In this document: positions 1-64,000 of the stretch, in pieces | Layout of the letters: every line of letters starts with the position of its first letter | How positions within the stretch are numbered: position 1 is the stretch's first letter | Source: Echinostoma caproni | Taxonomy: Eukaryota; Platyhelminthes; Trematoda; Plagiorchiida; Echinostomatidae | Direction: 5' to 3' | Length of the DNA stretch: 64,000 nucleotides | Assembly: GCA_900618425.1 (NCBI GenBank) | Contig: UZAN01039495.1 | Span: 1-64,000, forward strand | Position numbers and translations under genes: made by a program | The notes under the pieces: generated by a model | The model's input: the letters and a program-made list of their open reading frames with translations, nothing else | Databases searched by the model: none | What the model was told of the DNA's origin: nothing

Positions 1-33
1 ACTTTCTTCCATTTCGCATGCGTCACACTACAG

Positions 34-39
34 GCGGAT
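34..39 (+). CDS. Micro-exon GCGGAT (plus gene, possible)
   Basis: A 6-nt exon between a CACTACAG acceptor and a GTAAGT donor, open in phase 1. It lies at the window edge, so its upstream pyrimidine tract is only partly visible. The same hexamer behind a similar ATTACAG occurs at 7795-7800, followed by the poorer donor GTAGAG. Confidence 0.45.
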
Positions 40-3000
40 GTAAGTTGATTCGAGAGAGTTTGAGGTCTCAATTTTAACTTTTAGAAATAACTGTTATACA
101 GCCTATCCGAAATGGAATTCCTCTCGTACGATGTGATAACATTCCCATGGACAAATGTGTTGATCGGTTACTTTACTAAAAGTAGATGGCTGCATTGTTT
201 TGTCGTGATTTGGCGAGCTCTACCGCAGCCACTTACACCAATGATTCTCTGCACCATTTTCAGTGACTGTTAGTGCTTGCTACCTCAGCAAAGTTGTGAT
301 AAGTTAGAAGGACTTCCAGATGAATCGAAACCGAAAATAAAATTGTTTTACGTGTTTCGATCCGCATTACACGTCAACAAAGCCAGACAACCTTTTCACT
401 TACGCTGCTCCCGGCCTAAACAATACGTCTTGCATTTGTAATCGAAGTAATAAACAAAATTTATTCACATACTTTCACAAAAGGCTCAATTCAAACTGTA
501 CTAAATAAATCATGGTACAATATTCTTCATGAAAAAGTGTTCCATGATTTGCGTGTGGGTGGACTACTGCTAGGTTGCCCCGGCCAAGGCAGGTACATTC
601 TTTTGGGGAATCCACAACCAGAGCCTTTGGCTAGTCAAAGCCTGACCCGCAAGACGGCGGAGCGGTGTACGAAAACCGCCATCTATTGGGAGCCGGTTTC
701 TAGTTCATTGGACGATACGCCTTTTTGACGAGGTTTAACTTCCAAGGTGCCCAATACACCTCGATGCCCAATCGAGCCGGTAACCACAACAGCCACAACC
801 GGGAAGGAGTTTACGCCTCCTCATGGTTTGTTTGGAACCAGGGTTTTTTTCCAACTCCCTAGGTGAACCACCAGTGGTCCACCAACCCGGTTACAGCCCC
901 GGATGTCGGCTTTTCGTCCTCTCACCTTGGTGGGAAAACACCTCCACCACAAGAAGGCAGTAAGTGGGGCTTCCTCAGCAAAGGCGATTCGGGACGCTTG
1001 GTCGTATGGGAGCATTTCGTGAGGTGCAAGAAAAGAGTGATCAGCAGCAACTCCATACACCCGCCCCCCCGGCTTTTGGAAGCATTAAACAAAAATTCCC
1101 TCGTAGGTCATCACCGCTGGTAGCATCACACTTTTTGTGGCCATGTGCACATATGTCAGCAAAAGCGGTCAGTTTCATAACATCCCATGTCAATGAGACA
1201 AAGGTGAAATGAACTAGGATACTCGATGATGGACGATTGGAGATCGTGTAACCCTAACAATCTCTTACCTTATTTCATAGACATAAGAATGTAATTTACT
1301 TTCAATCAGGGACTTCCACAAAATTTTCATACTCATTACCCACCAACTGTATTTCTTTATAATTCAGGTCTCATTGGTGAGTGCGATCGAAATGAATTCC
1401 TTTTTTAGCCTGTTGGTAGCTGATTCAATCCACATCCAAACATGGAATACAGTGTGAAATGATCAATAAGTTTGAAAGTTCACTTACAGTTTATCCGCGA
1501 ATTCCGTGACTATTGATTTTAGTGTTTAAGCACTTTCTAACCGGGGACAGGTTGTAAATCATGGAACTTTCATAGACGAGGAAATTTCGATAGCGTGGGC
1601 GTTGAAGTTAACTAACTTCGGGATGATATGACAGCAAACAACATCTCATGAACTCCATTTTCGGGATTCATGATGTTTGTATTATCCCAAAACTGTCTGT
1701 TGATGCAAGCAGGGGTACAAACAATCGTATCACTGAAACATTCAGTGAGCACAATTTATTCGGAGACAATCGCAAATAAAAGTCAAATCGCTGCACTGCA
1801 AATTGCATAAATGGTGAGCATATTATTCTTATATTACACATCCCTAGTGTGACATGTATTGTGTATAACATAGCCTTCTGAATGATATGGCTATTCGGCC
1901 TACGTTACGGTGTATACGGTAAATTTCTCATTTTATTCCATTTTATTATAATCCCGGACCGATTTAAAACTATCGATCGATAATTTTCACTCTCTCCCTC
2001 CAGTAAATGAGTAGAAATGCCATGATTAAAAGTTTATGAAGACAGCGTTTTTAACAGGAAAAGAAGTTTTTTAGTTCAGAAACCGGCTCGGAAGAGGATT
2101 TTGCGTTACTATGTTATAAACAAATAATCCGGCTTGATAAAGCCCAACTCGGATGTGTAAGATGCAGAACGGTGTGTATGTGTATGCTGACTGAATATGG
2201 CAACGCTCACGCAAGGCAGAGAAAAGCTGTATTTTACAACACATTTTTCTGCATTTTTCGTGTATACCCCCCTCCCGCCCCACAAAACCGGTCGTATTTT
2301 GCACACAACAAGGTTTCGGATTATAAAACCTACCATTTTGTGTTTCCCTCTCCAATCATTCTAATCCATACAACAGGTTTGATGAGTAAGTGCCAGTAAA
2401 ACGTCCACCAGACAATTGATGTTCTTTTTGTTTAAAACGGGTGCATGTCCGATTGTCTAGCAAATGTGGGTGCCATTTTGATTTTGCAACTTGTGTTGTG
2501 ATGCAAATTGCAAAATAACAATTTTTAACTTCTATCGGGTTACAGCCCAGTTCGGTAAGTAAACAGCAAATGCCCTAATGGCCGAATTTTATCTTGGCAA
2601 TAAACATTTAGGAAATATTCAAGCAGTTGGTCTAATTATCACCGAGGATACAAATAAACGTTTTATGCAATAACTATAGAATTGCGAACAATTAGTTTCT
2701 GTGCAAAACGATGACCTCGAGATTGACTTACTAGGTAGTATGGGACATTTGAGACAACAGTGTGCCAAAGGAAGATTTCCCCAAACGTCGTATCCGAACA
2801 CACACTGGTCGTCAAAAGACACGACAGGAGAAGAAGTCACAAATCTCAATCCACAGATATGCGGAAAATCACATCTTCGCATTGAAGAACGCAAGAATAA
2901 TCATCGGAATAGGCACCAACAAGTTAACATGGGAATTCATCGGAGCATGGCACTCCAGAACGGACGGTATAAATAAGCCTATAGAACTCGAACCTATTTA

Positions 3001-6000
3001 TCACTATCTAAGGAAATACTGATGACCCGATGCTGCCTCGGCTAGAACCGAACCGAAATCAGTTCTAAGCAGTTCTAACCAGTTTGGTCAGGGTTCAAAA
3101 CCGGTTTGTGGTTGGTCTAGGAAAGCCGGTAGACCGATGAAAAAAAAAGAAAAAGGTCATCGTGGCAACAAAACGGACAATGAAATCACAGTCAACGGTT
3201 GCTATTGACCAATAGGATTAGAGGGCCACAAATAGCCAATCAAAACCCTTAATCAGAACTATATAGATATATCCCATCCCCAGTGAACACTGACGTTTCC
3301 CCAAAGTCACACAGTGAATGTTACCCACTACCAACCCATCAACACTAACAAAACATGTGTTCCCCCTTAAATTCATCCCGGTTGAATACCTGCTGCGCGT
3401 TCGGTATGCAGGAACCGGTCATCACAAGGAGATATGTGTTATTCCTTCTATCAGTATAAACCATGGGTTCTGTGTGTTTATCTGCTCAAAAGCACTGATG
3501 ATGGTCCCCTACGGACGGTGTGAGTTCATATATCGTCGGTTGCTAGGCACTGGAAACTATTATTACATAACCGTGTCCTATAACCTAATCCTCAAAGATT
3601 GGAGTAAAGCGGTAACGAGATGGCAGGCTCTACTGTCCCCTAAGTAAGAATAGAAGAAAAAACGTTTGACTTCTCGACCACTGCAAACATCTGCCTTATC
3701 ACAATCAGAAGAAATTTAGTCTAGAATAATTCCAATGTTACCTGGAGAATGAAACACAGACGAGGGGGCAATAAAATGTCACGTAACGAGCTTATTCTGA
3801 ACAGTCACACGTAGGTCACATTTTGTGCTTGCTCTTGACCAATTGTTCTTTCTCTTCTGTTCGTCAAAACAGCGCTCATTAAGCAATTGAGTAAGTATAT
3901 CTTTGACTAATAAAAGTTGGTTTTTCACGACAGTTTGGTATAATATCATATATATCTCTGGTTAGAACAAAGTGTTATATGGATCACACACATATAGGAC
4001 AAATAATGAATGACTAAAATTAAACGAAACCCGGAACCCATACCCCATAAAAATCTTCAATTACAGTGCAAGACCAGCTTGTTCCTTTGATTAACTTCTT
4101 TAATCGGAATGCAGAGTAAATTGATTTGTACATATAGGCGGTGAAAGTTTAAATTTCCTAATCACCCTAGATTGTGAATGGTTAGTTTGATTTTGTTCGA
4201 TATTTTTATTAATAGCAGTTTGAAAAAAAATAAATGCATCCATTTGCCTACCTGAAAAAGATCAAAGAATATTGATTTTCACAATGTTTGTCCCTCCCTA
4301 TCTTGATTCACTTAGTGAATGCAATCGGTGAGTGGATTTATATCTCACATTTCACACATTCTAATATCATTTCTGATTCTCTGTACCTATTTTATGTTAC
4401 CTTAAATGTTCCGGTTACGCTAAGAAATTCCATACCTCGCCTTGGGCATATTTGATCAATTCTCAAACAAAATATGGACTCTATTGGAACAAACGAAGAG
4501 GACGAGGAAAAGTGAATTCATTCTGCTAACTCTCAGTTGTTTCAGTCATCGATCGTTAATCTCATACAGCATCCAAGGTCACCGTTCAAAGTCAAAGGTC
4601 AAAGTCACCACAATATCTTCGAGATGGGGATGAATTCGAACGTAACGTCTTAAGAAAGAAGAGGATTTTGTTCCCCAGCCAAAAACACAAAGCTTTACCA
4701 CAAATCGTAGGAAAAACTAATCCACGTCTCTGAGCGATTCCCAGTTTCCTCTACCTGGTTTGCCCGTCATTTATAAATTGAACTGATGCGTGCGATGTGA
4801 AGATTGTTTTAACGTTTCAGTGCATATCTATCGTTTTGGCTGCTTCTTTGGCTCCGGTTCATTTTTCAAGATCTACAGAAACTCGAGCAACAATCGTCTT
4901 GTTGTCTTATCAGTATAATTTGTTGAAGTTGCATTTGTGTGTGTGTGTATTGAATGGCTGACAGGATGCACCACTATCATACACACCCGTACTTAGCGTT
5001 ACAATTGAACGCACGACACACGTCCAGTTGGATTCAAGCGGATAGAGACTAGCAAAAACAGGGAGAAATATGAAGAAATTTATGCTCAAACTGGCTTTTT
5101 GTTGTTGTTGCGCGTAAGAGAAAACGAAACAACCCAAGAATATCTGACACCGACTTGCCGATTTAAACAGAACGGTTATCGTGAACAATTCACAACTTTC
5201 AATCTAATAATCTCTGTTCACTGTGCCCTTTTCTGGTACCCACACACACATGCAATCACCAGCTGAAATCATGTTGAAATCATGCTTTTTCCATGATAAT
5301 TTATTTTTCAATTCCATTTCCAGGTCTGAGTGAGTTTGCGTTTTCCGAAGTCATGGATGTGTCACTGATCTTACGATCAATCCAGCGTTTGATATGAAAT
5401 CCTCAGTTTTAGCTGCACGGTTATCTTCATATTTTATCAGTTTAAGCACGTTCTGTTTAGTCAGCTCTACACGGTGATACATAGTGATCGTGATCAATTG
5501 TCGAAGTATTGAGCCATAAGTTGTCACTGATGAGAACGCCTTTCTACCACTAAGCCCTATTCATGTCATACAGAACCAAGTATTCGAATGAAACGACACT
5601 GATTTTGTGTGATTCATACCGTAAACAGTTTGGCGCTTAGTACCGGATCTTGTCAAAGCACTAGTTGTTTACTCTTCCCGTTTGTGAAATTGTGTAATCC
5701 GCATTTGCACCTGGACTAAACAGCTATTGTATTCGTCTTCTCTTTACTATTTACGTTATTATATAGTATGCGATAGGCATCAGTTCCGAGATGTAGTGAA
5801 ATTGTCCAGGACATAAGTCATATCACGTTGCCATAATAGTTCCCCTTCTCAATGAGATAGATTAAATTAGCAACGTACTTTTTACAAAGGTAAATGCCAG
5901 AATTTTTTTGGATAACTTCATTTCTTTTTTTATGAATTCATTTCCTGATATACTTTATATACTTGAATGAATTAGATTGATTTAGAAGCGACCTGGTTGC

Positions 6001-9000
6001 TACGGAAACATGATTGATGATGAAACAGTGTTTCAGTCATATGACTCCAGCACTAAACACGTGACGAATCAAACTGGATGAAAAGAGCGTTACCACCGCA
6101 TGCCATAACTTGTCTTGATCCGATCATGTTCTTCCTCTTTTCACGGATTCCCTGAGATGTTCATGTTTTGTCTATTCGACATGTGTAACTTTGCATATTG
6201 TGGTTCATTCGCATCCAAGCATGTATGCATGGCATGAATTTCTCAACCAGTTCTCGATTGATGACTTTAACTGAGTTACTGCAAGATACACGTGCAGTTG
6301 AACATGGTGTATATATGTGGTTTCAGCGAACTAAGCGGTCGCTTGGGAGTAAAGTAATTCTCGCAGGTAACACCTTTTTCAAATGCATTTTATTGTGGTG
6401 GTGGTGGTGGATGTTTGTTCCATATTCTATCATTATGATCACAGTTTCTTGATAATAATTTGTTTTTGCAATCACGTTACGTAGGCAACACTGGTGAGTA
6501 ATATTCCACGAGCAGAAACTATTTTTCACATTATTTCATTTTTCATTTTGTTTATGGCTTGACTATTTACTGTGCTTAATTATCTTGGTCTCTGGAACGA
6601 AAGGTTAATAAGACATGTGGATTGTTGTTTAAACAGTTCTTTCTATTTAGTTCTGATTTCTTTTTTTTTTGGCAAATCACTTTAACGACAGAAAATAGTT
6701 AACCACATTGTCCCCTAAGTTTGTTCTAACTACTCTCTACGGTTTATTTCTCACCCCTTTAAACACTATTCCAAACAGGTGCGGGAATGGCTGGTAAGTA
6801 GGATTTTGACTATTCATATAGATGTAAATATACATAGTAGTCAAACGTTGAAACAAAATGGTCAACTTTTGGGATAGGGGTTGAGCTCAGAGACGAAAGG
6901 ATCCGAAAGCACAATAAGTTGTACAGATTCAGTGAGCTCGACACGGATTGCAAATCCCCACACATAGTCCTTAGCCTACTCGAGCGATCAATTTTGACTA
7001 CATGCATATCTACTTTGTGCTCCGGTTCTGCTGTAAACTTCATGATACTATCGTATGTGTACGTGCCGGATAGTACGCACTCAACAGGAATTGAAATAAC
7101 CATGGCAAAACAAAACAAAAATTACGTTAAAAGATAATCTGCGATAAAAATTGACTTTCCAGTGCTTCTTCTGCAACGATTTCGTATAGAACCGTAGAAA
7201 TTGAAAACGTCGGATTCCTGTTTTACTGTGTTCTTTTAGTGACTCCTCATAGAAGCTATGTCTGGCCATCGGGGGAAACAACCCCATCTCTCGACAACAA
7301 AATAACTTTGTCCCAATCGAAGCTACCACCAGATAGAAAACATCACTACCAACAGCGAGTACTGTCAGCGGGATAAAAAGCAGTACAATTTTAATTCTAC
7401 AACCTTTTTTCACCAGAATGAACGAGTCTGTTTCTATTGTATAGCGTTTTATTCCTTATACCTATGGACGGTGAATGGGAGACAATTGCAAGAAGATGAT
7501 GAAATTTCCCTGAATCGGGGCGCCATAAACGAAATTTTGTTGACTGCAATCAACAATGAACGGTATTCGTCCACTGTGCTGGAAACTCTTTGTGTAATAT
7601 GGGGACCAAGCGAAATGAACAGGGAAATAGTGCTACGGAAAAACTGTGATTTATTGCACGACGTTATGGAGTTCTGCTTCACTTAATCCGGTAGCGGTTA
7701 AACAAAGACGATAAGGTAACGAAAACCGGTGAAAGGTAGCACTATGAGTGTATCAATGTTTAGGGTATTGCGAACACAGCAGAATGGATTACAGGCGGAT
7801 GTAGAGAACGTGCAATGCCAGATAGAACTGAGTCAGGTAGATCGTTGCAATCAGCGAGATGTTAATTTGCTATGAAGTAGACAAACAACGCACCAGAAAC
7901 ACATTCATGCATACAGTTTACCGTTGGATCGGAAGAGGATTAGTGTGATTAGCCTCCTGGTCTGTCGCAACAATGTATGTCATTCACCAGTAAAATGCTT
8001 CTTTCGTCTTTGCTCTTGTTCGACTAAAATTCCATGTGATCTGCATTACAGGTGGAATGGGTAAGCACCGCAAAATGCCCGGTTTAAAATTGATCATGAT
8101 GGATAAATTGTTTAGTCAAATTTTGAGTGTCTAGGATAGAGGAATAAAATGAGGGTGTGTTATGAAACTGAGCTGATTACTAGTCGTTCTTTTTCTTATG
8201 GAATTGTCTAGAGAATGTCATTTACAGTTGACTATAAAAACAAAACACACCGGGAATATGCCTGTGGTCAATACAACTACATATTCCGTACGGATTTTTG
8301 CCTTAATAGCCATGAATAATCCATGGAAATAGTTGAGCGCGTGATGAGAAATTGTTTTTTACACGGATTTACAAATTGGTCTATGTAAAGCAGGGTACGG
8401 AGCTGCTCTTCAAAAGCACCACCATAAATGGCATTACGAAAAAAAACACAAGCAAAATAACGCTCCCCTGCAATTACAATTTTTTTGCGTTTAGTAAAAA
8501 CGCATCAAATGCCTATCCTAAGACAGTTACCTTAATATAAATATGTGAACAAGAGATTTTGTTCAGTAATATATTCAGTTAATAAACCGTATAAATTGCT
8601 CTGTTTTCGCATTATTTGAGCCTGTTTTGTATGGCACCATTCTAACTATGATGCAAAATATTTACCGGAAATGGGGAGACGTTCCAGGCTAATAATTGGA
8701 TTGGGGTGCTACCTATTCTGATTAGCTGCATTGCAAATGCTCCATCGATTCACAGGGCACTCAGGCTTCAATATGGTAAATGTTTTCGGCTCACGTAGAA
8801 AGATAGAATCTGTATCTTAGACCAATAGATGATTGGCTTAATGTTATCATTCCATAAACATTTTCCATGCCAAATTACCCGGATGGTGCATCGATCCATA
8901 ACAGGATGATTAGGATGATTCTCTGTCAACACTTGAGCAGCATAGGATTCAGAACTGATCCTGCTCTTGTGCAAGTCCAACAATCATANCGATCGAGTTC

Positions 9001-12000
9001 ATTCATCAATCGGTCGAATAGTTCAACGGTAACAACTACAGGTGACAACAACAGCATCACAGCCATTACGAACCTGTGATTGGACGGTCTGCATTCCGGG
9101 TTGAGAGAGAATACAAGCTGCGCATAGCGCCGAAAACAAACTAATCAGATCGCAGATAGGTTGTAGCGAAGTTCATTCTATCACGTTATGGTTGAGAAGG
9201 ACAAAATGATGCGAAACCATAGATCAATCGCTTTGTAATTCACTTTAATCAAATACAAAAGGTACTGGTTGTTTACAAACAAACAGGACGATTGGGTGTA
9301 ACTTATAGCAGGAAGAGTAACTGGTATACTGGTATTTTTACAATCAAATACATTCTTCCGGGCATAGTCTAGGCAGTGCTTTCTCCAGTGTTTCAGTCGT
9401 ATATGTGATACTGGTTATTCTATAGCTCTATTGGTGTCCCGTGTTCCGGTACCAGCTCCTCATCAGACCAACTAAATGAATCGGTAAATATTAGTAGATT
9501 TTATTGTAGTGCTTGTGAGCACAATCATGAACACTGTTGAAGCTTCAAAAATCTTACATCTACATTCAGACTGTTGGCCAGTTAGTTCGGTGCTGTTCAC
9601 ATTGGCCGCCAAATGAGAAATTACCAATCGGTTGTGTTCTTATCTAAGCAGGTGTGGTTGAGTGCACAGTGACAGGAAGTTAGTGCAAAAGCAAACGTGT
9701 TTTACTCTGCATCGACATTTCATCGGGATATGTTCAATGTTCAGTGTTCACTGTTCAATGTTCTTCAATTAGAGGCAGAGGGTAATTTCCCGTATGAGCC
9801 TCATCACCACAGACTCGAAGATCTCATTCATGATAGATCTGCATACCACATTGTTCGCAGGACGCTGTCGAGCTTCCTCTTGAACATTTTATCATTGACC
9901 TCTTCCACCACGTCAGCTGGAAGGGAGTTCCAAAGGTTGGTTACCCTTCGCGATAGCCGGAACCGAAGAGGTAATCCTACGGACGAAAGCTTCAACAGCG
10001 TAAGTCCATGTCCACGAGTCCTGGTCTGCTCGCGCAGAGGGAAATACTCCATCAACTCTGGACCCATGTCACCGCGAAGAATACGTCGCACACAGATAAT
10101 ATCACCCCGTACTCGACGATAGGACTCCGGAAACAATCCAGTCGCATGCAATCGTTCGGTGTAGCAACACCCGCGTAACCCGGCAATCATACGGATGACA
10201 GCTCGTTGAACTCTCTCCAGGTTCACCATTTCATAGCCGTAACTGTGTTTCATTAGGCTGGAACAATTCATTCCTAGTCAAGATTGGAACACATATGTGA
10301 GTGGCACGAAGTTTAGTAACTGCTTAGTTCATGACTACCAAAGAAATTATCATAGGGACTAGCTGAAAGTTTGGGCCACTTAATTTGAATCAAAGTAAAA
10401 AGAAAAAAGTAATTTGATTGTATGAACAGTTATGTAAGACACAATCACATGACGATTAGGTGAGAAAATAACTCAACAAATTTACAAAACTACCTGCATA
10501 CGATCCTTTATTCCTCTCGTAGGTGGCCGAGGTAAGTCAGGGTTCAATTTACTTACACTAAAATCCTAAGCACAACTGATCGAAAACGGTGAATCAAACC
10601 AAATGAGCATTTGTGGATCATTATCGTATCACCTATCGCTGAGCATCTGTGAAAAGCACTGCTAAGTCACCTCGTTCACCAGAGCGTAGAGCACGTGTGT
10701 GGAGTACATGAAAGAGACCGGAGGCAATCGCTTTTGGCATGAGACTAATGGTGGAATTGATTTGTTTACATCATGAATTCGTCGTGTGATATGAGGCGTG
10801 AGCTGAAAAGCTGGGAAGCACTGGACAGCTGTTTTGCTCTGTTGGGGTCCAGTACTTCCCAGCCTTTTAGCTCACGCCTCATTTACATAACGAATTCATG
10901 TTGTGAAAAAATTGTTTTTCTTGTTGTTGTTTATGAAACAAAACTACGAATTATACTGACCACTATTACATAGGGTCAGTGCTTCTCCTAAACTCGGTCA
11001 GTGAGGATACGCTTGTGAATCTCCAAATCAATTCACCGATTACACCATCATTGATTTTTGTGTTTATACTCCTTTAATACTAAATATCGTACATTAAATC
11101 GATATATATATATATATATATATATGTTTGCTTCCTCTCACAGGTGGTGGTGGTGGTAGTAAGCGACAATAATACTGAAACAAAATTGTGTAATGTCTAA
11201 GCGGGAGCGGATTTTGTGAAATTGAAGTGAAAAAACCTCGGCTTAGTAATTTGATCAATGATAATTAGTTTAATTATGATCTTAGTTAACGCCTCTATTT
11301 TAACATGGAACCGGATGGACATTAGTTTAATCGAATAACATGAAACGCAAGAACCAGTTCCACTGAACCAAGTTAAATACCGATCTTCAGGATTAAACGC
11401 ATTCATCCGTGTGTGTGTATGCGCTACCGCGTGTGTCAAGGCATGCTTATTTTGATGGCATATTTGAAGACTGCCGAGTCACTCTCAAAAACACCATATA
11501 GCACCAACGGCCTTTTGAATGGAGGCCAATGACAAACTGAAATACTTCCTGTTAAATAAAGTCCTAAACAACAGGGATAGGCTTGCGCTGCAGTGAGCCA
11601 TACCACATCGGTCAGACACACCCGATGATCAAGGGCGTTCACTGTGAATTACTTAGTGAGGCACATGGGTTTTATTTTATCCAATCGCATTGCTGGATCT
11701 GCCAATAAAATGCCCATTGTCACACAAACTTTAAGATAAACGTTAAACAATCCATTGAACAACATTATAAGAATATCGTTTTGGGGCAAAAAAATTTTAT
11801 TGATTTCTATAATGGAATTGGAGGTACACCTGAACTTTTGTGTTAAATTTATTATAATATATAATACAAATTCGAATTTATGCGGACCGCTATTGGTAAC
11901 ACAGATGGTAGAAAATGTCACCTAAATGAGTCATCATAACTCATGGTCTGTTATTTAGTGGGGTGGGTTGGAAGCTGATGCAATACTATGGATCTCTGTG

Positions 12001-15000
12001 ACGTAACGCGCAACATTCGAACCAGTTACTAACCCAAATAGAACTTGAAATCGCCTAATGCGATGGATTCATCACTTTGCATAGCATAAATTACCAATGG
12101 ATCAAATCGAGTAATCGATTCTGTTAGCGGTGATCAATTGTAAAGAAGTGAAACGATTTAAAGCCTGTTTGATCTCAGGCTTGGTTATCGTTTGGACTGC
12201 AAGCGACAGACTCAATGTGGAAGAAAACAAGCATGTCACAAACCACTGCACCTTTTCACAAACCTAGTGAACGCGTCATGCATAGCATCCAATTAACTAT
12301 AGTTCATCATCTCTCGATCAGTTTACTCTGGTCTGACTCGAACAAATCAGACAATGAATCATTCTTGCTCGAACAGAAACCGTTTGCATTTAGTCCATGG
12401 TTCACGCAACAACTGATCATTCACACAAAATCTGGGTTTCTTCTCCAGTAGTTTCAGAAAATATTCTGCTGCTCTAGTTCAGAGCACTCTATCTCAATTT
12501 TGTTTAAGATCTCCGACTGCGTTACTTCAGCATGTAATACACACAGCAACCGAGGGACTTTGTTCTTAAGACTCTCTCAATGGTGGTGAAGATTTGTCAC
12601 CGGTGTTCATCAGCAGCGTTCAATATATGCAAAAACCGACAAATTTCATAATAAGCATTTTCACGGGAAATACTTGTATAGTAGAAAAATAAGGTACTAT
12701 CTAAGCTGTTGAAAAAATCCGCCACTGTGCTACTTCAAGATTTTTCTCGTCCTTTGTTGCTCTGAGTAATCATTAATAAATAATTGAGAAATTTATTTGT
12801 CATTTGATTTCATAAGATGCAAGCTAACCATTAACTAGCTTTTACAGATCGCACTTATTTGCTAGTTCATTAGCACAAACAAATAACCGTACAATTGCTT
12901 AGCCAAAACAATTGGCATGAAGGGCAAACCAAATTCCTACCCACACACATACACACACAGACACACACATAGAGAGAACCATTCCTCATTGCGTAGAGAA
13001 ATGCGTGTCACAGACGTGGCGTAAACCATCAATTGAACAGTTTAGACTCACGGTAGAATTTTACTTTATACGTGTACTTGGATAGTCAGGTGCAATACTC
13101 ACGCTGTGCTTTTCGTTCTCTCATCACAGTGTACTAGAGGATCTAACGCGTAAGTGGGAATACTAACTATTATACGACTGAAATTAAGCATTCGCATGGA
13201 TAAAACTATTCTAAACAAGCAACACTACATTATGAATGTAATATTTTACGGAAGCTGAAAAGTNTGGGCAACATAAATACAATCCCATAGGGGGCCCTGA
13301 AGTGTTGAACAATCATCAACCGCTTTTGGGACGTTGCTATTCCCAGCGCTGTGGGTGAAGAGGGGGGACATGTCGAATACATTCATGGATGTAGCCCACA
13401 ACCAGTGGTGTTAATATGTAGATTAACGTATGAACAGAAGTTACATATTGAATGTTTTAGCAATTTGACAATCATACAATTTGCCAATCATAATAGTCCG
13501 TCGATTTCGATAAACAGTCTCGTGATGAGGAAGTCTGAAGGGTGATGGGTCGAAATCACTATCTATTTTCCTGCGCCGCTCTTCACAAATATGTATAAGT
13601 TATGTGTGAAATGAAATCCAGTATAGCGTGTTTAATGGGGTATGTTTGCTCAAAACAGTACAAACGACCAGCTTTAGTTGAAAGTATTCCATTTGTGGGA
13701 CTAGACAGACAATTGCTTTACCCTTCATCACCGTCCGCGAAACGAATTGCGTGATTGCCATCAAAGAGAATATTTGAACTAACCTCAATTGATACACCTG
13801 TTTCATTATGGTTTTGTCTGGTTACCAGTGACAATACGGATGACTTCAATGTGCGGATATATCCGCCATTCAAATTGGGACCACAAGTTACCGCGAAGCT
13901 TGATTCTATAGATTTCTGGGTCTTTAGTTGACTGCATTTGCTGATTTGCAGGATAAGAACATGTTGTCTGCAAGAAATTCAGTAAAAGAAGGCTTGCTTG
14001 TTGACCTGTCGATGGACATTTACTTAGTCAGTACATCAATTGTGTTTTGCTAAAATAAGCAAACAACCGTTGATATTTTAGTAGTTTATTAAATGAAGGT
14101 ATTTGGGACGGGGAAAGGGGGTCGGGCGAATCGATTTTATGAGGCATGTTGTCATGTAAAGAGTCACAGACGCTTGATCGAAAAAGTTGTAGTAGCTATT
14201 TCGATCTAGTCGAGTCTCCTCAGATCGGTGCAACTCCATCGAGCAGCGAATTCATATCAGGCAAATCTCCATACCTGAGCAAATGATGGCATTGTTTCTC
14301 ATTTTACCTCTATATAATTACTGTTGCATTCACTTTCTGTATGACAAAATTCGACAATACATTTATTCATCAAGAAAAATAAAGGATTTGTGAAGATTGT
14401 AGGTCAATTATTTTTCAAAATACGAGATAATCTGTTCATCTATGTGGTTTGTTTGATTTCGACGGGTACATACATCTCGATCCAATGCTCATGTCATGTG
14501 ATTTCAACTGGATGTCTTTTTACATCTTGTCAACAGCTCGTGGGTGGTTCAAACATATCCGATTCTACATGGTCCGGATTTTCCTGGAGTGTTTCAGTTT
14601 ATCTATTCTGATGTGTTTCTGTTATGCGTTCCTATTAAACCTATCGCTGGATTTCAAGTTATTCCAAAAATGGCTTCCATTTTTCTGTCTTCTTTATGTG
14701 GTGGAGCGTAAGATTGTACACATACGCTTGGTGAAGATAATTCACTTGCCAGGATTGGGTATCGATCAGCTTCAACATAGGAAGTTCCGATGCAATCGAA
14801 CACCTGGTAAATGAGCTAGTCTCGCGAACCGTTGTGTCCCTTATTCTGTCGTGAATCCAGGCAGTATCTTCTATTTTATTCACGATTCAGTCCCCGGGTT
14901 CAATGTGATTTTCATCTGGGTTACTTTTGTGGCATTTGCGCAAATAGTTCTCTTTATTTTGACGTTTCCTCGGTGATATCATTCTTTAGAAATGGGTGTG

Positions 15001-15148
15001 TGTGATAGCTTCCATGTTCACCACTGTAGGCAGTTTTGGAAAATCATACGCGTCCAAAAATAACTTTCACACCAACAATAAAATGTTCACGCTTATGGCG
15101 ACAAACTTGATCGATTTACCTTTCTATCACGACGACTCGGGTAAGTGA
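34..15148 (+). CDS. Second micro-exon gene, glycine-rich product (5' end outside the window)
   Basis: About 13 micro-exons of 6-18 nt are followed by one longer exon. Calls: 34-39, 1368-1376, 2377-2385, 2546-2554, 3873-3890, 4316-4327, 5324-5329, 6485-6493, 6779-6793, 8052-8060, 10523-10531, 11144-11158, 13138-13149 and 15030-15148. All micro-exons are multiples of three and end at GTAAGT, GTGAGT or GTAAGC donors. They read through in phase 1 only: phase 0 stops in exon 2377 and phase 2 in exon 3873. Read in pieces the product goes LIGLMTQF, ALIKQLMNAIG, LSNTGAGMAGG, MGGRGGGGG, KDLT, then the long exon. No signal-peptide exon is visible, so the start is presumably left of the window. Weakest calls are the first (34-39) and 13138-13149. 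Function unknown; micro-exon genes of flukes are mostly secretory. Introns hold an RT fragment (9828-10271) and a hairpin (10772-10900). Confidence 0.8.
520..1100. repeat. GC-rich block, probably mobile-element derived
   Basis: This stretch is clearly richer in G and C than its surroundings. It contains CCGGTT/AACCGG-rich segments and several runs of CC and GG, including GAGCCGGTAACCACAACAGC. Its edges are abrupt. I see no RT or transposase motif in six frames. It lies in the first visible intron of the plus-strand gene and looks like the 5' untranslated part of a retroelement, but that is inference from composition only. Confidence 0.35.
1368..1376 (+). CDS. Micro-exon GTCTCATTG (plus gene)
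   Basis: A 9-nt exon with acceptor TTTCTTTATAATTCAG and donor GTGAGT. In phase 1 it contributes LI and, with the next exon, a glycine at the junction. Confidence 0.72.
2377..2385 (+). CDS. Micro-exon GTTTGATGA (plus gene)
   Basis: A 9-nt exon with a C/T-rich upstream tract ending CAACAG and a GTAAGT donor. It carries TGA in phase 0, so it excludes that phase; phase 1 gives LM. Confidence 0.75.
2546..2554 (+). CDS. Micro-exon CCCAGTTCG (plus gene)
   Basis: A 9-nt exon with acceptor GGGTTACAG and donor GTAAGT, only 160 nt after the previous exon. Phase 1 gives T (split codon), QF. Confidence 0.72.
3873..3890 (+). CDS. 18-nt exon CGCTCATTAAGCAATTGA (plus gene)
   Basis: A very strong acceptor (TTCTTTCTCTTCTGTTCG then AAAACAG) and a GTAAGTAT donor. 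Phase 2 contains TAA; phase 1 reads A (split codon), LIKQL. With the exon at 2377 this leaves phase 1 as the only open chain. Confidence 0.85.
   Translation, partial: RSLSN
4316..4327 (+). CDS. 12-nt exon TGAATGCAATCG (plus gene)
   Basis: Acceptor TCCCTCCCTATCTTGATTCA then CTTAG; donor GTGAGT. It would begin with TGA in phase 0; phase 1 reads M (split codon), NAI. Confidence 0.82.
5324..5329 (+). CDS. 6-nt micro-exon GTCTGA (plus gene)
   Basis: Two codons' worth between a T/C-rich acceptor ending TTCCATTTCCAG and a GTGAGT donor. Phase 1 gives a junction glycine and L. Confidence 0.68.
   Translation, partial: V
6485..6493 (+). CDS. Micro-exon GCAACACTG (plus gene)
   Basis: Acceptor region TTTGTTTTTGCAATCACG then TTACGTAG; donor GTGAGT. 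Phase 1 reads S (split codon), NT. Confidence 0.72.
6779..6793 (+). CDS. 15-nt exon GTGCGGGAATGGCTG (plus gene)
   Basis: Good acceptor (TTTATTTCTCACCCCTTT, then CCAAACAG) and GTAAGT donor. Phase 1 reads G (split codon), AGMA: the start of the glycine-rich stretch. Confidence 0.8.
8052..8060 (+). CDS. Micro-exon GTGGAATGG (plus gene)
   Basis: Acceptor CTGCATTACAG, donor GTAAGC. Phase 1 reads G (split codon), GM. It resembles part of the preceding 15-nt exon (GGAATGG), which suggests local exon duplication. Confidence 0.7.
9828..10271 (-). pseudogene. Non-LTR retrotransposon, C-terminal end of the RT ORF
   Basis: A 147-codon open frame reads ERVQRAVIRMIAGLRGCCYT, then ERLHATGLFPESYRRVRGDI, then EQTRTRGHGLTLLK and LSRRVTNLWNSLPADVV, ending FKRKLDSVL. 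This order (VQRRATKLI-like, LGL..L..RR.RGDLI, R..RGH, F..R....WN.LP..VV, FK..LD) is the conserved C-terminal tail of RT proteins from CR1/RTE-like non-LTR elements. The RT fingers and palm, including the YADD region, are missing, as expected of a 5'-truncated insertion. It lies antisense in an intron of the plus-strand micro-exon gene. Confidence 0.85.
10523..10531 (+). CDS. Micro-exon GTGGCCGAG (plus gene)
   Basis: Strong acceptor (ATCCTTTATTCCTCTCGTAG) and GTAAGT donor. Phase 1 reads G (split codon), GR. Confidence 0.8.
10772..10900 (-). repeat. Long imperfect hairpin, degenerate hammerhead-ribozyme relic
   Basis: Arms 10791-10826 and 10847-10882 pair with 3 mismatches in 36; an outer pair (10772-10782 with 10890-10900) matches exactly over 11 bp. 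On the minus strand the loop side reads AAAACAGCTGTC then CAGTGCTTCCC, matching the GAAA, CAGCTG stem III, UC cleavage site and 3' stem I of the hammerhead SINEs at 16.3 and 44.6 kb. The CTGANGA half of the catalytic core is missing, so it should be inactive. Confidence 0.65.
11101..11125. repeat. (AT)n microsatellite
   Basis: Uninterrupted AT dinucleotides ending about 18 nt before the acceptor of the poly-glycine micro-exon. Confidence 0.9.
11144..11158 (+). CDS. 15-nt poly-glycine exon (GGT repeats, plus gene)
   Basis: Acceptor GCTTCCTCTCACAG, directly after an (AT)n microsatellite; donor GTAAGC at 11159. In phase 1 it encodes five glycines from GGT codons and ends with A. A competing donor, GTAGTA, three bases upstream would give a 12-nt exon, also in frame. 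Confidence 0.75.
13138..13149 (+). CDS. 12-nt exon AGGATCTAACGC (plus gene, acceptor uncertain)
   Basis: A GTAAGT donor at 13150 follows. The pyrimidine tract CTTTTCGTTCTCTCATCACAG would define a 20-nt exon from 13130, which breaks frame and meets TAG. Using the next TAG acceptor (13135-13137) gives 12 nt, which reads K (split codon), DLT in phase 1. Whether the second AG is used cannot be told from sequence. Confidence 0.5.
15030..15148 (+). CDS. Long 3' exon of the plus-strand micro-exon gene
   Basis: The acceptor ends CCACTGTAG at 15029. Only phase 1 is open: phase 0 and phase 2 meet TGA and TAA. It starts SFGKSYASKNNFHTNN and ends NLIDLPFYHDDS. If read through, it terminates GK then TGA at 15146-15148. 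If the GTAAGT at 15141 is used as a donor, the coding part is exactly 111 nt and ends in phase 1 like the micro-exons. An AATAAA at 15608-15613 could serve the read-through form. Confidence 0.62.
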
Positions 15149-15824
15149 GCACTAGAATTGAAAATGACAAATTACGCCTGATTGGTGTTAATGCACAGCG
15201 TTAATGTTCTACACATAACCAATTTGTACTCCGAGTCGTGTAGAAAATCAAGTGTCATACTTTATCTGTTGCCCCAAGAGCCTTCAGTGAAGTCCATGTT
15301 TTGACCCCGATTACTAACTCAGTCGGCTAAGGGACTAATCGGTAACACTTGTAACGCCCTTGTCCCATGGTAATTAATGAAGAGGTTTCCCCGATGGTTG
15401 AAACCCAAACGAAAACAGGCGGGATGGAGCTTTACTTAATTCTGTCGCCCAGAAACATACACTATACAGTGAAGCTGTCATAGGCCACTTGAAAAACAAA
15501 ACACTTCAAACGGTATATGGATTAAACTGTCGGCTGTTGTCTGCAAAGAGAACTTTCGATAAACTTAACTCAATTTTCAACGTCAGTGATTCCGATTATA
15601 AATCGTAATAAAACAACTTTGGACCACCTAGGATAGCCATTGATAATGATTAAGTAATACATACCTAAGATGTAAACCGTAAAACCATTGTGAATGCGGA
15701 TTTTGGGAGCCTCTGGTGATTGCCTGGAGTGCATATTTATGTTATGCGATAATTGAGTTACCATGGGAAACCCGTGAAATTGTTTAAACACGTGTTCCCT
15801 TTGAAATGCGATCAAAATATTTGT
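15149..15824. other. No gene recognised
   Basis: Downstream of the plus-strand micro-exon gene; contains only the candidate poly(A) signal at 15608. Confidence 0.5.
15608..15613 (+). other. Candidate polyadenylation signal of the plus-strand micro-exon gene
   Basis: AATAAA, 460 nt after the TGA that ends the exon at 15030. Distance and AT-richness leave this uncertain. Confidence 0.25.
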
Positions 15825-15985
15825 GGTAACCGATAAAGATCACTGAACAGCCGTTTCGTCTTGTTTGGGAGTCGTCTGCCATGCGTACCTTTAGTGTCCC
15901 TGTCAGGATTCAAACCGCAGACATTCGGGGTCGGGATGTCAAAACCTTCCAACTGGGCTACACAGTCGACGGCCATCACTCTGTA
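15825..15985 (-). repeat. tRNA-derived SINE with degenerate hammerhead (family A)
   Basis: On the minus strand: an A-box-like GTGTAGCCCAGTTGGAAGG, a B-box-like GCGGTTTGAATCC, then a hammerhead-like core with CAGACGA in place of CTGANGA, CTCCCAAACAAGAC, GAAA and CGGCTGTT. It is the inverted partner of the copy at 16.2 kb. The core changes suggest loss of activity. Confidence 0.6.
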
Positions 15986-16130
15986 CAAATGGCTAAATCA
16001 ATTTTGGGTATCAAGCTTGGATTAGTCCATTCGATTTTTTAGACGTACCACGCACTCTTGATGGTATTGGCTGTGGGCTTCACTCCTCGGAAGATCGGAA
16101 ATTCCGTCGTAATTAAATGGATTCAACTAG

Positions 16131-16395
16131 TGGGGAATTAAGGATTTTCCGCGGAATGAAACCAACACCAAAGACTGTCCACCGTGTAGCTCAGGGGTAA
16201 TTGTTTGAAGTCCCGACCCGACAGATCACGGTTCGAGTCCTGACAGGGATACAAAACGTACACAATGCTGACGAGTCCCAAACAGGTCGAAACAGCTGTC
16301 CAGTGCTCTTTGTTAGTTATCACAAACATTTCCATCGCATTTNGCATGCAAACATTGGGGAATTAACGATCTCCCGAGGAATGAAACCAACAAAG
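16131..16395 (+). repeat. tRNA-derived SINE with hammerhead ribozyme (family A), partly tandem
   Basis: An A box (TAGCTCAGGGGTAA) and B box (GGTTCGAGTCC) mark a tRNA-like pol III head. A hammerhead core follows at 16268-16300: CTGACGA, stem II GTCC-CAAACA-GGTC with one mismatch, GAAA, CAGCTG palindromic stem III, then UC and CAGTGC. The segment GGGGAATTAAGGATTTTCCG at 16132 recurs in diverged form at 16357, so the unit (about 225 bp) is at least partly tandem, as in Sm-alpha-like arrays. Confidence 0.7.
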
Positions 16396-17284
16396 AAAAC
16401 CATCAAGAGTGCCTGGTGCCTCTGAACAATCGAATGGGCTAATCCAAGTTGAATACTCTACACGTGTGCCTTTTACTGACTTACAAAGAAAGATTATGGT
16501 CGATTACCTGTGTGCATCTGATACCGGGGCAAACATGATGAAATGCTTGTGGTATAACAACTCACCGGTTGAGTATAATAAGTCATCAATCAACAGAAAA
16601 GGCTGCACTTTTTTAAAATACATTTGCTCAAAACTAGGGTATTTTGGCATGATATGATAATATTGACTCTGCAGTTCAATTTTCGCTGGATATGATCTCC
16701 TACGATAATGAGATGATCAGTTCAAGGTACATACTATTGATTTATCCAAATAATATGCAGAAATCCGTGGCAACATCATATCTCGGTGTTTAATTTCGGA
16801 ACCTGTTGACCCTACCCAGAACAAAAATGCTTTTGAAAAGCAAGTTTTCTGGGTGTTAAAAGAAAGATGCCACAACGATAAGAAATCACGTAAGAAAGAA
16901 AATCAGGAACGCACAGAGATAACTGAATGAATTAGGTCGTTTTCATTGATATTGAAGATTCAGATGCACTTGTCAATTAAGAAATCGGAATGCAACCACC
17001 ACCCGTATTGAAGCCAATCTCAGCAAAGTTGGAGATTGTTATACAATTTAGATTTACATCCACCGTATGGATCAGATACTGCTACTTCTACTTCCATATC
17101 ATTTCAACGTCAAGTGAATCCGCTGTAAGTTCCAGCGAATCCAACCGACCGTCATGTGTCGTCCATTGGACTGGATCTGTATCAAAACCCCGTCCACGCG
17201 AAATTATCTAATTTCTCCATATACAACCAGCAGAAGGTTTTGAGTAATATACCGAGTTAGGAGGAAGGTATGTGTGGGGTGGGA

Positions 17285-17420
17285 TTCGACCGCTAATCAC
17301 CGACTCGAGAACGTTATATGCGTGACCGTTGATCGAGTGGACTTTAGATACGAATGAGCGAGCTCGGTGTCAATTGACTTCGGTTGACCGGGTAAGGAAG
17401 CGAATAAGGTGAAGATGGAT
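17285..17420 (-). repeat. SINE-like repeat, family C, minus copy
   Basis: On the minus strand it has a B-box-like GCGGTCGAATCCCACC and shares about 110 bp at roughly 75% identity with the plus-oriented segment 18060-18185. The two copies face each other about 640 bp apart. Confidence 0.5.
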
Positions 17421-17554
17421 CGATAAATCGATCAACAACATGCCTCGGTTTATCACTAACTGTCTTACTCTCTGAACGATGAGAATAGCATTGGTGTTAT
17501 CCTGCTATGAAAAGATACCACGATGACGATACGGGTAAATAATGCAACAAGGAT

Positions 17555-17737
17555 AAGAACATATGCAATGAGGCTGAGTAACAAATAGGGAAGCTGTAAG
17601 CAACGGGTTGTTTCCATTTGCACTATGGATGGAATGCAGTTATCAATCGGGGAATTACAGAGAAAAACTTAGGTTTTGTTATCCCTTGAATCAGTTCAAA
17701 TTTGATTCTGCTATTCAGGTCAACTATTGGTAATTCT
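17555..17737 (+). repeat. Dispersed repeat X, copy 1 (interrupted by a SINE)
   Basis: Aligns with 21773-21945: both carry GATGA/GAGGCTGAG, a GTTGTTTCCATT block, and TTCGAATTTGAT/TTCAAATTTGAT near the end. The repeat resumes after the SINE insertion at 17738-17866. Confidence 0.55.
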
Positions 17738-17866
17738 GTATGTCAGCTGGTAGAGCATACGCGTACAAAGCGTAGGCGGCGTCCATGCGTGGGTTCGAAT
17801 CCCACCGAGGCTACTGAACTTTTCACAATCGACATACCAACTTCAAATCTGCCAGACAACTATTTG
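17738..17866 (+). repeat. tRNA-like SINE (family V) with perfect 16-bp target-site duplication
   Basis: A 129-bp insertion carrying GTCAGCTGGTAGAGCA (A box) and GGGTTCGAATCCCACC (B box). It is flanked by identical AACTATTGGTAATTCT at 17722-17737 and 17867-17882. The homologous repeat at 21.9 kb lacks the insertion. Related heads occur at 34056-34136 and 34286-34370. Confidence 0.82.
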
Positions 17867-18059
17867 AACTATTGGTAATTCTATTGTTACATCCTTGTGT
17901 CTTTCAATCCCAGTTATATATGGCCAATCACACCGGATACAACAGAAGCGGTGTTACTCGAGGGAACCTCGGCCTCAATAGAATTTACACACTAGGTTAT
18001 TAAGGGTCTAGAATGAAGCCACTCAAGGAATGATTTATTGCGACATAATTGGCTGAGCA

Positions 18060-18185
18060 TCTTGACGTTCTTCGTTTCCTTACCCGGTCGATCGAGGTCA
18101 TTCATTCTATAGTCTATAGTCTAAAGGTCAGTCGATCAATGGCCACCCATGTAACGTTCGCTGGTCAGGGATGAACTTTAATTCT
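18060..18185 (+). repeat. SINE-like repeat, family C, plus copy
   Basis: Inverted partner of 17285-17420. Shared blocks include CCTTACCCGGTC, GATCAA and TAACGTTC. No coding capacity. Confidence 0.5.
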
Positions 18186-18615
18186 GGCACAGTAACTCAC
18201 TCAAAACGTTCTTCTTTTTGTTTATGAAGAAATCAGACCATTCGGCATGGACGGGGTTTAGATAGACCCAGTACAATCGGTGATGTATGACGATACCGTG
18301 TTACGGTTGAAGCATCAATAGCTTCTTATGGTTTTAAGTAGAATACGATTAGTGTATTCCGAGGAAGTTACTATGACTTCACTTCCGGGAAACTACTGAG
18401 GACATTTATCGATTTTATAATCAATCGATTTTGAAGTCCGCACATGACAGCTATGGTGAGTTGTTTTTATTCGAAGAAGAACTGCACGTGTTTGTGAAAG
18501 AAGCATCCAGTGGCACATGGCGATAAGGATGTATTAACTGATTTGACTGACTGTAATTCGGACTTCAACTTCACGCAAAATCCTCTGTTCATCGATTGAA
18601 CCATACAGTCGGAAT

Positions 18616-18658
18616 CACTAGACTCGAGTTTCGCTATTATAAAAGCTCATCAGTAGTG
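18616..18658 (-). ncRNA. Hammerhead ribozyme, family B, core intact
   Basis: On the minus strand: stem I 5' CACTA, CTGATGA (18653-18647), stem II GCT...AGC, GAAA (18632-18629), palindromic stem III CTCGAG, UC, then stem I 3' TAGTG. CACTA and TAGTG pair perfectly and all invariant core bases are present. A self-complementary stem III is typical of short hammerheads that act as dimers, as in the schistosome Sm-alpha family. Confidence 0.75.
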
Positions 18659-18964
18659 CATATGCACATCCCGTCCAGAATTTTAACTCAGGACTCATCG
18701 CATGGAAGCAATCAATATTATTTATCCCATACCAATACTCACAAGTAATTGTGAGTTAAATGCGATTTAGCAATCCAGGCTTGTAGTTTCATTGGCGAAT
18801 CACCCCGTAACCTGCATGGAAGTCCTGAATTGGTGCGAGGCATTCGATCAGAGTTAAGAGCTTGTCCTCAGTGTCGCCCATTGTTGCTGTCGGGACAAAA
18901 GAACTGACTGACCATCACTGAAGACGGCACCTGAACAAACATGAATTGACAATTTGTTTCAGCC

Positions 18965-19235
18965 ATGACATGAGCTGGTTGGCACAGTGGTAACGTATAC
19001 GCCTTTCATGCGATGAATTCGGAGTTCAAATCCCGAACGGGACGGTGGATATGCATTACTGATGAGCTTTAATAAGAGCGAAACTCCAGTCTAGTTCTTC
19101 TGACTGTATGGTTGAATCGCTGAACTGAGGAATGTACGTAAGGGAGAAGTCCAAAGGATAGTCAGTTAAAACTAATCAATATCAATTATCCCACACCACT
19201 GCTCACAGGTAACTGTGAGTTAAATGCGGATAAGG
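18965..19235 (+). repeat. tRNA-derived SINE, family B
   Basis: Head GGTTGGCACAGTGGTAACG (A box) and GGAGTTCAAATCCCG (B box), then the family B hammerhead. Its downstream part (19175-19227) recurs in the same orientation at 18711-18764 and contains a small palindrome, CTCACAGGTAACTGTGAG. The upstream copy of the hammerhead is inverted, so this is a rearranged cluster. Confidence 0.65.
19051..19097 (+). ncRNA. Hammerhead ribozyme, family B, within a SINE
   Basis: CTGATGA (19059-19065), stem II GCTTT-AATA-AGAGC (five pairs, one G-U), GAAA (19080-19083), CTCCAG where the other copy has the palindrome CTCGAG, UC, then TAGT against 5' ATTA. The core is intact; stem III is damaged. Confidence 0.72.
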
Positions 19236-19609
19236 ATAGATGCTTGATTGATAAATGAAAGTACATTAGTGTCAGCAGTTATATTGTTCTCTGGGAGAGA
19301 GTTTAATCTTGATTTTGGTTACTGCAACTCTCAGACGTCTGTAAAGATAAATTGTCATTTGTGTACTGAATGATCAGACCATGAAAAAAAGAGTGCGGTG
19401 GTAATTTTAAATGCTTTTGAAATTTTTTCGAAATTGCTCCAGTACTTGGCATTTTGACTTTATCATTAGTAGAACATTCTGGCCTCTATCTTCCACTCAC
19501 AAACCATTCAGTGATTGAAACAATGAACTAGCTATAAAATCTATCAAAAATCAACTATTTTTATAGCTGTCAGATAATGTACACAAACATGATTAGATGC
19601 ACGCCGACT

Positions 19610-19870
19610 ATGATCCTTCCATGATTTGAGACTTGGCTTCTACACGAATGCTTTCCAAACAGGCCATTCTCACCTGGTCTGTCTTGATGTGGAACTGGTT
19701 CGCAATGAAATACTTTCGCCATTTCTCCAATGCCCACACGATCACCAGGCACTCCTTTTCAGTGATCGAGAACATCCTTTCGGTGTCTGTGAGCAGGCGG
19801 CTGGCATACTCAATTACTCCGACGTTGTGGCATTCGGTGGGTATCGTTCCCGTTAGCTGCGGATTGTCTG
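19610..19870 (-). pseudogene. Ty3/gypsy retrotransposon remnant, RNase H domain
   Basis: The minus strand reads VGVIEYASRLLTDTERMFSI, then TEKECLVIVWALEKWRKYFI and ANQFHIKTDQ. This is the conserved Ty3/gypsy RNase H block (I.YASR.L...E..YS.TEKECLA.VWA..K.R.YL.G..F...TD). It then runs into a stop and loses similarity; no integrase or LTR is recognisable. Confidence 0.85.
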
Positions 19871-20559
19871 TCGGGGCTGTAATTGTCGATTCGTTCGTTT
19901 CGGGTGGCAGTCAACATTGTCTCTCGAGGCACTTCTCGCCGCTGCGTCTCCTCGTCTGGTCAGATGATCCCCATTCTTGATTCGGTCGCTAACCAGGACT
20001 ATCTTTGTACTGCCTTCCATCACACTATGCTGTACAGATTTCTTCCTTTTGAGCTGGAATTCGACACCGTTGACTTCTTGGTGAACATCCAAAATTTACT
20101 GAACAATGTAGATTGAATTTGATTTCATCAATCCCCATAGTCTGATGTCTAAGAGCCTCGTACCTCTGTCGGTGTTGAACATATCTAGGAGGAAATGACT
20201 CAAAAACTCGTCGTTATATTACATTTCATCTTCTATTCATTGTACAGTAAGCTCATCGTTCCTGGTATTTGATGAATATTTTTGATTGTAATCGAATAGC
20301 ACTGACCTTATGGGAGCCTCAGACTAAGTTGATTTCGAATCCTAGATGAGATGGAATGCCCCAGAAGTACGCTAACTTACTGAGGTCGCTATATTCACCT
20401 CAGGTCGAGTGAAGGACTAGAACGAACTAAGTAGGCAGTTCGTCACCAGCAGCAGAGTTCATCGATGGTATACTAGTTCGCGATTGCTATTCAGTGTTTT
20501 CGTATACATATTTTGATTACCGGTACTTACGTAGTTTAACCAAAGCGAAAATATATTCT

Positions 20560-20720
20560 GTAGGTAATCCGTCATGTGTTTGGATGTTTGTCAGGGATAA
20601 ACCGGCTAGCTCATCAAATGCAGACTGGTAAGCTTCGCTAGCTAGAGCACGTATTGTGCATGCCTATCTGTCGTTAGCCATACCGCGCTTTATTCGCTGA
20701 AACTTGTAGTGAATGAATGT
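20560..20720 (-). repeat. Decayed coding repeat Y, copy 1
   Basis: The minus strand contains RALASEAYQSAFDELAGLS, interrupted upstream by a stop. It aligns with 51830-51965, which reads LQRIERNAADARRALASEVY. Both are fragments of one dispersed coding sequence, helical and Arg/Ala-rich. Possibly a gag-like mobile-element protein; I cannot assign it. Confidence 0.5.
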
Positions 20721-21772
20721 GTGTGCAAAATATTCAGTGTTAAACAAGATATCGTATCAGAAAAAAACAAATAGAGCAAAGCCAGGTAACATATGCGAAG
20801 TGGACACCATAGGAGAAATCTTAGACAAGAATGAATAAAACAAGTGTGGAAATGTGAGATAAAGACTGTAAATGAGAAAATGGGGAGGATATAAAAGATG
20901 TCACATGACGCAATCACTCTTATGGCCTTGGTAACAGCATAGTTTCCACACTGTTCTAACTGATATGCCACAATGTCTAATGACATGCTCGTGCTATACC
21001 CTGCGATTCACTAAGCTAGAAGCAGATTGTTGAGAAAAAAATCAACTGTCATTGATTTCCCATTGCATTCGATCAAATTGTGTCAGATGGTAAAGGGTGA
21101 TCACAACTCATAGGTCACTTCCTGAATTGTATTTGTATCTGGCGCGTAAAGTAGATCGCTCCGTTTCGACCTCTGGCTGTTCCTTAAAATCAACTCACAG
21201 TTATTAATCATTGCAAGATGGACTAAACAAAAGATGACAAAACTGAATATGGTTTAACTGAATGCATCAAGTTTGCGTTTTTGGCAATCGTGCGAACAAA
21301 TCGACCATTTTAATCCACTAAAATAAAAATCAGCAAGTTCATCTGTGAAAAAATCATGATTTTCTACAAACCGGGCTGATTCAGAGTGGAATGAACGTAA
21401 TCAAGAAGACGCCAGGGACTATGGAGAAATTGAGTAATAATGTTAAGTGTCTACTCAACCGCCCAGCTCAGTACAGAGTAGAACAAATGTTACTGCTTTC
21501 CACCTTTATGATAGGTAGCTCGTTTACACAATCGTTCTCTCATTCGGCATTCAGTATTAAGACACCCCTGGGTAGAATATCTTACCGACCTCTACTTAAT
21601 ATCCAATGGAGCACCCAGTACAGAGTTACCATCGCTTGTGGGATCATGGATAACCGTAACCCATTCATTTCACCACCTGTCTCATTCACTAAACTATAAA
21701 TAAGCGCACAGATGTAACCAGTATGTGAAGAGATGAGACTGGTTGAGCAATGATACAATAAAGATAAAAAAC

Positions 21773-21945
21773 CTATGCGATGAAGCTGAGTTTCGAACGG
21801 AGAAGCCGCAGGTAACAGATTGTTTCCATTTTCATTGTGGATTGAATGTAATAAGCAGCCAGGGAGTGACAGAAAAGAACATGATTTCTGTTAGCCAGTG
21901 AATAAGTTCGAATTTGATCTTGCTATGCAGGTGAAATACTGTTTC
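21773..21945 (+). repeat. Dispersed repeat X, copy 2
   Basis: Uninterrupted homologue of 17555-17737; it marks the empty-site state of the SINE insertion there. Confidence 0.55.
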
Positions 21946-24420
21946 TTAGTTCATCACTGTTACCATCATTAAGTATCTTGTCAATTGTGTATTTCAATGT
22001 CAGAAATACGTAAACAATCGCATTTGATTCAAAGTAATCGGTTTTCTATTGCACCTGTTCGCCGAGCGTGGCAATTTGTTTGTTTTAGGATGAAGCGCAC
22101 AGAATCCGTCCTACCACGCAGCGACCCGCGTCACACGACAAGTGAGCTCGTGACGCCCAAGCCGAATAGACTCCTGATTGGATGACTAAGGCGAATCAAA
22201 TAGCTGTCGTCCGATCGATCAACCTGAGTGTCAAATTCGCTATCTGATTGGTGCGTCATCACGTCTTTTCGCGTATGCCCAATTTACCACACTTATTTGC
22301 GTGTTGTTGAAGGATCAACAATACACTCTGACTATCACGTCACAGTAAATGCCTTTCTCCAATTGTCGGGGCCTAGACAAGAGGAGCACGTATCGATCAT
22401 TCGTCTTGGCATAAGGCTTAACAGTTTGCAAACGTTTCATCACCAGCCGAGGTGAAATCTGTAATTCGGGTATGTATGTACACGGTGGAAATATATGTGA
22501 TTGGTTCAATGAGGCTAAATGTCAAGTTCAGGAGTACAACTTGGTGAACAGGGAGGAGTTCAAGGTCAATTCTGCAAATTTCCGATGAACGTTTTCACAT
22601 CCCACATGTCACACTACGTTGCGTCATCAAGACATAATTTAGATCGAGGTTCGCTTTATCAGGTAGATTTTGGAAGGGCGGCAACAATTTTCTTCTGTTT
22701 CCATATTGATGACTAGATTTAGTACCTTGTTGTAAATGTTCTATTGATAATAACAGCAATGTCGGTAGAGAATTATATTCGCCGACGTTTCGGTTACCGT
22801 GGTTAACCTTTCTCAAGGCAAGTTTACAATCAAATGACTCAGAGGAAAGGAGCACTAGTGAATGGCTATTTCATTGTGTGTGCCGGGGGGGGGGTACTGG
22901 ATGATTCGTTGTCTATTGTTCAGCGTGGCGAACACGTTCGTTTTCGGTTATTCGTAATCATGATATTACATACGATTAGATGGGACTAACAACAAGAAAA
23001 AAGAGGGAATGAGAACTTCGAGTCCTAATGGTTCAACTCAGGGTCGAAACGCATGTGCTTGCTTCTTATCGACAACATCGTTGCCATATTAGGCAAAAGC
23101 AGTACATAAGAGCTGAAGTTCACTGTCGATGATTTCCTCTGTGCATGTTTTCGTTATCGTTTTGAGTCAAAGAATGAACTATCGATTACTCGGCAGAAGC
23201 ACAAGACTACGGAAATTTTATGAACTGTCCATTCAATGTGGCTTTCCCGCGCACCGATAACTGGACGGAGCTTTCGCTGAGGTGTGATAGACAGTTTCAC
23301 TAATTGCAACGTATGCGAACGAAGAGATAACGTCAAATGACATTATCTGTTTCACCAAGAGTTTTCGATCCCTTAAAGCTTCTACAAGATGAAAAGTGTC
23401 TCGCAGACAGTGTCAGCAAAATGCGAGTCATACTGGTTCCAGTACGCTTGCCAATCACTTCGCAATGTCGTGATGCGGGGAGTTGTACATATTTAGAACG
23501 AGTCTCATAGGGACACCTTCTTGTGTACTTTCGCAAATTTATACAATCTAAGATTTGTGGTTACTTTTTTCTTTAAATATAGTAATTTTGTAAAAGGATC
23601 TTTCGCGAAGGACAGAATGCCAGATTCTGTAATCTTGTTCTGTGTCTATTCATTCACTTATTTCGGTGGGACTGGGTACATTGACCGCACCATCAGGCGC
23701 TTCTCCGATCGCGTTCGAGGACGCCACCGGGTTCGGCTGAGGAGAGGACCAATTAAGCAAATTACGCACGAATACTGCTTTCGCATCTCTCACTGGATGA
23801 GACAAGCGGGTTTCGACCGATTTACAAGGTTCGATGGAGGTAATTAGGAACAGAACAAAAGCTGTAAGCGAACATATGTTTTCGGTTAGTTTCTTATCAA
23901 ACCAACACAATCACATTTATGTGAGAAGATAACGGGAAGATGTTGCGTTGTGTATTATGTATGATTGTACTGACTTGATAAGGAAATCACCGAAGACATA
24001 TGTTCGCTTACAACCTGCGTTCTGATTATGACTGTGGGCTTATTCTATAATCAGGAACAGTGAAGCATGTTAACCTAGCCAGTACTGAAACGGTTATTAG
24101 TCGGATTCACATCCCTCCATTCCGCGCCTTTCTGCGCTCGGAAAAAAATTCATGCAAGCACTTAATCTCCCCTGGACCACTTCATCCACCCCAACTTGCG
24201 TGTAATCTTTTGAAGTTTTGACACTGTGATCAAGATCGCACAAGCACACACGTTTAGTCAGGTCGCGTCAAGTCAAAAATCGCTTTATTCATCCTAATGG
24301 ATGTATTCTCAGCTTTTTGCACTGCAGGACCATTTATCATCGCATACAGTCATAAAGAAAAACTAAAAAAACAGCATCGTAAATTTAAAGGAATGTGGGA
24401 TAAAAGTTTGAAAATGAATA
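21946..24420. other. No gene recognised apart from the 22.8-kb ribozyme-like motif
   Basis: Only short frames without family motifs. A G-run at about 22885-22895 is a likely sequencing-sensitive site. Confidence 0.5.
22779..22822 (-). ncRNA. Possible Penelope-type hammerhead motif
   Basis: The minus strand reads CTTGAGA, GGTTA-ACCACGG-TAACC (perfect five-pair stem II), GAAA, CGTC, GGCG. Penelope-like elements carry minimal hammerheads that read GAAACGTCGG next to such a stem. The first core block departs from CTGANGA, so catalysis is doubtful. Confidence 0.42.
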
Positions 24421-26210
24421 TCAATTTCGTAAGACGCTCAAATAGCTTTCTCTAACGGATGACTTTTGAGCTAGAAATCTCGAAAGATAGGGGATGACGA
24501 ACAAACGGTTAGCAGTGGTACGAGCATACACCAGTTTATAACGAAATCTTGTTACAGAAGTGGATGCGCATTGTTTAAGTTCTGTGTGTAATGGACGAGT
24601 GATGTATGATAGAATATTGTTGCACGAGTATTCGCAAAAGGTAAAATGTCTGTCGGCGATAAAGTTAAGCAAGTGCAAATAGGAAATACCGCTTGTGCGA
24701 GAAATAATTTTAACAGACCGGCGTAGAATTGTGTAGTATCTAACCCTAAGACCGGCAAATAAAACTGAGGAGCAGTAAGGAAGATGAGTAACAACACAAG
24801 AGTATACAAATCAGGTAAGTAAATACAATGGAACTTTCAAAGAACGCAAGTGGGAAATAAAGAAACACAATCATCGAATCTTTACAAAAGTAAAATTCAA
24901 ATATGAGATCCAGCTGACATCTTGGGAAATAGTGACACCGAGATATTGCAGATAATGTCCTGGGGGAACAGGCTGGCTGTCAACATAGAGTACAGAACAA
25001 TGCCGTTCAAAATAATGCAGTCGTTCTCCTTTGGCGAGCGAGAAGGTAACATCCATACAGTTAGAGGCATTGAGAGACAACCTGGAAGACGAAGACCATA
25101 AGGTTAAGGCGGATAAACTGGCTTGAAGCTGTGAGAGGACGAAATCACCTTGGAATTTAGAACCTATTATGATGTCATCAGCATCCTTAATGAGAAGGTC
25201 ATCTGGTTTAGTGGGAAGGTCATGAAAATAGAAAAGAAAGGGGGACAGAATTGCTCCCTGGATCACCCCTGAGTTGACTGGTAGGAAACTTCGTGAATTG
25301 TGTTCTACTAGTGAAATGATCTTGGAGTAGAGGGATAGTAGTATGGAACAATCCAGCACCTTGGAATAGAGACAAAAGCCTGATCCCATCAACGCAGTTA
25401 AAAGCATTACTATCGTCGAGGAAACACGAAATGCCCTGCCGTGCACGTCTAAAGATCGCAAAACTGAGTTTACCAAATACGCAAGAGCATCTAAAGTAGA
25501 ACGTTATTTGCGATAAGCGAATTGCTTATAATCTAGGAGCCCAGTGTTAGGAATAATGTTGCTAAGCATAAACGTTTGAAAACGTTTAGTAAAACATAAG
25601 CAAACACGAATGGTCTTGATTTCCCAGCTTCGTTTTGGGATTAGTTTGATGCTCACAGGTCTCCAACAGTCGACAATTTTTGTTCTTTGAACCAACGGTT
25701 GAGAAAAGCGGTCACTGGCTCCGCCAGATAATGCGCGAATTCCCTGAGGACAACTGGACATAGTCCGTCGGAACCGGGAGATTTGATTTTTGGAGGTACA
25801 TCAGCCCTGTCCGCACCCGATTAGAATCGGCATGCAAAACTTTATAATGGTCAACTAATTGGAAATATGGATAGGATACTTCAGTTTGAGTTGACCTGAA
25901 AACATGCAGTTGAGTTCATATGCTGTGGGTTGAGGTCCGCCTAGTCGGACCTTTGTTCCATAGAGTTTTTCCATAGCGCTCCAGATTTGTTTGTAATTGC
26001 GGTCACTAAGAAGGGTTTGTCAAGATTTTGGATCTTATTCGTGATCAGCACTGACGTTTGTTCAACTAAAGCTCGATCACGATTCCTTGGTTTGTCTGAG
26101 GGTCTTCAAAATGGGAGAAGAAAATCTGGCGGGACTGATGTGTACATAGGGGCCATGGGACAGCAGAGGTCGCCGGAGCCAGAGCTGAATCACTAGGACT
26201 CATTCTCATT
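24421..26210 (-). pseudogene. CR1-like non-LTR retrotransposon, decayed reverse transcriptase
   Basis: The minus strand shows successive RT blocks in shifted frames: RDRALVEQTSVLITNKIQN upstream; REFA-type region near 25750; SNIIPNTGLLDYKQFAYRK; then, in one 201-codon frame, SGVIQGAILSPFLF (the G.PQG..LSP block), DADDIIIGS where intact elements have YADD, and a downstream LQYLGVTI thumb motif. The end carries ARTTANRLFVIPYLSRFLA. Several frameshifts and the Y-to-D change mean it is dead. Confidence 0.85.
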
Positions 26211-27539
26211 CCCTGCTTGTTCTCGTTGATAGTCATTTATTATTGTGTCATGGTATGATTACGACTAATGAGCTTGTTCACCACGCTTTTGTTTCTGTTC
26301 TCAAAAACGAAATAAGGCTTAATCTTTACTGTCGTGTGCACAAGTGTCGGCCGTCAACCGTGTAACTTAACAGCTTCCTACCAAATAAGGGATACTACGA
26401 GTTTCCGATACAGTGCTGATGAGTTCCTCGTTTGTGCTGAACAGAATTCCCTGTTACGTTTCACCACAGGCATATTAATGACTGCAAATATTTAACGAGT
26501 TTTATACATTATTTTCTTTCAACCCATGACAATATGGAATCAAAGTTCCATTTCACATTTAATTCTGTGAAACATTCCTTTCCTAAGGTAGACGGAAAAA
26601 GCTCATTGCCACATTAAAAGCAAAGTCCGGTAGTCGAAACAAGCTGTATTTTGATAAATTTATTAACGGACCATTACAATTATATACGGTTATTTGGGTT
26701 CGTCGATCTGATTTTGATTGCATTAGACTAAGTACAGAATGTACGCTAAGATTGTTTAGCTAATACTCATCTCGATCACTTCATTGGTGCTTCCCCCGAG
26801 GTTGGAGTCTATTTCTGCATCCGAGGACACGGCAAGGCTAAACCCCGATCGAACTGCTTTTGGTTGCTTAGGGGGGGGGGGGGATCCAATGCTTGGATAG
26901 CTATCACCTCAGCTGTGCATAGAATGATAAACCAAAGGTGTTTCGGCAGAGATGATGGCGTGTGGTAAATGGTGCGGAAAGCTTGATCAACATTGATAGT
27001 GCGCCGTGGCTCCAGTATATGTTGCTCGATAGCACTTTTTGCGGTCCGAGTTTAACCGCGCGCGTATATAATTGTAAATTGTATATTATTTTATTAGACC
27101 AAAGATGTATCTATAAAAAAACAACTTGTTTCGCCTACCGGACTTTGTTTTCCTGAACTAGAATATTTTCGTCATCCTTTCATTTCCTCTTATCCTAGAT
27201 AAAATTATACAGAACGTTTTCGCAACTGAACACTGGTTAACCACTATTCTCTCTCTCTCTCTAAAGAATGAAATTTAGTTTGGATTATCGAATCAACTCA
27301 TCCATTGCTCTGTGCATCCAATAGTTGTCGTCATTTCGTCTCTTGATTGTGATATTCTTTGTGGGTATATTGATTAAATAGCACAACGAGCATCTGAAAA
27401 CTAGCATCCGGTTCGTTTTTCGGGATGGATCTCATTTGACCAATTGATTATCAGACCAGGACTGTCTGTGAGCGAGTGACAGCTTTAAGATGTGAAAAAA
27501 TGTGGTTGCTGGATTATTGACAAAAACAGGCCAACCACC
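26211..27539. other. No gene recognised
   Basis: Contains a G homopolymer (26871-26883) and a short (CT)n run (27249-27262). No motif-bearing frame. Confidence 0.5.
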
Positions 27540-27850
27540 GAAAATCAGGTCTATGAGTACGTGATTCACTTCATGGTGGTAGTGGTTGAGTGGTTATGAT
27601 CATGGAAACAACTGACCGTGCGATAGTGGTGAGTTTAAACCTCCCAACCGCGGTCCAACATCCATAATTCTAAGGAATCTTTGTGTGACTGCGTCCCCCC
27701 TCCCACCTGGTGATAGTTGAATATACATTTGGATACTCAATAGCACACAAAAGTAAGTAAACGGCATTAGAAAAAAAGTAAGAAACTGCATGGGTTTGTA
27801 TTCCACCCAGGCTACTGAACTGGAAATTTCAATCTACCAAACACCAAGTT
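27540..27850 (+). repeat. SINE-like fragments
   Basis: A tRNA-like piece (GTAGTGGTTGAGTGGTTA, then GGTGAGTTTAAACCTCCC) is followed by a B-box and 3' tail of family V (TGTATTCCACCCAGGCTACT). No coding capacity. Confidence 0.4.
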
Positions 27851-30053
27851 GAGCAGTGGTGCATTTCTCAGACTATACCGAATTCGTAGTTAATGTGCCA
27901 ACCATAACCAGCTTAGCCTCAAGCGTTGCTCGCACAAACCACACGGTATAACTGAAACGAAGTCCGGTAATAGGTCACATCTCTGTAGCCCGTCTCAATA
28001 AATAAGACCACTTACCGAAGTAGAATTTCGCCCCCTAGCTTGTCTAATTTGACGTTCGTCTATATGAACCTGGTAGATCCACTAATTTGTTAGTGTTCTT
28101 TTTTATATTTCACGCAACAGTTTTGTAGCAACATTCTCACTTTTAACACAGATTTTATTCAATGCAGCTCATCAAAAATGCTATTGTTTGTAGAAAAACG
28201 TATTTCAACTTGATTTAATTTGAGCCCGCATTGGCTCCTTCAGAATATTCTATACTATTCTATACTATTCTCATATTCGCGGACGTGCAGACTACCACAA
28301 TTGGCATATTATTTTAGTAACTGAGAGTAATTTACAGGTTATGGCGACCGTGAAACCTACCTAGTATTTCCGCCCAAGGGATTCTACAGGACGCCGTTTT
28401 CCGCCTACGCAGCCTAAGCGACCTACTTGGGTAGGACATAGCGACAATCAGGTGACTAAATAGAGGTCCAATCCGCTGCACAGACGTTCGAAACTACGAG
28501 TACCCGTCCTCAGCCATAGCTTGATATCTGCGGATGTCGCAACACCAGATCGACCAAACCACAGCGTCTTGGATTCTCTACAAGACACAAGTCGCAAGAT
28601 TGCTCAGATTTTCTGAAGCGATTGCTATTAATCAATCGATGGAGGCCCCCAGTGTGAACAAAATAACTTTATTTTAATAGTACCCTACCCTGGTGACATG
28701 GTCCTTTTACCCCTCCCCCCCTTTATGTTTTGTCTGTTTTAATATATTTTTCTTTACTTTTTTTGCCATATCAAACCTTATATGAACATTGTATTTCATG
28801 CAGTATAAAGCATACTGGAATACAACGAAATTTTCTTGAACATAAATCGTGCAGTATTGCAATATTGTTCTTTCTTTTTGAAAATAATTTCGGAAATGGC
28901 TTGCTTCATAGTTAGAATAGTTGAATTATACAGAATCAACATCCCCGGGGAACAGTATTCAGTTATTAGAAAGAATGAACTTTCAAACTGCTTTGCATCA
29001 AATGGTTTCCAATTCTACTCAGTAACTTCCAAATTAACGATAAGTTCATCACGACGGGGAAGGTCGCACAGATTCAGTTAGCTATACAAGTGAACGGAGA
29101 ATATTATAGTTGAAGATAGAGTTCAAAATAAATAGTTGATACCCATGTTTATTGATGTGTGTGAATATGATATTGGAAGCCGAAAATTGTGTTTTTATTG
29201 AGAAGCGTGTTGCACGAGTTTGATCAACACATGCAGTTATGAAACCATCTTACTCCAATACTTGTTCACAGGCAACTCCCAGGCACCAATCCCTACTTAC
29301 CTGTCACAAATGATCAGATGGACCCAGAATCAATTGCAAGCTGTTCAGCTATTCAGCGACCTCATCCGGAACGGTCCTACCCCAAACATATTACACAAAA
29401 TGCAAACGAGATTAGGTTTCAGCCTCAACATCCGCGGAATAGCCTTGCTTTGGCTTGCGTTTTAACTCACTGGTTTTATGGGTTCCGTGCAATTTGAAAC
29501 GTTCATGAACTATTCATCACCAGATCAGTCAAGCTTGTCACAACCTTGAACAATACGTTGTAGCCTCGTATTGGCGGGCTTGCTAAAACATTGACCATAA
29601 TATTTGACTCAGTTGTCCTTATCCCGTGCACGACGAGCAAAATAACTTTCTCTCTGCTCCATCTGCCGGTCTCGGTTATGAACATGACTGCACACACAAG
29701 CATATACACAGTTATTCCATACCTGGTAATGTTTTATACGCATCCCCAACTCTATGTATCTAACATGGACGGGAGCACCATTGTAATCGGTTTTATTGTG
29801 ATATCTTTCGTGCTTTTTCTGCCACTGTTGAATGCTTTTGCGTTTAAAACTTTTGCAACTTTTTTTCTTCTTGTTCGTCCATGGTGGTCATGCAGTTTTA
29901 GTGTGTACAATGTTGCCGGGACTTCCAAGAACGCTCAAATCTCCAGTCCTTTACGTTCCTCGGTAAACAGATACAGAAATATTGTTTATTTTGCGAAATT
30001 AAATGAAAAAAGAAACAGAAAAAATAATCATTGGCTACATTCCGTACGAGTGT
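27851..30053. other. No gene recognised; 3' flank of the minus-strand gene
   Basis: AT-rich; short hydrophobic frames on both strands look like chance in T-rich DNA. Nothing could be tied to a family. Confidence 0.45.
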
Positions 30054-30059
30054 TTTATT
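30054..30059 (-). other. Candidate polyadenylation signal of the minus-strand micro-exon gene
   Basis: AATAAA on the minus strand, 202 nt after the stop codon; it is the first such hexamer downstream. It would give a 3' UTR of about 220 nt. Confidence 0.5.
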
Positions 30060-30260
30060 GGTTGACACGAAGCACCACAATGCAATATGTAGGATAGCGA
30101 AGAAACAGCAATTGAAATTGAATAAAGAACATTAACAGCTTTGTGGACAGAATCCTATTCACTTTCCGATGTTCCTGACGGGAACGGCGCATGGATCACT
30201 TCATTTGCTGCATGTGCCTGTTTGCATAGGAAATAAAACAATGAAATTCTGAACAAATAA

Positions 30261-30349
30261 TCAATAACAGAATAATATTATTACTATAATTATGAAACCC
30301 GTTATTTCAACGAGGTTTTTCATTGTGTTCAAGGCAAATGAATCATAAA
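30261..30349 (-). CDS. Terminal exon (exon 28) of the minus-strand micro-exon gene: hydrophobic C-terminus and stop
   Basis: The acceptor AG at 30351-30350 follows a T/C-rich tract. In phase 1 the exon reads on with IYDSFALNTMKNLVE and ends ITGFIIIVIILFCY before TGA (30263-30261). The hydrophobic run reaches the last residue, so there is no cytoplasmic tail. Together with the N-terminal signal peptide this fits either a GPI-attachment signal (small residues S, A and N lie 10-20 residues before the run) or a short membrane anchor. The tract used as acceptor appears to be the 3' end of a SINE. Confidence 0.83.
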
Positions 30350-33300
30350 CTAGAAAGTTAGAAAGCACTAGACACCTCGCTAGGTGTCATCAACATTGCG
30401 AATCCATCGACTAACCTGGAATCAAACCAGCGAACTCACAGATAGAGTGCAAACATGCCATTCACTCGGTTACCGGACAGCTGAATAAGCTGCTTTTCAT
30501 TTTCCATTTAGGTGATCTGTGTGAGGTTGCTGTGCTCGACGCCCCTAAATCATCTCAGCACTAGCCCCTGGACTCATGATACTACGAATTCCTTCAATAA
30601 AATTGAATCAAATCCTCCATCACTTAAATGAAAGCTTATATTTGTAGGTGGTCTGGATCAATGGTGGTAACATCCATAATCAGCGCTTATGAAGCATGGA
30701 TACTCTGAATATGAATGTGCTACTGTATATACTCAACCAGGTTAGATTGTTTGGCAAGTAGAATTATTACGTTCTATTTGTGCAAAAGCTCAATACTCCG
30801 TAAGCCCCAAGGCATCATGACAATACCAGTAACAGTAAAAATGACCAATATGATTACATTGTGAGAGCAAGCAAACCGTCCTTTCAAGTGGTGACTGCGC
30901 GATTTGCGCTGTCCAAGTACGATAGCTCTCCAATTCAAACTCTTCATTGCTACCGACAGTTGAATAGCATAGACTAGATTGCTAACATTGACAGGGGTCT
31001 TTCAGGTAAACGTAATCTAGGTGGAGGTGTCCGTATCGGAATGCTACAGTCAACTTATTCCGCGTCGAATTCTTTGGCCTAACGTATTGTTTGACAAGAT
31101 TCATTGAATTATATCAGCACACAGGAGAACCTGTAAATTTGGTATTCTTCACAAATGAATCTTTTTGTTTTACTGATCAGCAAGCACTCGAATCAAAGGG
31201 GTAGCGTGTGTCATGTAAATGCATTTTACCAAAACAATGCAGCTCGAAATTATTCAACTCACATGATTGTGTTGGACATGGGGTTTCTATGAACATTGGA
31301 TTCAATGAGCGCCTCGTTTAGTAACGCATCGTGTACGAAACTAATTAGTTCAGAGGTACGAAGGAAACTGAAGTACAAGCATTGCACACCGTACGCGGTG
31401 CCCATATGGCCTGACTAATGGTGATCAGATTCATCCGCCAATTACAAGGAGAACAAAAGGTGTTTAATTGTTTCCCAAGTGTTCCGAAATTCCCCAAACA
31501 TTCATCAGTAAACCTCCAGTGCTATGGTGCATTTGTTCATCAACAGTGCATAAAAATCCACTTGAAAAACTTTGCACATCCTGTGTGTGTGTGTCACATA
31601 ACAATTTCAGTAATCGAATTGTTTTTTAAGCAGCGTACATACAGTTCCACTTACTAAGACCTTGTCCCAAACCTGAAATCATGCAAAAGGAGGCCAATAT
31701 CAATCCGGTTGAAGCAATGTTGATCAAAACACTTGAACGAGAGATACTTTTACGGGCGTGAAATAACTTCAATCACAAAATTATGGTGAAAGAAGTGCGT
31801 TTGGGGATTTCAGACTAGACAATCTGTCAGGTGCTGTACGTTGCCAACAGGGTTCTTAATAAAATGTTTGAATAACTAGGGCCCTGTTCTGAGTGCATTT
31901 CACAAGTGTTTGAATAGGATCAATGTTTCAGAGCAATAAAAGTAAACGACTGATTGGACCAATCTGTCCAGGTATTCAGAAACCTGCAAAATTTGTATTT
32001 ATGCTAAGGGATTTGCCACACGCTAGACTTTCAATTTTGCTTATTTTCAAACATTTTTACTTGCTTTATTGTTTTTTTTCTATTTAAATGTGCAGTAGAC
32101 TTCTAGGAAGGTGACCGCGACCGTATAAAGGCTGCCCAGGAGAAATACAGATAAGGGAAACGCCGGCGATGGTGATGTCATCGGGGTTCGAACTCAGGAG
32201 CCTCAGGGGTTTGCTCCAAAGACCATACCAGCCGATCATTCAGACCGGAGATTCCCTGCTTCTGTTCACTCTCGAATGCACCCATAGGTCTGTTCATTAT
32301 GACTAAGATAAGTTATCTCATGTTATTTAGGTAACTGAAGTAAACATCTGAAAATAGAGACAAATTATTCCGGCAACAAGCGTTGTTACCGTGAAAAGTA
32401 GTTTATCTTTGGTCATGTTGAACAGATGAAATCATCTCGGCTCTTTTCTATCGTCTTCGAGGTTTTTCAAACCGTGTGGATCGGGTTCACTAATCAACTC
32501 CTTCTAGTCGGTAATTATATGAAATAAATCAGTGCACGTCACTGATTGAATATGCCAAATCCTGTTCGCCGGATAAACGGGGAATACATACGCCATGCAT
32601 TTTAAAACTCACGCAGGATACGGCACATCATTTGATCTGAAGACAGAAGAATTTGGATTATTTGGTTAGTTTCATAGAACATTCTGTTGTTTTGTTGTTA
32701 TTTTTGATAAAACCGTCAAATAGTATAAGTGTGGTATGAACTTGAAATGCGTCAGGCAATTTAAACTGATCGTTGCCTCCTGCTATCTTATCACAAGCCG
32801 TCTAACAGTGAAACATCAATTATAGTCACCCTACCAGTACCGAAAAGTGTGTCAAGCGGTTGCCAGGCATGTTACTCGTTATTTGTTCATAGCTTTCGGA
32901 CTATTTTGGGTTCATTTCCGGGACCATTTCATACATTATCAGATCGTGGTTCTCTGTCTCACACATGCGAAGCGGCTGACTTGCGTAGTTCCAGTCAATA
33001 CACAGCCTTTATCATTCACCGGGAGATGTGGGTGTTTCTTCGTGTTATCCCATTTGTCCACGACATTTTTTCAGTTTCTTAACAGGACCAGAAATCGGTA
33101 ATCTTTTTAAACCCATTTTTGTTTGAAAAAAGCTTCCGTCTTCACATAACCGGGACGAGATCTACAAATTCAGTAATCGGGTGATTCTAGCGATAACATT
33201 CGTCTTGTGAATGGGCTTCACGTTTCTCAAATGAGTGTGGTGTGTGCACACTGATAACAAAGACGACAGATGAAATCACTTACTGGCTTTCATTCCTGTT

Positions 33301-36300
33301 ATGGAATCATGTGGGAGAAGATAAAGAAGGTTTCTGGTAAGGATTGTACACTCGCGGAAGGCAAAGATTTAAAGTGTTTGAGGTAGCCAACGTTTATCTG
33401 GATGTGTTGATGTATCTGATGATGATGTGGTGATTGTAATGATCATACTAAGCTTTCGCTTTCTGAACTATCACCGATGAAACAACGAACCGTTAATTTG
33501 CGCAGTCTTGGATGCACCTGGAAAAAAATAAAATCGAAATGTTTTATTAGTTCTCTGGATGAAGTCGATGGCAAAGCAGTTTTGGCTGAAGAATAACGAG
33601 CATAAGACATAGCCATCTAAGTTAATACCTATACATGCCCATTCCAATCAGCAATTTATTTAACTGATGAATTCCTCAGAATGGAGAACAGAAATAACAA
33701 ACATCTACATGTTCGAAAGAGATGCTTAAGTATTTGGACGCTGTTGTTTTTCTCCACAACAGCGCGAAACACAAACAAACAAATTTGGGTGATCCTTTTT
33801 CCGCTTCACAGAAATGAATTCATAATTTTCGATCTTTTTGTCCAAATCCGTAAACCAAGTCGTTGCACAATTCGATACTCACGAGTGTGGCTTGCAATAT
33901 TCTACTTACAGCAAGTAACGGGATGCCCTTTTGGTGAATTAACAAAGATGTGCCGTTTGCGGCGGTTTGACGACCAAACAAGCAATACATACACAAGAAC
34001 CCGCTAGACGATTTCAAACGCTCTTTTATCTGTATGTCGACTGTGAAAAGTTCAGTAGCCTCGGTGGGATTCGAACCCACGCATGGACGCCGCCCATGCT
34101 TGTACGCGTATGCTCTACCAGCTTAGCTACGAGGCCACACCAATAGCACTGATCTTTTCACATTCGGATATACACATCCAACTTACAGAGGCATATGGAT
34201 TCTACCAGCTATCAGTTGGTTTGACTGCCACCGTAAGCTTTTCTNCAAATTCATTGGAGTTCACTGATTGAATTTCTAATCAGTGTGGCCTCGAAACTCA
34301 TCTGGTAGAGTATGCATTGTGCAGAGGCACAGACAGAGTCCATGTGCGGGTTCGAATCCCACCAAGGTTATTGAACGTACCAAAATTTAGGGCCATATAT
34401 TCTCAATCTCTTAAACAACAACTTGAACTACAAGATAGAACTAGCTACCTCACAACAGTTATTGATATTAATATTATTATTATATTTCTGTTAGATATCA
34501 ATATTATCTACTTGTTACAGACTGTTAAACACTTTCTGACGTGAAAAAATATATGTATGGCTAACAGTTGCACGTCAGGCGAATTGGTAATTTGAAGAAT
34601 AAACGTACTGTCTGACAGTGTTTTGACTTGATCTGTTTGGAGGGAGAAAACGTCAAAGGGATGTGAATGAGAGCTCCCGAATAGGACAGGATGAAATAGG
34701 TTTCCAATATTTCTGTGCATAACCAATACAGAAGTTAATCCAATCTCGGAAAATCAAAGAACTGAGTTTGCTTGGAAATAAAACATTATTTTTCACGTGC
34801 TAGTTCGGGTTTAATGTTCAAACCCCAGATCAAACACTCGTGTCGAGTCCAAAAATGGTGGATGCTGAATCACTGAAGAAATGCAAAATTTTATAACTGA
34901 CGGAAGTTTGGACATGGAAGGTAATAACTTAGAGGACATAATTGTGCATATTATGTGTAAATCGTCTTCTACAGTATAGTCCAGGCTGAATGGACGAAAA
35001 TTGCCAAAATCTATATATGTGGTCGAAATGGAAGCGAAACATTCTTGTACCTCGGACCGAAGTGAATTAAGGTAATCCATTCATAACATGGTATTTCGCA
35101 GTGTATACGCTTTGCGCTTATACATGTGGTATGGATGTTTTACTACGACTCTTCGAATAGTTGCGCGTTATTTTTAAAATGGCTAGAGACGCCTTACAGC
35201 TCTTTTATTCATGACAAGAATCGGTTTGCAATGCATGGAAAGTCAGGGAGATTTGTTAGTCCGAACGCGGACGTTGAAGGTTGCACATCGGACTCATAAT
35301 CACCAGACCACTCGGATTAGCCTCAGTGTTTGGTTTGAAAGAATGGGATCAACGGATGCATTTCTTCGGTTCAATCACCTATGAAGCCATTAGTCATACT
35401 ACTAGATTTATGTGAGTAGTTCGAGAAGAAATCGCAAATAATTGAATCATCACGCAACGTGTAGAATGACAAGTTGAACAAGAGCAGCGAGAAATGGCGC
35501 ACCGCAATCGAAGCGCTTTGGACTGTCAGCGTTTATAAAAGTCCGTTTGCTTGAGTGACTGTCGACAATGAACGGTCACTTTACATTCCATGTAAACGAT
35601 GTTGCATAACCCCGTTGTTGGTAATCGTTTTTTTGGTATACTATGAGGGACGTTGCATAATCTAATTTCAGGACTCGGGTCAATGTTTCAAATGCAAAAT
35701 TTCTACTTGCATAGTTTTCTATTTTCATGATTGCAGCCATAAACGCTTGATGGGACCGTAACATGTTCCAGTGTAAACTGCGCTGTTCCAATAAGGTGTA
35801 AACCCCTGATCTGGCGATCTGTCACCCGCAGCTGGATCGTGCAACATGTTTCGCCCTCCCACATTTTCTTGACATTAATCATGTAATGTTTTGCCTCATT
35901 TATTACTGAGGATATTTGGCCCGAGTTTGGCTAATTCCTCTCGAATTAGTCTAATTCACGGACGGTGATCCAGTTTCTCGGAGTGGTCGCTTTGTGGGGC
36001 TCCTGTTCTCCGAAGATGTAGTCGTCCCCAAAACTTGAGTTAGTCAATGTTTATCGAGTTCATGCCAATGTTTGGAATCACATTAGCAGGTCAACAAAGT
36101 GGCTAGTCATATTCACAGAGCGTGTTTTGTCGATGCTGATCATATTTTATCATGAAAATTCGGTTTGGAGGTTCTACTGGATAATACACACGATCAGTGT
36201 ACTGATACGTTTTAGTTCGCGGTTTTATTTACATCAGTGGGAGAATAGATCATACAAGAAGGTCGCGCTCTGCTTTATTAACTATGTGACCCACCGAAAA

Positions 36301-39300
36301 CATTAAAATCATTATTTCAAACATTAGGTTTGATCGCCAAATCAATAGAAAGCAATCATGATCTTACTGAGCATGTCCCCTGTAGATATAAAATGAACAT
36401 ATGAATTGAATCTTTTTGTATTTCTGAGCAAAGAATTGGTGATCACTGAGCGATCACATACGGATAATCAATTTTCGTTATTAAACATTGATAAGCTATG
36501 AAATCATCTTCACAAGAAAATTCACTTCTAAAATACTCCCAAGTGTTTATGTTTGACTTGTTATTGCATAAAATTCTAGGTTCCAGCGAGAACAAACGTC
36601 GGTTGCCAAGAATGTAAGCAAAATCAGTAAATTGCCGTCTTTACACCTGTTCATATCGTTTATCGTGGAACGGACACACACAGGTTTATCTTTTTACACG
36701 ATTCAAACACACAGCACATTTTCCAGCCATACGACACCATATCCCCAAGGCATTTTACCCGGGGCTAGTGAGCTTCTAACTTCAATCATGAGCGATTGAT
36801 TGAACTCACTTTGGGTCTTGTCGTTGAGCATAAGCACTAGAAACACACAAAATATGAAACGAAAAAGATAAAGACGGGAATTGATTGAGCAAATTGTTGA
36901 AGCTACAGAAACTAATTTATTTGGAGTAATTGCGATAAAACGGTTGCACTGGATACTGCGTTCATTTTTTAACAATGTTCTATCGGTAGCCTTCTCCAAC
37001 TCAATTACACTGTCCACGACGGAGAATGATTTCTATGCACGCACCAAATAATCGATACATGAGTACTAAAGCGGTACTGTTCATTATGGACAGATTTTAA
37101 ATGATGTGCTGAAGCTGTTTGAATTTCTAGCGATTCATATTCATAAGCCACTTGACTATCCTTTTCGCGGTGTTGATATCTTCAGGTTTTTCCCGTCCAC
37201 GTGACATGGAAATTCCTTCAGTTAGTTCAGTTCAGTGGGCATTGTAAATCTCATTCCTTGGAATGATTGAAAAGACTATATTGAATGCTCACCCATAGAA
37301 ATAACCTTGCTTTTAACAAGTATCAGTTGTGCACAGATGTTATGGAATCATTTAACATATCTGATTTGTTTCAGTATTCATCTTCAACACATGACAGCAG
37401 GTAAAGCGGGTAATAATAAGCTTTTTCGTTAGAGAAATCTTTCGAACAATAAAGGCATCATTCTAATGTGACTACACCGCATCCCTCATAAAAAGTGGAA
37501 CACAGAGTGATGAGGCCTGTGCTTGTTATGGGTCCGTAGCTACTAAGGATCTTTCTTCCATGCAAACGGGTTGGAAACTTCAAATCTGCGTCCCCTTTGG
37601 TTACTTGTTTTGAAACGGCGAACTGAAGTACACACACATTCTAAGCCAGTTGGCTTTTGTGGTTGTTCGCTGTTATTCCTTTCATGGTTATCATTTTTCC
37701 AATGCGCTTAGCCTCTTCCTCTTGCATAACATCGACAACAACAATCAGCATGCATGAGGAAAGGTGAAATGGGAATGTTCGTCAAAACATTGCCTCGAAT
37801 ACTCACACTGAAGCTGAGTCGACATGACAGCTATCAAATGCACGTGCACGAGAGAGAGAGATGGAGAGAAAGTAGAAGAGGGACATTTTAAACGTCTGTT
37901 ATAATTTGTCTTCAGGTTGCAGAACGCAAAAAAAACTGGCGCATGAGTTCATGGACTGGACTACAACGCGAAAAAGCTACCCACATTCGTTCATCAGAGA
38001 GCCAGATCGATGGCATCAGGTATCCGATTGGATATGATTATCCTAATCGTGAATGAGAAAGATGTCTGTTATCCTGATTCACACGTAGATGAACATTTAA
38101 ATCATGGTTATAAGTGATATTGACTTTAATATGAAAACTTCGTGGAGTGGTAGCTTCCGGTGGGTTTGTACAAGATCAGATTATTTCATTCCTGTTTTAG
38201 ATTTTTTTGGTCATTTTTTGAACTCTGGTCTCGGTGATTATTCTGCACAAACGAAAAGGTATCCTTGGTTCCAACTATTTCTCCTGGGTGCATGCGTTCA
38301 GAATTAGACAGTGAGCCCAGAGATTAAAATGGCCGTAACTACAGAACTCTCGCTCACATTGATCAAATAGGATATGCTGTTTTGGAACCTCATGGCCTAC
38401 GAAACCAATGGTTAGAGTCACAGATTTAAATGGTCAAGTGTAGAAAACATTTACCTGTTAAAGAAGTGGTACACAATGGAAACTAAAATGAACCAATTCT
38501 AATTTCCTCAATGATTGAGGTGTTTCGCATTGGTCTATGTTGTAATGAAGGCCACTCCTAAAGGACTGAAAGCGTTTTCTGGATCCTCTCAGCCGATACG
38601 TGTGCGTTTATTGTTAAATTTGTGGGTTTTAGCTCATTGATCGTGAATTGATTTGGGCCACCACGATTCTGTTTGAGATGAGCCCCCCAGCCCAGAAAAA
38701 AGGATTGATCATCGGTATCCAATGCCAACCAGCATGTGCGGTGATAAATCCTGTACTTGTTCGTCCACCTAGACCGATAACGAGATAGCTCCGTATCTTT
38801 TGATGATAGTGTAACTAACGGCGATCCACTCTGCTGGAAGTGGGTAGGCAAGATCACATTCCGAGTAGATGTATTGCATGTTACAGCATCATCATCATGC
38901 GCGTGTAAACTTGTCTTTTATCAAACACTCAGATCAATATTCTCAAACGGTATTAAACTATTCAAGTCTGTCAGGATTGCTTCAAGGTTAAGTGGCTCAT
39001 TGCAATGCATTTTAAACGCACTGTTCCACCGCGAGTATCACTTTATTGACCAAACTTAGTGCATCAATTGGTTGTACAGCTTTATTTAACACTTACCTTG
39101 TGATTTACCTGAGAAAAAGCAGATAACCAGGAAGGTTTTGAATATTGTTGCGAACCAAACGCGAGGAAATCGTTCTTTCCATTGATATGTAAGTGTGGGT
39201 GGATGGATTGATGCTAGTAATGAAATGAAAAACTCAACCAACGCATCAGCATTGGATTTGATTGCGTGATTCCTACTTTAGGTCCCGCGTTCCTTCATTC

Positions 39301-42300
39301 ATCCCTCTTCATGGATGAAGCACACTATTTTCTAATATACTACTTAATGATGTCCTCAATATTGATTGAGTTCTGTCAGTTGCTGACATTTTGCTCTTCT
39401 CATTTCCTGATTACGTAACCATCTTTGACCTACTTAACTGACCAGTTTTTTACTTCGGTAACTATCTACGTCTGAAGGAGTTCATTTCTGGTTGTATCTT
39501 TTTCGTACTACGTAACCATGTTCAGTTCTCTTTCGACCACGGCTAATCGTTTTCCATTACGTAACTGTTTCCATGTTAACGTTTCCATCCTCCTCTTTCA
39601 CCCATACCCAAATGGCTTTGTTAATGACTCAGCAACCCGGTGCTTTCTGTATGAACCCATGTAACTATGTTAAGGTCCATATATGGTATTCTTCTTACAA
39701 AACTTGAACCATTTAATGTGCGCAGACAATTGATTGAGATTCACGCGAAATCGATGGCCAGTATCAATTCAAACTGTGTAAACAGCGTGAATGGCTTATC
39801 ACTCTGGCGCTACCTTGCTCACAAGTGTGTTTAGTGAGTGATTTTGACCATACAATAACGATCACATAGACTGCAGTATGCACATGTACAGATGCAGCGA
39901 AATGATCCAGGGTACATTGTGCAAACTTGTGTTTTTAGCTTCTTAATTCAAATATCGATTCTGCTTATATTGTATCACCTGTTTTATTTAATTATGATTA
40001 ATGATATCAGGTTGATTAAAGATGATTCCCCAATTAAGTTCTTATTGTCGCCCAGCAAAGCTTACATCATGATTTCCAGCCTGTTTCAAATCTCGATTCA
40101 CAAACTGCTCTGCACCTAAAATGCCCACTACTAAAAATGACAAATATGATCACCGGCGGGACAATTGTAATCTAAGTTGTTAATAATTCTCAAAAAGCAG
40201 AAGAAAACCGGTTTTCAATGAAACAGGAAGCAGATTTTTTTTCTCTGACTCACGTTGTTCGTCCAGCTGTAATTTCAGACCTAAAAATGATCAAGGTAGT
40301 GTCAAGATAGCCCGCTGACTTGCCACGTTGCAAACGAAAAACAAAACGTTCACAAAAGATGTTGTAACTGAACTGAGAGTTAATCATTGCCTTTTATTTA
40401 CACTCATCAGATTGTCCTGAATAACCCCATCATCTCTCTCAACCGTATCACAATATTTTCCTCACTTTTGTATGCATATTTACATGGCCATTTGTATACC
40501 CAGTATATGGTGTTTTTTGCATCTTGTATGTGTTAAACATTTATTGCGTAACTGGTCATGGAATACACACTTCACTTTATATTTTTTTCTATAGATCCCA
40601 GTCAACCATCAAATGGTTACGAGTTTTCTGCTCTGCATCTAATTGAGTATTCCGAATCAGTCTACTTCTATTGTCTTTCAAGTGGTTTCAGCAACCGGAT
40701 CCGTTCCGTACATGACAGCATCTCTGAGGCATTCTACAAAGTTCCAGCCGGTCTCGGCCTGTGCGTTAGCTGTTCTCCCGCTGTGACAGTGTTTGTTATC
40801 TTTCTCTTTTGGAACAATCGTGATACGCCGCGGTTCACTGCACTGTTGAGACGTCCGCCCATGTCTGTCTCTTGTAATTCTCTCCTTTTTCACGCGTTCC
40901 CTACCGGCTACCTGTGAGATCGAACTTCACGAATCTCAGACCCTTATGTATGGGTACAGACGCTCCCATTCTGAATAAGTACTACACCCAGTGTTTTCTG
41001 TACAGCTTTGCATTAGTGTTCATTTTAATTGTATCCAATAAAATATTGCCTTTATATCTACCGGATCTAGGTTATCTTACTCGTTTTATTTGCTTCAAAT
41101 TGCCTGCATACCCGTTCCCGTATGATGATCATTGGTTACCATTGGTGTACATTTGTGAGGGATAAGGCATTTGTTACAACTTACCAGCTATTTTCTTCGA
41201 AACGCCACCTGAAGTTCGACAATGCAAATTGTGCAATTGAATATCAGTAACATTGGATGAAGTTGTATTCTTAAAATATCCGAAAAATTGCCCTGTGATT
41301 GGGTATTTTTAACTGAAAACCAAAGATAACTGTTACTTTACATAGAATTAACTCATCTTTGATGATATTTACATAACAAAGTGACACTCAAAATATCGAT
41401 TCATGTTAGCTATCTTCAATTAGTTGAGGGTCTGTCGGAATATTTTCTACAGTTTTACCGCATCATTCTTTAGCGTAGAGGTAGCCCGGGGGAAAATGAC
41501 GTAGCAAATTGGGCTGGTCATGTAAAAGCAATGTGTTACTCACTAGTAAAGCATAGTTGTGTTCTTTCAAATGATCAAGTATCAGCGGTCCGCTAAAGCA
41601 ACTTATGATACGGCCACCGCCGAGTTTTTATTGCAAGATTGTGAGGTGAGTAAGTACACAGCGATTTGATCACTGCCTGATCAAGTCTGCATTTTGAGCA
41701 AAAGAAACTTGCGAGCAAACTCGTGGGGCAAAACGCGGATAGCCGAAGTATGTGTTCGGGTTCGAATCTCAATGATTTGGCCAGCAATGGCGAATCCCAT
41801 CCAACAGGTTCAAGTGGCAAATATGAGTTTGAAATGACATACAATGAGAGAACAACGTATGTTTTTTCAAAAGGATCTTTTAACCCGCCTAACAACAACC
41901 CAATGTGGTATGGGTGATACTGGGTCTTGGTGAGATAGTAACGGTTTCTACTCCATCCCTTTCTTAAAAGGAAACCGCGTGTTTATCTCTTGCTTTTCTG
42001 GATTTTAAAGTAAAATTTAGAGAATGTACTTTTATCCGCTGCAATCAGAACCAAGAAATCTTTCGACAAATCGGTCTGCAATGGCACGATTACAAAAACG
42101 GCGTTATAACTTACTCAAACCCTTCACTGTAATATTAAGAATAAAATAAAAACTTTACTTTTTGCCCACACCAGAGAACATATTAATAGAAAAATAACTT
42201 TTGTTGTTGTCCCAACTAGTGGAGTGTCGTAGGGACCAGAACAAAACGAGTGGACATGCAGTCGTAAGAAAATGTCTTATACAGGTTCAAGTCTCTCTCT

Positions 42301-45300
42301 CTTTCACGCCTTAAACGGTTGGGGTTTCGAAAACTGCCAGAAGTTTTGTATTCTAATCATTCGAGAAGAATTCGAAATTAAACGAGAAACCTTCATTGAT
42401 AGACATCCAAACAGTGTATTCTCATCGTTAGAACGATATTTTGTATTTTCGGACTAGCACTTTGGACCGGTCGATTGTTTCGGTAACACTGCTTGCTGTT
42501 CCGATCACAGTTCACAGTTCAGGTATCTGCAGAATAAAATAGCCCCATCTGAGTTGTTAACATATCGTCATTGAAAATACCAAAAGGGATGAATGTAAAT
42601 CATTCCAGGAATATCAGGCGTCTTGTAGAAGCGCTTGGGAAAGGTTCTCGTGGATCTGACACCGTTCCGCTAGCTACTCCGCCTGCCCGACCGCCCCCCC
42701 TCCCACCGAAATCTACAACCCACTGGTGGATTGAGTGAGTGATTAAAAGCTGAAGCTGATAATTTGTTGATTTCCGTTTCTAATTCAGAACGATATTATT
42801 TGCTGTCAAATCAGATACCGTATACGAAAGTCACATCAAACGACCATCGTTAAAATTGATCAGAATGTGAACCGGGTACAGATCAATGAGCTTTAAATAG
42901 GTTTAGAGTATAAATCTAGTATGCGTGTATTTGCAGAAAAACACTTACGGTTTTTTTTGATATGCTTAGACATCTCTGTTGAAAAGAAATTCATGGACCG
43001 AATAATAATATCTTTCCGCATGATTGGATCAGGCACGTGTGAGGGTTTGAATGCTTTTGCTAGTAGATGGGTGCTTTAAAAGCAATTCATAGAAATCCTT
43101 CAAAATAGTACGATTATGCTGGATAGTCTGAGGACAGTTACTAATGTTTTTCGATATTGATGATGTGGTCGTGGAACGTAGCTGTCACTAAGACTGAGGT
43201 GGCATGTATACATGCACCGGAATCCAATTCAAGAGAACGATATTCGTAAAATCCTAACACCAGTACATGCCACGTGATTGTATTCAGAAACTGTCATATT
43301 TGGAACAAGAAAGGTAAATACTGAACAAATTAAATAATTGATACTGTTAGTTGGGCAGAGTGAGCTTCATTCTGGTCGATATTCACAGATGGAGTGTGCC
43401 TATCCGTTATCAATTTAAACATTTACTTAACACGCCAATCAAGTGTGTGGTTGAGTAATGTAATAAAATTTTCCATTTTTAAAGACTGAAGTTTGCTTTT
43501 TAAATTTTTAGTAAGTGAGGTTATGAAAACAATGGTTCCCCTGAGTTAGAGTTATATCGGCCCGCAGTCTGGACTTTTCATCAAGGATGTACTAAAGTGT
43601 GTTGATTTTCAATTGATGATGCATAGGGAAATACACTCACCGGTTATTTTCTTGTTAGTCTCCTCTGAGTGAACAAACGGGTGTTAACAGAGGGATCAGG
43701 AATTCATCTCATCGGTAGTTGAAGTTCAGTTGGCACGTAAAATAAAATGGTATGGATGTAATCATAAGTCTAAAAATGTAATCATAAGTATTAATTTACG
43801 AGCCAGATAGATTGATCGAGTTTCGGGTCAACTGTTTTTCTTGTTCGGACTGATTTGTTTTCATGCTTCTGGCAGAAAAATTTCTAGACAGTGAGATATA
43901 TGAGAACCAGGACAGATTTTAAGTAAACAGTAAGCAGTTGTAGGTTTTCAAATGAAGGTTGACGGTTCGTGTCTCGGCAGTCGACTGAGACCCTTTATTG
44001 ATCGAGCACCACAAGTACTTCATAATACGGTATTTTGTGTAATGTGACCGGAGCAAATCACCCAAAACGCGATCGCCTTTCGCTTTCGTTCACATCTGTC
44101 CACTGGCACTTCAATATTAGGCTCTATTGTCTTCCAAACCGTGTTACTAGGGTTTGCTTTGCGCATAGACTCTCTGTTCGGTTCGCATTACTGTGCAACA
44201 ACTCATCATTTTGCGACGTTTGGTTTACTATTCATAACACTTTTAATCAGGCTCTCTCGCTCTTCAACTAGAATGTTATTAACAGTTCTATCACTGCATT
44301 CAACAAAAATTTAATACCACATTTTACGGCTGTCCCGGCGATCCTCTCTCTGTCCCGTTGTCTTAGGTTTTGACTGTGACTGAACTGCGCTGCGCGCACA
44401 ACGGGTTAACGCTTTGGAGCTGTATCTTTTCCTTTCAATTCACATTATTGTGTGCGGTTGATTCAACGCCATACCCATTTCGAACCGAAATACAGACATC
44501 ACTGGGATTCAGAGCAGCAAGCTCGGATTAACCATTCGCACAAAGTGATAGCCATCGGATATTTAGCTCAGGGGTAAGTGTTTGAAGTCCAAACCCGAAG
44601 GTTCGCTGTTCGAGTCCTAAGCGATATGCATAAAAGCACGCACTGCTGACGAGTCCCAAACAGGACGAATCAGCTGTCCTGTGCTCTTTGTCGATTATCA
44701 CAAACACTTCCACTGTATGCAAATTACTGGATTCAGATTGAGTTTATCGCTTAACATTGCCTTGACTTAAATCATTTTTAACAAGACAATAAATATAATA
44801 TAATAAGAATAATATATAAATAATAATATAAAGTTTAATCAATTGAATTGGTTCGGTTTACTGGTTATGCACCAAATAGAATGATAGAGAATCTGAATGT
44901 GGCACCAACTTTGGTTTGTGGATTTATACGTTACTGTATCAAAATGAGAACTTACGGAGTGCACAATCTGGTTTGTTGACAAAAGGATACAATGTTGCGT
45001 TTCACTTGCAAGTGAAATTCAACTTTGTTAATAACTATTACCTCGCAATAATTAGTACGCGGACTTTGTGCGTTTTAATGTCCTTATTCGGCAATAGAGT
45101 TTATCCATGAGCTAGCAGAAGTGCCGTTCAGCAGAGCCGGAGGTCTGCATTCACATTGGGACTCAGGTTTTGAGAACGAAGAGCATCGAAATGCTTCCTC
45201 TCTTTTAAACTGCCTTTGAATCCATTCCTGAGTTGAAAAATCATGACAGTTGATAAGACGAATCGTGAACAGGCATTCAAAAATGGATGCCACGAATACC

Positions 45301-47543
45301 CTACTGTATTTTATCATTCTCTTAAGTTAAGTTATCTAATATTGTCCTCGTTCGTATCTTGTCGTAATAGGTAGATCTGACCCCCTGATCAAGAATCGTC
45401 AGTGATGATGCACACCAAAGTAATCTGTGAGCGTGCATACGTCACCTTTTTCAACTTGCGATCACTATAAACCAATTAAAGATTCAGAGTCATTGGAAAT
45501 CGATACTGTGCCATCCAAAATTAAAAAAAAAAGATTAGTTTGTTGATTACCAACCGGGGTGCACTCATTGCTTCTAAATAAGACGGTTTGATGAAGTTTC
45601 ATGCCCGATTTTCCACTTTTTCAATTGGTTGATGGACATGCGAGATTTTTAACACTGGTGTATCATTCACTGTTAGTTAGATACTGGGAAAATAAATGAT
45701 CCTTTATTCAATCTCATCTTTATCTTCTAATTAATACGAACAAATCGACTTGAACAAAAACCAAACACGGGGCTTCACAGCTGATCAAGGAGGACATCCT
45801 TTGCTCCGCATATCACGATGTGTTTTGGGAAAATCTAGTTTATAATCCCTATCTATGCATTGTCTTGGAAAATGTCGATTTGATTCACAATTGAAGAAAC
45901 ACAGCGAGACATAATTCACGATAAACTTACAAGTTTTGGGTAGGATTTCCAATTTTTCTGGATTAAAATAGTAGAAATTCACGTTAGTCTCGTGTTAAAA
46001 TGTTGGCAATGCTTTCAGTCGAGTGGACAATTTCGTTCAACTTTTAAGGTGCAGGCGCTAAATTATGCAAATCAATTGATTGTGTTATCATTGGGGGCCT
46101 TAACTTCGTTTCATAATCACATAAGATTTCCCAAATGGAAACTTTACAATGCTTTGGTTCTAAAAATCATTCTAAAGCGGAGAAACAAAAGCTGTCAGTG
46201 AAGCAACGAGGACAACAAAAAAGCAGTTCTACCTAAGATCACAACTGAACAAAGGAATACTGATAAGCCATTTGGCAATTACATTCACTGAGTCGTTACT
46301 GCGTTGAAGTCATTCTCTCACACTGCAATTCAGTGGAGCGAAACTTTTAACTTAAAACATATGAGACCAGTATGCGGAGACGGTGCAAACTAGATGCTGA
46401 GCGAAACTGGTTTAGATTATTTCCTTTTCAAAATACATAAATGTAGTACAGTTTGCCAATGCTCGTTTGGATGGAGCTCGTTGCAACAAACAGAAAACCA
46501 TTGGAGCAGGTCTCGACTATACCATCAGTGTGATTTGCTCCACCGTCGATCTGAGAAATTTGGCCATTTTTTTCGAACGCCTCGGGAAATCGCTGAAGAC
46601 ACCGGTTTCGCCACACGTCCGGTACTCATCCTGATAGTCGCTCTGGGACGATGAACGAGTCGGATTTCATTTGTGTTACTACATACAGCACATGCTTAAT
46701 GCCCCCTGACCCCGTACATTTCAAATAATCTCTTGAGCTAGCGATGCCCGCACGTGCTTAAGTAGAGCATTCTTCCTATCGCAGTCCCCTCGGCTACATC
46801 TGCAACAGCTGATCCTGGGTTGTGGGGAGCTAAAAATCCACTACCTGATATTTGCAATAAGGCTTTTTTGGTTTTATTTCGCCTAATCAAAGGAAAAATA
46901 GTTTTAGTATTTGTTGGGTTCCAAATGATTCGCTAAAATTCACGCCAGTCGCGTTTGCTAGACTCACTATCAAAACAAAACAAAAGGTGGCTAATCAATC
47001 TAATATACAAGGTTACCTCTGTTGGAATGGGTGCTTTATTTATTGCAGTACTTCGATAATTGACCGACCGAATGTTTCTCTTATTTTTCGCTTATTCTCA
47101 AGTTTTCCAAATGCGCACAACAATACGTTCCCGGAAAGAAGGACAAAAGTAGTTTTGGCATTGGTGGATTGATTTGTCACACACTTGGATTTAATGAATC
47201 TATTCACTAATAATCCTGGAATTATTCCTTTTTCCTGGGAAATAAGTTAGACTGATTGAGGTTGAAAAATGGCACACGTAATAGGGGTTCAGTTTACCGG
47301 TTCTACTTGGCCGTCTCAGAATCTCATCGTTGAAGACACTCTCATGCTGGGTAAATTTTCTTTGGAAAATGTTTATTAATTACGAACTGTCGATGGAGAA
47401 AAATGTTTCAAGTACTCACTGAATAATGCGTTGGTTGCAACAGCTAAAACGGATACATGCGATTAGAGTGCCGTTGGCTTCAGTATTGAAAGTCATTTGA
47501 TTAGAGGTAACATACAACAACATACAACATATCTGCCCATCTG

Positions 47544-47592
<49 letters not shown>

Positions 47593-50500
47593 GTTTCTTT
47601 CTTTCTTTCTTTCTAGGCGTTTAAATACAGATCAATCATTGTTTGTGTTCTGTTTTGGCGTCATTTTAATCAAGGTTCTGTGGAGAATAATGCTTCAGTT
47701 TCATTCAGCATACATCTATAAGTGATGCATTCCCAATGTAACCAATGAACGGGAATGCAGACCTTATGTAGCACACTTTGTAAAGTATCCCGTTGAGTAA
47801 CTCAAACGGTTCTCTACTAATCCATCGCCCGAGCCACTGGTCAAATCTATCTAAAACAAGAGACTCAAGCCCAATCATGGTGCCCAGTATGGTTTCAATG
47901 ATGATCGGTTCAAACAAGAGCAGCACGCGGCTCCCGCAAAATTCCCCATCACTTTCGATCAGATTGGTTACCTTATTTCCAAAACGTTCAGGAGCGAGAA
48001 ACTTCAAGAATCACTCATTATGCATTGGGTTGATCCTTTGGGTTAGGTCAGCTCTACTCGTCGAACACTGCACTTTGAGGAGGATACGAGAAGCGGTAAG
48101 CGTAATTCTCGCAAGTCAGAATATACCCTCACAACACTGTCTTATATTGCTGTTTAGCTTTTCAGAAGAAACAAAAAACATTTACAACTCACTGTCTTGA
48201 CATTCTGATGTGACAAGAAAGAAATACAACGGTACTCGCATTTAACCACGCCGCTGAAACGTATAGGAACTACATTTACTCGGAACAAACCATGTGGGAA
48301 CCTACGCAATCATCTCAAATTGTGTTCACTGTTCCGAAAATAACGTTTGTACTGTCAGACCACTGGAATTTTGAGCAACCGTATAAGCGGTAGATTTTCA
48401 ATAGTCGAGCGACCAAGAACCTAATGAAACAATTCAATTGTGATTTATGTGTGATTGGTTTTAAGAGAACGATTGGTTAATGTGCGATTAAAATTTATCT
48501 ACGATCGGGGGTTTATTCATGAACCATTTTCATCTCTACTGAATAGAATCGGTATAAAGAATACAGCCGTAGCATTTTCGACAGCCTAAGCGGACGACCC
48601 GTTAACTCGAGTGGAACGAGATAGTTAAATTTTCGGCATATCCCTAGAAAACTCATATAAAAAGTGGTCTACTAGACTAACAACTCGGACACTTAGTCAA
48701 TGTCGTGAATATCGTGAATTGGAAATCGTTTTTGGACTAACCAAAGGTAGGTAGGTACAAAGATCGTTTGGTGAGCGAATGCAAATTATTTCGATTATTA
48801 GCTCTTTTGATCCAGTTTTGTCGACCTAGAGATGTAAATCAAATTAATCCTTTTCGCTTCTCAGTTGATGCCTCCAAATATGGCAACACTGCTTGCGGTG
48901 TTCGTTACCAGCGTGATTTAGACAAAAAGAAATCACTGGAAGATTCCCGACGGGTGGTTATTGTTGAAATACAATGGATGGTTCTGCAAGATGAGACCAA
49001 AATAAGGTATGTTGTATCGTTCTCTGTTTTACTATATTCTGTCAGCATTCGATATAAATAAGGAAGCTGTCAGAATTTATTTCTTGGATTACAGTGACGT
49101 CTTCAATTGTGTAGACCGGTCTAAGTTGTTATTTATTTTGTCTTCCAATGAAATATCCGAAACGATAACTGCGACACGCAGTAACTATTTCACTGATATT
49201 TATTCCATGCCCACTTTTCGAAATTCCCTGCTCATTAAATATGCGGACAATGTTGTGGTCGGGATCATCCACCCTGATGCATCTGTCACCCACCCCCCAC
49301 CGGCCTCCAACTTGGCCTTACTAACCTTGTTGAGTGGTCCACTGAGCATGACTGAACTCTCAATGTCGCTAAATGCATTGGCATGCTGTTCTCACTCCTC
49401 CTGACCCAGTGTCCCATGTTGAACTTGCGCGATGATACTATTATCCAACCCCTAAATGTCGGTTAATTTGGTGTGTTAATTAGCCGGAATTTAAGCCGGT
49501 CTGCTCAAGTTATTTCTGTATTTGAAAAGGCTTGGAAATTATTATTTTATGTCTTACATCTAAAAGCACCATCCGTCCCTCACTTCTTGATTAAACCTTT
49601 TCCTTTTTCCCATACTTTGTTCCTTTGATCGTACGCGTCCATCTTCAATCTTTCCAGGGAGGCTTTTCAGATACTTGACACATTTAACAAGAACTAGCGG
49701 GATTTCCCGTGAAACTATCTATCACTTCATCATTTCACAACATACAAAGTCAGGCTTTTCTTTATCAACAAAAATCATAGACAACCCTTTACATCCGTTA
49801 CGTCACGATCTCATTAAATGTGTGTCTTCCTCTTCCACCCGTTCCCGCTATAATTGTATATTTGCTCGTACGACCGCCTATCGGTCTTCTGTGGTGCCCT
49901 ATCTTGCCCGATTTCTGGTCAGCCCAGAACGCATCGCTCCGGAACTTAACTCAACCTCCTCGCAAATTGTTTTCTTTTCTCTTGGCCTATCACAATTCTG
50001 CTACAATTTTGTTATATAATTGTTGGTTAACTATGTGCCTGCTGCATACCCACCTTTTGGAGCGCACAAAGCAAATACTTCACTCGACTTGACTTGAACA
50101 TGCAGTGCACACGTAGACAATGGTACGTCGGTCATGGTGAAGCACAAATGGTCATAGAAGTATCTGCAACGTGATATATTTAAAACATTGTGTGCGTTTA
50201 CTTGTTCCAAATGAGTACTAGTAGTGCATACTATGATCCGAGCTTCAACAAGGATTTGAATGTGTCATAAATAAACATATGTTAGATGGGCGATAACGCA
50301 GTTTGGGACAATCATATTTGGTTTGCTTTTAGGCTGAAAGTGTACGTTTAGCGTTTCATAGAAAAACGAAATATTCCCTGGTAACCGATGAACTTTCTGC
50401 TTCTCCACAAAATGGGATGATTTATTGTTCCCTGTGTTCGTGGCTGGCTGAATCGCGGCCAAGAAAAGACGGTCAAAAAACAAACGTTTGACAGCCCGGA

Positions 50501-53500
50501 AATGTATGGCTATGCGACGCACAACAAGCGATATATATATATATATATATGATTGATTTACTTTCCGGCCAAATGATTGTGAATCTTCGAAATCGTATAA
50601 ATGACAAAACAAACACACCATGGTAATATCGTTGCTTGCACACTCTTTGAGTTTCCCAGTTTATATTTCACGTTGAATTGAGAATGATAATCACAGAGCA
50701 ACAAGTGAGTTGCACACCACTCTGTAGCTCGTACATCTTCTGTGGAATCTGCAATGCAATAGCTCTTATTACGAATCATTGTATATTTGATACAACACNN
50801 NNNNNNNNNNNNNNNNNNNNNNNNNNNNNNNNNNNNNNNNNNNNNNNNNNNNNNNNNNNNNNNNNNNNNNNNNNNNNNNNNNNNNNNNNNNNNNNNNNNN
50901 NNNNNNNNNNNNNNNNNNNNNNNNNNNNNNNNNNNNNNNNNNNNNNNNNNNNNNNNNNNNNNNNNNNNNNNNNNNNNNNNNNNNNNNNNNNNNNNNNNNN
51001 NNNNNNNNNNNNNNNNNNNNNNNNNNNNNNNNNNNNNNNNNNNNNNNNNNNNNNNNNNNNNNNNNNNNNNNNNNNNNNNNNNNNNNNNNNNNNNNNNNNN
51101 NNNNNNNNNNNNNNNNNNNNNNNNNNNNNNNNNNNNNNNNNNNNNNNNNNNNNNNNNNNNNNNNNNNNNNNNNNNNNNNNNNNNNNNNNNNNNNNNNNNN
51201 NNNNNNNNNNNNNNNNNNNNNNNNNNNNNNNNNNNNNNNNNNNNNNNNNNNNNNNNNNNNNNNNNNNNNNNNNNNNNNNNNNNNNNNNNNNNNNNNNNNN
51301 NNNNNNNNNNNNNNNNNNNNNNNNNTGATACAACACGACTGGATATCTAAATGTTTTGTTTCATTATGTCTTTCAAGTCCTACATTGGTTTCCATGCTTT
51401 TGATATGTCATTGTAAATTCTGTAATCTATTCACACTTGTGTGAGATGGGCTCCGTTCTCAGTAGCTTTATGAGTGCAGTTTTCAAGGTGAAGCGCGGAT
51501 TTTCGCAATGTGAAATTCATGATATATATATATATATACATATATAGGCCGATTAAATTCAACAAACAGGCACATTGTTGTCACACGTGAAACAAAAAGC
51601 TTTCGTGTTTAATTAGTATTCGCGAAATTTCACAAATAGTCACTTACGTAAATCCTTCAGTAATTGTTTGGTATCTGAAAAAATGGGGGACAGAGAATGG
51701 ACGGGTTTACGCATCTTTCAGCATGCTATTTTGTCAACAAAAGAAACCGGAATTTTTAGAGAGATGGGTTTTATCCACTGATAGGGGCAGTTCTGGAACT
51801 AAATTCGATCTCCACCGACAGTTCAGGTAAGGTAAACCGTTGTACGTTCCGGGATAGACCTGCTGGTTCACCGAATTCGCATTAGTAGACTTCGCTGGCT
51901 AAGGCACGCCTTGCGTCTGCCGCATTGCGCTCTATTCGTTGTAGCCTCTTCAGGATGGAGGAAGCCACGTGGACGTTAGCAAATGACGTAGAGAGATAAG
52001 GCATGAAGAAATACGGAGATTGGTTTGGTAGAGTATATTTTGCACCGAACATGTTGGGGGCCAAATATTGTAACTGGTTGTTTGGAGATCGGGAAGGAGA
52101 TGGCAACGAACCGACGGCAGTAGCGTTCTTGTTGTCATTTATTATCAGGCCGGAATGCCTGAAACGGTATGTATGCAGATTGAATTGTGCACTCAGTGTT
52201 CACTATAGAGGATCCTGTTGTTCCCCTTCCGTTTAGTCTGGGCCCAATCTCTGTCCATCTTACATATTACCACCAACGTTGCATGTAGCAATCACTGAAG
52301 TTTGTTTCACTGTATTTCGCTGTACGGTAATGATGAGAGTTAAGAATATACTTAAAAATACCTCGATCGAACTTTTGCTTGAATCTGTTTTCTCGTTTTA
52401 CAAACAATATAACGCAAGATGAGTATGTAAAACTGAATTTGAATAACGTACCTTGAACATGGTTTGTCAGACAATCTGAAAACGAAAAGCTTTTGCTGGG
52501 TTAAAATGGTTTTATTTTCAACAGTGTATGAACTTTACTCGAACAACTTTGATTCCACGGCTAGATCAACGGGTTGTTTATCTTTTCTCTAGTAATTCAG
52601 AGGTCACCAACATTTGCAGTGTTTTTTTACAGTGTTTGTAGTTCTAAATTCCTTAAGATATTACAAGTGAATTTAAGATAAGAAATTTACAATTGTTGTA
52701 AAACGTATCACTCCGCTTAGACAGGTAAGTTCTTGTGTCCTGATCTAGTCTCATGTGACAAAGAAACCGACTGTAGAGCAAATGTACTAGTGAGCTCTTG
52801 AATATATTTTGCATTCTCACAAAGTAGTATGGCAGCACGCATCGATGGTCTTGCAAATACACCATGTTTAGAAAACATAAAATGTTATAATGTGCTTTGC
52901 ACGCTCTGAAGCGTACGGTTACCGGACAACAGGTGGAACGCATGATTACATAGGGACAGGCCAGCCTCGGGATCTTCATCATTTTGGTTTGAAGTTTGTA
53001 CCAATGATCTATTTAAGTAGGGTTCTCAATAATCCAACCTAAACTGCGTGTAAACCCGTTGTCAAGTTATTCACGTTGTTACGTGGTTTCTTATGTCTAC
53101 ATTCTCTCAGTGCAAAGAGGCTCGGTTGGCTTCGAACTTTTCAACTTGATTGCACAAACAACAACAACGACAACAACAACTGACAAACTGGTGACTTACC
53201 GACTCGTTTACCTGAAATATAACACGCGCGCATTGATTTAGCTTTGAAGTTGAATAAGGAATTACACAAAATGTATGATAACAAAGGAGATTATGAATAA
53301 CCCAACTAGTTCACGTCTTACATTGAAAATGATTTTCACTAAAGAGTTCAATCAATATTTGTTATACGATATTCGATAAACAAATCATGTTGACGTTGAC
53401 AAACATCACAGTTTAGTCCTCGGTTAAAGTATATTTTTGAATTGTAGGCCGCATTTCATCGGTCCAGGATAACACAATAAGTAACAAAATCACTGAGTTA

Positions 53501-56500
53501 CGTACGGGATTTTTTGAGGGATTTTCGGCAACCTAGAAAAGCAGATATGCCAGAGCGAAAATGATGAGGGTATGGCCGAACGATCGATAAATTCAAGAAC
53601 TCACAAATACAAATTCAAATTGCAATTAGCACACGATGTTCCGGTCAAGTGACAACAGTTGGATGAACTTACCCTCCATGCGGTCTTCCACATCATCTAA
53701 GAACGAAGAGGGTTGTATGGAATAATTGAGGTTATCGATTTTGTGAGATGAATTTGTTTCATGAAAGAGCACCCAACCAGAAAAGCAACGGGCCTCCCAT
53801 TTTCAACAGTTATTTGGCAACAACGGGAATGTGACCGAGTTGGTCTACCTCTTTTATTCTTATTCAGATTGCAATCAACAGTCACCTTTGGTCATGTGTT
53901 ACCTTTTGACTAATGAAATTCTCGAAGTGATCCATAGTAAAATGTCATTTATATATATGGTGTTTGTACTTGTTTAAGGAAATGACGGCTGTATAACTTT
54001 AGAGATAAGATTGATTTTCCTTGAGGATTGTGAAAATAAACCAACCTACATAAATTAAATCACAACGGATATCGATAACCGGGCACGTGAATTTGGGTCT
54101 TACTCTACCTATTAAATCTAAATATTGCTAAATTAACAGAACTATGATCTCTTATTTCACTTCTGTATTTGCCTAAAAACATGTTCATTGACCATGAAAA
54201 TTAGGCAAGTGATGCAATCCAAATGTTTGTTGGAACAGAAAGAGAGAGAGAATGAAAACACTGCGAGATGTTAACATTTCCTGCATTCTCATCAGTCGCA
54301 ACAATTACGGTGGTTCAATGGACAAAAGTTAGAGAAAAAGGGATGCCCTCGGGGGTTAGGCAGAACTGAATGCTATCAGGCGCATCCCCGGGTTACGTAT
54401 AGGGAGATACCTTCATCGAAGAAGGCTAATTGTGAATACGCTGTGGCATACTGGAAAAAAATACGCAGTCCTAAACAAACAGTGGCGGTACTCACAGGGT
54501 ATTGTGGGTTTTAAGGGTGATCACCTGACTCCTGTTCAATAAAAGCCACACAAGCCCAATGACGATATCGTGACAAAATTCCATGTGACTGGTCTTTTAA
54601 ATCTAAAGTCATTGACACTCTCACCTCCGAGACGAGGGACTACCTCTTGCTCTGCCTTGTAGTTCACACTTGATTGTGCAAAGGTTAAAGGAGCGCGCTT
54701 GAAATAAAATAAAGATTCCGGATGACGCTGGGGATGCCTCACGTATCAAACTCGGAAATGAATTCAAGACCATGGTCATGTCTGGAGACGGCTTATGGTT
54801 TTCAAGGAGGCAGTCACAGTAAAGTAAAGTAAAGATTGCGGGAGAGGTGGTAGGTAGCAATTCCAAGGCAGGTTTTACATTATTTAATACAATTTCTCCA
54901 AATCTGTGTGTCCCCTGGAGAGGAAGAGAATCACTGTTTGAATATTCTTCATATATGAAAATCCTCGTGGCTATCAGATGATACCTTGTAACGATTCATC
55001 TACTGGATGATCACAAAAAGTGCTAGTTTTACTCCGGTGGGGTCTGATTAAAACGCTCTTTCATCGTCCTCTCCTGAGATGCTTCAAGGAGAAGAGGTTC
55101 TTCTATGAAGGACTCTCTATTGGACATCCAGAGAATGTTATGCATGTGCATAGCAGGCGAAGGTCACCGGCTGATCCCGTCTGCGAAAAACCGAATAAAA
55201 AAGTCCTAATTGGAGTGAAATTCAAGAGTAATCAGCTAATTAACGACGTGCGTGGAAAGCTAAAGGCGTCATTGTGTCGAACGTTTCCCACCGCTCAACT
55301 GCGAATGATAGCGTGTACCAAAGGACTTCATTTGGCCAATCAAGAACAGAACCAGCAGCCCTATTCTGCTTTGCGTGTCCTCTATCAGTTCACTTGCCTT
55401 TGGAATGACAATGACATCGGCAGAACTAATAGTTCTTCGTCAAAACGTGTCTGCACACTTTATTAAGTGACTGGCACCATCAATTACACAGCACGGTCTT
55501 GGTGATTAATCTGCTCAGAGGATTTCTGGCTCAACAATCACAGAAAATCGCATAAAAACTGAACTCATCGTTTAAGCCGTGTATCTCTACCACGAATTCT
55601 AAGACCCTGGCATTTGGCATGGAGATGCTCATCAAGCTGTGAACTGAAATCTTGTCCACACAAACTTTTCTGAAGCCATCAGTCAAACTGTTGTGGAACC
55701 GGAACACGCCTATCACATGATTCCCTGACTCTTGTCCGTGAAACTACTGCAATTACCAAACCGTTCTTGTACCAAATTGTGTTTTGCTGTAGCGACCAAG
55801 GAGATTAAGTTAAATGCGACATCTCGCAGTAATTGTTTTCTCTCTGTACCAACAAATGGACCGAGTTTTTCGTTGTTCCTGATCCGTTCAAATTTAAAGC
55901 TATATAGAAAAGTGAGGCTTTATATCACTTGTATTCGTGACAAATCTACCAAAGACCATCACAGATAGTTTGCTTCTAGGCAGTAAATAATCCAGGATTC
56001 ACATGGATCAAGGTTTGATGTTCTTAGTGCTCTCAGAAATGGTTCCATTTGAACAACCTTTTAGAATACAATGCAAAAACCATTTCTCCTGATTAACAGA
56101 TACCATCTACTAACGCTACTAACCAACGCCCCGCAAGAGCGGATTATTGTAAGAATTGATTTCATATACGGCAAATTAACTGGTTGTGGGTTGAAGGCCA
56201 TCGAAAATTTCAAACGTGTTCCAGCGAATGACTTACCAAATCGGTGCACTAAACAGTCAGGAGACAAATCAGTAATGAAGTGATTCAATTCAAAACAGTA
56301 TTAGGGTTTCATCTGTATCAATAATGATTGATGATTGTTTCACATCGTTGATTATGATAGCATGGAATTGACGCGGCAAAAAGAAAATGTTTGTTTGTTT
56401 TTGGATAAAATCTTCAACATTTTCTCTGATGATCTCATCCATGTATGTCCAACCGACCGAAACGTCCTTCAAACTAAACGTTTGAAAATTGTTCCCATTT

Positions 56501-59500
56501 TAACCAAACTCTATTATTAGCCAAACAAATAACATCCTTCAGGGTATTCATGAAAATCAACTGCATAGAACGTGAATAATGCTGCAAAAACAGATGCTTT
56601 GAATCAATATAGGAGGTTTTTACAGCAATTTATCACCTTTTGAACAAACTGGTTGATTATTTTGGTATATTTAAGCCTTCGGTAGATCCGTTGTGAGCTT
56701 TTGATCGATTTGACCAGTGATATTTAGGTGCCCACACGGCAAGAACGGTCCCGCAAACATATCATACTTCCAGTATTGTAGGCCCCTACACCGTCATCGT
56801 ACTTCAACATTTTCATATTTGAACCATAACTACTTCCTACATATCAATTTCGCAAGAAGTGATATCAAATAAATAAACATTCTCATGCTGATTCCTATGG
56901 CAGTTGTAAAACAATAATAAAACTGTAAAGTAACTATTTTCGGCCCAGTTTAGCTGGATACTTACTCAGGTTATCATGATCACCCATTCCAACTAAAATT
57001 TGAAAGTAGTGTGATGCATTACATATGTGGTCATTTTGACAAGGTAGACAGGATAAATTATTGTATATGTTAACTATGTACCATTTAAAAATAAAGCAGA
57101 ACTGGTATGTTATCAATTGATACACCGGTTCACCTAATATGTCCAGATGTTCCGTATTTACTTCATTAGACAAGTGCGTTATCGAGTATCCAATAAATTG
57201 CCTCAGAAAATGTGATAGATTCATGAATAAACGATGAAAGAAACGCTTCAGTGTGACGCACATACCACCCATGTTTTTAGATTTTTCCAAGCAGCATTAC
57301 AGTTGAAATATCATTTATCTATGTATCAAAAGAACCGTTGCTTTTAAAATTTATATAACCATTTATGTTTGTCTGTGTCAACTTCCGTTGAAGCCCATAG
57401 GCTATGGTTGTAACAGATCTATGCCTAACGCAAAAATTGACAGCGTGGATAGGGGATATTTAATCAATGCATCCTATGCAGTCCAATGATCCATTCCTGA
57501 TCCGGCCAGAAACAAGACTACTACCATTATCTTGGATATCTTTCATCCAAATATCCTGTCTTTTATAAAGATCGGAAGAGAATAAGCTTGTAGTCCGTAT
57601 GTTCCCGGGATAAACTAAAACGACGCAGTATTCGGAAATTGCGTTTATTCCTAGTAATTCAAGTGAAACGATTAAATGCGAACAGCGATTAGATAGATTA
57701 GGTGGCTCTTGTCTTCCGGGTTGGGGTCCAAAAGCCTCTGTAATCGCATGATTTGAGAAACTGAACGTCCTGGTAGGCAAATAGATATAAGTGACAATCT
57801 TGTTGTCACTTCTTGTCAGATCAAAATGTTCTAAGTAGTGTGTACCCACAGTCGGACTGTGTGCTGCTTACTTTTCTAGTCCTTCAACGTAGGCTCATAT
57901 CTATCCTCCTTACAAATTCATTTACTTGCCATGCATTTTGAGTTTTGCAGCGGTTCACAGTAATACACTGTACGATGTTAATGATGAGAATGACTTAATT
58001 GCGAATGGAATAACTCACTTTTCAATCCCTCAAGTGTCAAATCTGTACAAGAGATTCATCGGTTAGAACAGGGAATTACATAAGAACATAAACATGAGTA
58101 TGCATCGAACAACACCAAAAAAATGCAAGCCACATTTATTCTCAATGGTTTCGTAGGTGCACCATAGCGTTATGCGGCACATATCTCAAGAACGTTTGAA
58201 ACTTTATTAGTTCGTTACTAACGAGTAATGATAAGTTAATTTAATCGCTCATACATTGTCTCAGTAAGATACCAAATCACAAACACGACTCAGTTTCAAA
58301 TAATAATTTACACTACTGAAATCTTGTAAGTAACCCATATGTTTCAGTGAAAACGTTTTCATCTGGCTGATTACATTCGTTTTGATCAACCATCTTGTTT
58401 GCAAGGTTCTTGTGAAGTGTCCGAGAAAAATGTGATATCAATCCAATTGACGAGGACTAACCGCGAAGGCTTCATAACCAAGGTATCAGTTCATTCTGGG
58501 AAAAACTTCGAAAACATTGCGAATACGTAGAATAACCACTGTTTTTGTGGAAAAAATACTTCTATATCAGCAAACCCAATGTCGTCAACTTACCCTGCTT
58601 TTGATCTAAAAGAATTGTATTATCGTTAAAGTGAACTGGTTACACAATTTTGCGACACATTAAAACAAAACGACTCATTTGTCAGGGCAAATAGCTATGC
58701 TGAACGGAAATTCGGAAGGTGATCGTTTTTATCGTAGTAATTTATTTTTGTATTTGTATAACATTTGTCATCTGAGATATGTTAAAAATTATACACTGGT
58801 CATCACATTAGAGAAAATATAGAAGTATAGACAGATCCAATAGACTGCTGTGTAAAAATTCGTCTTCAAGGTTTGATTCATTCAATTATCGATTGACGTA
58901 ATTCCTTATAACTCGTTCCTGGTTGGTCAAGATGCAAACCAGATACGGTAAAAAGGAGTGTTTATAAATGTTCATTCGATGAGTTAGGTACCGATAAAAG
59001 GAACGAGTTATCGATTGGGAGCAACAAGAAGATAAGTCAAAATGCAAAGGATGGTAACGATCTTTTAGAATCCTATTGGCAAAAGTCATACATGACTTCA
59101 TTAGTTCTGTGATTATTAAAGAAACACGTCTTATTATCATCAATCCTCGAGGATTAGTTTCAAAGTCTCGTTTCAGTAGACCGGGAAACACCACAGGGGA
59201 GCAGTAGAGTAAAATAGTAAGGACCATAGCATTGATCAAAAGACTCGTCAGGGACATCATTTAGAATACCTCACTGTATGAATTGATTATCCAAGTGAAT
59301 ATGAATCTGTTTACTTCGTAATTGTATTTGTTGAATGTGAAACTGAACAGTCAAATTTCAGGAAGCAACCCTCAGACATTCCAAGGCCGCCTGAGGAAAT
59401 AGAGAAATGCACTTGATAGACGATGAAGAGATTATCTATGATTTGCGAGCATTGCTATTTTTCAGACAGTATTCCAGTTTGAATCCGCTCTTTCAAGTTC

Positions 59501-62500
59501 TGTGAGAACAAAACTGACATAATTACGTAAAGTCATGTGAGGTACTGCTCGCATTTGTAAGTAGTATGCGAAATGTTGTGGTTGGTGGTTTGTTTCAGCG
59601 GTCAAAATTAAACACGACCGCTTCGGGAGAATCGCTGCGTTCAATTCACAACTACGGACTTTTCCATTCATTGATTGACGAGTAGTTACGTTTAACAATT
59701 CTCGACATCAAACGTGTCGCAATATAACTTTAAAGGTGTCGAAAGTCTGGAGAAGGTAGTCTCTAAAGCCTAGCATGGACCCATTTGTGATATGTAATCG
59801 CCGAAGCGCAAAGCGCAGACACACGCGTCCTACTAGTTTCAATAGGTTATTCGCCGGTGAAAACAATTAATTCAATAAACGTAGATTTGTTGACTGCATG
59901 AATTGGTTATTTACACAATTTTTTTGCTGAAACAAACTAACGTTTTGGGAATACATTAAATCAGGAAAATATGACACAAAGAAACAATTCACTCACTAAT
60001 ATGATCCAATAAAGATCCATGGTTGGCTACTGGGAAAACAAAAGTTTTACTGTGCTATAAGTTTGCTCGAGGCTGTTTACTGATACTGAAAATACGTGCA
60101 CAGAACATTCGGATTTTTATTTTATGCCATAAGTCCAGTCTTCGCGGCAGAAGTATCACCATAAAGTTGCAGTATAAGAGGAATTAACACCTATATATCA
60201 TTTCAAAAGACTGAATGCAATGAACATTAGACTAGACAAAGAAATAATAGATTGTGTAGAGTAACCAGAAATCTGTCCCACGCCGGAGATATCAAGTACT
60301 TTCAAATGAAAAATAGTGGTCATCTCTAAGTCGATCGGTTTTTGAGTTTAACAAACCACACGGTAACTGAAATGTGAATGTTGTCTACTCTAATGCAAGA
60401 TGACTGACGGAAAAATAAACAGGTAGCCTAGGAAGATATCAATCATCAGAGGTTGTTGAAATGATAGATTCAGTTGTGGTACTATAGGATTCACAACTTT
60501 GAATTTTTCTACTCCAGAGTGATACGAAACAAACAAGAATGCTCCCGATGAGGTGAGAAGTAAATGCAACTAACGTAATCGCTGTTTTACTTCGATGCTA
60601 CCATCTGGAGCAGTTTGTTTTCGTTAAAAACGGGATGGCAAGTTTCACTTCATTTATATCGTCTAATTGGTATCCCAACCGGACGAGGATTCATGCACCA
60701 ATCACCGTTATAATGCTAAATCCATGCACGTGGAGAGAGGTTTTCACGTCCACTGGTTTTGAACAGACTCATCGCATTTTCTACCTCGGCTGACCTCGTG
60801 TAATCTCGTACTTTCTTCTCCGGTTATCAAACTGGAATACAATTGGTTGCACACCGCCAGAAGGAGCATCAACAACACGTGCGTTTCAAAACAATGGACA
60901 ATTGCAAGCCTTTCACATAACTGTGCATGAGTAATTTTGAATGAAAAAGTATAATTGGATCAAGTTGGTTTTCAAATGACGCAGTAGAACAAAGATGATA
61001 AAGCGCAAAATGTTTACATCTTACTAATTGCTCAGTTTGTTGAAATTTATCAGAATTTTGAATGGCACACGACATATTCAGCCTAAATACACCGGTTGAA
61101 TAGAAGTGTGACGAAACTCACAGCCAAAGTGAGATAACGGTAAGGTGTCTAGATTTTGTATATCGGAAATCGAAGAGAGATCAGTTGCCCAGGTTTATTG
61201 TTTAGGTAAAATTGTTTTAAAAATTCACAAAGCGTTTAGGTTTAGGAAAATTGGCATCCCTGTTTGTCTCGGTGAAATTCGTAAAATGCACGTGCAACGT
61301 GCGACATTGTTTTAATATCCGTGATTGAATTAAGCACATAATCTTCAAGCCTAGTTTCTATTACGTTTGATCCCTCAATGGCCGCAATTAAACTTAGAGA
61401 TCTGGTTCAGACCTTATTCGCACAATCGTCAATCCGCTTGTGTTTAGTAGATTGCTTTGTATTTAACCAACCTAAACTTCTAGTATGCAAATTGTTACAA
61501 ACCCGTGGGAGAGAATTGCAGATAGGCGATACACAGCAAAAACTGGTTATTAATAGCTCATCTAATTTACAGGTCAATCAGAGCATTTCTCGTGGAGGTA
61601 TTTTTATTTGATGAACGTGACTAGTAAAAAAACAATACAACCGTATCAATTCACTTTCCTATCTATTCCCATTTCTTTTGTCTCCGCTTTGTATGATTGT
61701 GCAATCAATAAAATGACGTGATTGGTTATGAATCACGTGAATTCATTCGTTTGTTTTTATGTACTCCGATTCGGCTACATGACAGTAGCTTTTGAACAGT
61801 GTCTATCAGAACAGATATGTGGGAGTTTCTGGGAAAAGAGGTTTCTGTGATTTCAACTTTGAGCAATATTATTATTCCGTAACGTGTTTAGAACATTATG
61901 AAAATTTGAATATCCAAATATGAAACTTTCAATTCACCCTGAATCCCTTGTCCTTTAGCACAGCAGGATAGAGAATTGTGCTATTCAGATTATTAGAGAA
62001 TCTATCAGATGTAACAACTGAGTGCCTATATAGGAGCAGGTCGGATCGAACTTACCCAAGCAATTTGGCGGTGGTGGTGGTGGTGTTTGGATGTAGACTA
62101 AAAGGGCAGAGTTCAAATGATTTGATTGTGATTTCGGGGCAAATTGACTGCTCAAACCAAAGGAATGTTGGCCAAACAACAACCGACAAACATTCCCAGA
62201 GATTTTGACGATCCGTTGGCTAACTTTACGTTTAGTCTCCCCCCTCCCCCGTGTAACCCGATTGATGGTGTGCCCCCAAAATATGGCGCTTCAATCCGCT
62301 ATTCTCCTCATCTATTTATCACAGAGCTATCAGACTATTGCACTCTGTATAGTCTGGAAAATCTTGAAAATGAAACCGAAGAAAAAATATAAATAAGGTG
62401 ACTAAGAGTAGATATGATTCAACATAGAAACACTTCTTGAGAGCGATCTACACATATATTACATCCAGAAATAACAAAACCCCCAACTTAATCATAAGTT

Positions 62501-63090
62501 ATTTTGAAAATTACACTCCCAAAATGTAAGGTATGTCCTGAACAAAGATTTATACCGTTTTTCCATTTCCGCATCGGGTGATCTGTAATGGGTTCTATAT
62601 CCGGTCAGAGAGATTATACCCCCAAACCGAAACTTCATTCCGTCAAAGCTGATAAATGTTGTGTGAACCGTGAGTACGGTTTGGCGGGAAAACAAAGGAA
62701 ACTGGAAGACCACTTTCAAATGCGTCCATTTGTTAAAATCTTGACAGCGATTTCACACAGATACAATTCAATAATTAAAGGAAATTAGCAACATATTTGA
62801 AAAGTGGAAAACTATTCTTGAAAATGGTCACTCACCATCAGGACAGGTTTGTGGAATGACTGAATTTTACCAGAACGAAATAAGCCACAATGCTTTTATA
62901 TTTAAGTTTAATAAAATACATCTACTATCAAGAAAAGAAAAACAAAGCATGCGTCCCAGATTAAATGCATTTCATTTTTGCAGCTGAATGTTGTATGCAA
63001 CAATAGCCTATTGAGGAACTCACCGCAAGCATAATTTCTGTTGATAGCAGAAAGCACTATCAGAAAAATGCTTAGTAACTCCAACGCCAT
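30261..63090 (-). CDS. Micro-exon gene: signal peptide, coiled coil from 24-27-12 nt exon triplets, hydrophobic C-terminus
   Basis: This is a 28-exon gene whose 702 coding nt are spread over 32.8 kb. It begins with a signal-peptide exon (63024-63090). Eight triplets of 24, 27 and 12 nt follow, then a 24-nt exon, an 18-nt exon and a terminal exon (30261-30349) that ends in TGA. Each internal exon has a pyrimidine-rich AG acceptor and a GTAAGT/GTGAGT-type donor; two donors are GTACGT. All introns are phase 1. Joined, the frame is open for 233 codons, although several exons contain stops in phase 0. The architecture (signal peptide plus symmetric micro-exons) is that of flatworm micro-exon genes, most of which encode secreted or surface proteins of unknown biochemical role. 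I do not recognise the protein. The heptad periodicity points to a coiled coil. Introns hold retroelements and one assembly gap, but no exon is missing from the triplet pattern. Confidence 0.92.
30352..30480 (-). repeat. tRNA-derived SINE abutting the terminal exon acceptor
   Basis: The minus strand has an A-box-like GGTAACCGAGTGAATGG, B-box-like CTGGTTTGATTCC, a short hairpin ACACCTAGCGAGGTGT and a tail TAGTGCTTTCTAACTTTCTAG. The tail resembles the stem I 3' side of the 10.8-kb hairpin. Its last bases are the polypyrimidine tract and AG used by exon 28. Confidence 0.5.
31655..32636 (-). CDS. Exons 26-27 of the minus-strand micro-exon gene: truncated ninth unit
   Basis: The 24-nt exon is 32613-32636 (NQMMCRIL) and an 18-nt exon is 31655-31672 (RLGQGL). 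The 24-nt exon has a phase-0 stop and keeps hydrophobic residues at unit positions 3 and 7. The 18-nt exon replaces the expected 27-nt exon and links to the terminal exon, so the tandem pattern breaks just before the C-terminal hydrophobic segment. Both acceptors are strongly pyrimidine-rich. A minus-strand SINE sits in the intron between them (about 32130-32245). Confidence 0.85.
32130..32245 (-). repeat. tRNA-derived SINE fragment, intronic
   Basis: The minus strand reads CGGCTGGTATGGTC, then CTGAGTTCGAACCCCG, in the order A box then B box. It sits in the intron between exons 26 and 27. Confidence 0.45.
33284..37830 (-). CDS. Exon triplet 8 (exons 23-25) of the minus-strand micro-exon gene
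   Basis: The 24-nt exon is 37807-37830 (AVMSTQLQ), the 27-nt exon 36810-36836 (LLMLNDKTQ) and the 12-nt exon 33284-33295 (RMKA). Exon 23's pyrimidine tract is a (CT)n run about 20 nt upstream of the AG. Exons 24 and 25 have strong acceptors. The 3.5-kb intron between exons 24 and 25 contains two tRNA-like SINE heads in opposite orientation (34056-34136 and 34286-34370). Confidence 0.86.
34056..34136 (-). repeat. tRNA-like SINE head (family V)
   Basis: GGCCTCGTAGCTAAGCTGGT, AGAGCATACGCG and GTGGGTTCGAATCCCACC, closing with GAGGC: ends that could pair as an acceptor stem. The region between the D and T arms does not form a normal anticodon arm. The 3' tail TACTGAACTTTTCACA is shared with the 17.7-kb SINE, so it is a retroposon rather than a working tRNA gene. 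Confidence 0.6.
34286..34370 (+). repeat. tRNA-like SINE head (family V), diverged
   Basis: GGCCTCGAAACTCATCTGGT, then GCGGGTTCGAATCCCACC and AAGGTTA. Opposite in orientation to the copy 150 bp upstream. Confidence 0.5.
39097..41208 (-). CDS. Exon triplet 7 (exons 20-22) of the minus-strand micro-exon gene
   Basis: The 24-nt exon is 41185-41208 (SGVSKKIA), the 27-nt exon 40253-40279 (GLKLQLDEQ) and the 12-nt exon 39097-39108 (RKSQ). Exons 20 and 21 were located by predicting the triplet pattern upstream of exon 22, and both carry good donors (GTAAGT, GTGAGT). Exon 20 has a phase-0 stop. Exon 22 has one of the best acceptors in the gene, a run of T and C ending CTCAG. Confidence 0.9.
42115..43664 (-). 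CDS. Exon triplet 6 (exons 17-19) of the minus-strand micro-exon gene
   Basis: The 24-nt exon is 43641-43664 (QETNKKIT), the 27-nt exon 42949-42975 (EMSKHIKKN) and the 12-nt exon 42115-42126 (LKGL). Exon 17 contains a phase-0 stop and exon 19 would start with TGA in phase 0, so only phase 1 keeps the chain open. For exon 18 two tandem AGs two bases apart are possible acceptors (25 or 27 nt); only the 27-nt choice keeps frame. The unit is lysine-rich. Confidence 0.88.
44561..44738 (+). repeat. tRNA-derived SINE with hammerhead ribozyme (family A), intronic
   Basis: Head TTTAGCTCAGGGGTAAG and B box CTGTTCGAGTCC. The hammerhead spans about 44632-44689: stem I 5' GCACTG, CTGACGA, perfect stem II GTCC-CAAACA-GGAC, GAAT in place of GAAA, CAGCTG, UC, then CTGTGC. 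Flanks share ACTGG(G)ATTCAGA. It lies in the intron between exons 17 and 16 of the minus-strand gene, in opposite orientation to it. Confidence 0.68.
44956..47443 (-). CDS. Exon triplet 5 (exons 14-16) of the minus-strand micro-exon gene
   Basis: The 24-nt exon is 47420-47443 (TVATNALF), the 27-nt exon 45931-45957 (KKLEILPKT) and the 12-nt exon 44956-44967 (YCAL). Donors are GTGAGT, GTAAGT and GTAAGT. The 27-nt exon has a clean pyrimidine-rich acceptor. One proline lies inside the helix-prone middle exon. The (CTAT)n/(TTTC)n microsatellite at 47543-47614 lies about 100 bp upstream of exon 14, in its intron. Confidence 0.88.
47543..47614. repeat. (CTAT)n and (TTTC)n microsatellite
   Basis: About twelve CTAT units followed by about six TTTC units, upstream of exon 14 in its intron. 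On the gene's strand it reads GATA/GAAA. Confidence 0.9.
48193..52475 (-). CDS. Exon triplet 4 (exons 11-13) of the minus-strand micro-exon gene
   Basis: The 24-nt exon is 52452-52475 (DCLTNHVQ), the 27-nt exon 51648-51674 (DTKQLLKDL) and the 12-nt exon 48193-48204 (QCQD). Exon 11 uses a GTACGT donor. Both the 24-nt and the 27-nt exon carry phase-0 stops but are open in phase 1. The acceptor of exon 12 is preceded by a long C/T tract. The 3.4-kb intron between exons 12 and 13 contains the assembly gap and an antisense CR1-like fragment, yet the triplet is complete. Confidence 0.9.
49040..50020 (+). pseudogene. CR1-like non-LTR retrotransposon, decayed reverse transcriptase
   Basis: Reads IYFLDYSDVFNCVDRSKLL (the palm block FLDYS.AF..V.R..L), then LLIKYADNVVVG, where YADN replaces YADD. 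Frameshifts follow, then CIFARTTAYRSSVVPYLARF. That C-terminus matches ARTTANRLFVIPYLSRFLA of the element at 24.4 kb, so both belong to one family. It lies antisense in the intron between exons 12 and 13. Confidence 0.82.
50799..51325. other. Assembly gap (527 N)
   Basis: Falls between exon 12 (51648) and exon 13 (48204). Both flanks carry the same 11-mer TGATACAACAC, so the two contig ends may overlap and the true gap may be short or absent. Confidence 0.98.
51830..51965 (-). repeat. Decayed coding repeat Y, copy 2
   Basis: See the copy at 20.6 kb. This one keeps ILKRLQRIERNAADARRALA in an open frame, then TAA. It is in the intron between exons 12 and 11 of the minus-strand micro-exon gene. 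Confidence 0.5.
53200..53696 (-). CDS. Exon triplet 3 (exons 8-10) of the minus-strand micro-exon gene
   Basis: The 24-nt exon is 53673-53696 (DDVEDRME), the 27-nt exon 53506-53532 (GCRKSLKKS) and the 12-nt exon 53200-53211 (RKRV). This is the most compact triplet, with introns of 140 and 294 nt. The 27-nt exon uses a GTACGT donor and was found because the 24-27-12 pattern predicted it. Hydrophobic residues V, M, C, L and V fall at unit positions 3, 7, 10, 14 and 21, as expected for a coiled coil; position 17 is serine. The unit is very basic. Confidence 0.9.
55030..55466 (+). pseudogene. Penelope-like element: RT tail and start of GIY-YIG endonuclease
   Basis: The frame reads RWGLIKTLFHRPLL, then VLIGVKFKSNQLINDVRGKL, TFPTAQLRMI and VLYQFTCLWNDNDIGRT. 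This is the linker between RT and the GIY-YIG nuclease of Penelope-like elements (GL..TLF.RA, then FPAAKLR..F, then VYQ..C.C...YIGRT). Here DIG replaces YIG, one cysteine of the CxC pair is lost, and the frame ends soon after, so it is a broken 3' fragment. It lies antisense in the intron between exons 7 and 8. Confidence 0.8.
56237..58042 (-). CDS. Exon triplet 2 (exons 5-7) of the minus-strand micro-exon gene
   Basis: The 24-nt exon is 58019-58042 (DLTLEGLK), the 27-nt exon 56966-56992 (IGMGDHDNL) and the 12-nt exon 56237-56248 (MHRF). Donors are GTGAGT, GTAAGT and GTAAGT. The 24-nt exon has a stop in phase 0, and its phase-1 reading is open, which supports the chosen phase. Glycine and aspartate in the middle exon weaken the helix here. 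Confidence 0.88.
58594..62859 (-). CDS. Exon triplet 1 (exons 2-4) of the minus-strand micro-exon gene
   Basis: The 24-nt exon is 62836-62859 (VIPQTCPD), the 27-nt exon 61122-61148 (DTLPLSHFG) and the 12-nt exon 58594-58605 (YQKQ). The first residue of each is completed by the last base of the preceding exon. Acceptors at 62860 and 58606 are strongly pyrimidine-rich. The acceptor at 61149 is weaker, with its pyrimidines about 15 nt upstream. This unit is proline-containing and fits the heptad pattern worst, so it probably forms a head before the coiled coil. The intron at 58606-61121 contains a CR1-like 3' fragment. Confidence 0.82.
58886..59260 (-). pseudogene. CR1-like retrotransposon, C-terminal RT fragment
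   Basis: A 124-codon frame reads INAMVLTILLYCSPVVFPGL, RVSLIITELMKSCMTFANRI, HPLHFDLSSCC and YKHSFLPYLVCILTNQERVI. The order (Y..IL.YCSP..FPGL, ...I..R...HPL, R..SF.P.LAR.L.N) matches the C-terminal tail of the two CR1-like copies here but belongs to a different subfamily. Sense orientation relative to the host gene, in the intron between exons 3 and 4. Confidence 0.75.
63024..63090 (-). CDS. Exon 1 of the minus-strand micro-exon gene: start codon and signal peptide
   Basis: ATG at 63088-63090 opens 22 codons plus one base (67 nt), then a GTGAGT donor at 63023-63018. The peptide starts MALELLSIFLIVLSA and ends NRNYAC: a short n-region, a hydrophobic core and a polar c-region, typical of a cleavable secretion signal. 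The exon ends in phase 1, matching every downstream exon. A CAG lies four bases before the ATG after a short pyrimidine-containing stretch, so the 5' leader could be joined by cis- or trans-splicing just upstream of the start. Confidence 0.88.
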
Positions 63091-63140
63091 ACTGCTGTTT
63101 GAGATGAATAATTCTACCGTGCTTTTTAACAATATACAAA

Positions 63141-63146
63141 TTTATA
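63141..63146 (-). promoter_or_regulatory. Candidate TATA box of the minus-strand micro-exon gene
   Basis: TATAAA on the minus strand lies 51-56 bases upstream of the ATG, so initiation about 30 nt downstream would leave a 5' leader of roughly 20-30 nt. The surroundings are AT-rich, so a chance match is quite possible. Confidence 0.3.
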
Positions 63147-63879
63147 TCAATAAATAATTGCTTATCTCTGATTGGATAGAATGTGACCAATCGAACAGCT
63201 GCTTGGTATTGACTTTCGGTCGACAGCTCCGATATTAACAATATAGAAATGTAATAAACCAGTTCTAAAATACAAAATAAATTTTAATTCTCTGAAGTGT
63301 GGGTAAAAGATATTCTACAGAAAATGTATGATTGGTCTAAATGAAAAAAAAACAGACGGAAGTGATTCGAGTGGGGTGGGGGTTCAGCTACAAGTATGTA
63401 AAATTTGATCAGGTTACTGAACTCTCTTTCAGGATGATTCTTTCATTTATTATACTATTGATTAACTTATCGTGTTCGAGGACATCATACCTTGTTAGAG
63501 CTAAACGTGACAGCTGCCCTGGAAGAGACTTCACCATAAAATATTCGTCTGTGAACCAGTCGATATCGGAATGGCTCCTATTTGCTAACTATCTAGTTAA
63601 AATGATATAGGTGTGTGTCGTAAAGGTGTCAATCAGCAGTTCAAGTAAATATTCTGTGGAATAGAGAAGGAAAACGTGGATAGTCATCGTTATTAGAAAT
63701 ACAGTTATCATGGAAAGAAAAATAAGACTCCTGGTTATTGATGAACCTTGAGCATATTGATCACGAAAGTTAAAATGTTACCCGATAGAGCAAAATCCAT
63801 GGTGAATTATCGATCCTTGTCCAACGAGGCCGGCTGCTTTCTATAACATTGAACGGCTGTGTAGGCCTGAGTTTGTTGG

Positions 63880-63975
63880 CGTAGGGGTTCGGTTATTCTC
63901 ACTGGCATGCTTGGACCCTGTGTTCCGAGGTTCGAGCCCGTCACTGTCAATCAACTTTGATGGTAGGCAGCTATG
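63880..63975 (+). repeat. tRNA-like SINE head at the right edge
   Basis: GGCGTAGGGGTTCGG (A-box-like) and CGAGGTTCGAGCCCG (B box). The body runs off the window end, so any ribozyme part cannot be judged. Confidence 0.5.
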
Positions 63976-64000
63976 CTGTCACCGTGATGAAAAGCATCAG

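Follow-up and report, generated by a model that had tools for sequence, protein, structure and literature searches.

A predicted micro-exon gene of Echinostoma caproni with eight tandem 24-27-12-nt exon cassettes in heptad register

Micro-exon genes (MEGs) are many, difficult to annotate and little understood. According to the available text of PMC7653826, micro-exons are shorter than 70 nt and divisible by three, and a MEG has at least seven exons, of which at least half are micro-exons; the same text treats MEG curation as a high priority and confident orthogroup assignment as not yet possible. For the schistosome genes MEG-12, MEG-26 and MEG-8.2, the available parts of PMC5825161 and PMC12998952 propose amphipathic helices that act on membranes.

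Here, we describe a locus in a window of 64,000 nt of Echinostoma caproni (contig UZAN01039495.1, positions 1 to 64,000). Judged from its DNA, it is quite probably an intact-looking micro-exon gene of the flatworm type, whose core consists of eight tandem 24+27+12-nt cassettes and whose introns are all in phase 1, an architecture that would plausibly fit a fluke. This is within the above definition: 26 of the 28 predicted exons in the model of the original prediction, and 30 of the 32 in a fuller one, are micro-exons, and all predicted internal exons are micro-exons in unbroken succession. The text of the original prediction makes no mention of a cassette of three exons that recurs in heptad register.

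Exon model on the minus strand

The gene lies on the minus strand, the original prediction having named none, and extends from 63090 to about 30261. A model consisting of exon 1 (63090-63024), 26 internal exons and a terminal exon (30349-30261) exactly reproduces the figures claimed before, namely 702 coding nt, 233 codons and internal exons of 12-27 nt. These totals fit two different 26-exon sets, and because both fit and exon coordinates had not been given, either may be the set that was meant.

All features are given on the minus strand, with splice scores in brackets; "trained" denotes a splice matrix built from the cassette exons. Exon 1 (63024..63090, 67 nt) carries the ATG, a hydrophobic start that resembles a signal peptide by eye, and the donor gtgagt (donor score 9.7), and its region is single copy in the genome. 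It is followed by a probable 24-nt exon at 62836..62859 (12.0; trained 16.3, outside the training set), a probable 42-nt exon encoding six consecutive prolines at 62056..62097 (15.3; trained 16.8), a possible 33-nt exon at 59997..60029 (13.3; trained 14.8) and a probable 12-nt exon at 58594..58605 (15.5; trained 14.9). The 42-nt and 33-nt candidates exceed the 12-27 nt range of the original prediction, whose model has probably missed some 5' exons. All four candidates score well on the trained matrix, and the exact number of 28 exons finds no support.

The core comprises 24 of the model's internal exons, which form eight copies of a cassette of 24, 27 and 12 nt, encoding 21 residues each. Cassette 1 (56237..58042) is composed of 58042-58019, 56992-56966 and 56248-56237 (13.9, 10.1 and 14.8), cassette 2 (53200..53696) of 53696-53673, 53532-53506 and 53211-53200 (17.3, 11.3 and 15.2), and cassette 3 (48193..52475) of 52475-52452, 51674-51648 and 48204-48193 (17.0, 18.0 and 15.1). 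Cassette 4 (44956..47443) follows with 47443-47420, 45957-45931 and 44967-44956 (9.3, 16.1 and 9.3), its 24- and 12-nt exons having been placed with knowledge of the length pattern. Cassette 5 (42115..43664) contains 43664-43641, 42975-42949 and 42126-42115 (17.2, 14.6 and 15.3), and cassette 6 (39097..41208) contains 41208-41185, 40280-40254 and 39108-39097 (16.1, 15.1 and 23.7), where the stretch 39060-39160 is single copy. In cassette 7 (36368..37830), the exons are 37830-37807, 36836-36810 and 36379-36368 (7.5, 14.5 and 13.9). Its 24-nt exon is the top of three weak candidates and, with an acceptor of 1.1, does not bear out the claim that each exon lies between a credible acceptor and donor. 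Cassette 8 (33284..34632) consists of 34632-34609, 33517-33491 and 33295-33284 (12.1, 17.3 and 12.2).

Downstream of the cassettes we place a 24-nt exon at 32613..32636 (13.6; trained 17.1, outside the training set) and an 18-nt exon at 31655..31672 (14.4; trained 19.4), for which a second donor offers a 30-nt alternative (14.3; trained 16.1). The putative terminal exon at 30261..30349 (89 nt, trained acceptor 9.3) contains the stop and encodes a hydrophobic C-terminus; it is the least certain of all. Its acceptor is located inside a dispersed repeat, one internal exon has a weak acceptor and some 5' exons were probably missed, so the completeness of the gene is not established. The original observation is confirmed in part, the exceptions being completeness and the claim of credible splice sites at every exon.

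Exon lengths, frame and cassette order

Candidate exons were counted at 9-36 nt and a summed splice score of at least 12, using hand-written splice matrices. For lengths of 0, 1 and 2 modulo three, the minus strand gives 33/7/2 inside the region and 15/2/11 outside it, and the plus strand 13/9/5 inside and 16/5/9 outside. A control stretch of 35 kb from the same contig (2542 N) shows 1/6/6 on the plus and 8/8/6 on the minus strand. In dinucleotide shuffles of the region (n = 60), the count of lengths divisible by three has a mean of 7.05 and a maximum of 17, compared to the real 33, and the three commonest lengths together reach at most 10 compared to 23. Lengths of 12, 24 and 27 nt (8, 9 and 6 exons) are in excess only in this region and on this strand; a plus-strand reading was rejected, as the length classes there do not match. 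A second probable gene partly explains the excess of lengths divisible by three elsewhere. When 23 exons are chosen by splice score and length with the frame unused, all 23 are open in phase 1, but 14 in phase 0 and 15 in phase 2. Together with the heptad register described below, the length classes, the frame and the control stretch lend the interpretation as a micro-exon gene good support at the level of sequence.

The cyclic order of lengths requires 8 skips compared to 21.3 by permutation (p = 2.5e-4, threshold 12), a test that becomes weak at a threshold of 14 (p = 0.032); 5 of the 24 cassette exons score below 12 and were placed knowing the pattern. The cassette peptides in register are more alike than shuffles (-197 vs -411±47), and DNA identity within a class clearly exceeds that of shuffles only for the 24-nt exons (0.339 vs 0.259). 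No intron similarity between cassettes was found, and in a self-comparison of the window matching pairs occur only outside exons. Cassettes as still-visible DNA repeats were rejected, there being no direct repeat of at least 40 nt. The cassettes probably arose by an old internal duplication of three exons followed by divergence, during which exon length, phase and hydrophobic pattern would have been retained.

Predicted product and alternative readings

Hydrophobic residues occupy the heptad a/d positions in one register across the cassettes (register difference 3.09 vs 0.78±0.31, p = 4e-4), and the register is identical in 8/8 leave-one-out fits. When 22 exons are selected on splice score and length alone, the test across all registers yields p = 1e-4. 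Of the three length classes, the 24-nt exons alone carry the register strongly (p = 0.0005; 12-nt, 0.07; 27-nt, 0.21). A continuous heptad hydrophobic pattern, as expected of a coiled coil, is thus present in the sequence. The hydrophobicity spectrum peaks at 103.0 degrees, matched by 0 of 3000 shuffles; this peak alone does not distinguish a coiled coil from separate helices, because the 21-residue repeat fixes the allowed harmonics.

Since each cassette equals 21 residues or three heptads, we predict an amphipathic or coiled-coil rod that runs unbroken for about 168 residues. The product is likely to be a helical rod of some 24 heptads that is either secreted or anchored. If transcribed and spliced as modelled, it would consist of a signal peptide, the rod and perhaps a hydrophobic anchor at the end, and may act at the host-parasite interface. 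This organisation suggests that the protein is built from splice cassettes that can be exchanged for one another. Any exon could be skipped in frame: skipping of a whole cassette would alter the rod length and leave the heptad register intact, while skipping of a single exon (8, 9 or 4 residues) would displace the register. A speculative extension, which we advance tentatively, is a splice-adjustable molecular ruler. Here, 24+27+12 nt would be held because their sum is three heptads, cassette skipping would shorten the coiled-coil rod by about 3 nm per step with the register kept, and selection would act on length and phase and leave the sequence free.

Alternatively, in a real gene, the cassettes may form separate amphipathic helices acting on membranes. 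We consider this unlikely, though not negligibly so. Several MEGs are reported with amphipathic helices, and MEG-8.2 with lytic activity (available texts of PMC5825161 and PMC12998952); at cassette position 17, polar residues predominate, and the fit to the register is poorer in cassettes 1, 4 and 8. However, one register spans all eight cassettes, which a set of separate helices would not require, and the amphipathic helices described in the available part of PMC5825161 number one or two per protein. A continuous rod is our preferred reading of the core. With the cassette core correct, there is still an appreciable chance, short of even, that the gene ends elsewhere and that 30349 is a chance acceptor in a dispersed repeat, followed by an anchor-like AT-rich open stretch. 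The repeat to which the acceptor and the initial 15-31 nt of this exon belong has at least 23 further matches genome-wide, 22 of which extend into the exon (seven were aligned), and the hydrophobic tail is encoded in AT-rich DNA. On the other hand, the acceptor score lies inside the span seen for cassette exons (5.7-13.3), no better acceptor occurs from 31655 downstream to 26000, and by eye the heptad pattern runs on into the exon.

That splice-like signals of noncoding DNA were strung together by chance is very improbable, and this reading is already disfavoured. A permissive chain finder gives chains of 54, 41 or 32 exons as its penalty is varied, and we rejected these as a gene model; because the exon count follows the penalty, a long open chain is in itself little proof. 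The excess of lengths divisible by three also appears on the plus strand and in the rest of the window. But four separate signals, from length classes, frame, order and register, concur, and the controls lack them.

A general protein search with the joined product returned 358 candidates, none at E<=1. Pfam listed 8 families, each under its cut-off; separately, of the 32 long open frames in the window, 10 were compared with Pfam. Three PDB sequences matched, each of them a reticulocyte-binding protein of Plasmodium vivax (best E 0.0019), which we read as helix bias. Side observations were a reverse-transcriptase fragment, for which one relative was found, and histone deacetylase exons.

Comparison with described micro-exon genes

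In the literature searched, which lacks most subscription journals, no coiled-coil MEG was found, nor any match for micro-exon, coiled coil and trematode jointly. As far as the available texts of PMC7653826, PMC10526429 and PMC4350168 go, flatworm MEGs likewise combine short exons divisible by three with long introns; they also carry an N-terminal signal peptide, for which the present gene has a candidate read by eye. S. mansoni MEGs are there described with 10-20 short exons, mostly of 15 bp, whereas the present model has about 30 with a 24-27-12 period; and the S. mansoni MEG proteins studied are, in the sources available, intrinsically disordered, in contrast to the heptad pattern seen here. 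In MEGs 11, 14 and 32.1, a signal peptide is accompanied by a predicted membrane anchor (available text of PMC5825161), as may be the case here, but the terminal exon that would encode the present anchor is uncertain.

S. mansoni MEG-8.2 is similar in having 17 exons, 15 of them micro-exons of 12-33 bp, and amphipathic helices; it differs in that its description, in the available part of PMC12998952, gives no cassette period. The closest precedent is the pair MEG-26.2 and MEG-26.4 of S. mansoni, in which exon lengths follow a repeated pattern and two helices are amphipathic (available text of PMC5825161). Our predicted exons share the repeated length pattern and would encode amphipathic helices. 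MEG-26 has two helices compared to eight cassettes here, and the two are likened by description, not by sequence; the gene is not classed as MEG-26.

Exon lengths that match a period of protein structure offer a testable reason why micro-exon lengths outlast sequence, and repeating exon-length words in combination with a heptad register provide a search rule usable on raw DNA. Compared with the described systems, the predicted gene is of a known kind, a MEG, and what appears new is the 24-27-12 cassette repeat in heptad register.

Strand, exon lengths and reading frame

AG...GT intervals were scored by the sum of their acceptor and donor scores, using hand-written splice matrices; length counts comprise candidates of 9-36 nt with a summed score of at least 12. 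On the minus strand inside the gene region (window 30261-63090), 33, 7 and 2 candidates have lengths of 0, 1 and 2 modulo 3, respectively. The corresponding counts are 15/2/11 on the minus strand outside the gene region, 13/9/5 on the plus strand inside it and 16/5/9 on the plus strand outside it. The original proposal named no strand; the micro-exon signal lies on the minus strand. Lengths of 12, 24 and 27 nt are in excess (8, 9 and 6 exons), solely on this strand of the gene region. When the region is dinucleotide-shuffled 60 times, candidates with lengths divisible by three average 7.05 and number at most 17, compared with 33 in the real sequence, while the three commonest lengths sum to no more than 10, compared with 23. 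As a control, 35 kb elsewhere on the same contig yielded 1/6/6 and 8/8/6.

The 23 exons of 12, 24 or 27 nt were picked without recourse to frame. All of them are open in phase 1, with no stop in 135 codons, as against 14 in phase 0 and 15 in phase 2. Among all candidates of 9-36 nt with lengths divisible by three, 30 of 32 are open in phase 1, 19 in phase 0 and 20 in phase 2.

Exon model and its 3' end

The three lengths follow the cyclic order 24, 27, 12 nt. At a score threshold of 12, fitting the 23 exons to this order takes 8 skips, versus 21.3 when they are permuted (p = 2.5e-4), and thresholds of 14, 13, 11 and 10 give p values of 0.032, 0.002, 0.0016 and 2e-5. Completing the cycle leads to eight cassettes of three exons between 58042 and 33284, i.e., 24 exons, five of which (5' starts at 56992, 53532, 47443, 44967 and 37830) score below 12 and were placed with knowledge of the length pattern. 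To these the minus-strand model adds exon 1 (63090-63024), two exons after the cassettes (24 nt at 32636 and 18 nt at 31672) and a terminal exon (30349-30261). It then has 28 exons, 26 of them internal, and 233 codons in 702 nt, in agreement with the totals originally proposed. The accompanying claim of credible splice sites at every internal exon is not confirmed for exon 37830: its acceptor is poor (1.1), and it was chosen as the best among three weak candidates. An alternative set, without exon 37830 and with a 24-nt exon at 62859, has identical totals.

A second matrix was trained on the 24 cassette exons. Outside this training set, it scores candidate minus-strand exons at 62859 (24 nt; 16.3), 62097 (42 nt; 16.8), 60029 (33 nt; 14.8), 58605 (12 nt; 14.9), 32636 (17.1) and 31672 (19.4). 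For intervals of 6-60 nt in the gene region, scores of at least 14 are reached by 31, 8 and 1 candidates of length 0, 1 and 2 modulo 3, and the noise among them is not nil. Enlarging the model by the four 5' exons results in 32 exons, 813 nt and 270 codons, with introns of 140-3443 nt. In a protein search with the joined product, 358 candidates shared common short words and none had E <= 1; eight Pfam families came up, none reaching its cut-off, and the top PDB match had an E-value of 0.0019.

The model is least secure at its 3' end. A genome search with 30240-30420 returned at least 24 matches including the query itself, i.e., at least 23 others; among the 23 others listed, 22 extend from the intron into the start of the terminal exon and one ends short. 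Seven of these 23 were aligned, and they show a dispersed repeat that covers the acceptor plus the first 15-31 nt of the terminal exon. This repeat, about 190 bp long (window 30319-30510, minus strand), is possibly exonised. The hydrophobic C-terminus is encoded beyond the dispersed repeat, and no better acceptor was found between 31655 and 26000. The genome check for repeats covered the 3' end, the region of exon 1 and the exon at 39.1 kb; the latter two are single copy at the sensitivity of the search.

Further elements were observed in the window. Two type I hammerhead ribozymes on the plus strand (16263-16306 and 44640-44684) exceed the Rfam cut-off, each sitting within a copy of a single element (16187-16334 and 44564-44712; 83% identical), the second ribozyme falling in an intron of the micro-exon gene. 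Likewise intronic is a minus-strand tRNA-like match at 34056-34136, in a SINE-like repeat 96% identical to 17745-17837.

Heptad register of the cassettes

Every cassette encodes 21 residues. Hydrophobicity (Kyte-Doolittle scale) at residues 3, 7, 10, 14, 17 and 21 is above the remainder by 3.09, compared with 0.78+-0.31 for within-exon residue shuffles at the best of seven registers (p = 4e-4), and all eight leave-one-out fits return the identical register. The 22 exons below 60 kb, picked by splice score and length with order and register ignored, give p = 1e-4. By exon class, the 24-nt exons reach p = 0.0005; the 12-nt (0.07) and 27-nt exons (0.21) are weak alone. The hydrophobicity spectrum has its maximum at 103.0 degrees, a height matched by none of 3000 shuffles; as the allowed harmonics are set by the repeat length, this peak alone does not distinguish a periodicity of 3.5 residues per turn from one of 3.6. 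In-register likeness of the cassette peptides is higher than shuffled (-197 versus -411+-47). DNA identity among same-class exons is 0.339 versus 0.259 in shuffles for 24 nt, 0.296 versus 0.279 for 27 nt and 0.295 versus 0.255 for 12 nt, and any shared cassette origin is therefore old.

Neighbouring loci and known micro-exon genes

The contig comprises 151,034 bases of a 426.5-Mb genome, the window being its first 64 kb. A second micro-exon gene is probably located at window 1-11200 on the plus strand, with its 5' end beyond the contig. By splice scores, its candidate exons (6-18 nt, many of 9 nt, phase 1) start at 34, 1368, 2377, 2546, 3873, 4316, 5324, 6485, 6779, 8052 and 10523, the strongest being 1368-1376 and 10523-10531; those at 6485, 8052 and 10523 are prominent only under the hand-written matrix, and 3873 only under the trained one. 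Contig positions 99755-114384 (plus strand) probably carry a third such gene, with nine phase-1 candidates of 27 nt alongside others; many of the candidates encode peptides rich in cysteine. In the two 10-kb blocks at this position, the counts by length modulo 3 are 10/1/1 and 8/2/2. Three similar 18-nt minus-strand candidates at contig 137600-139000 give a weak hint of a fourth, and the block holding them (9/8/5) has no excess over background. A reverse-transcriptase-like fragment at window 24874-25503 (minus strand) matches Pfam RVT_1 with E = 0.00016, under the cut-off, and has one relative at 32% identity.

Micro-exon genes (MEGs) are defined by exons below 70 nt divisible by three, in a gene of seven or more exons of which at least half are micro-exons, with a run of four (PMC7653826); the predicted exon model falls within this definition. 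MEG exon lengths are described as chiefly multiples of three (PMC7263636), with 10-20 short exons, mostly of 15 bp (PMC10526429). MEG-8.2 has 15 micro-exons of 12-33 bp, one exon being skipped in 1 of 10 clones (PMC12998952), and in MEG-3 a duplicated exon is tied to a transposable element (PMC4350168). The predicted minus-strand locus is a micro-exon gene of unusual cassette design, matched to heptads. The micro-exon gene is known as a type; new is this putative variant with heptad-matched cassettes.
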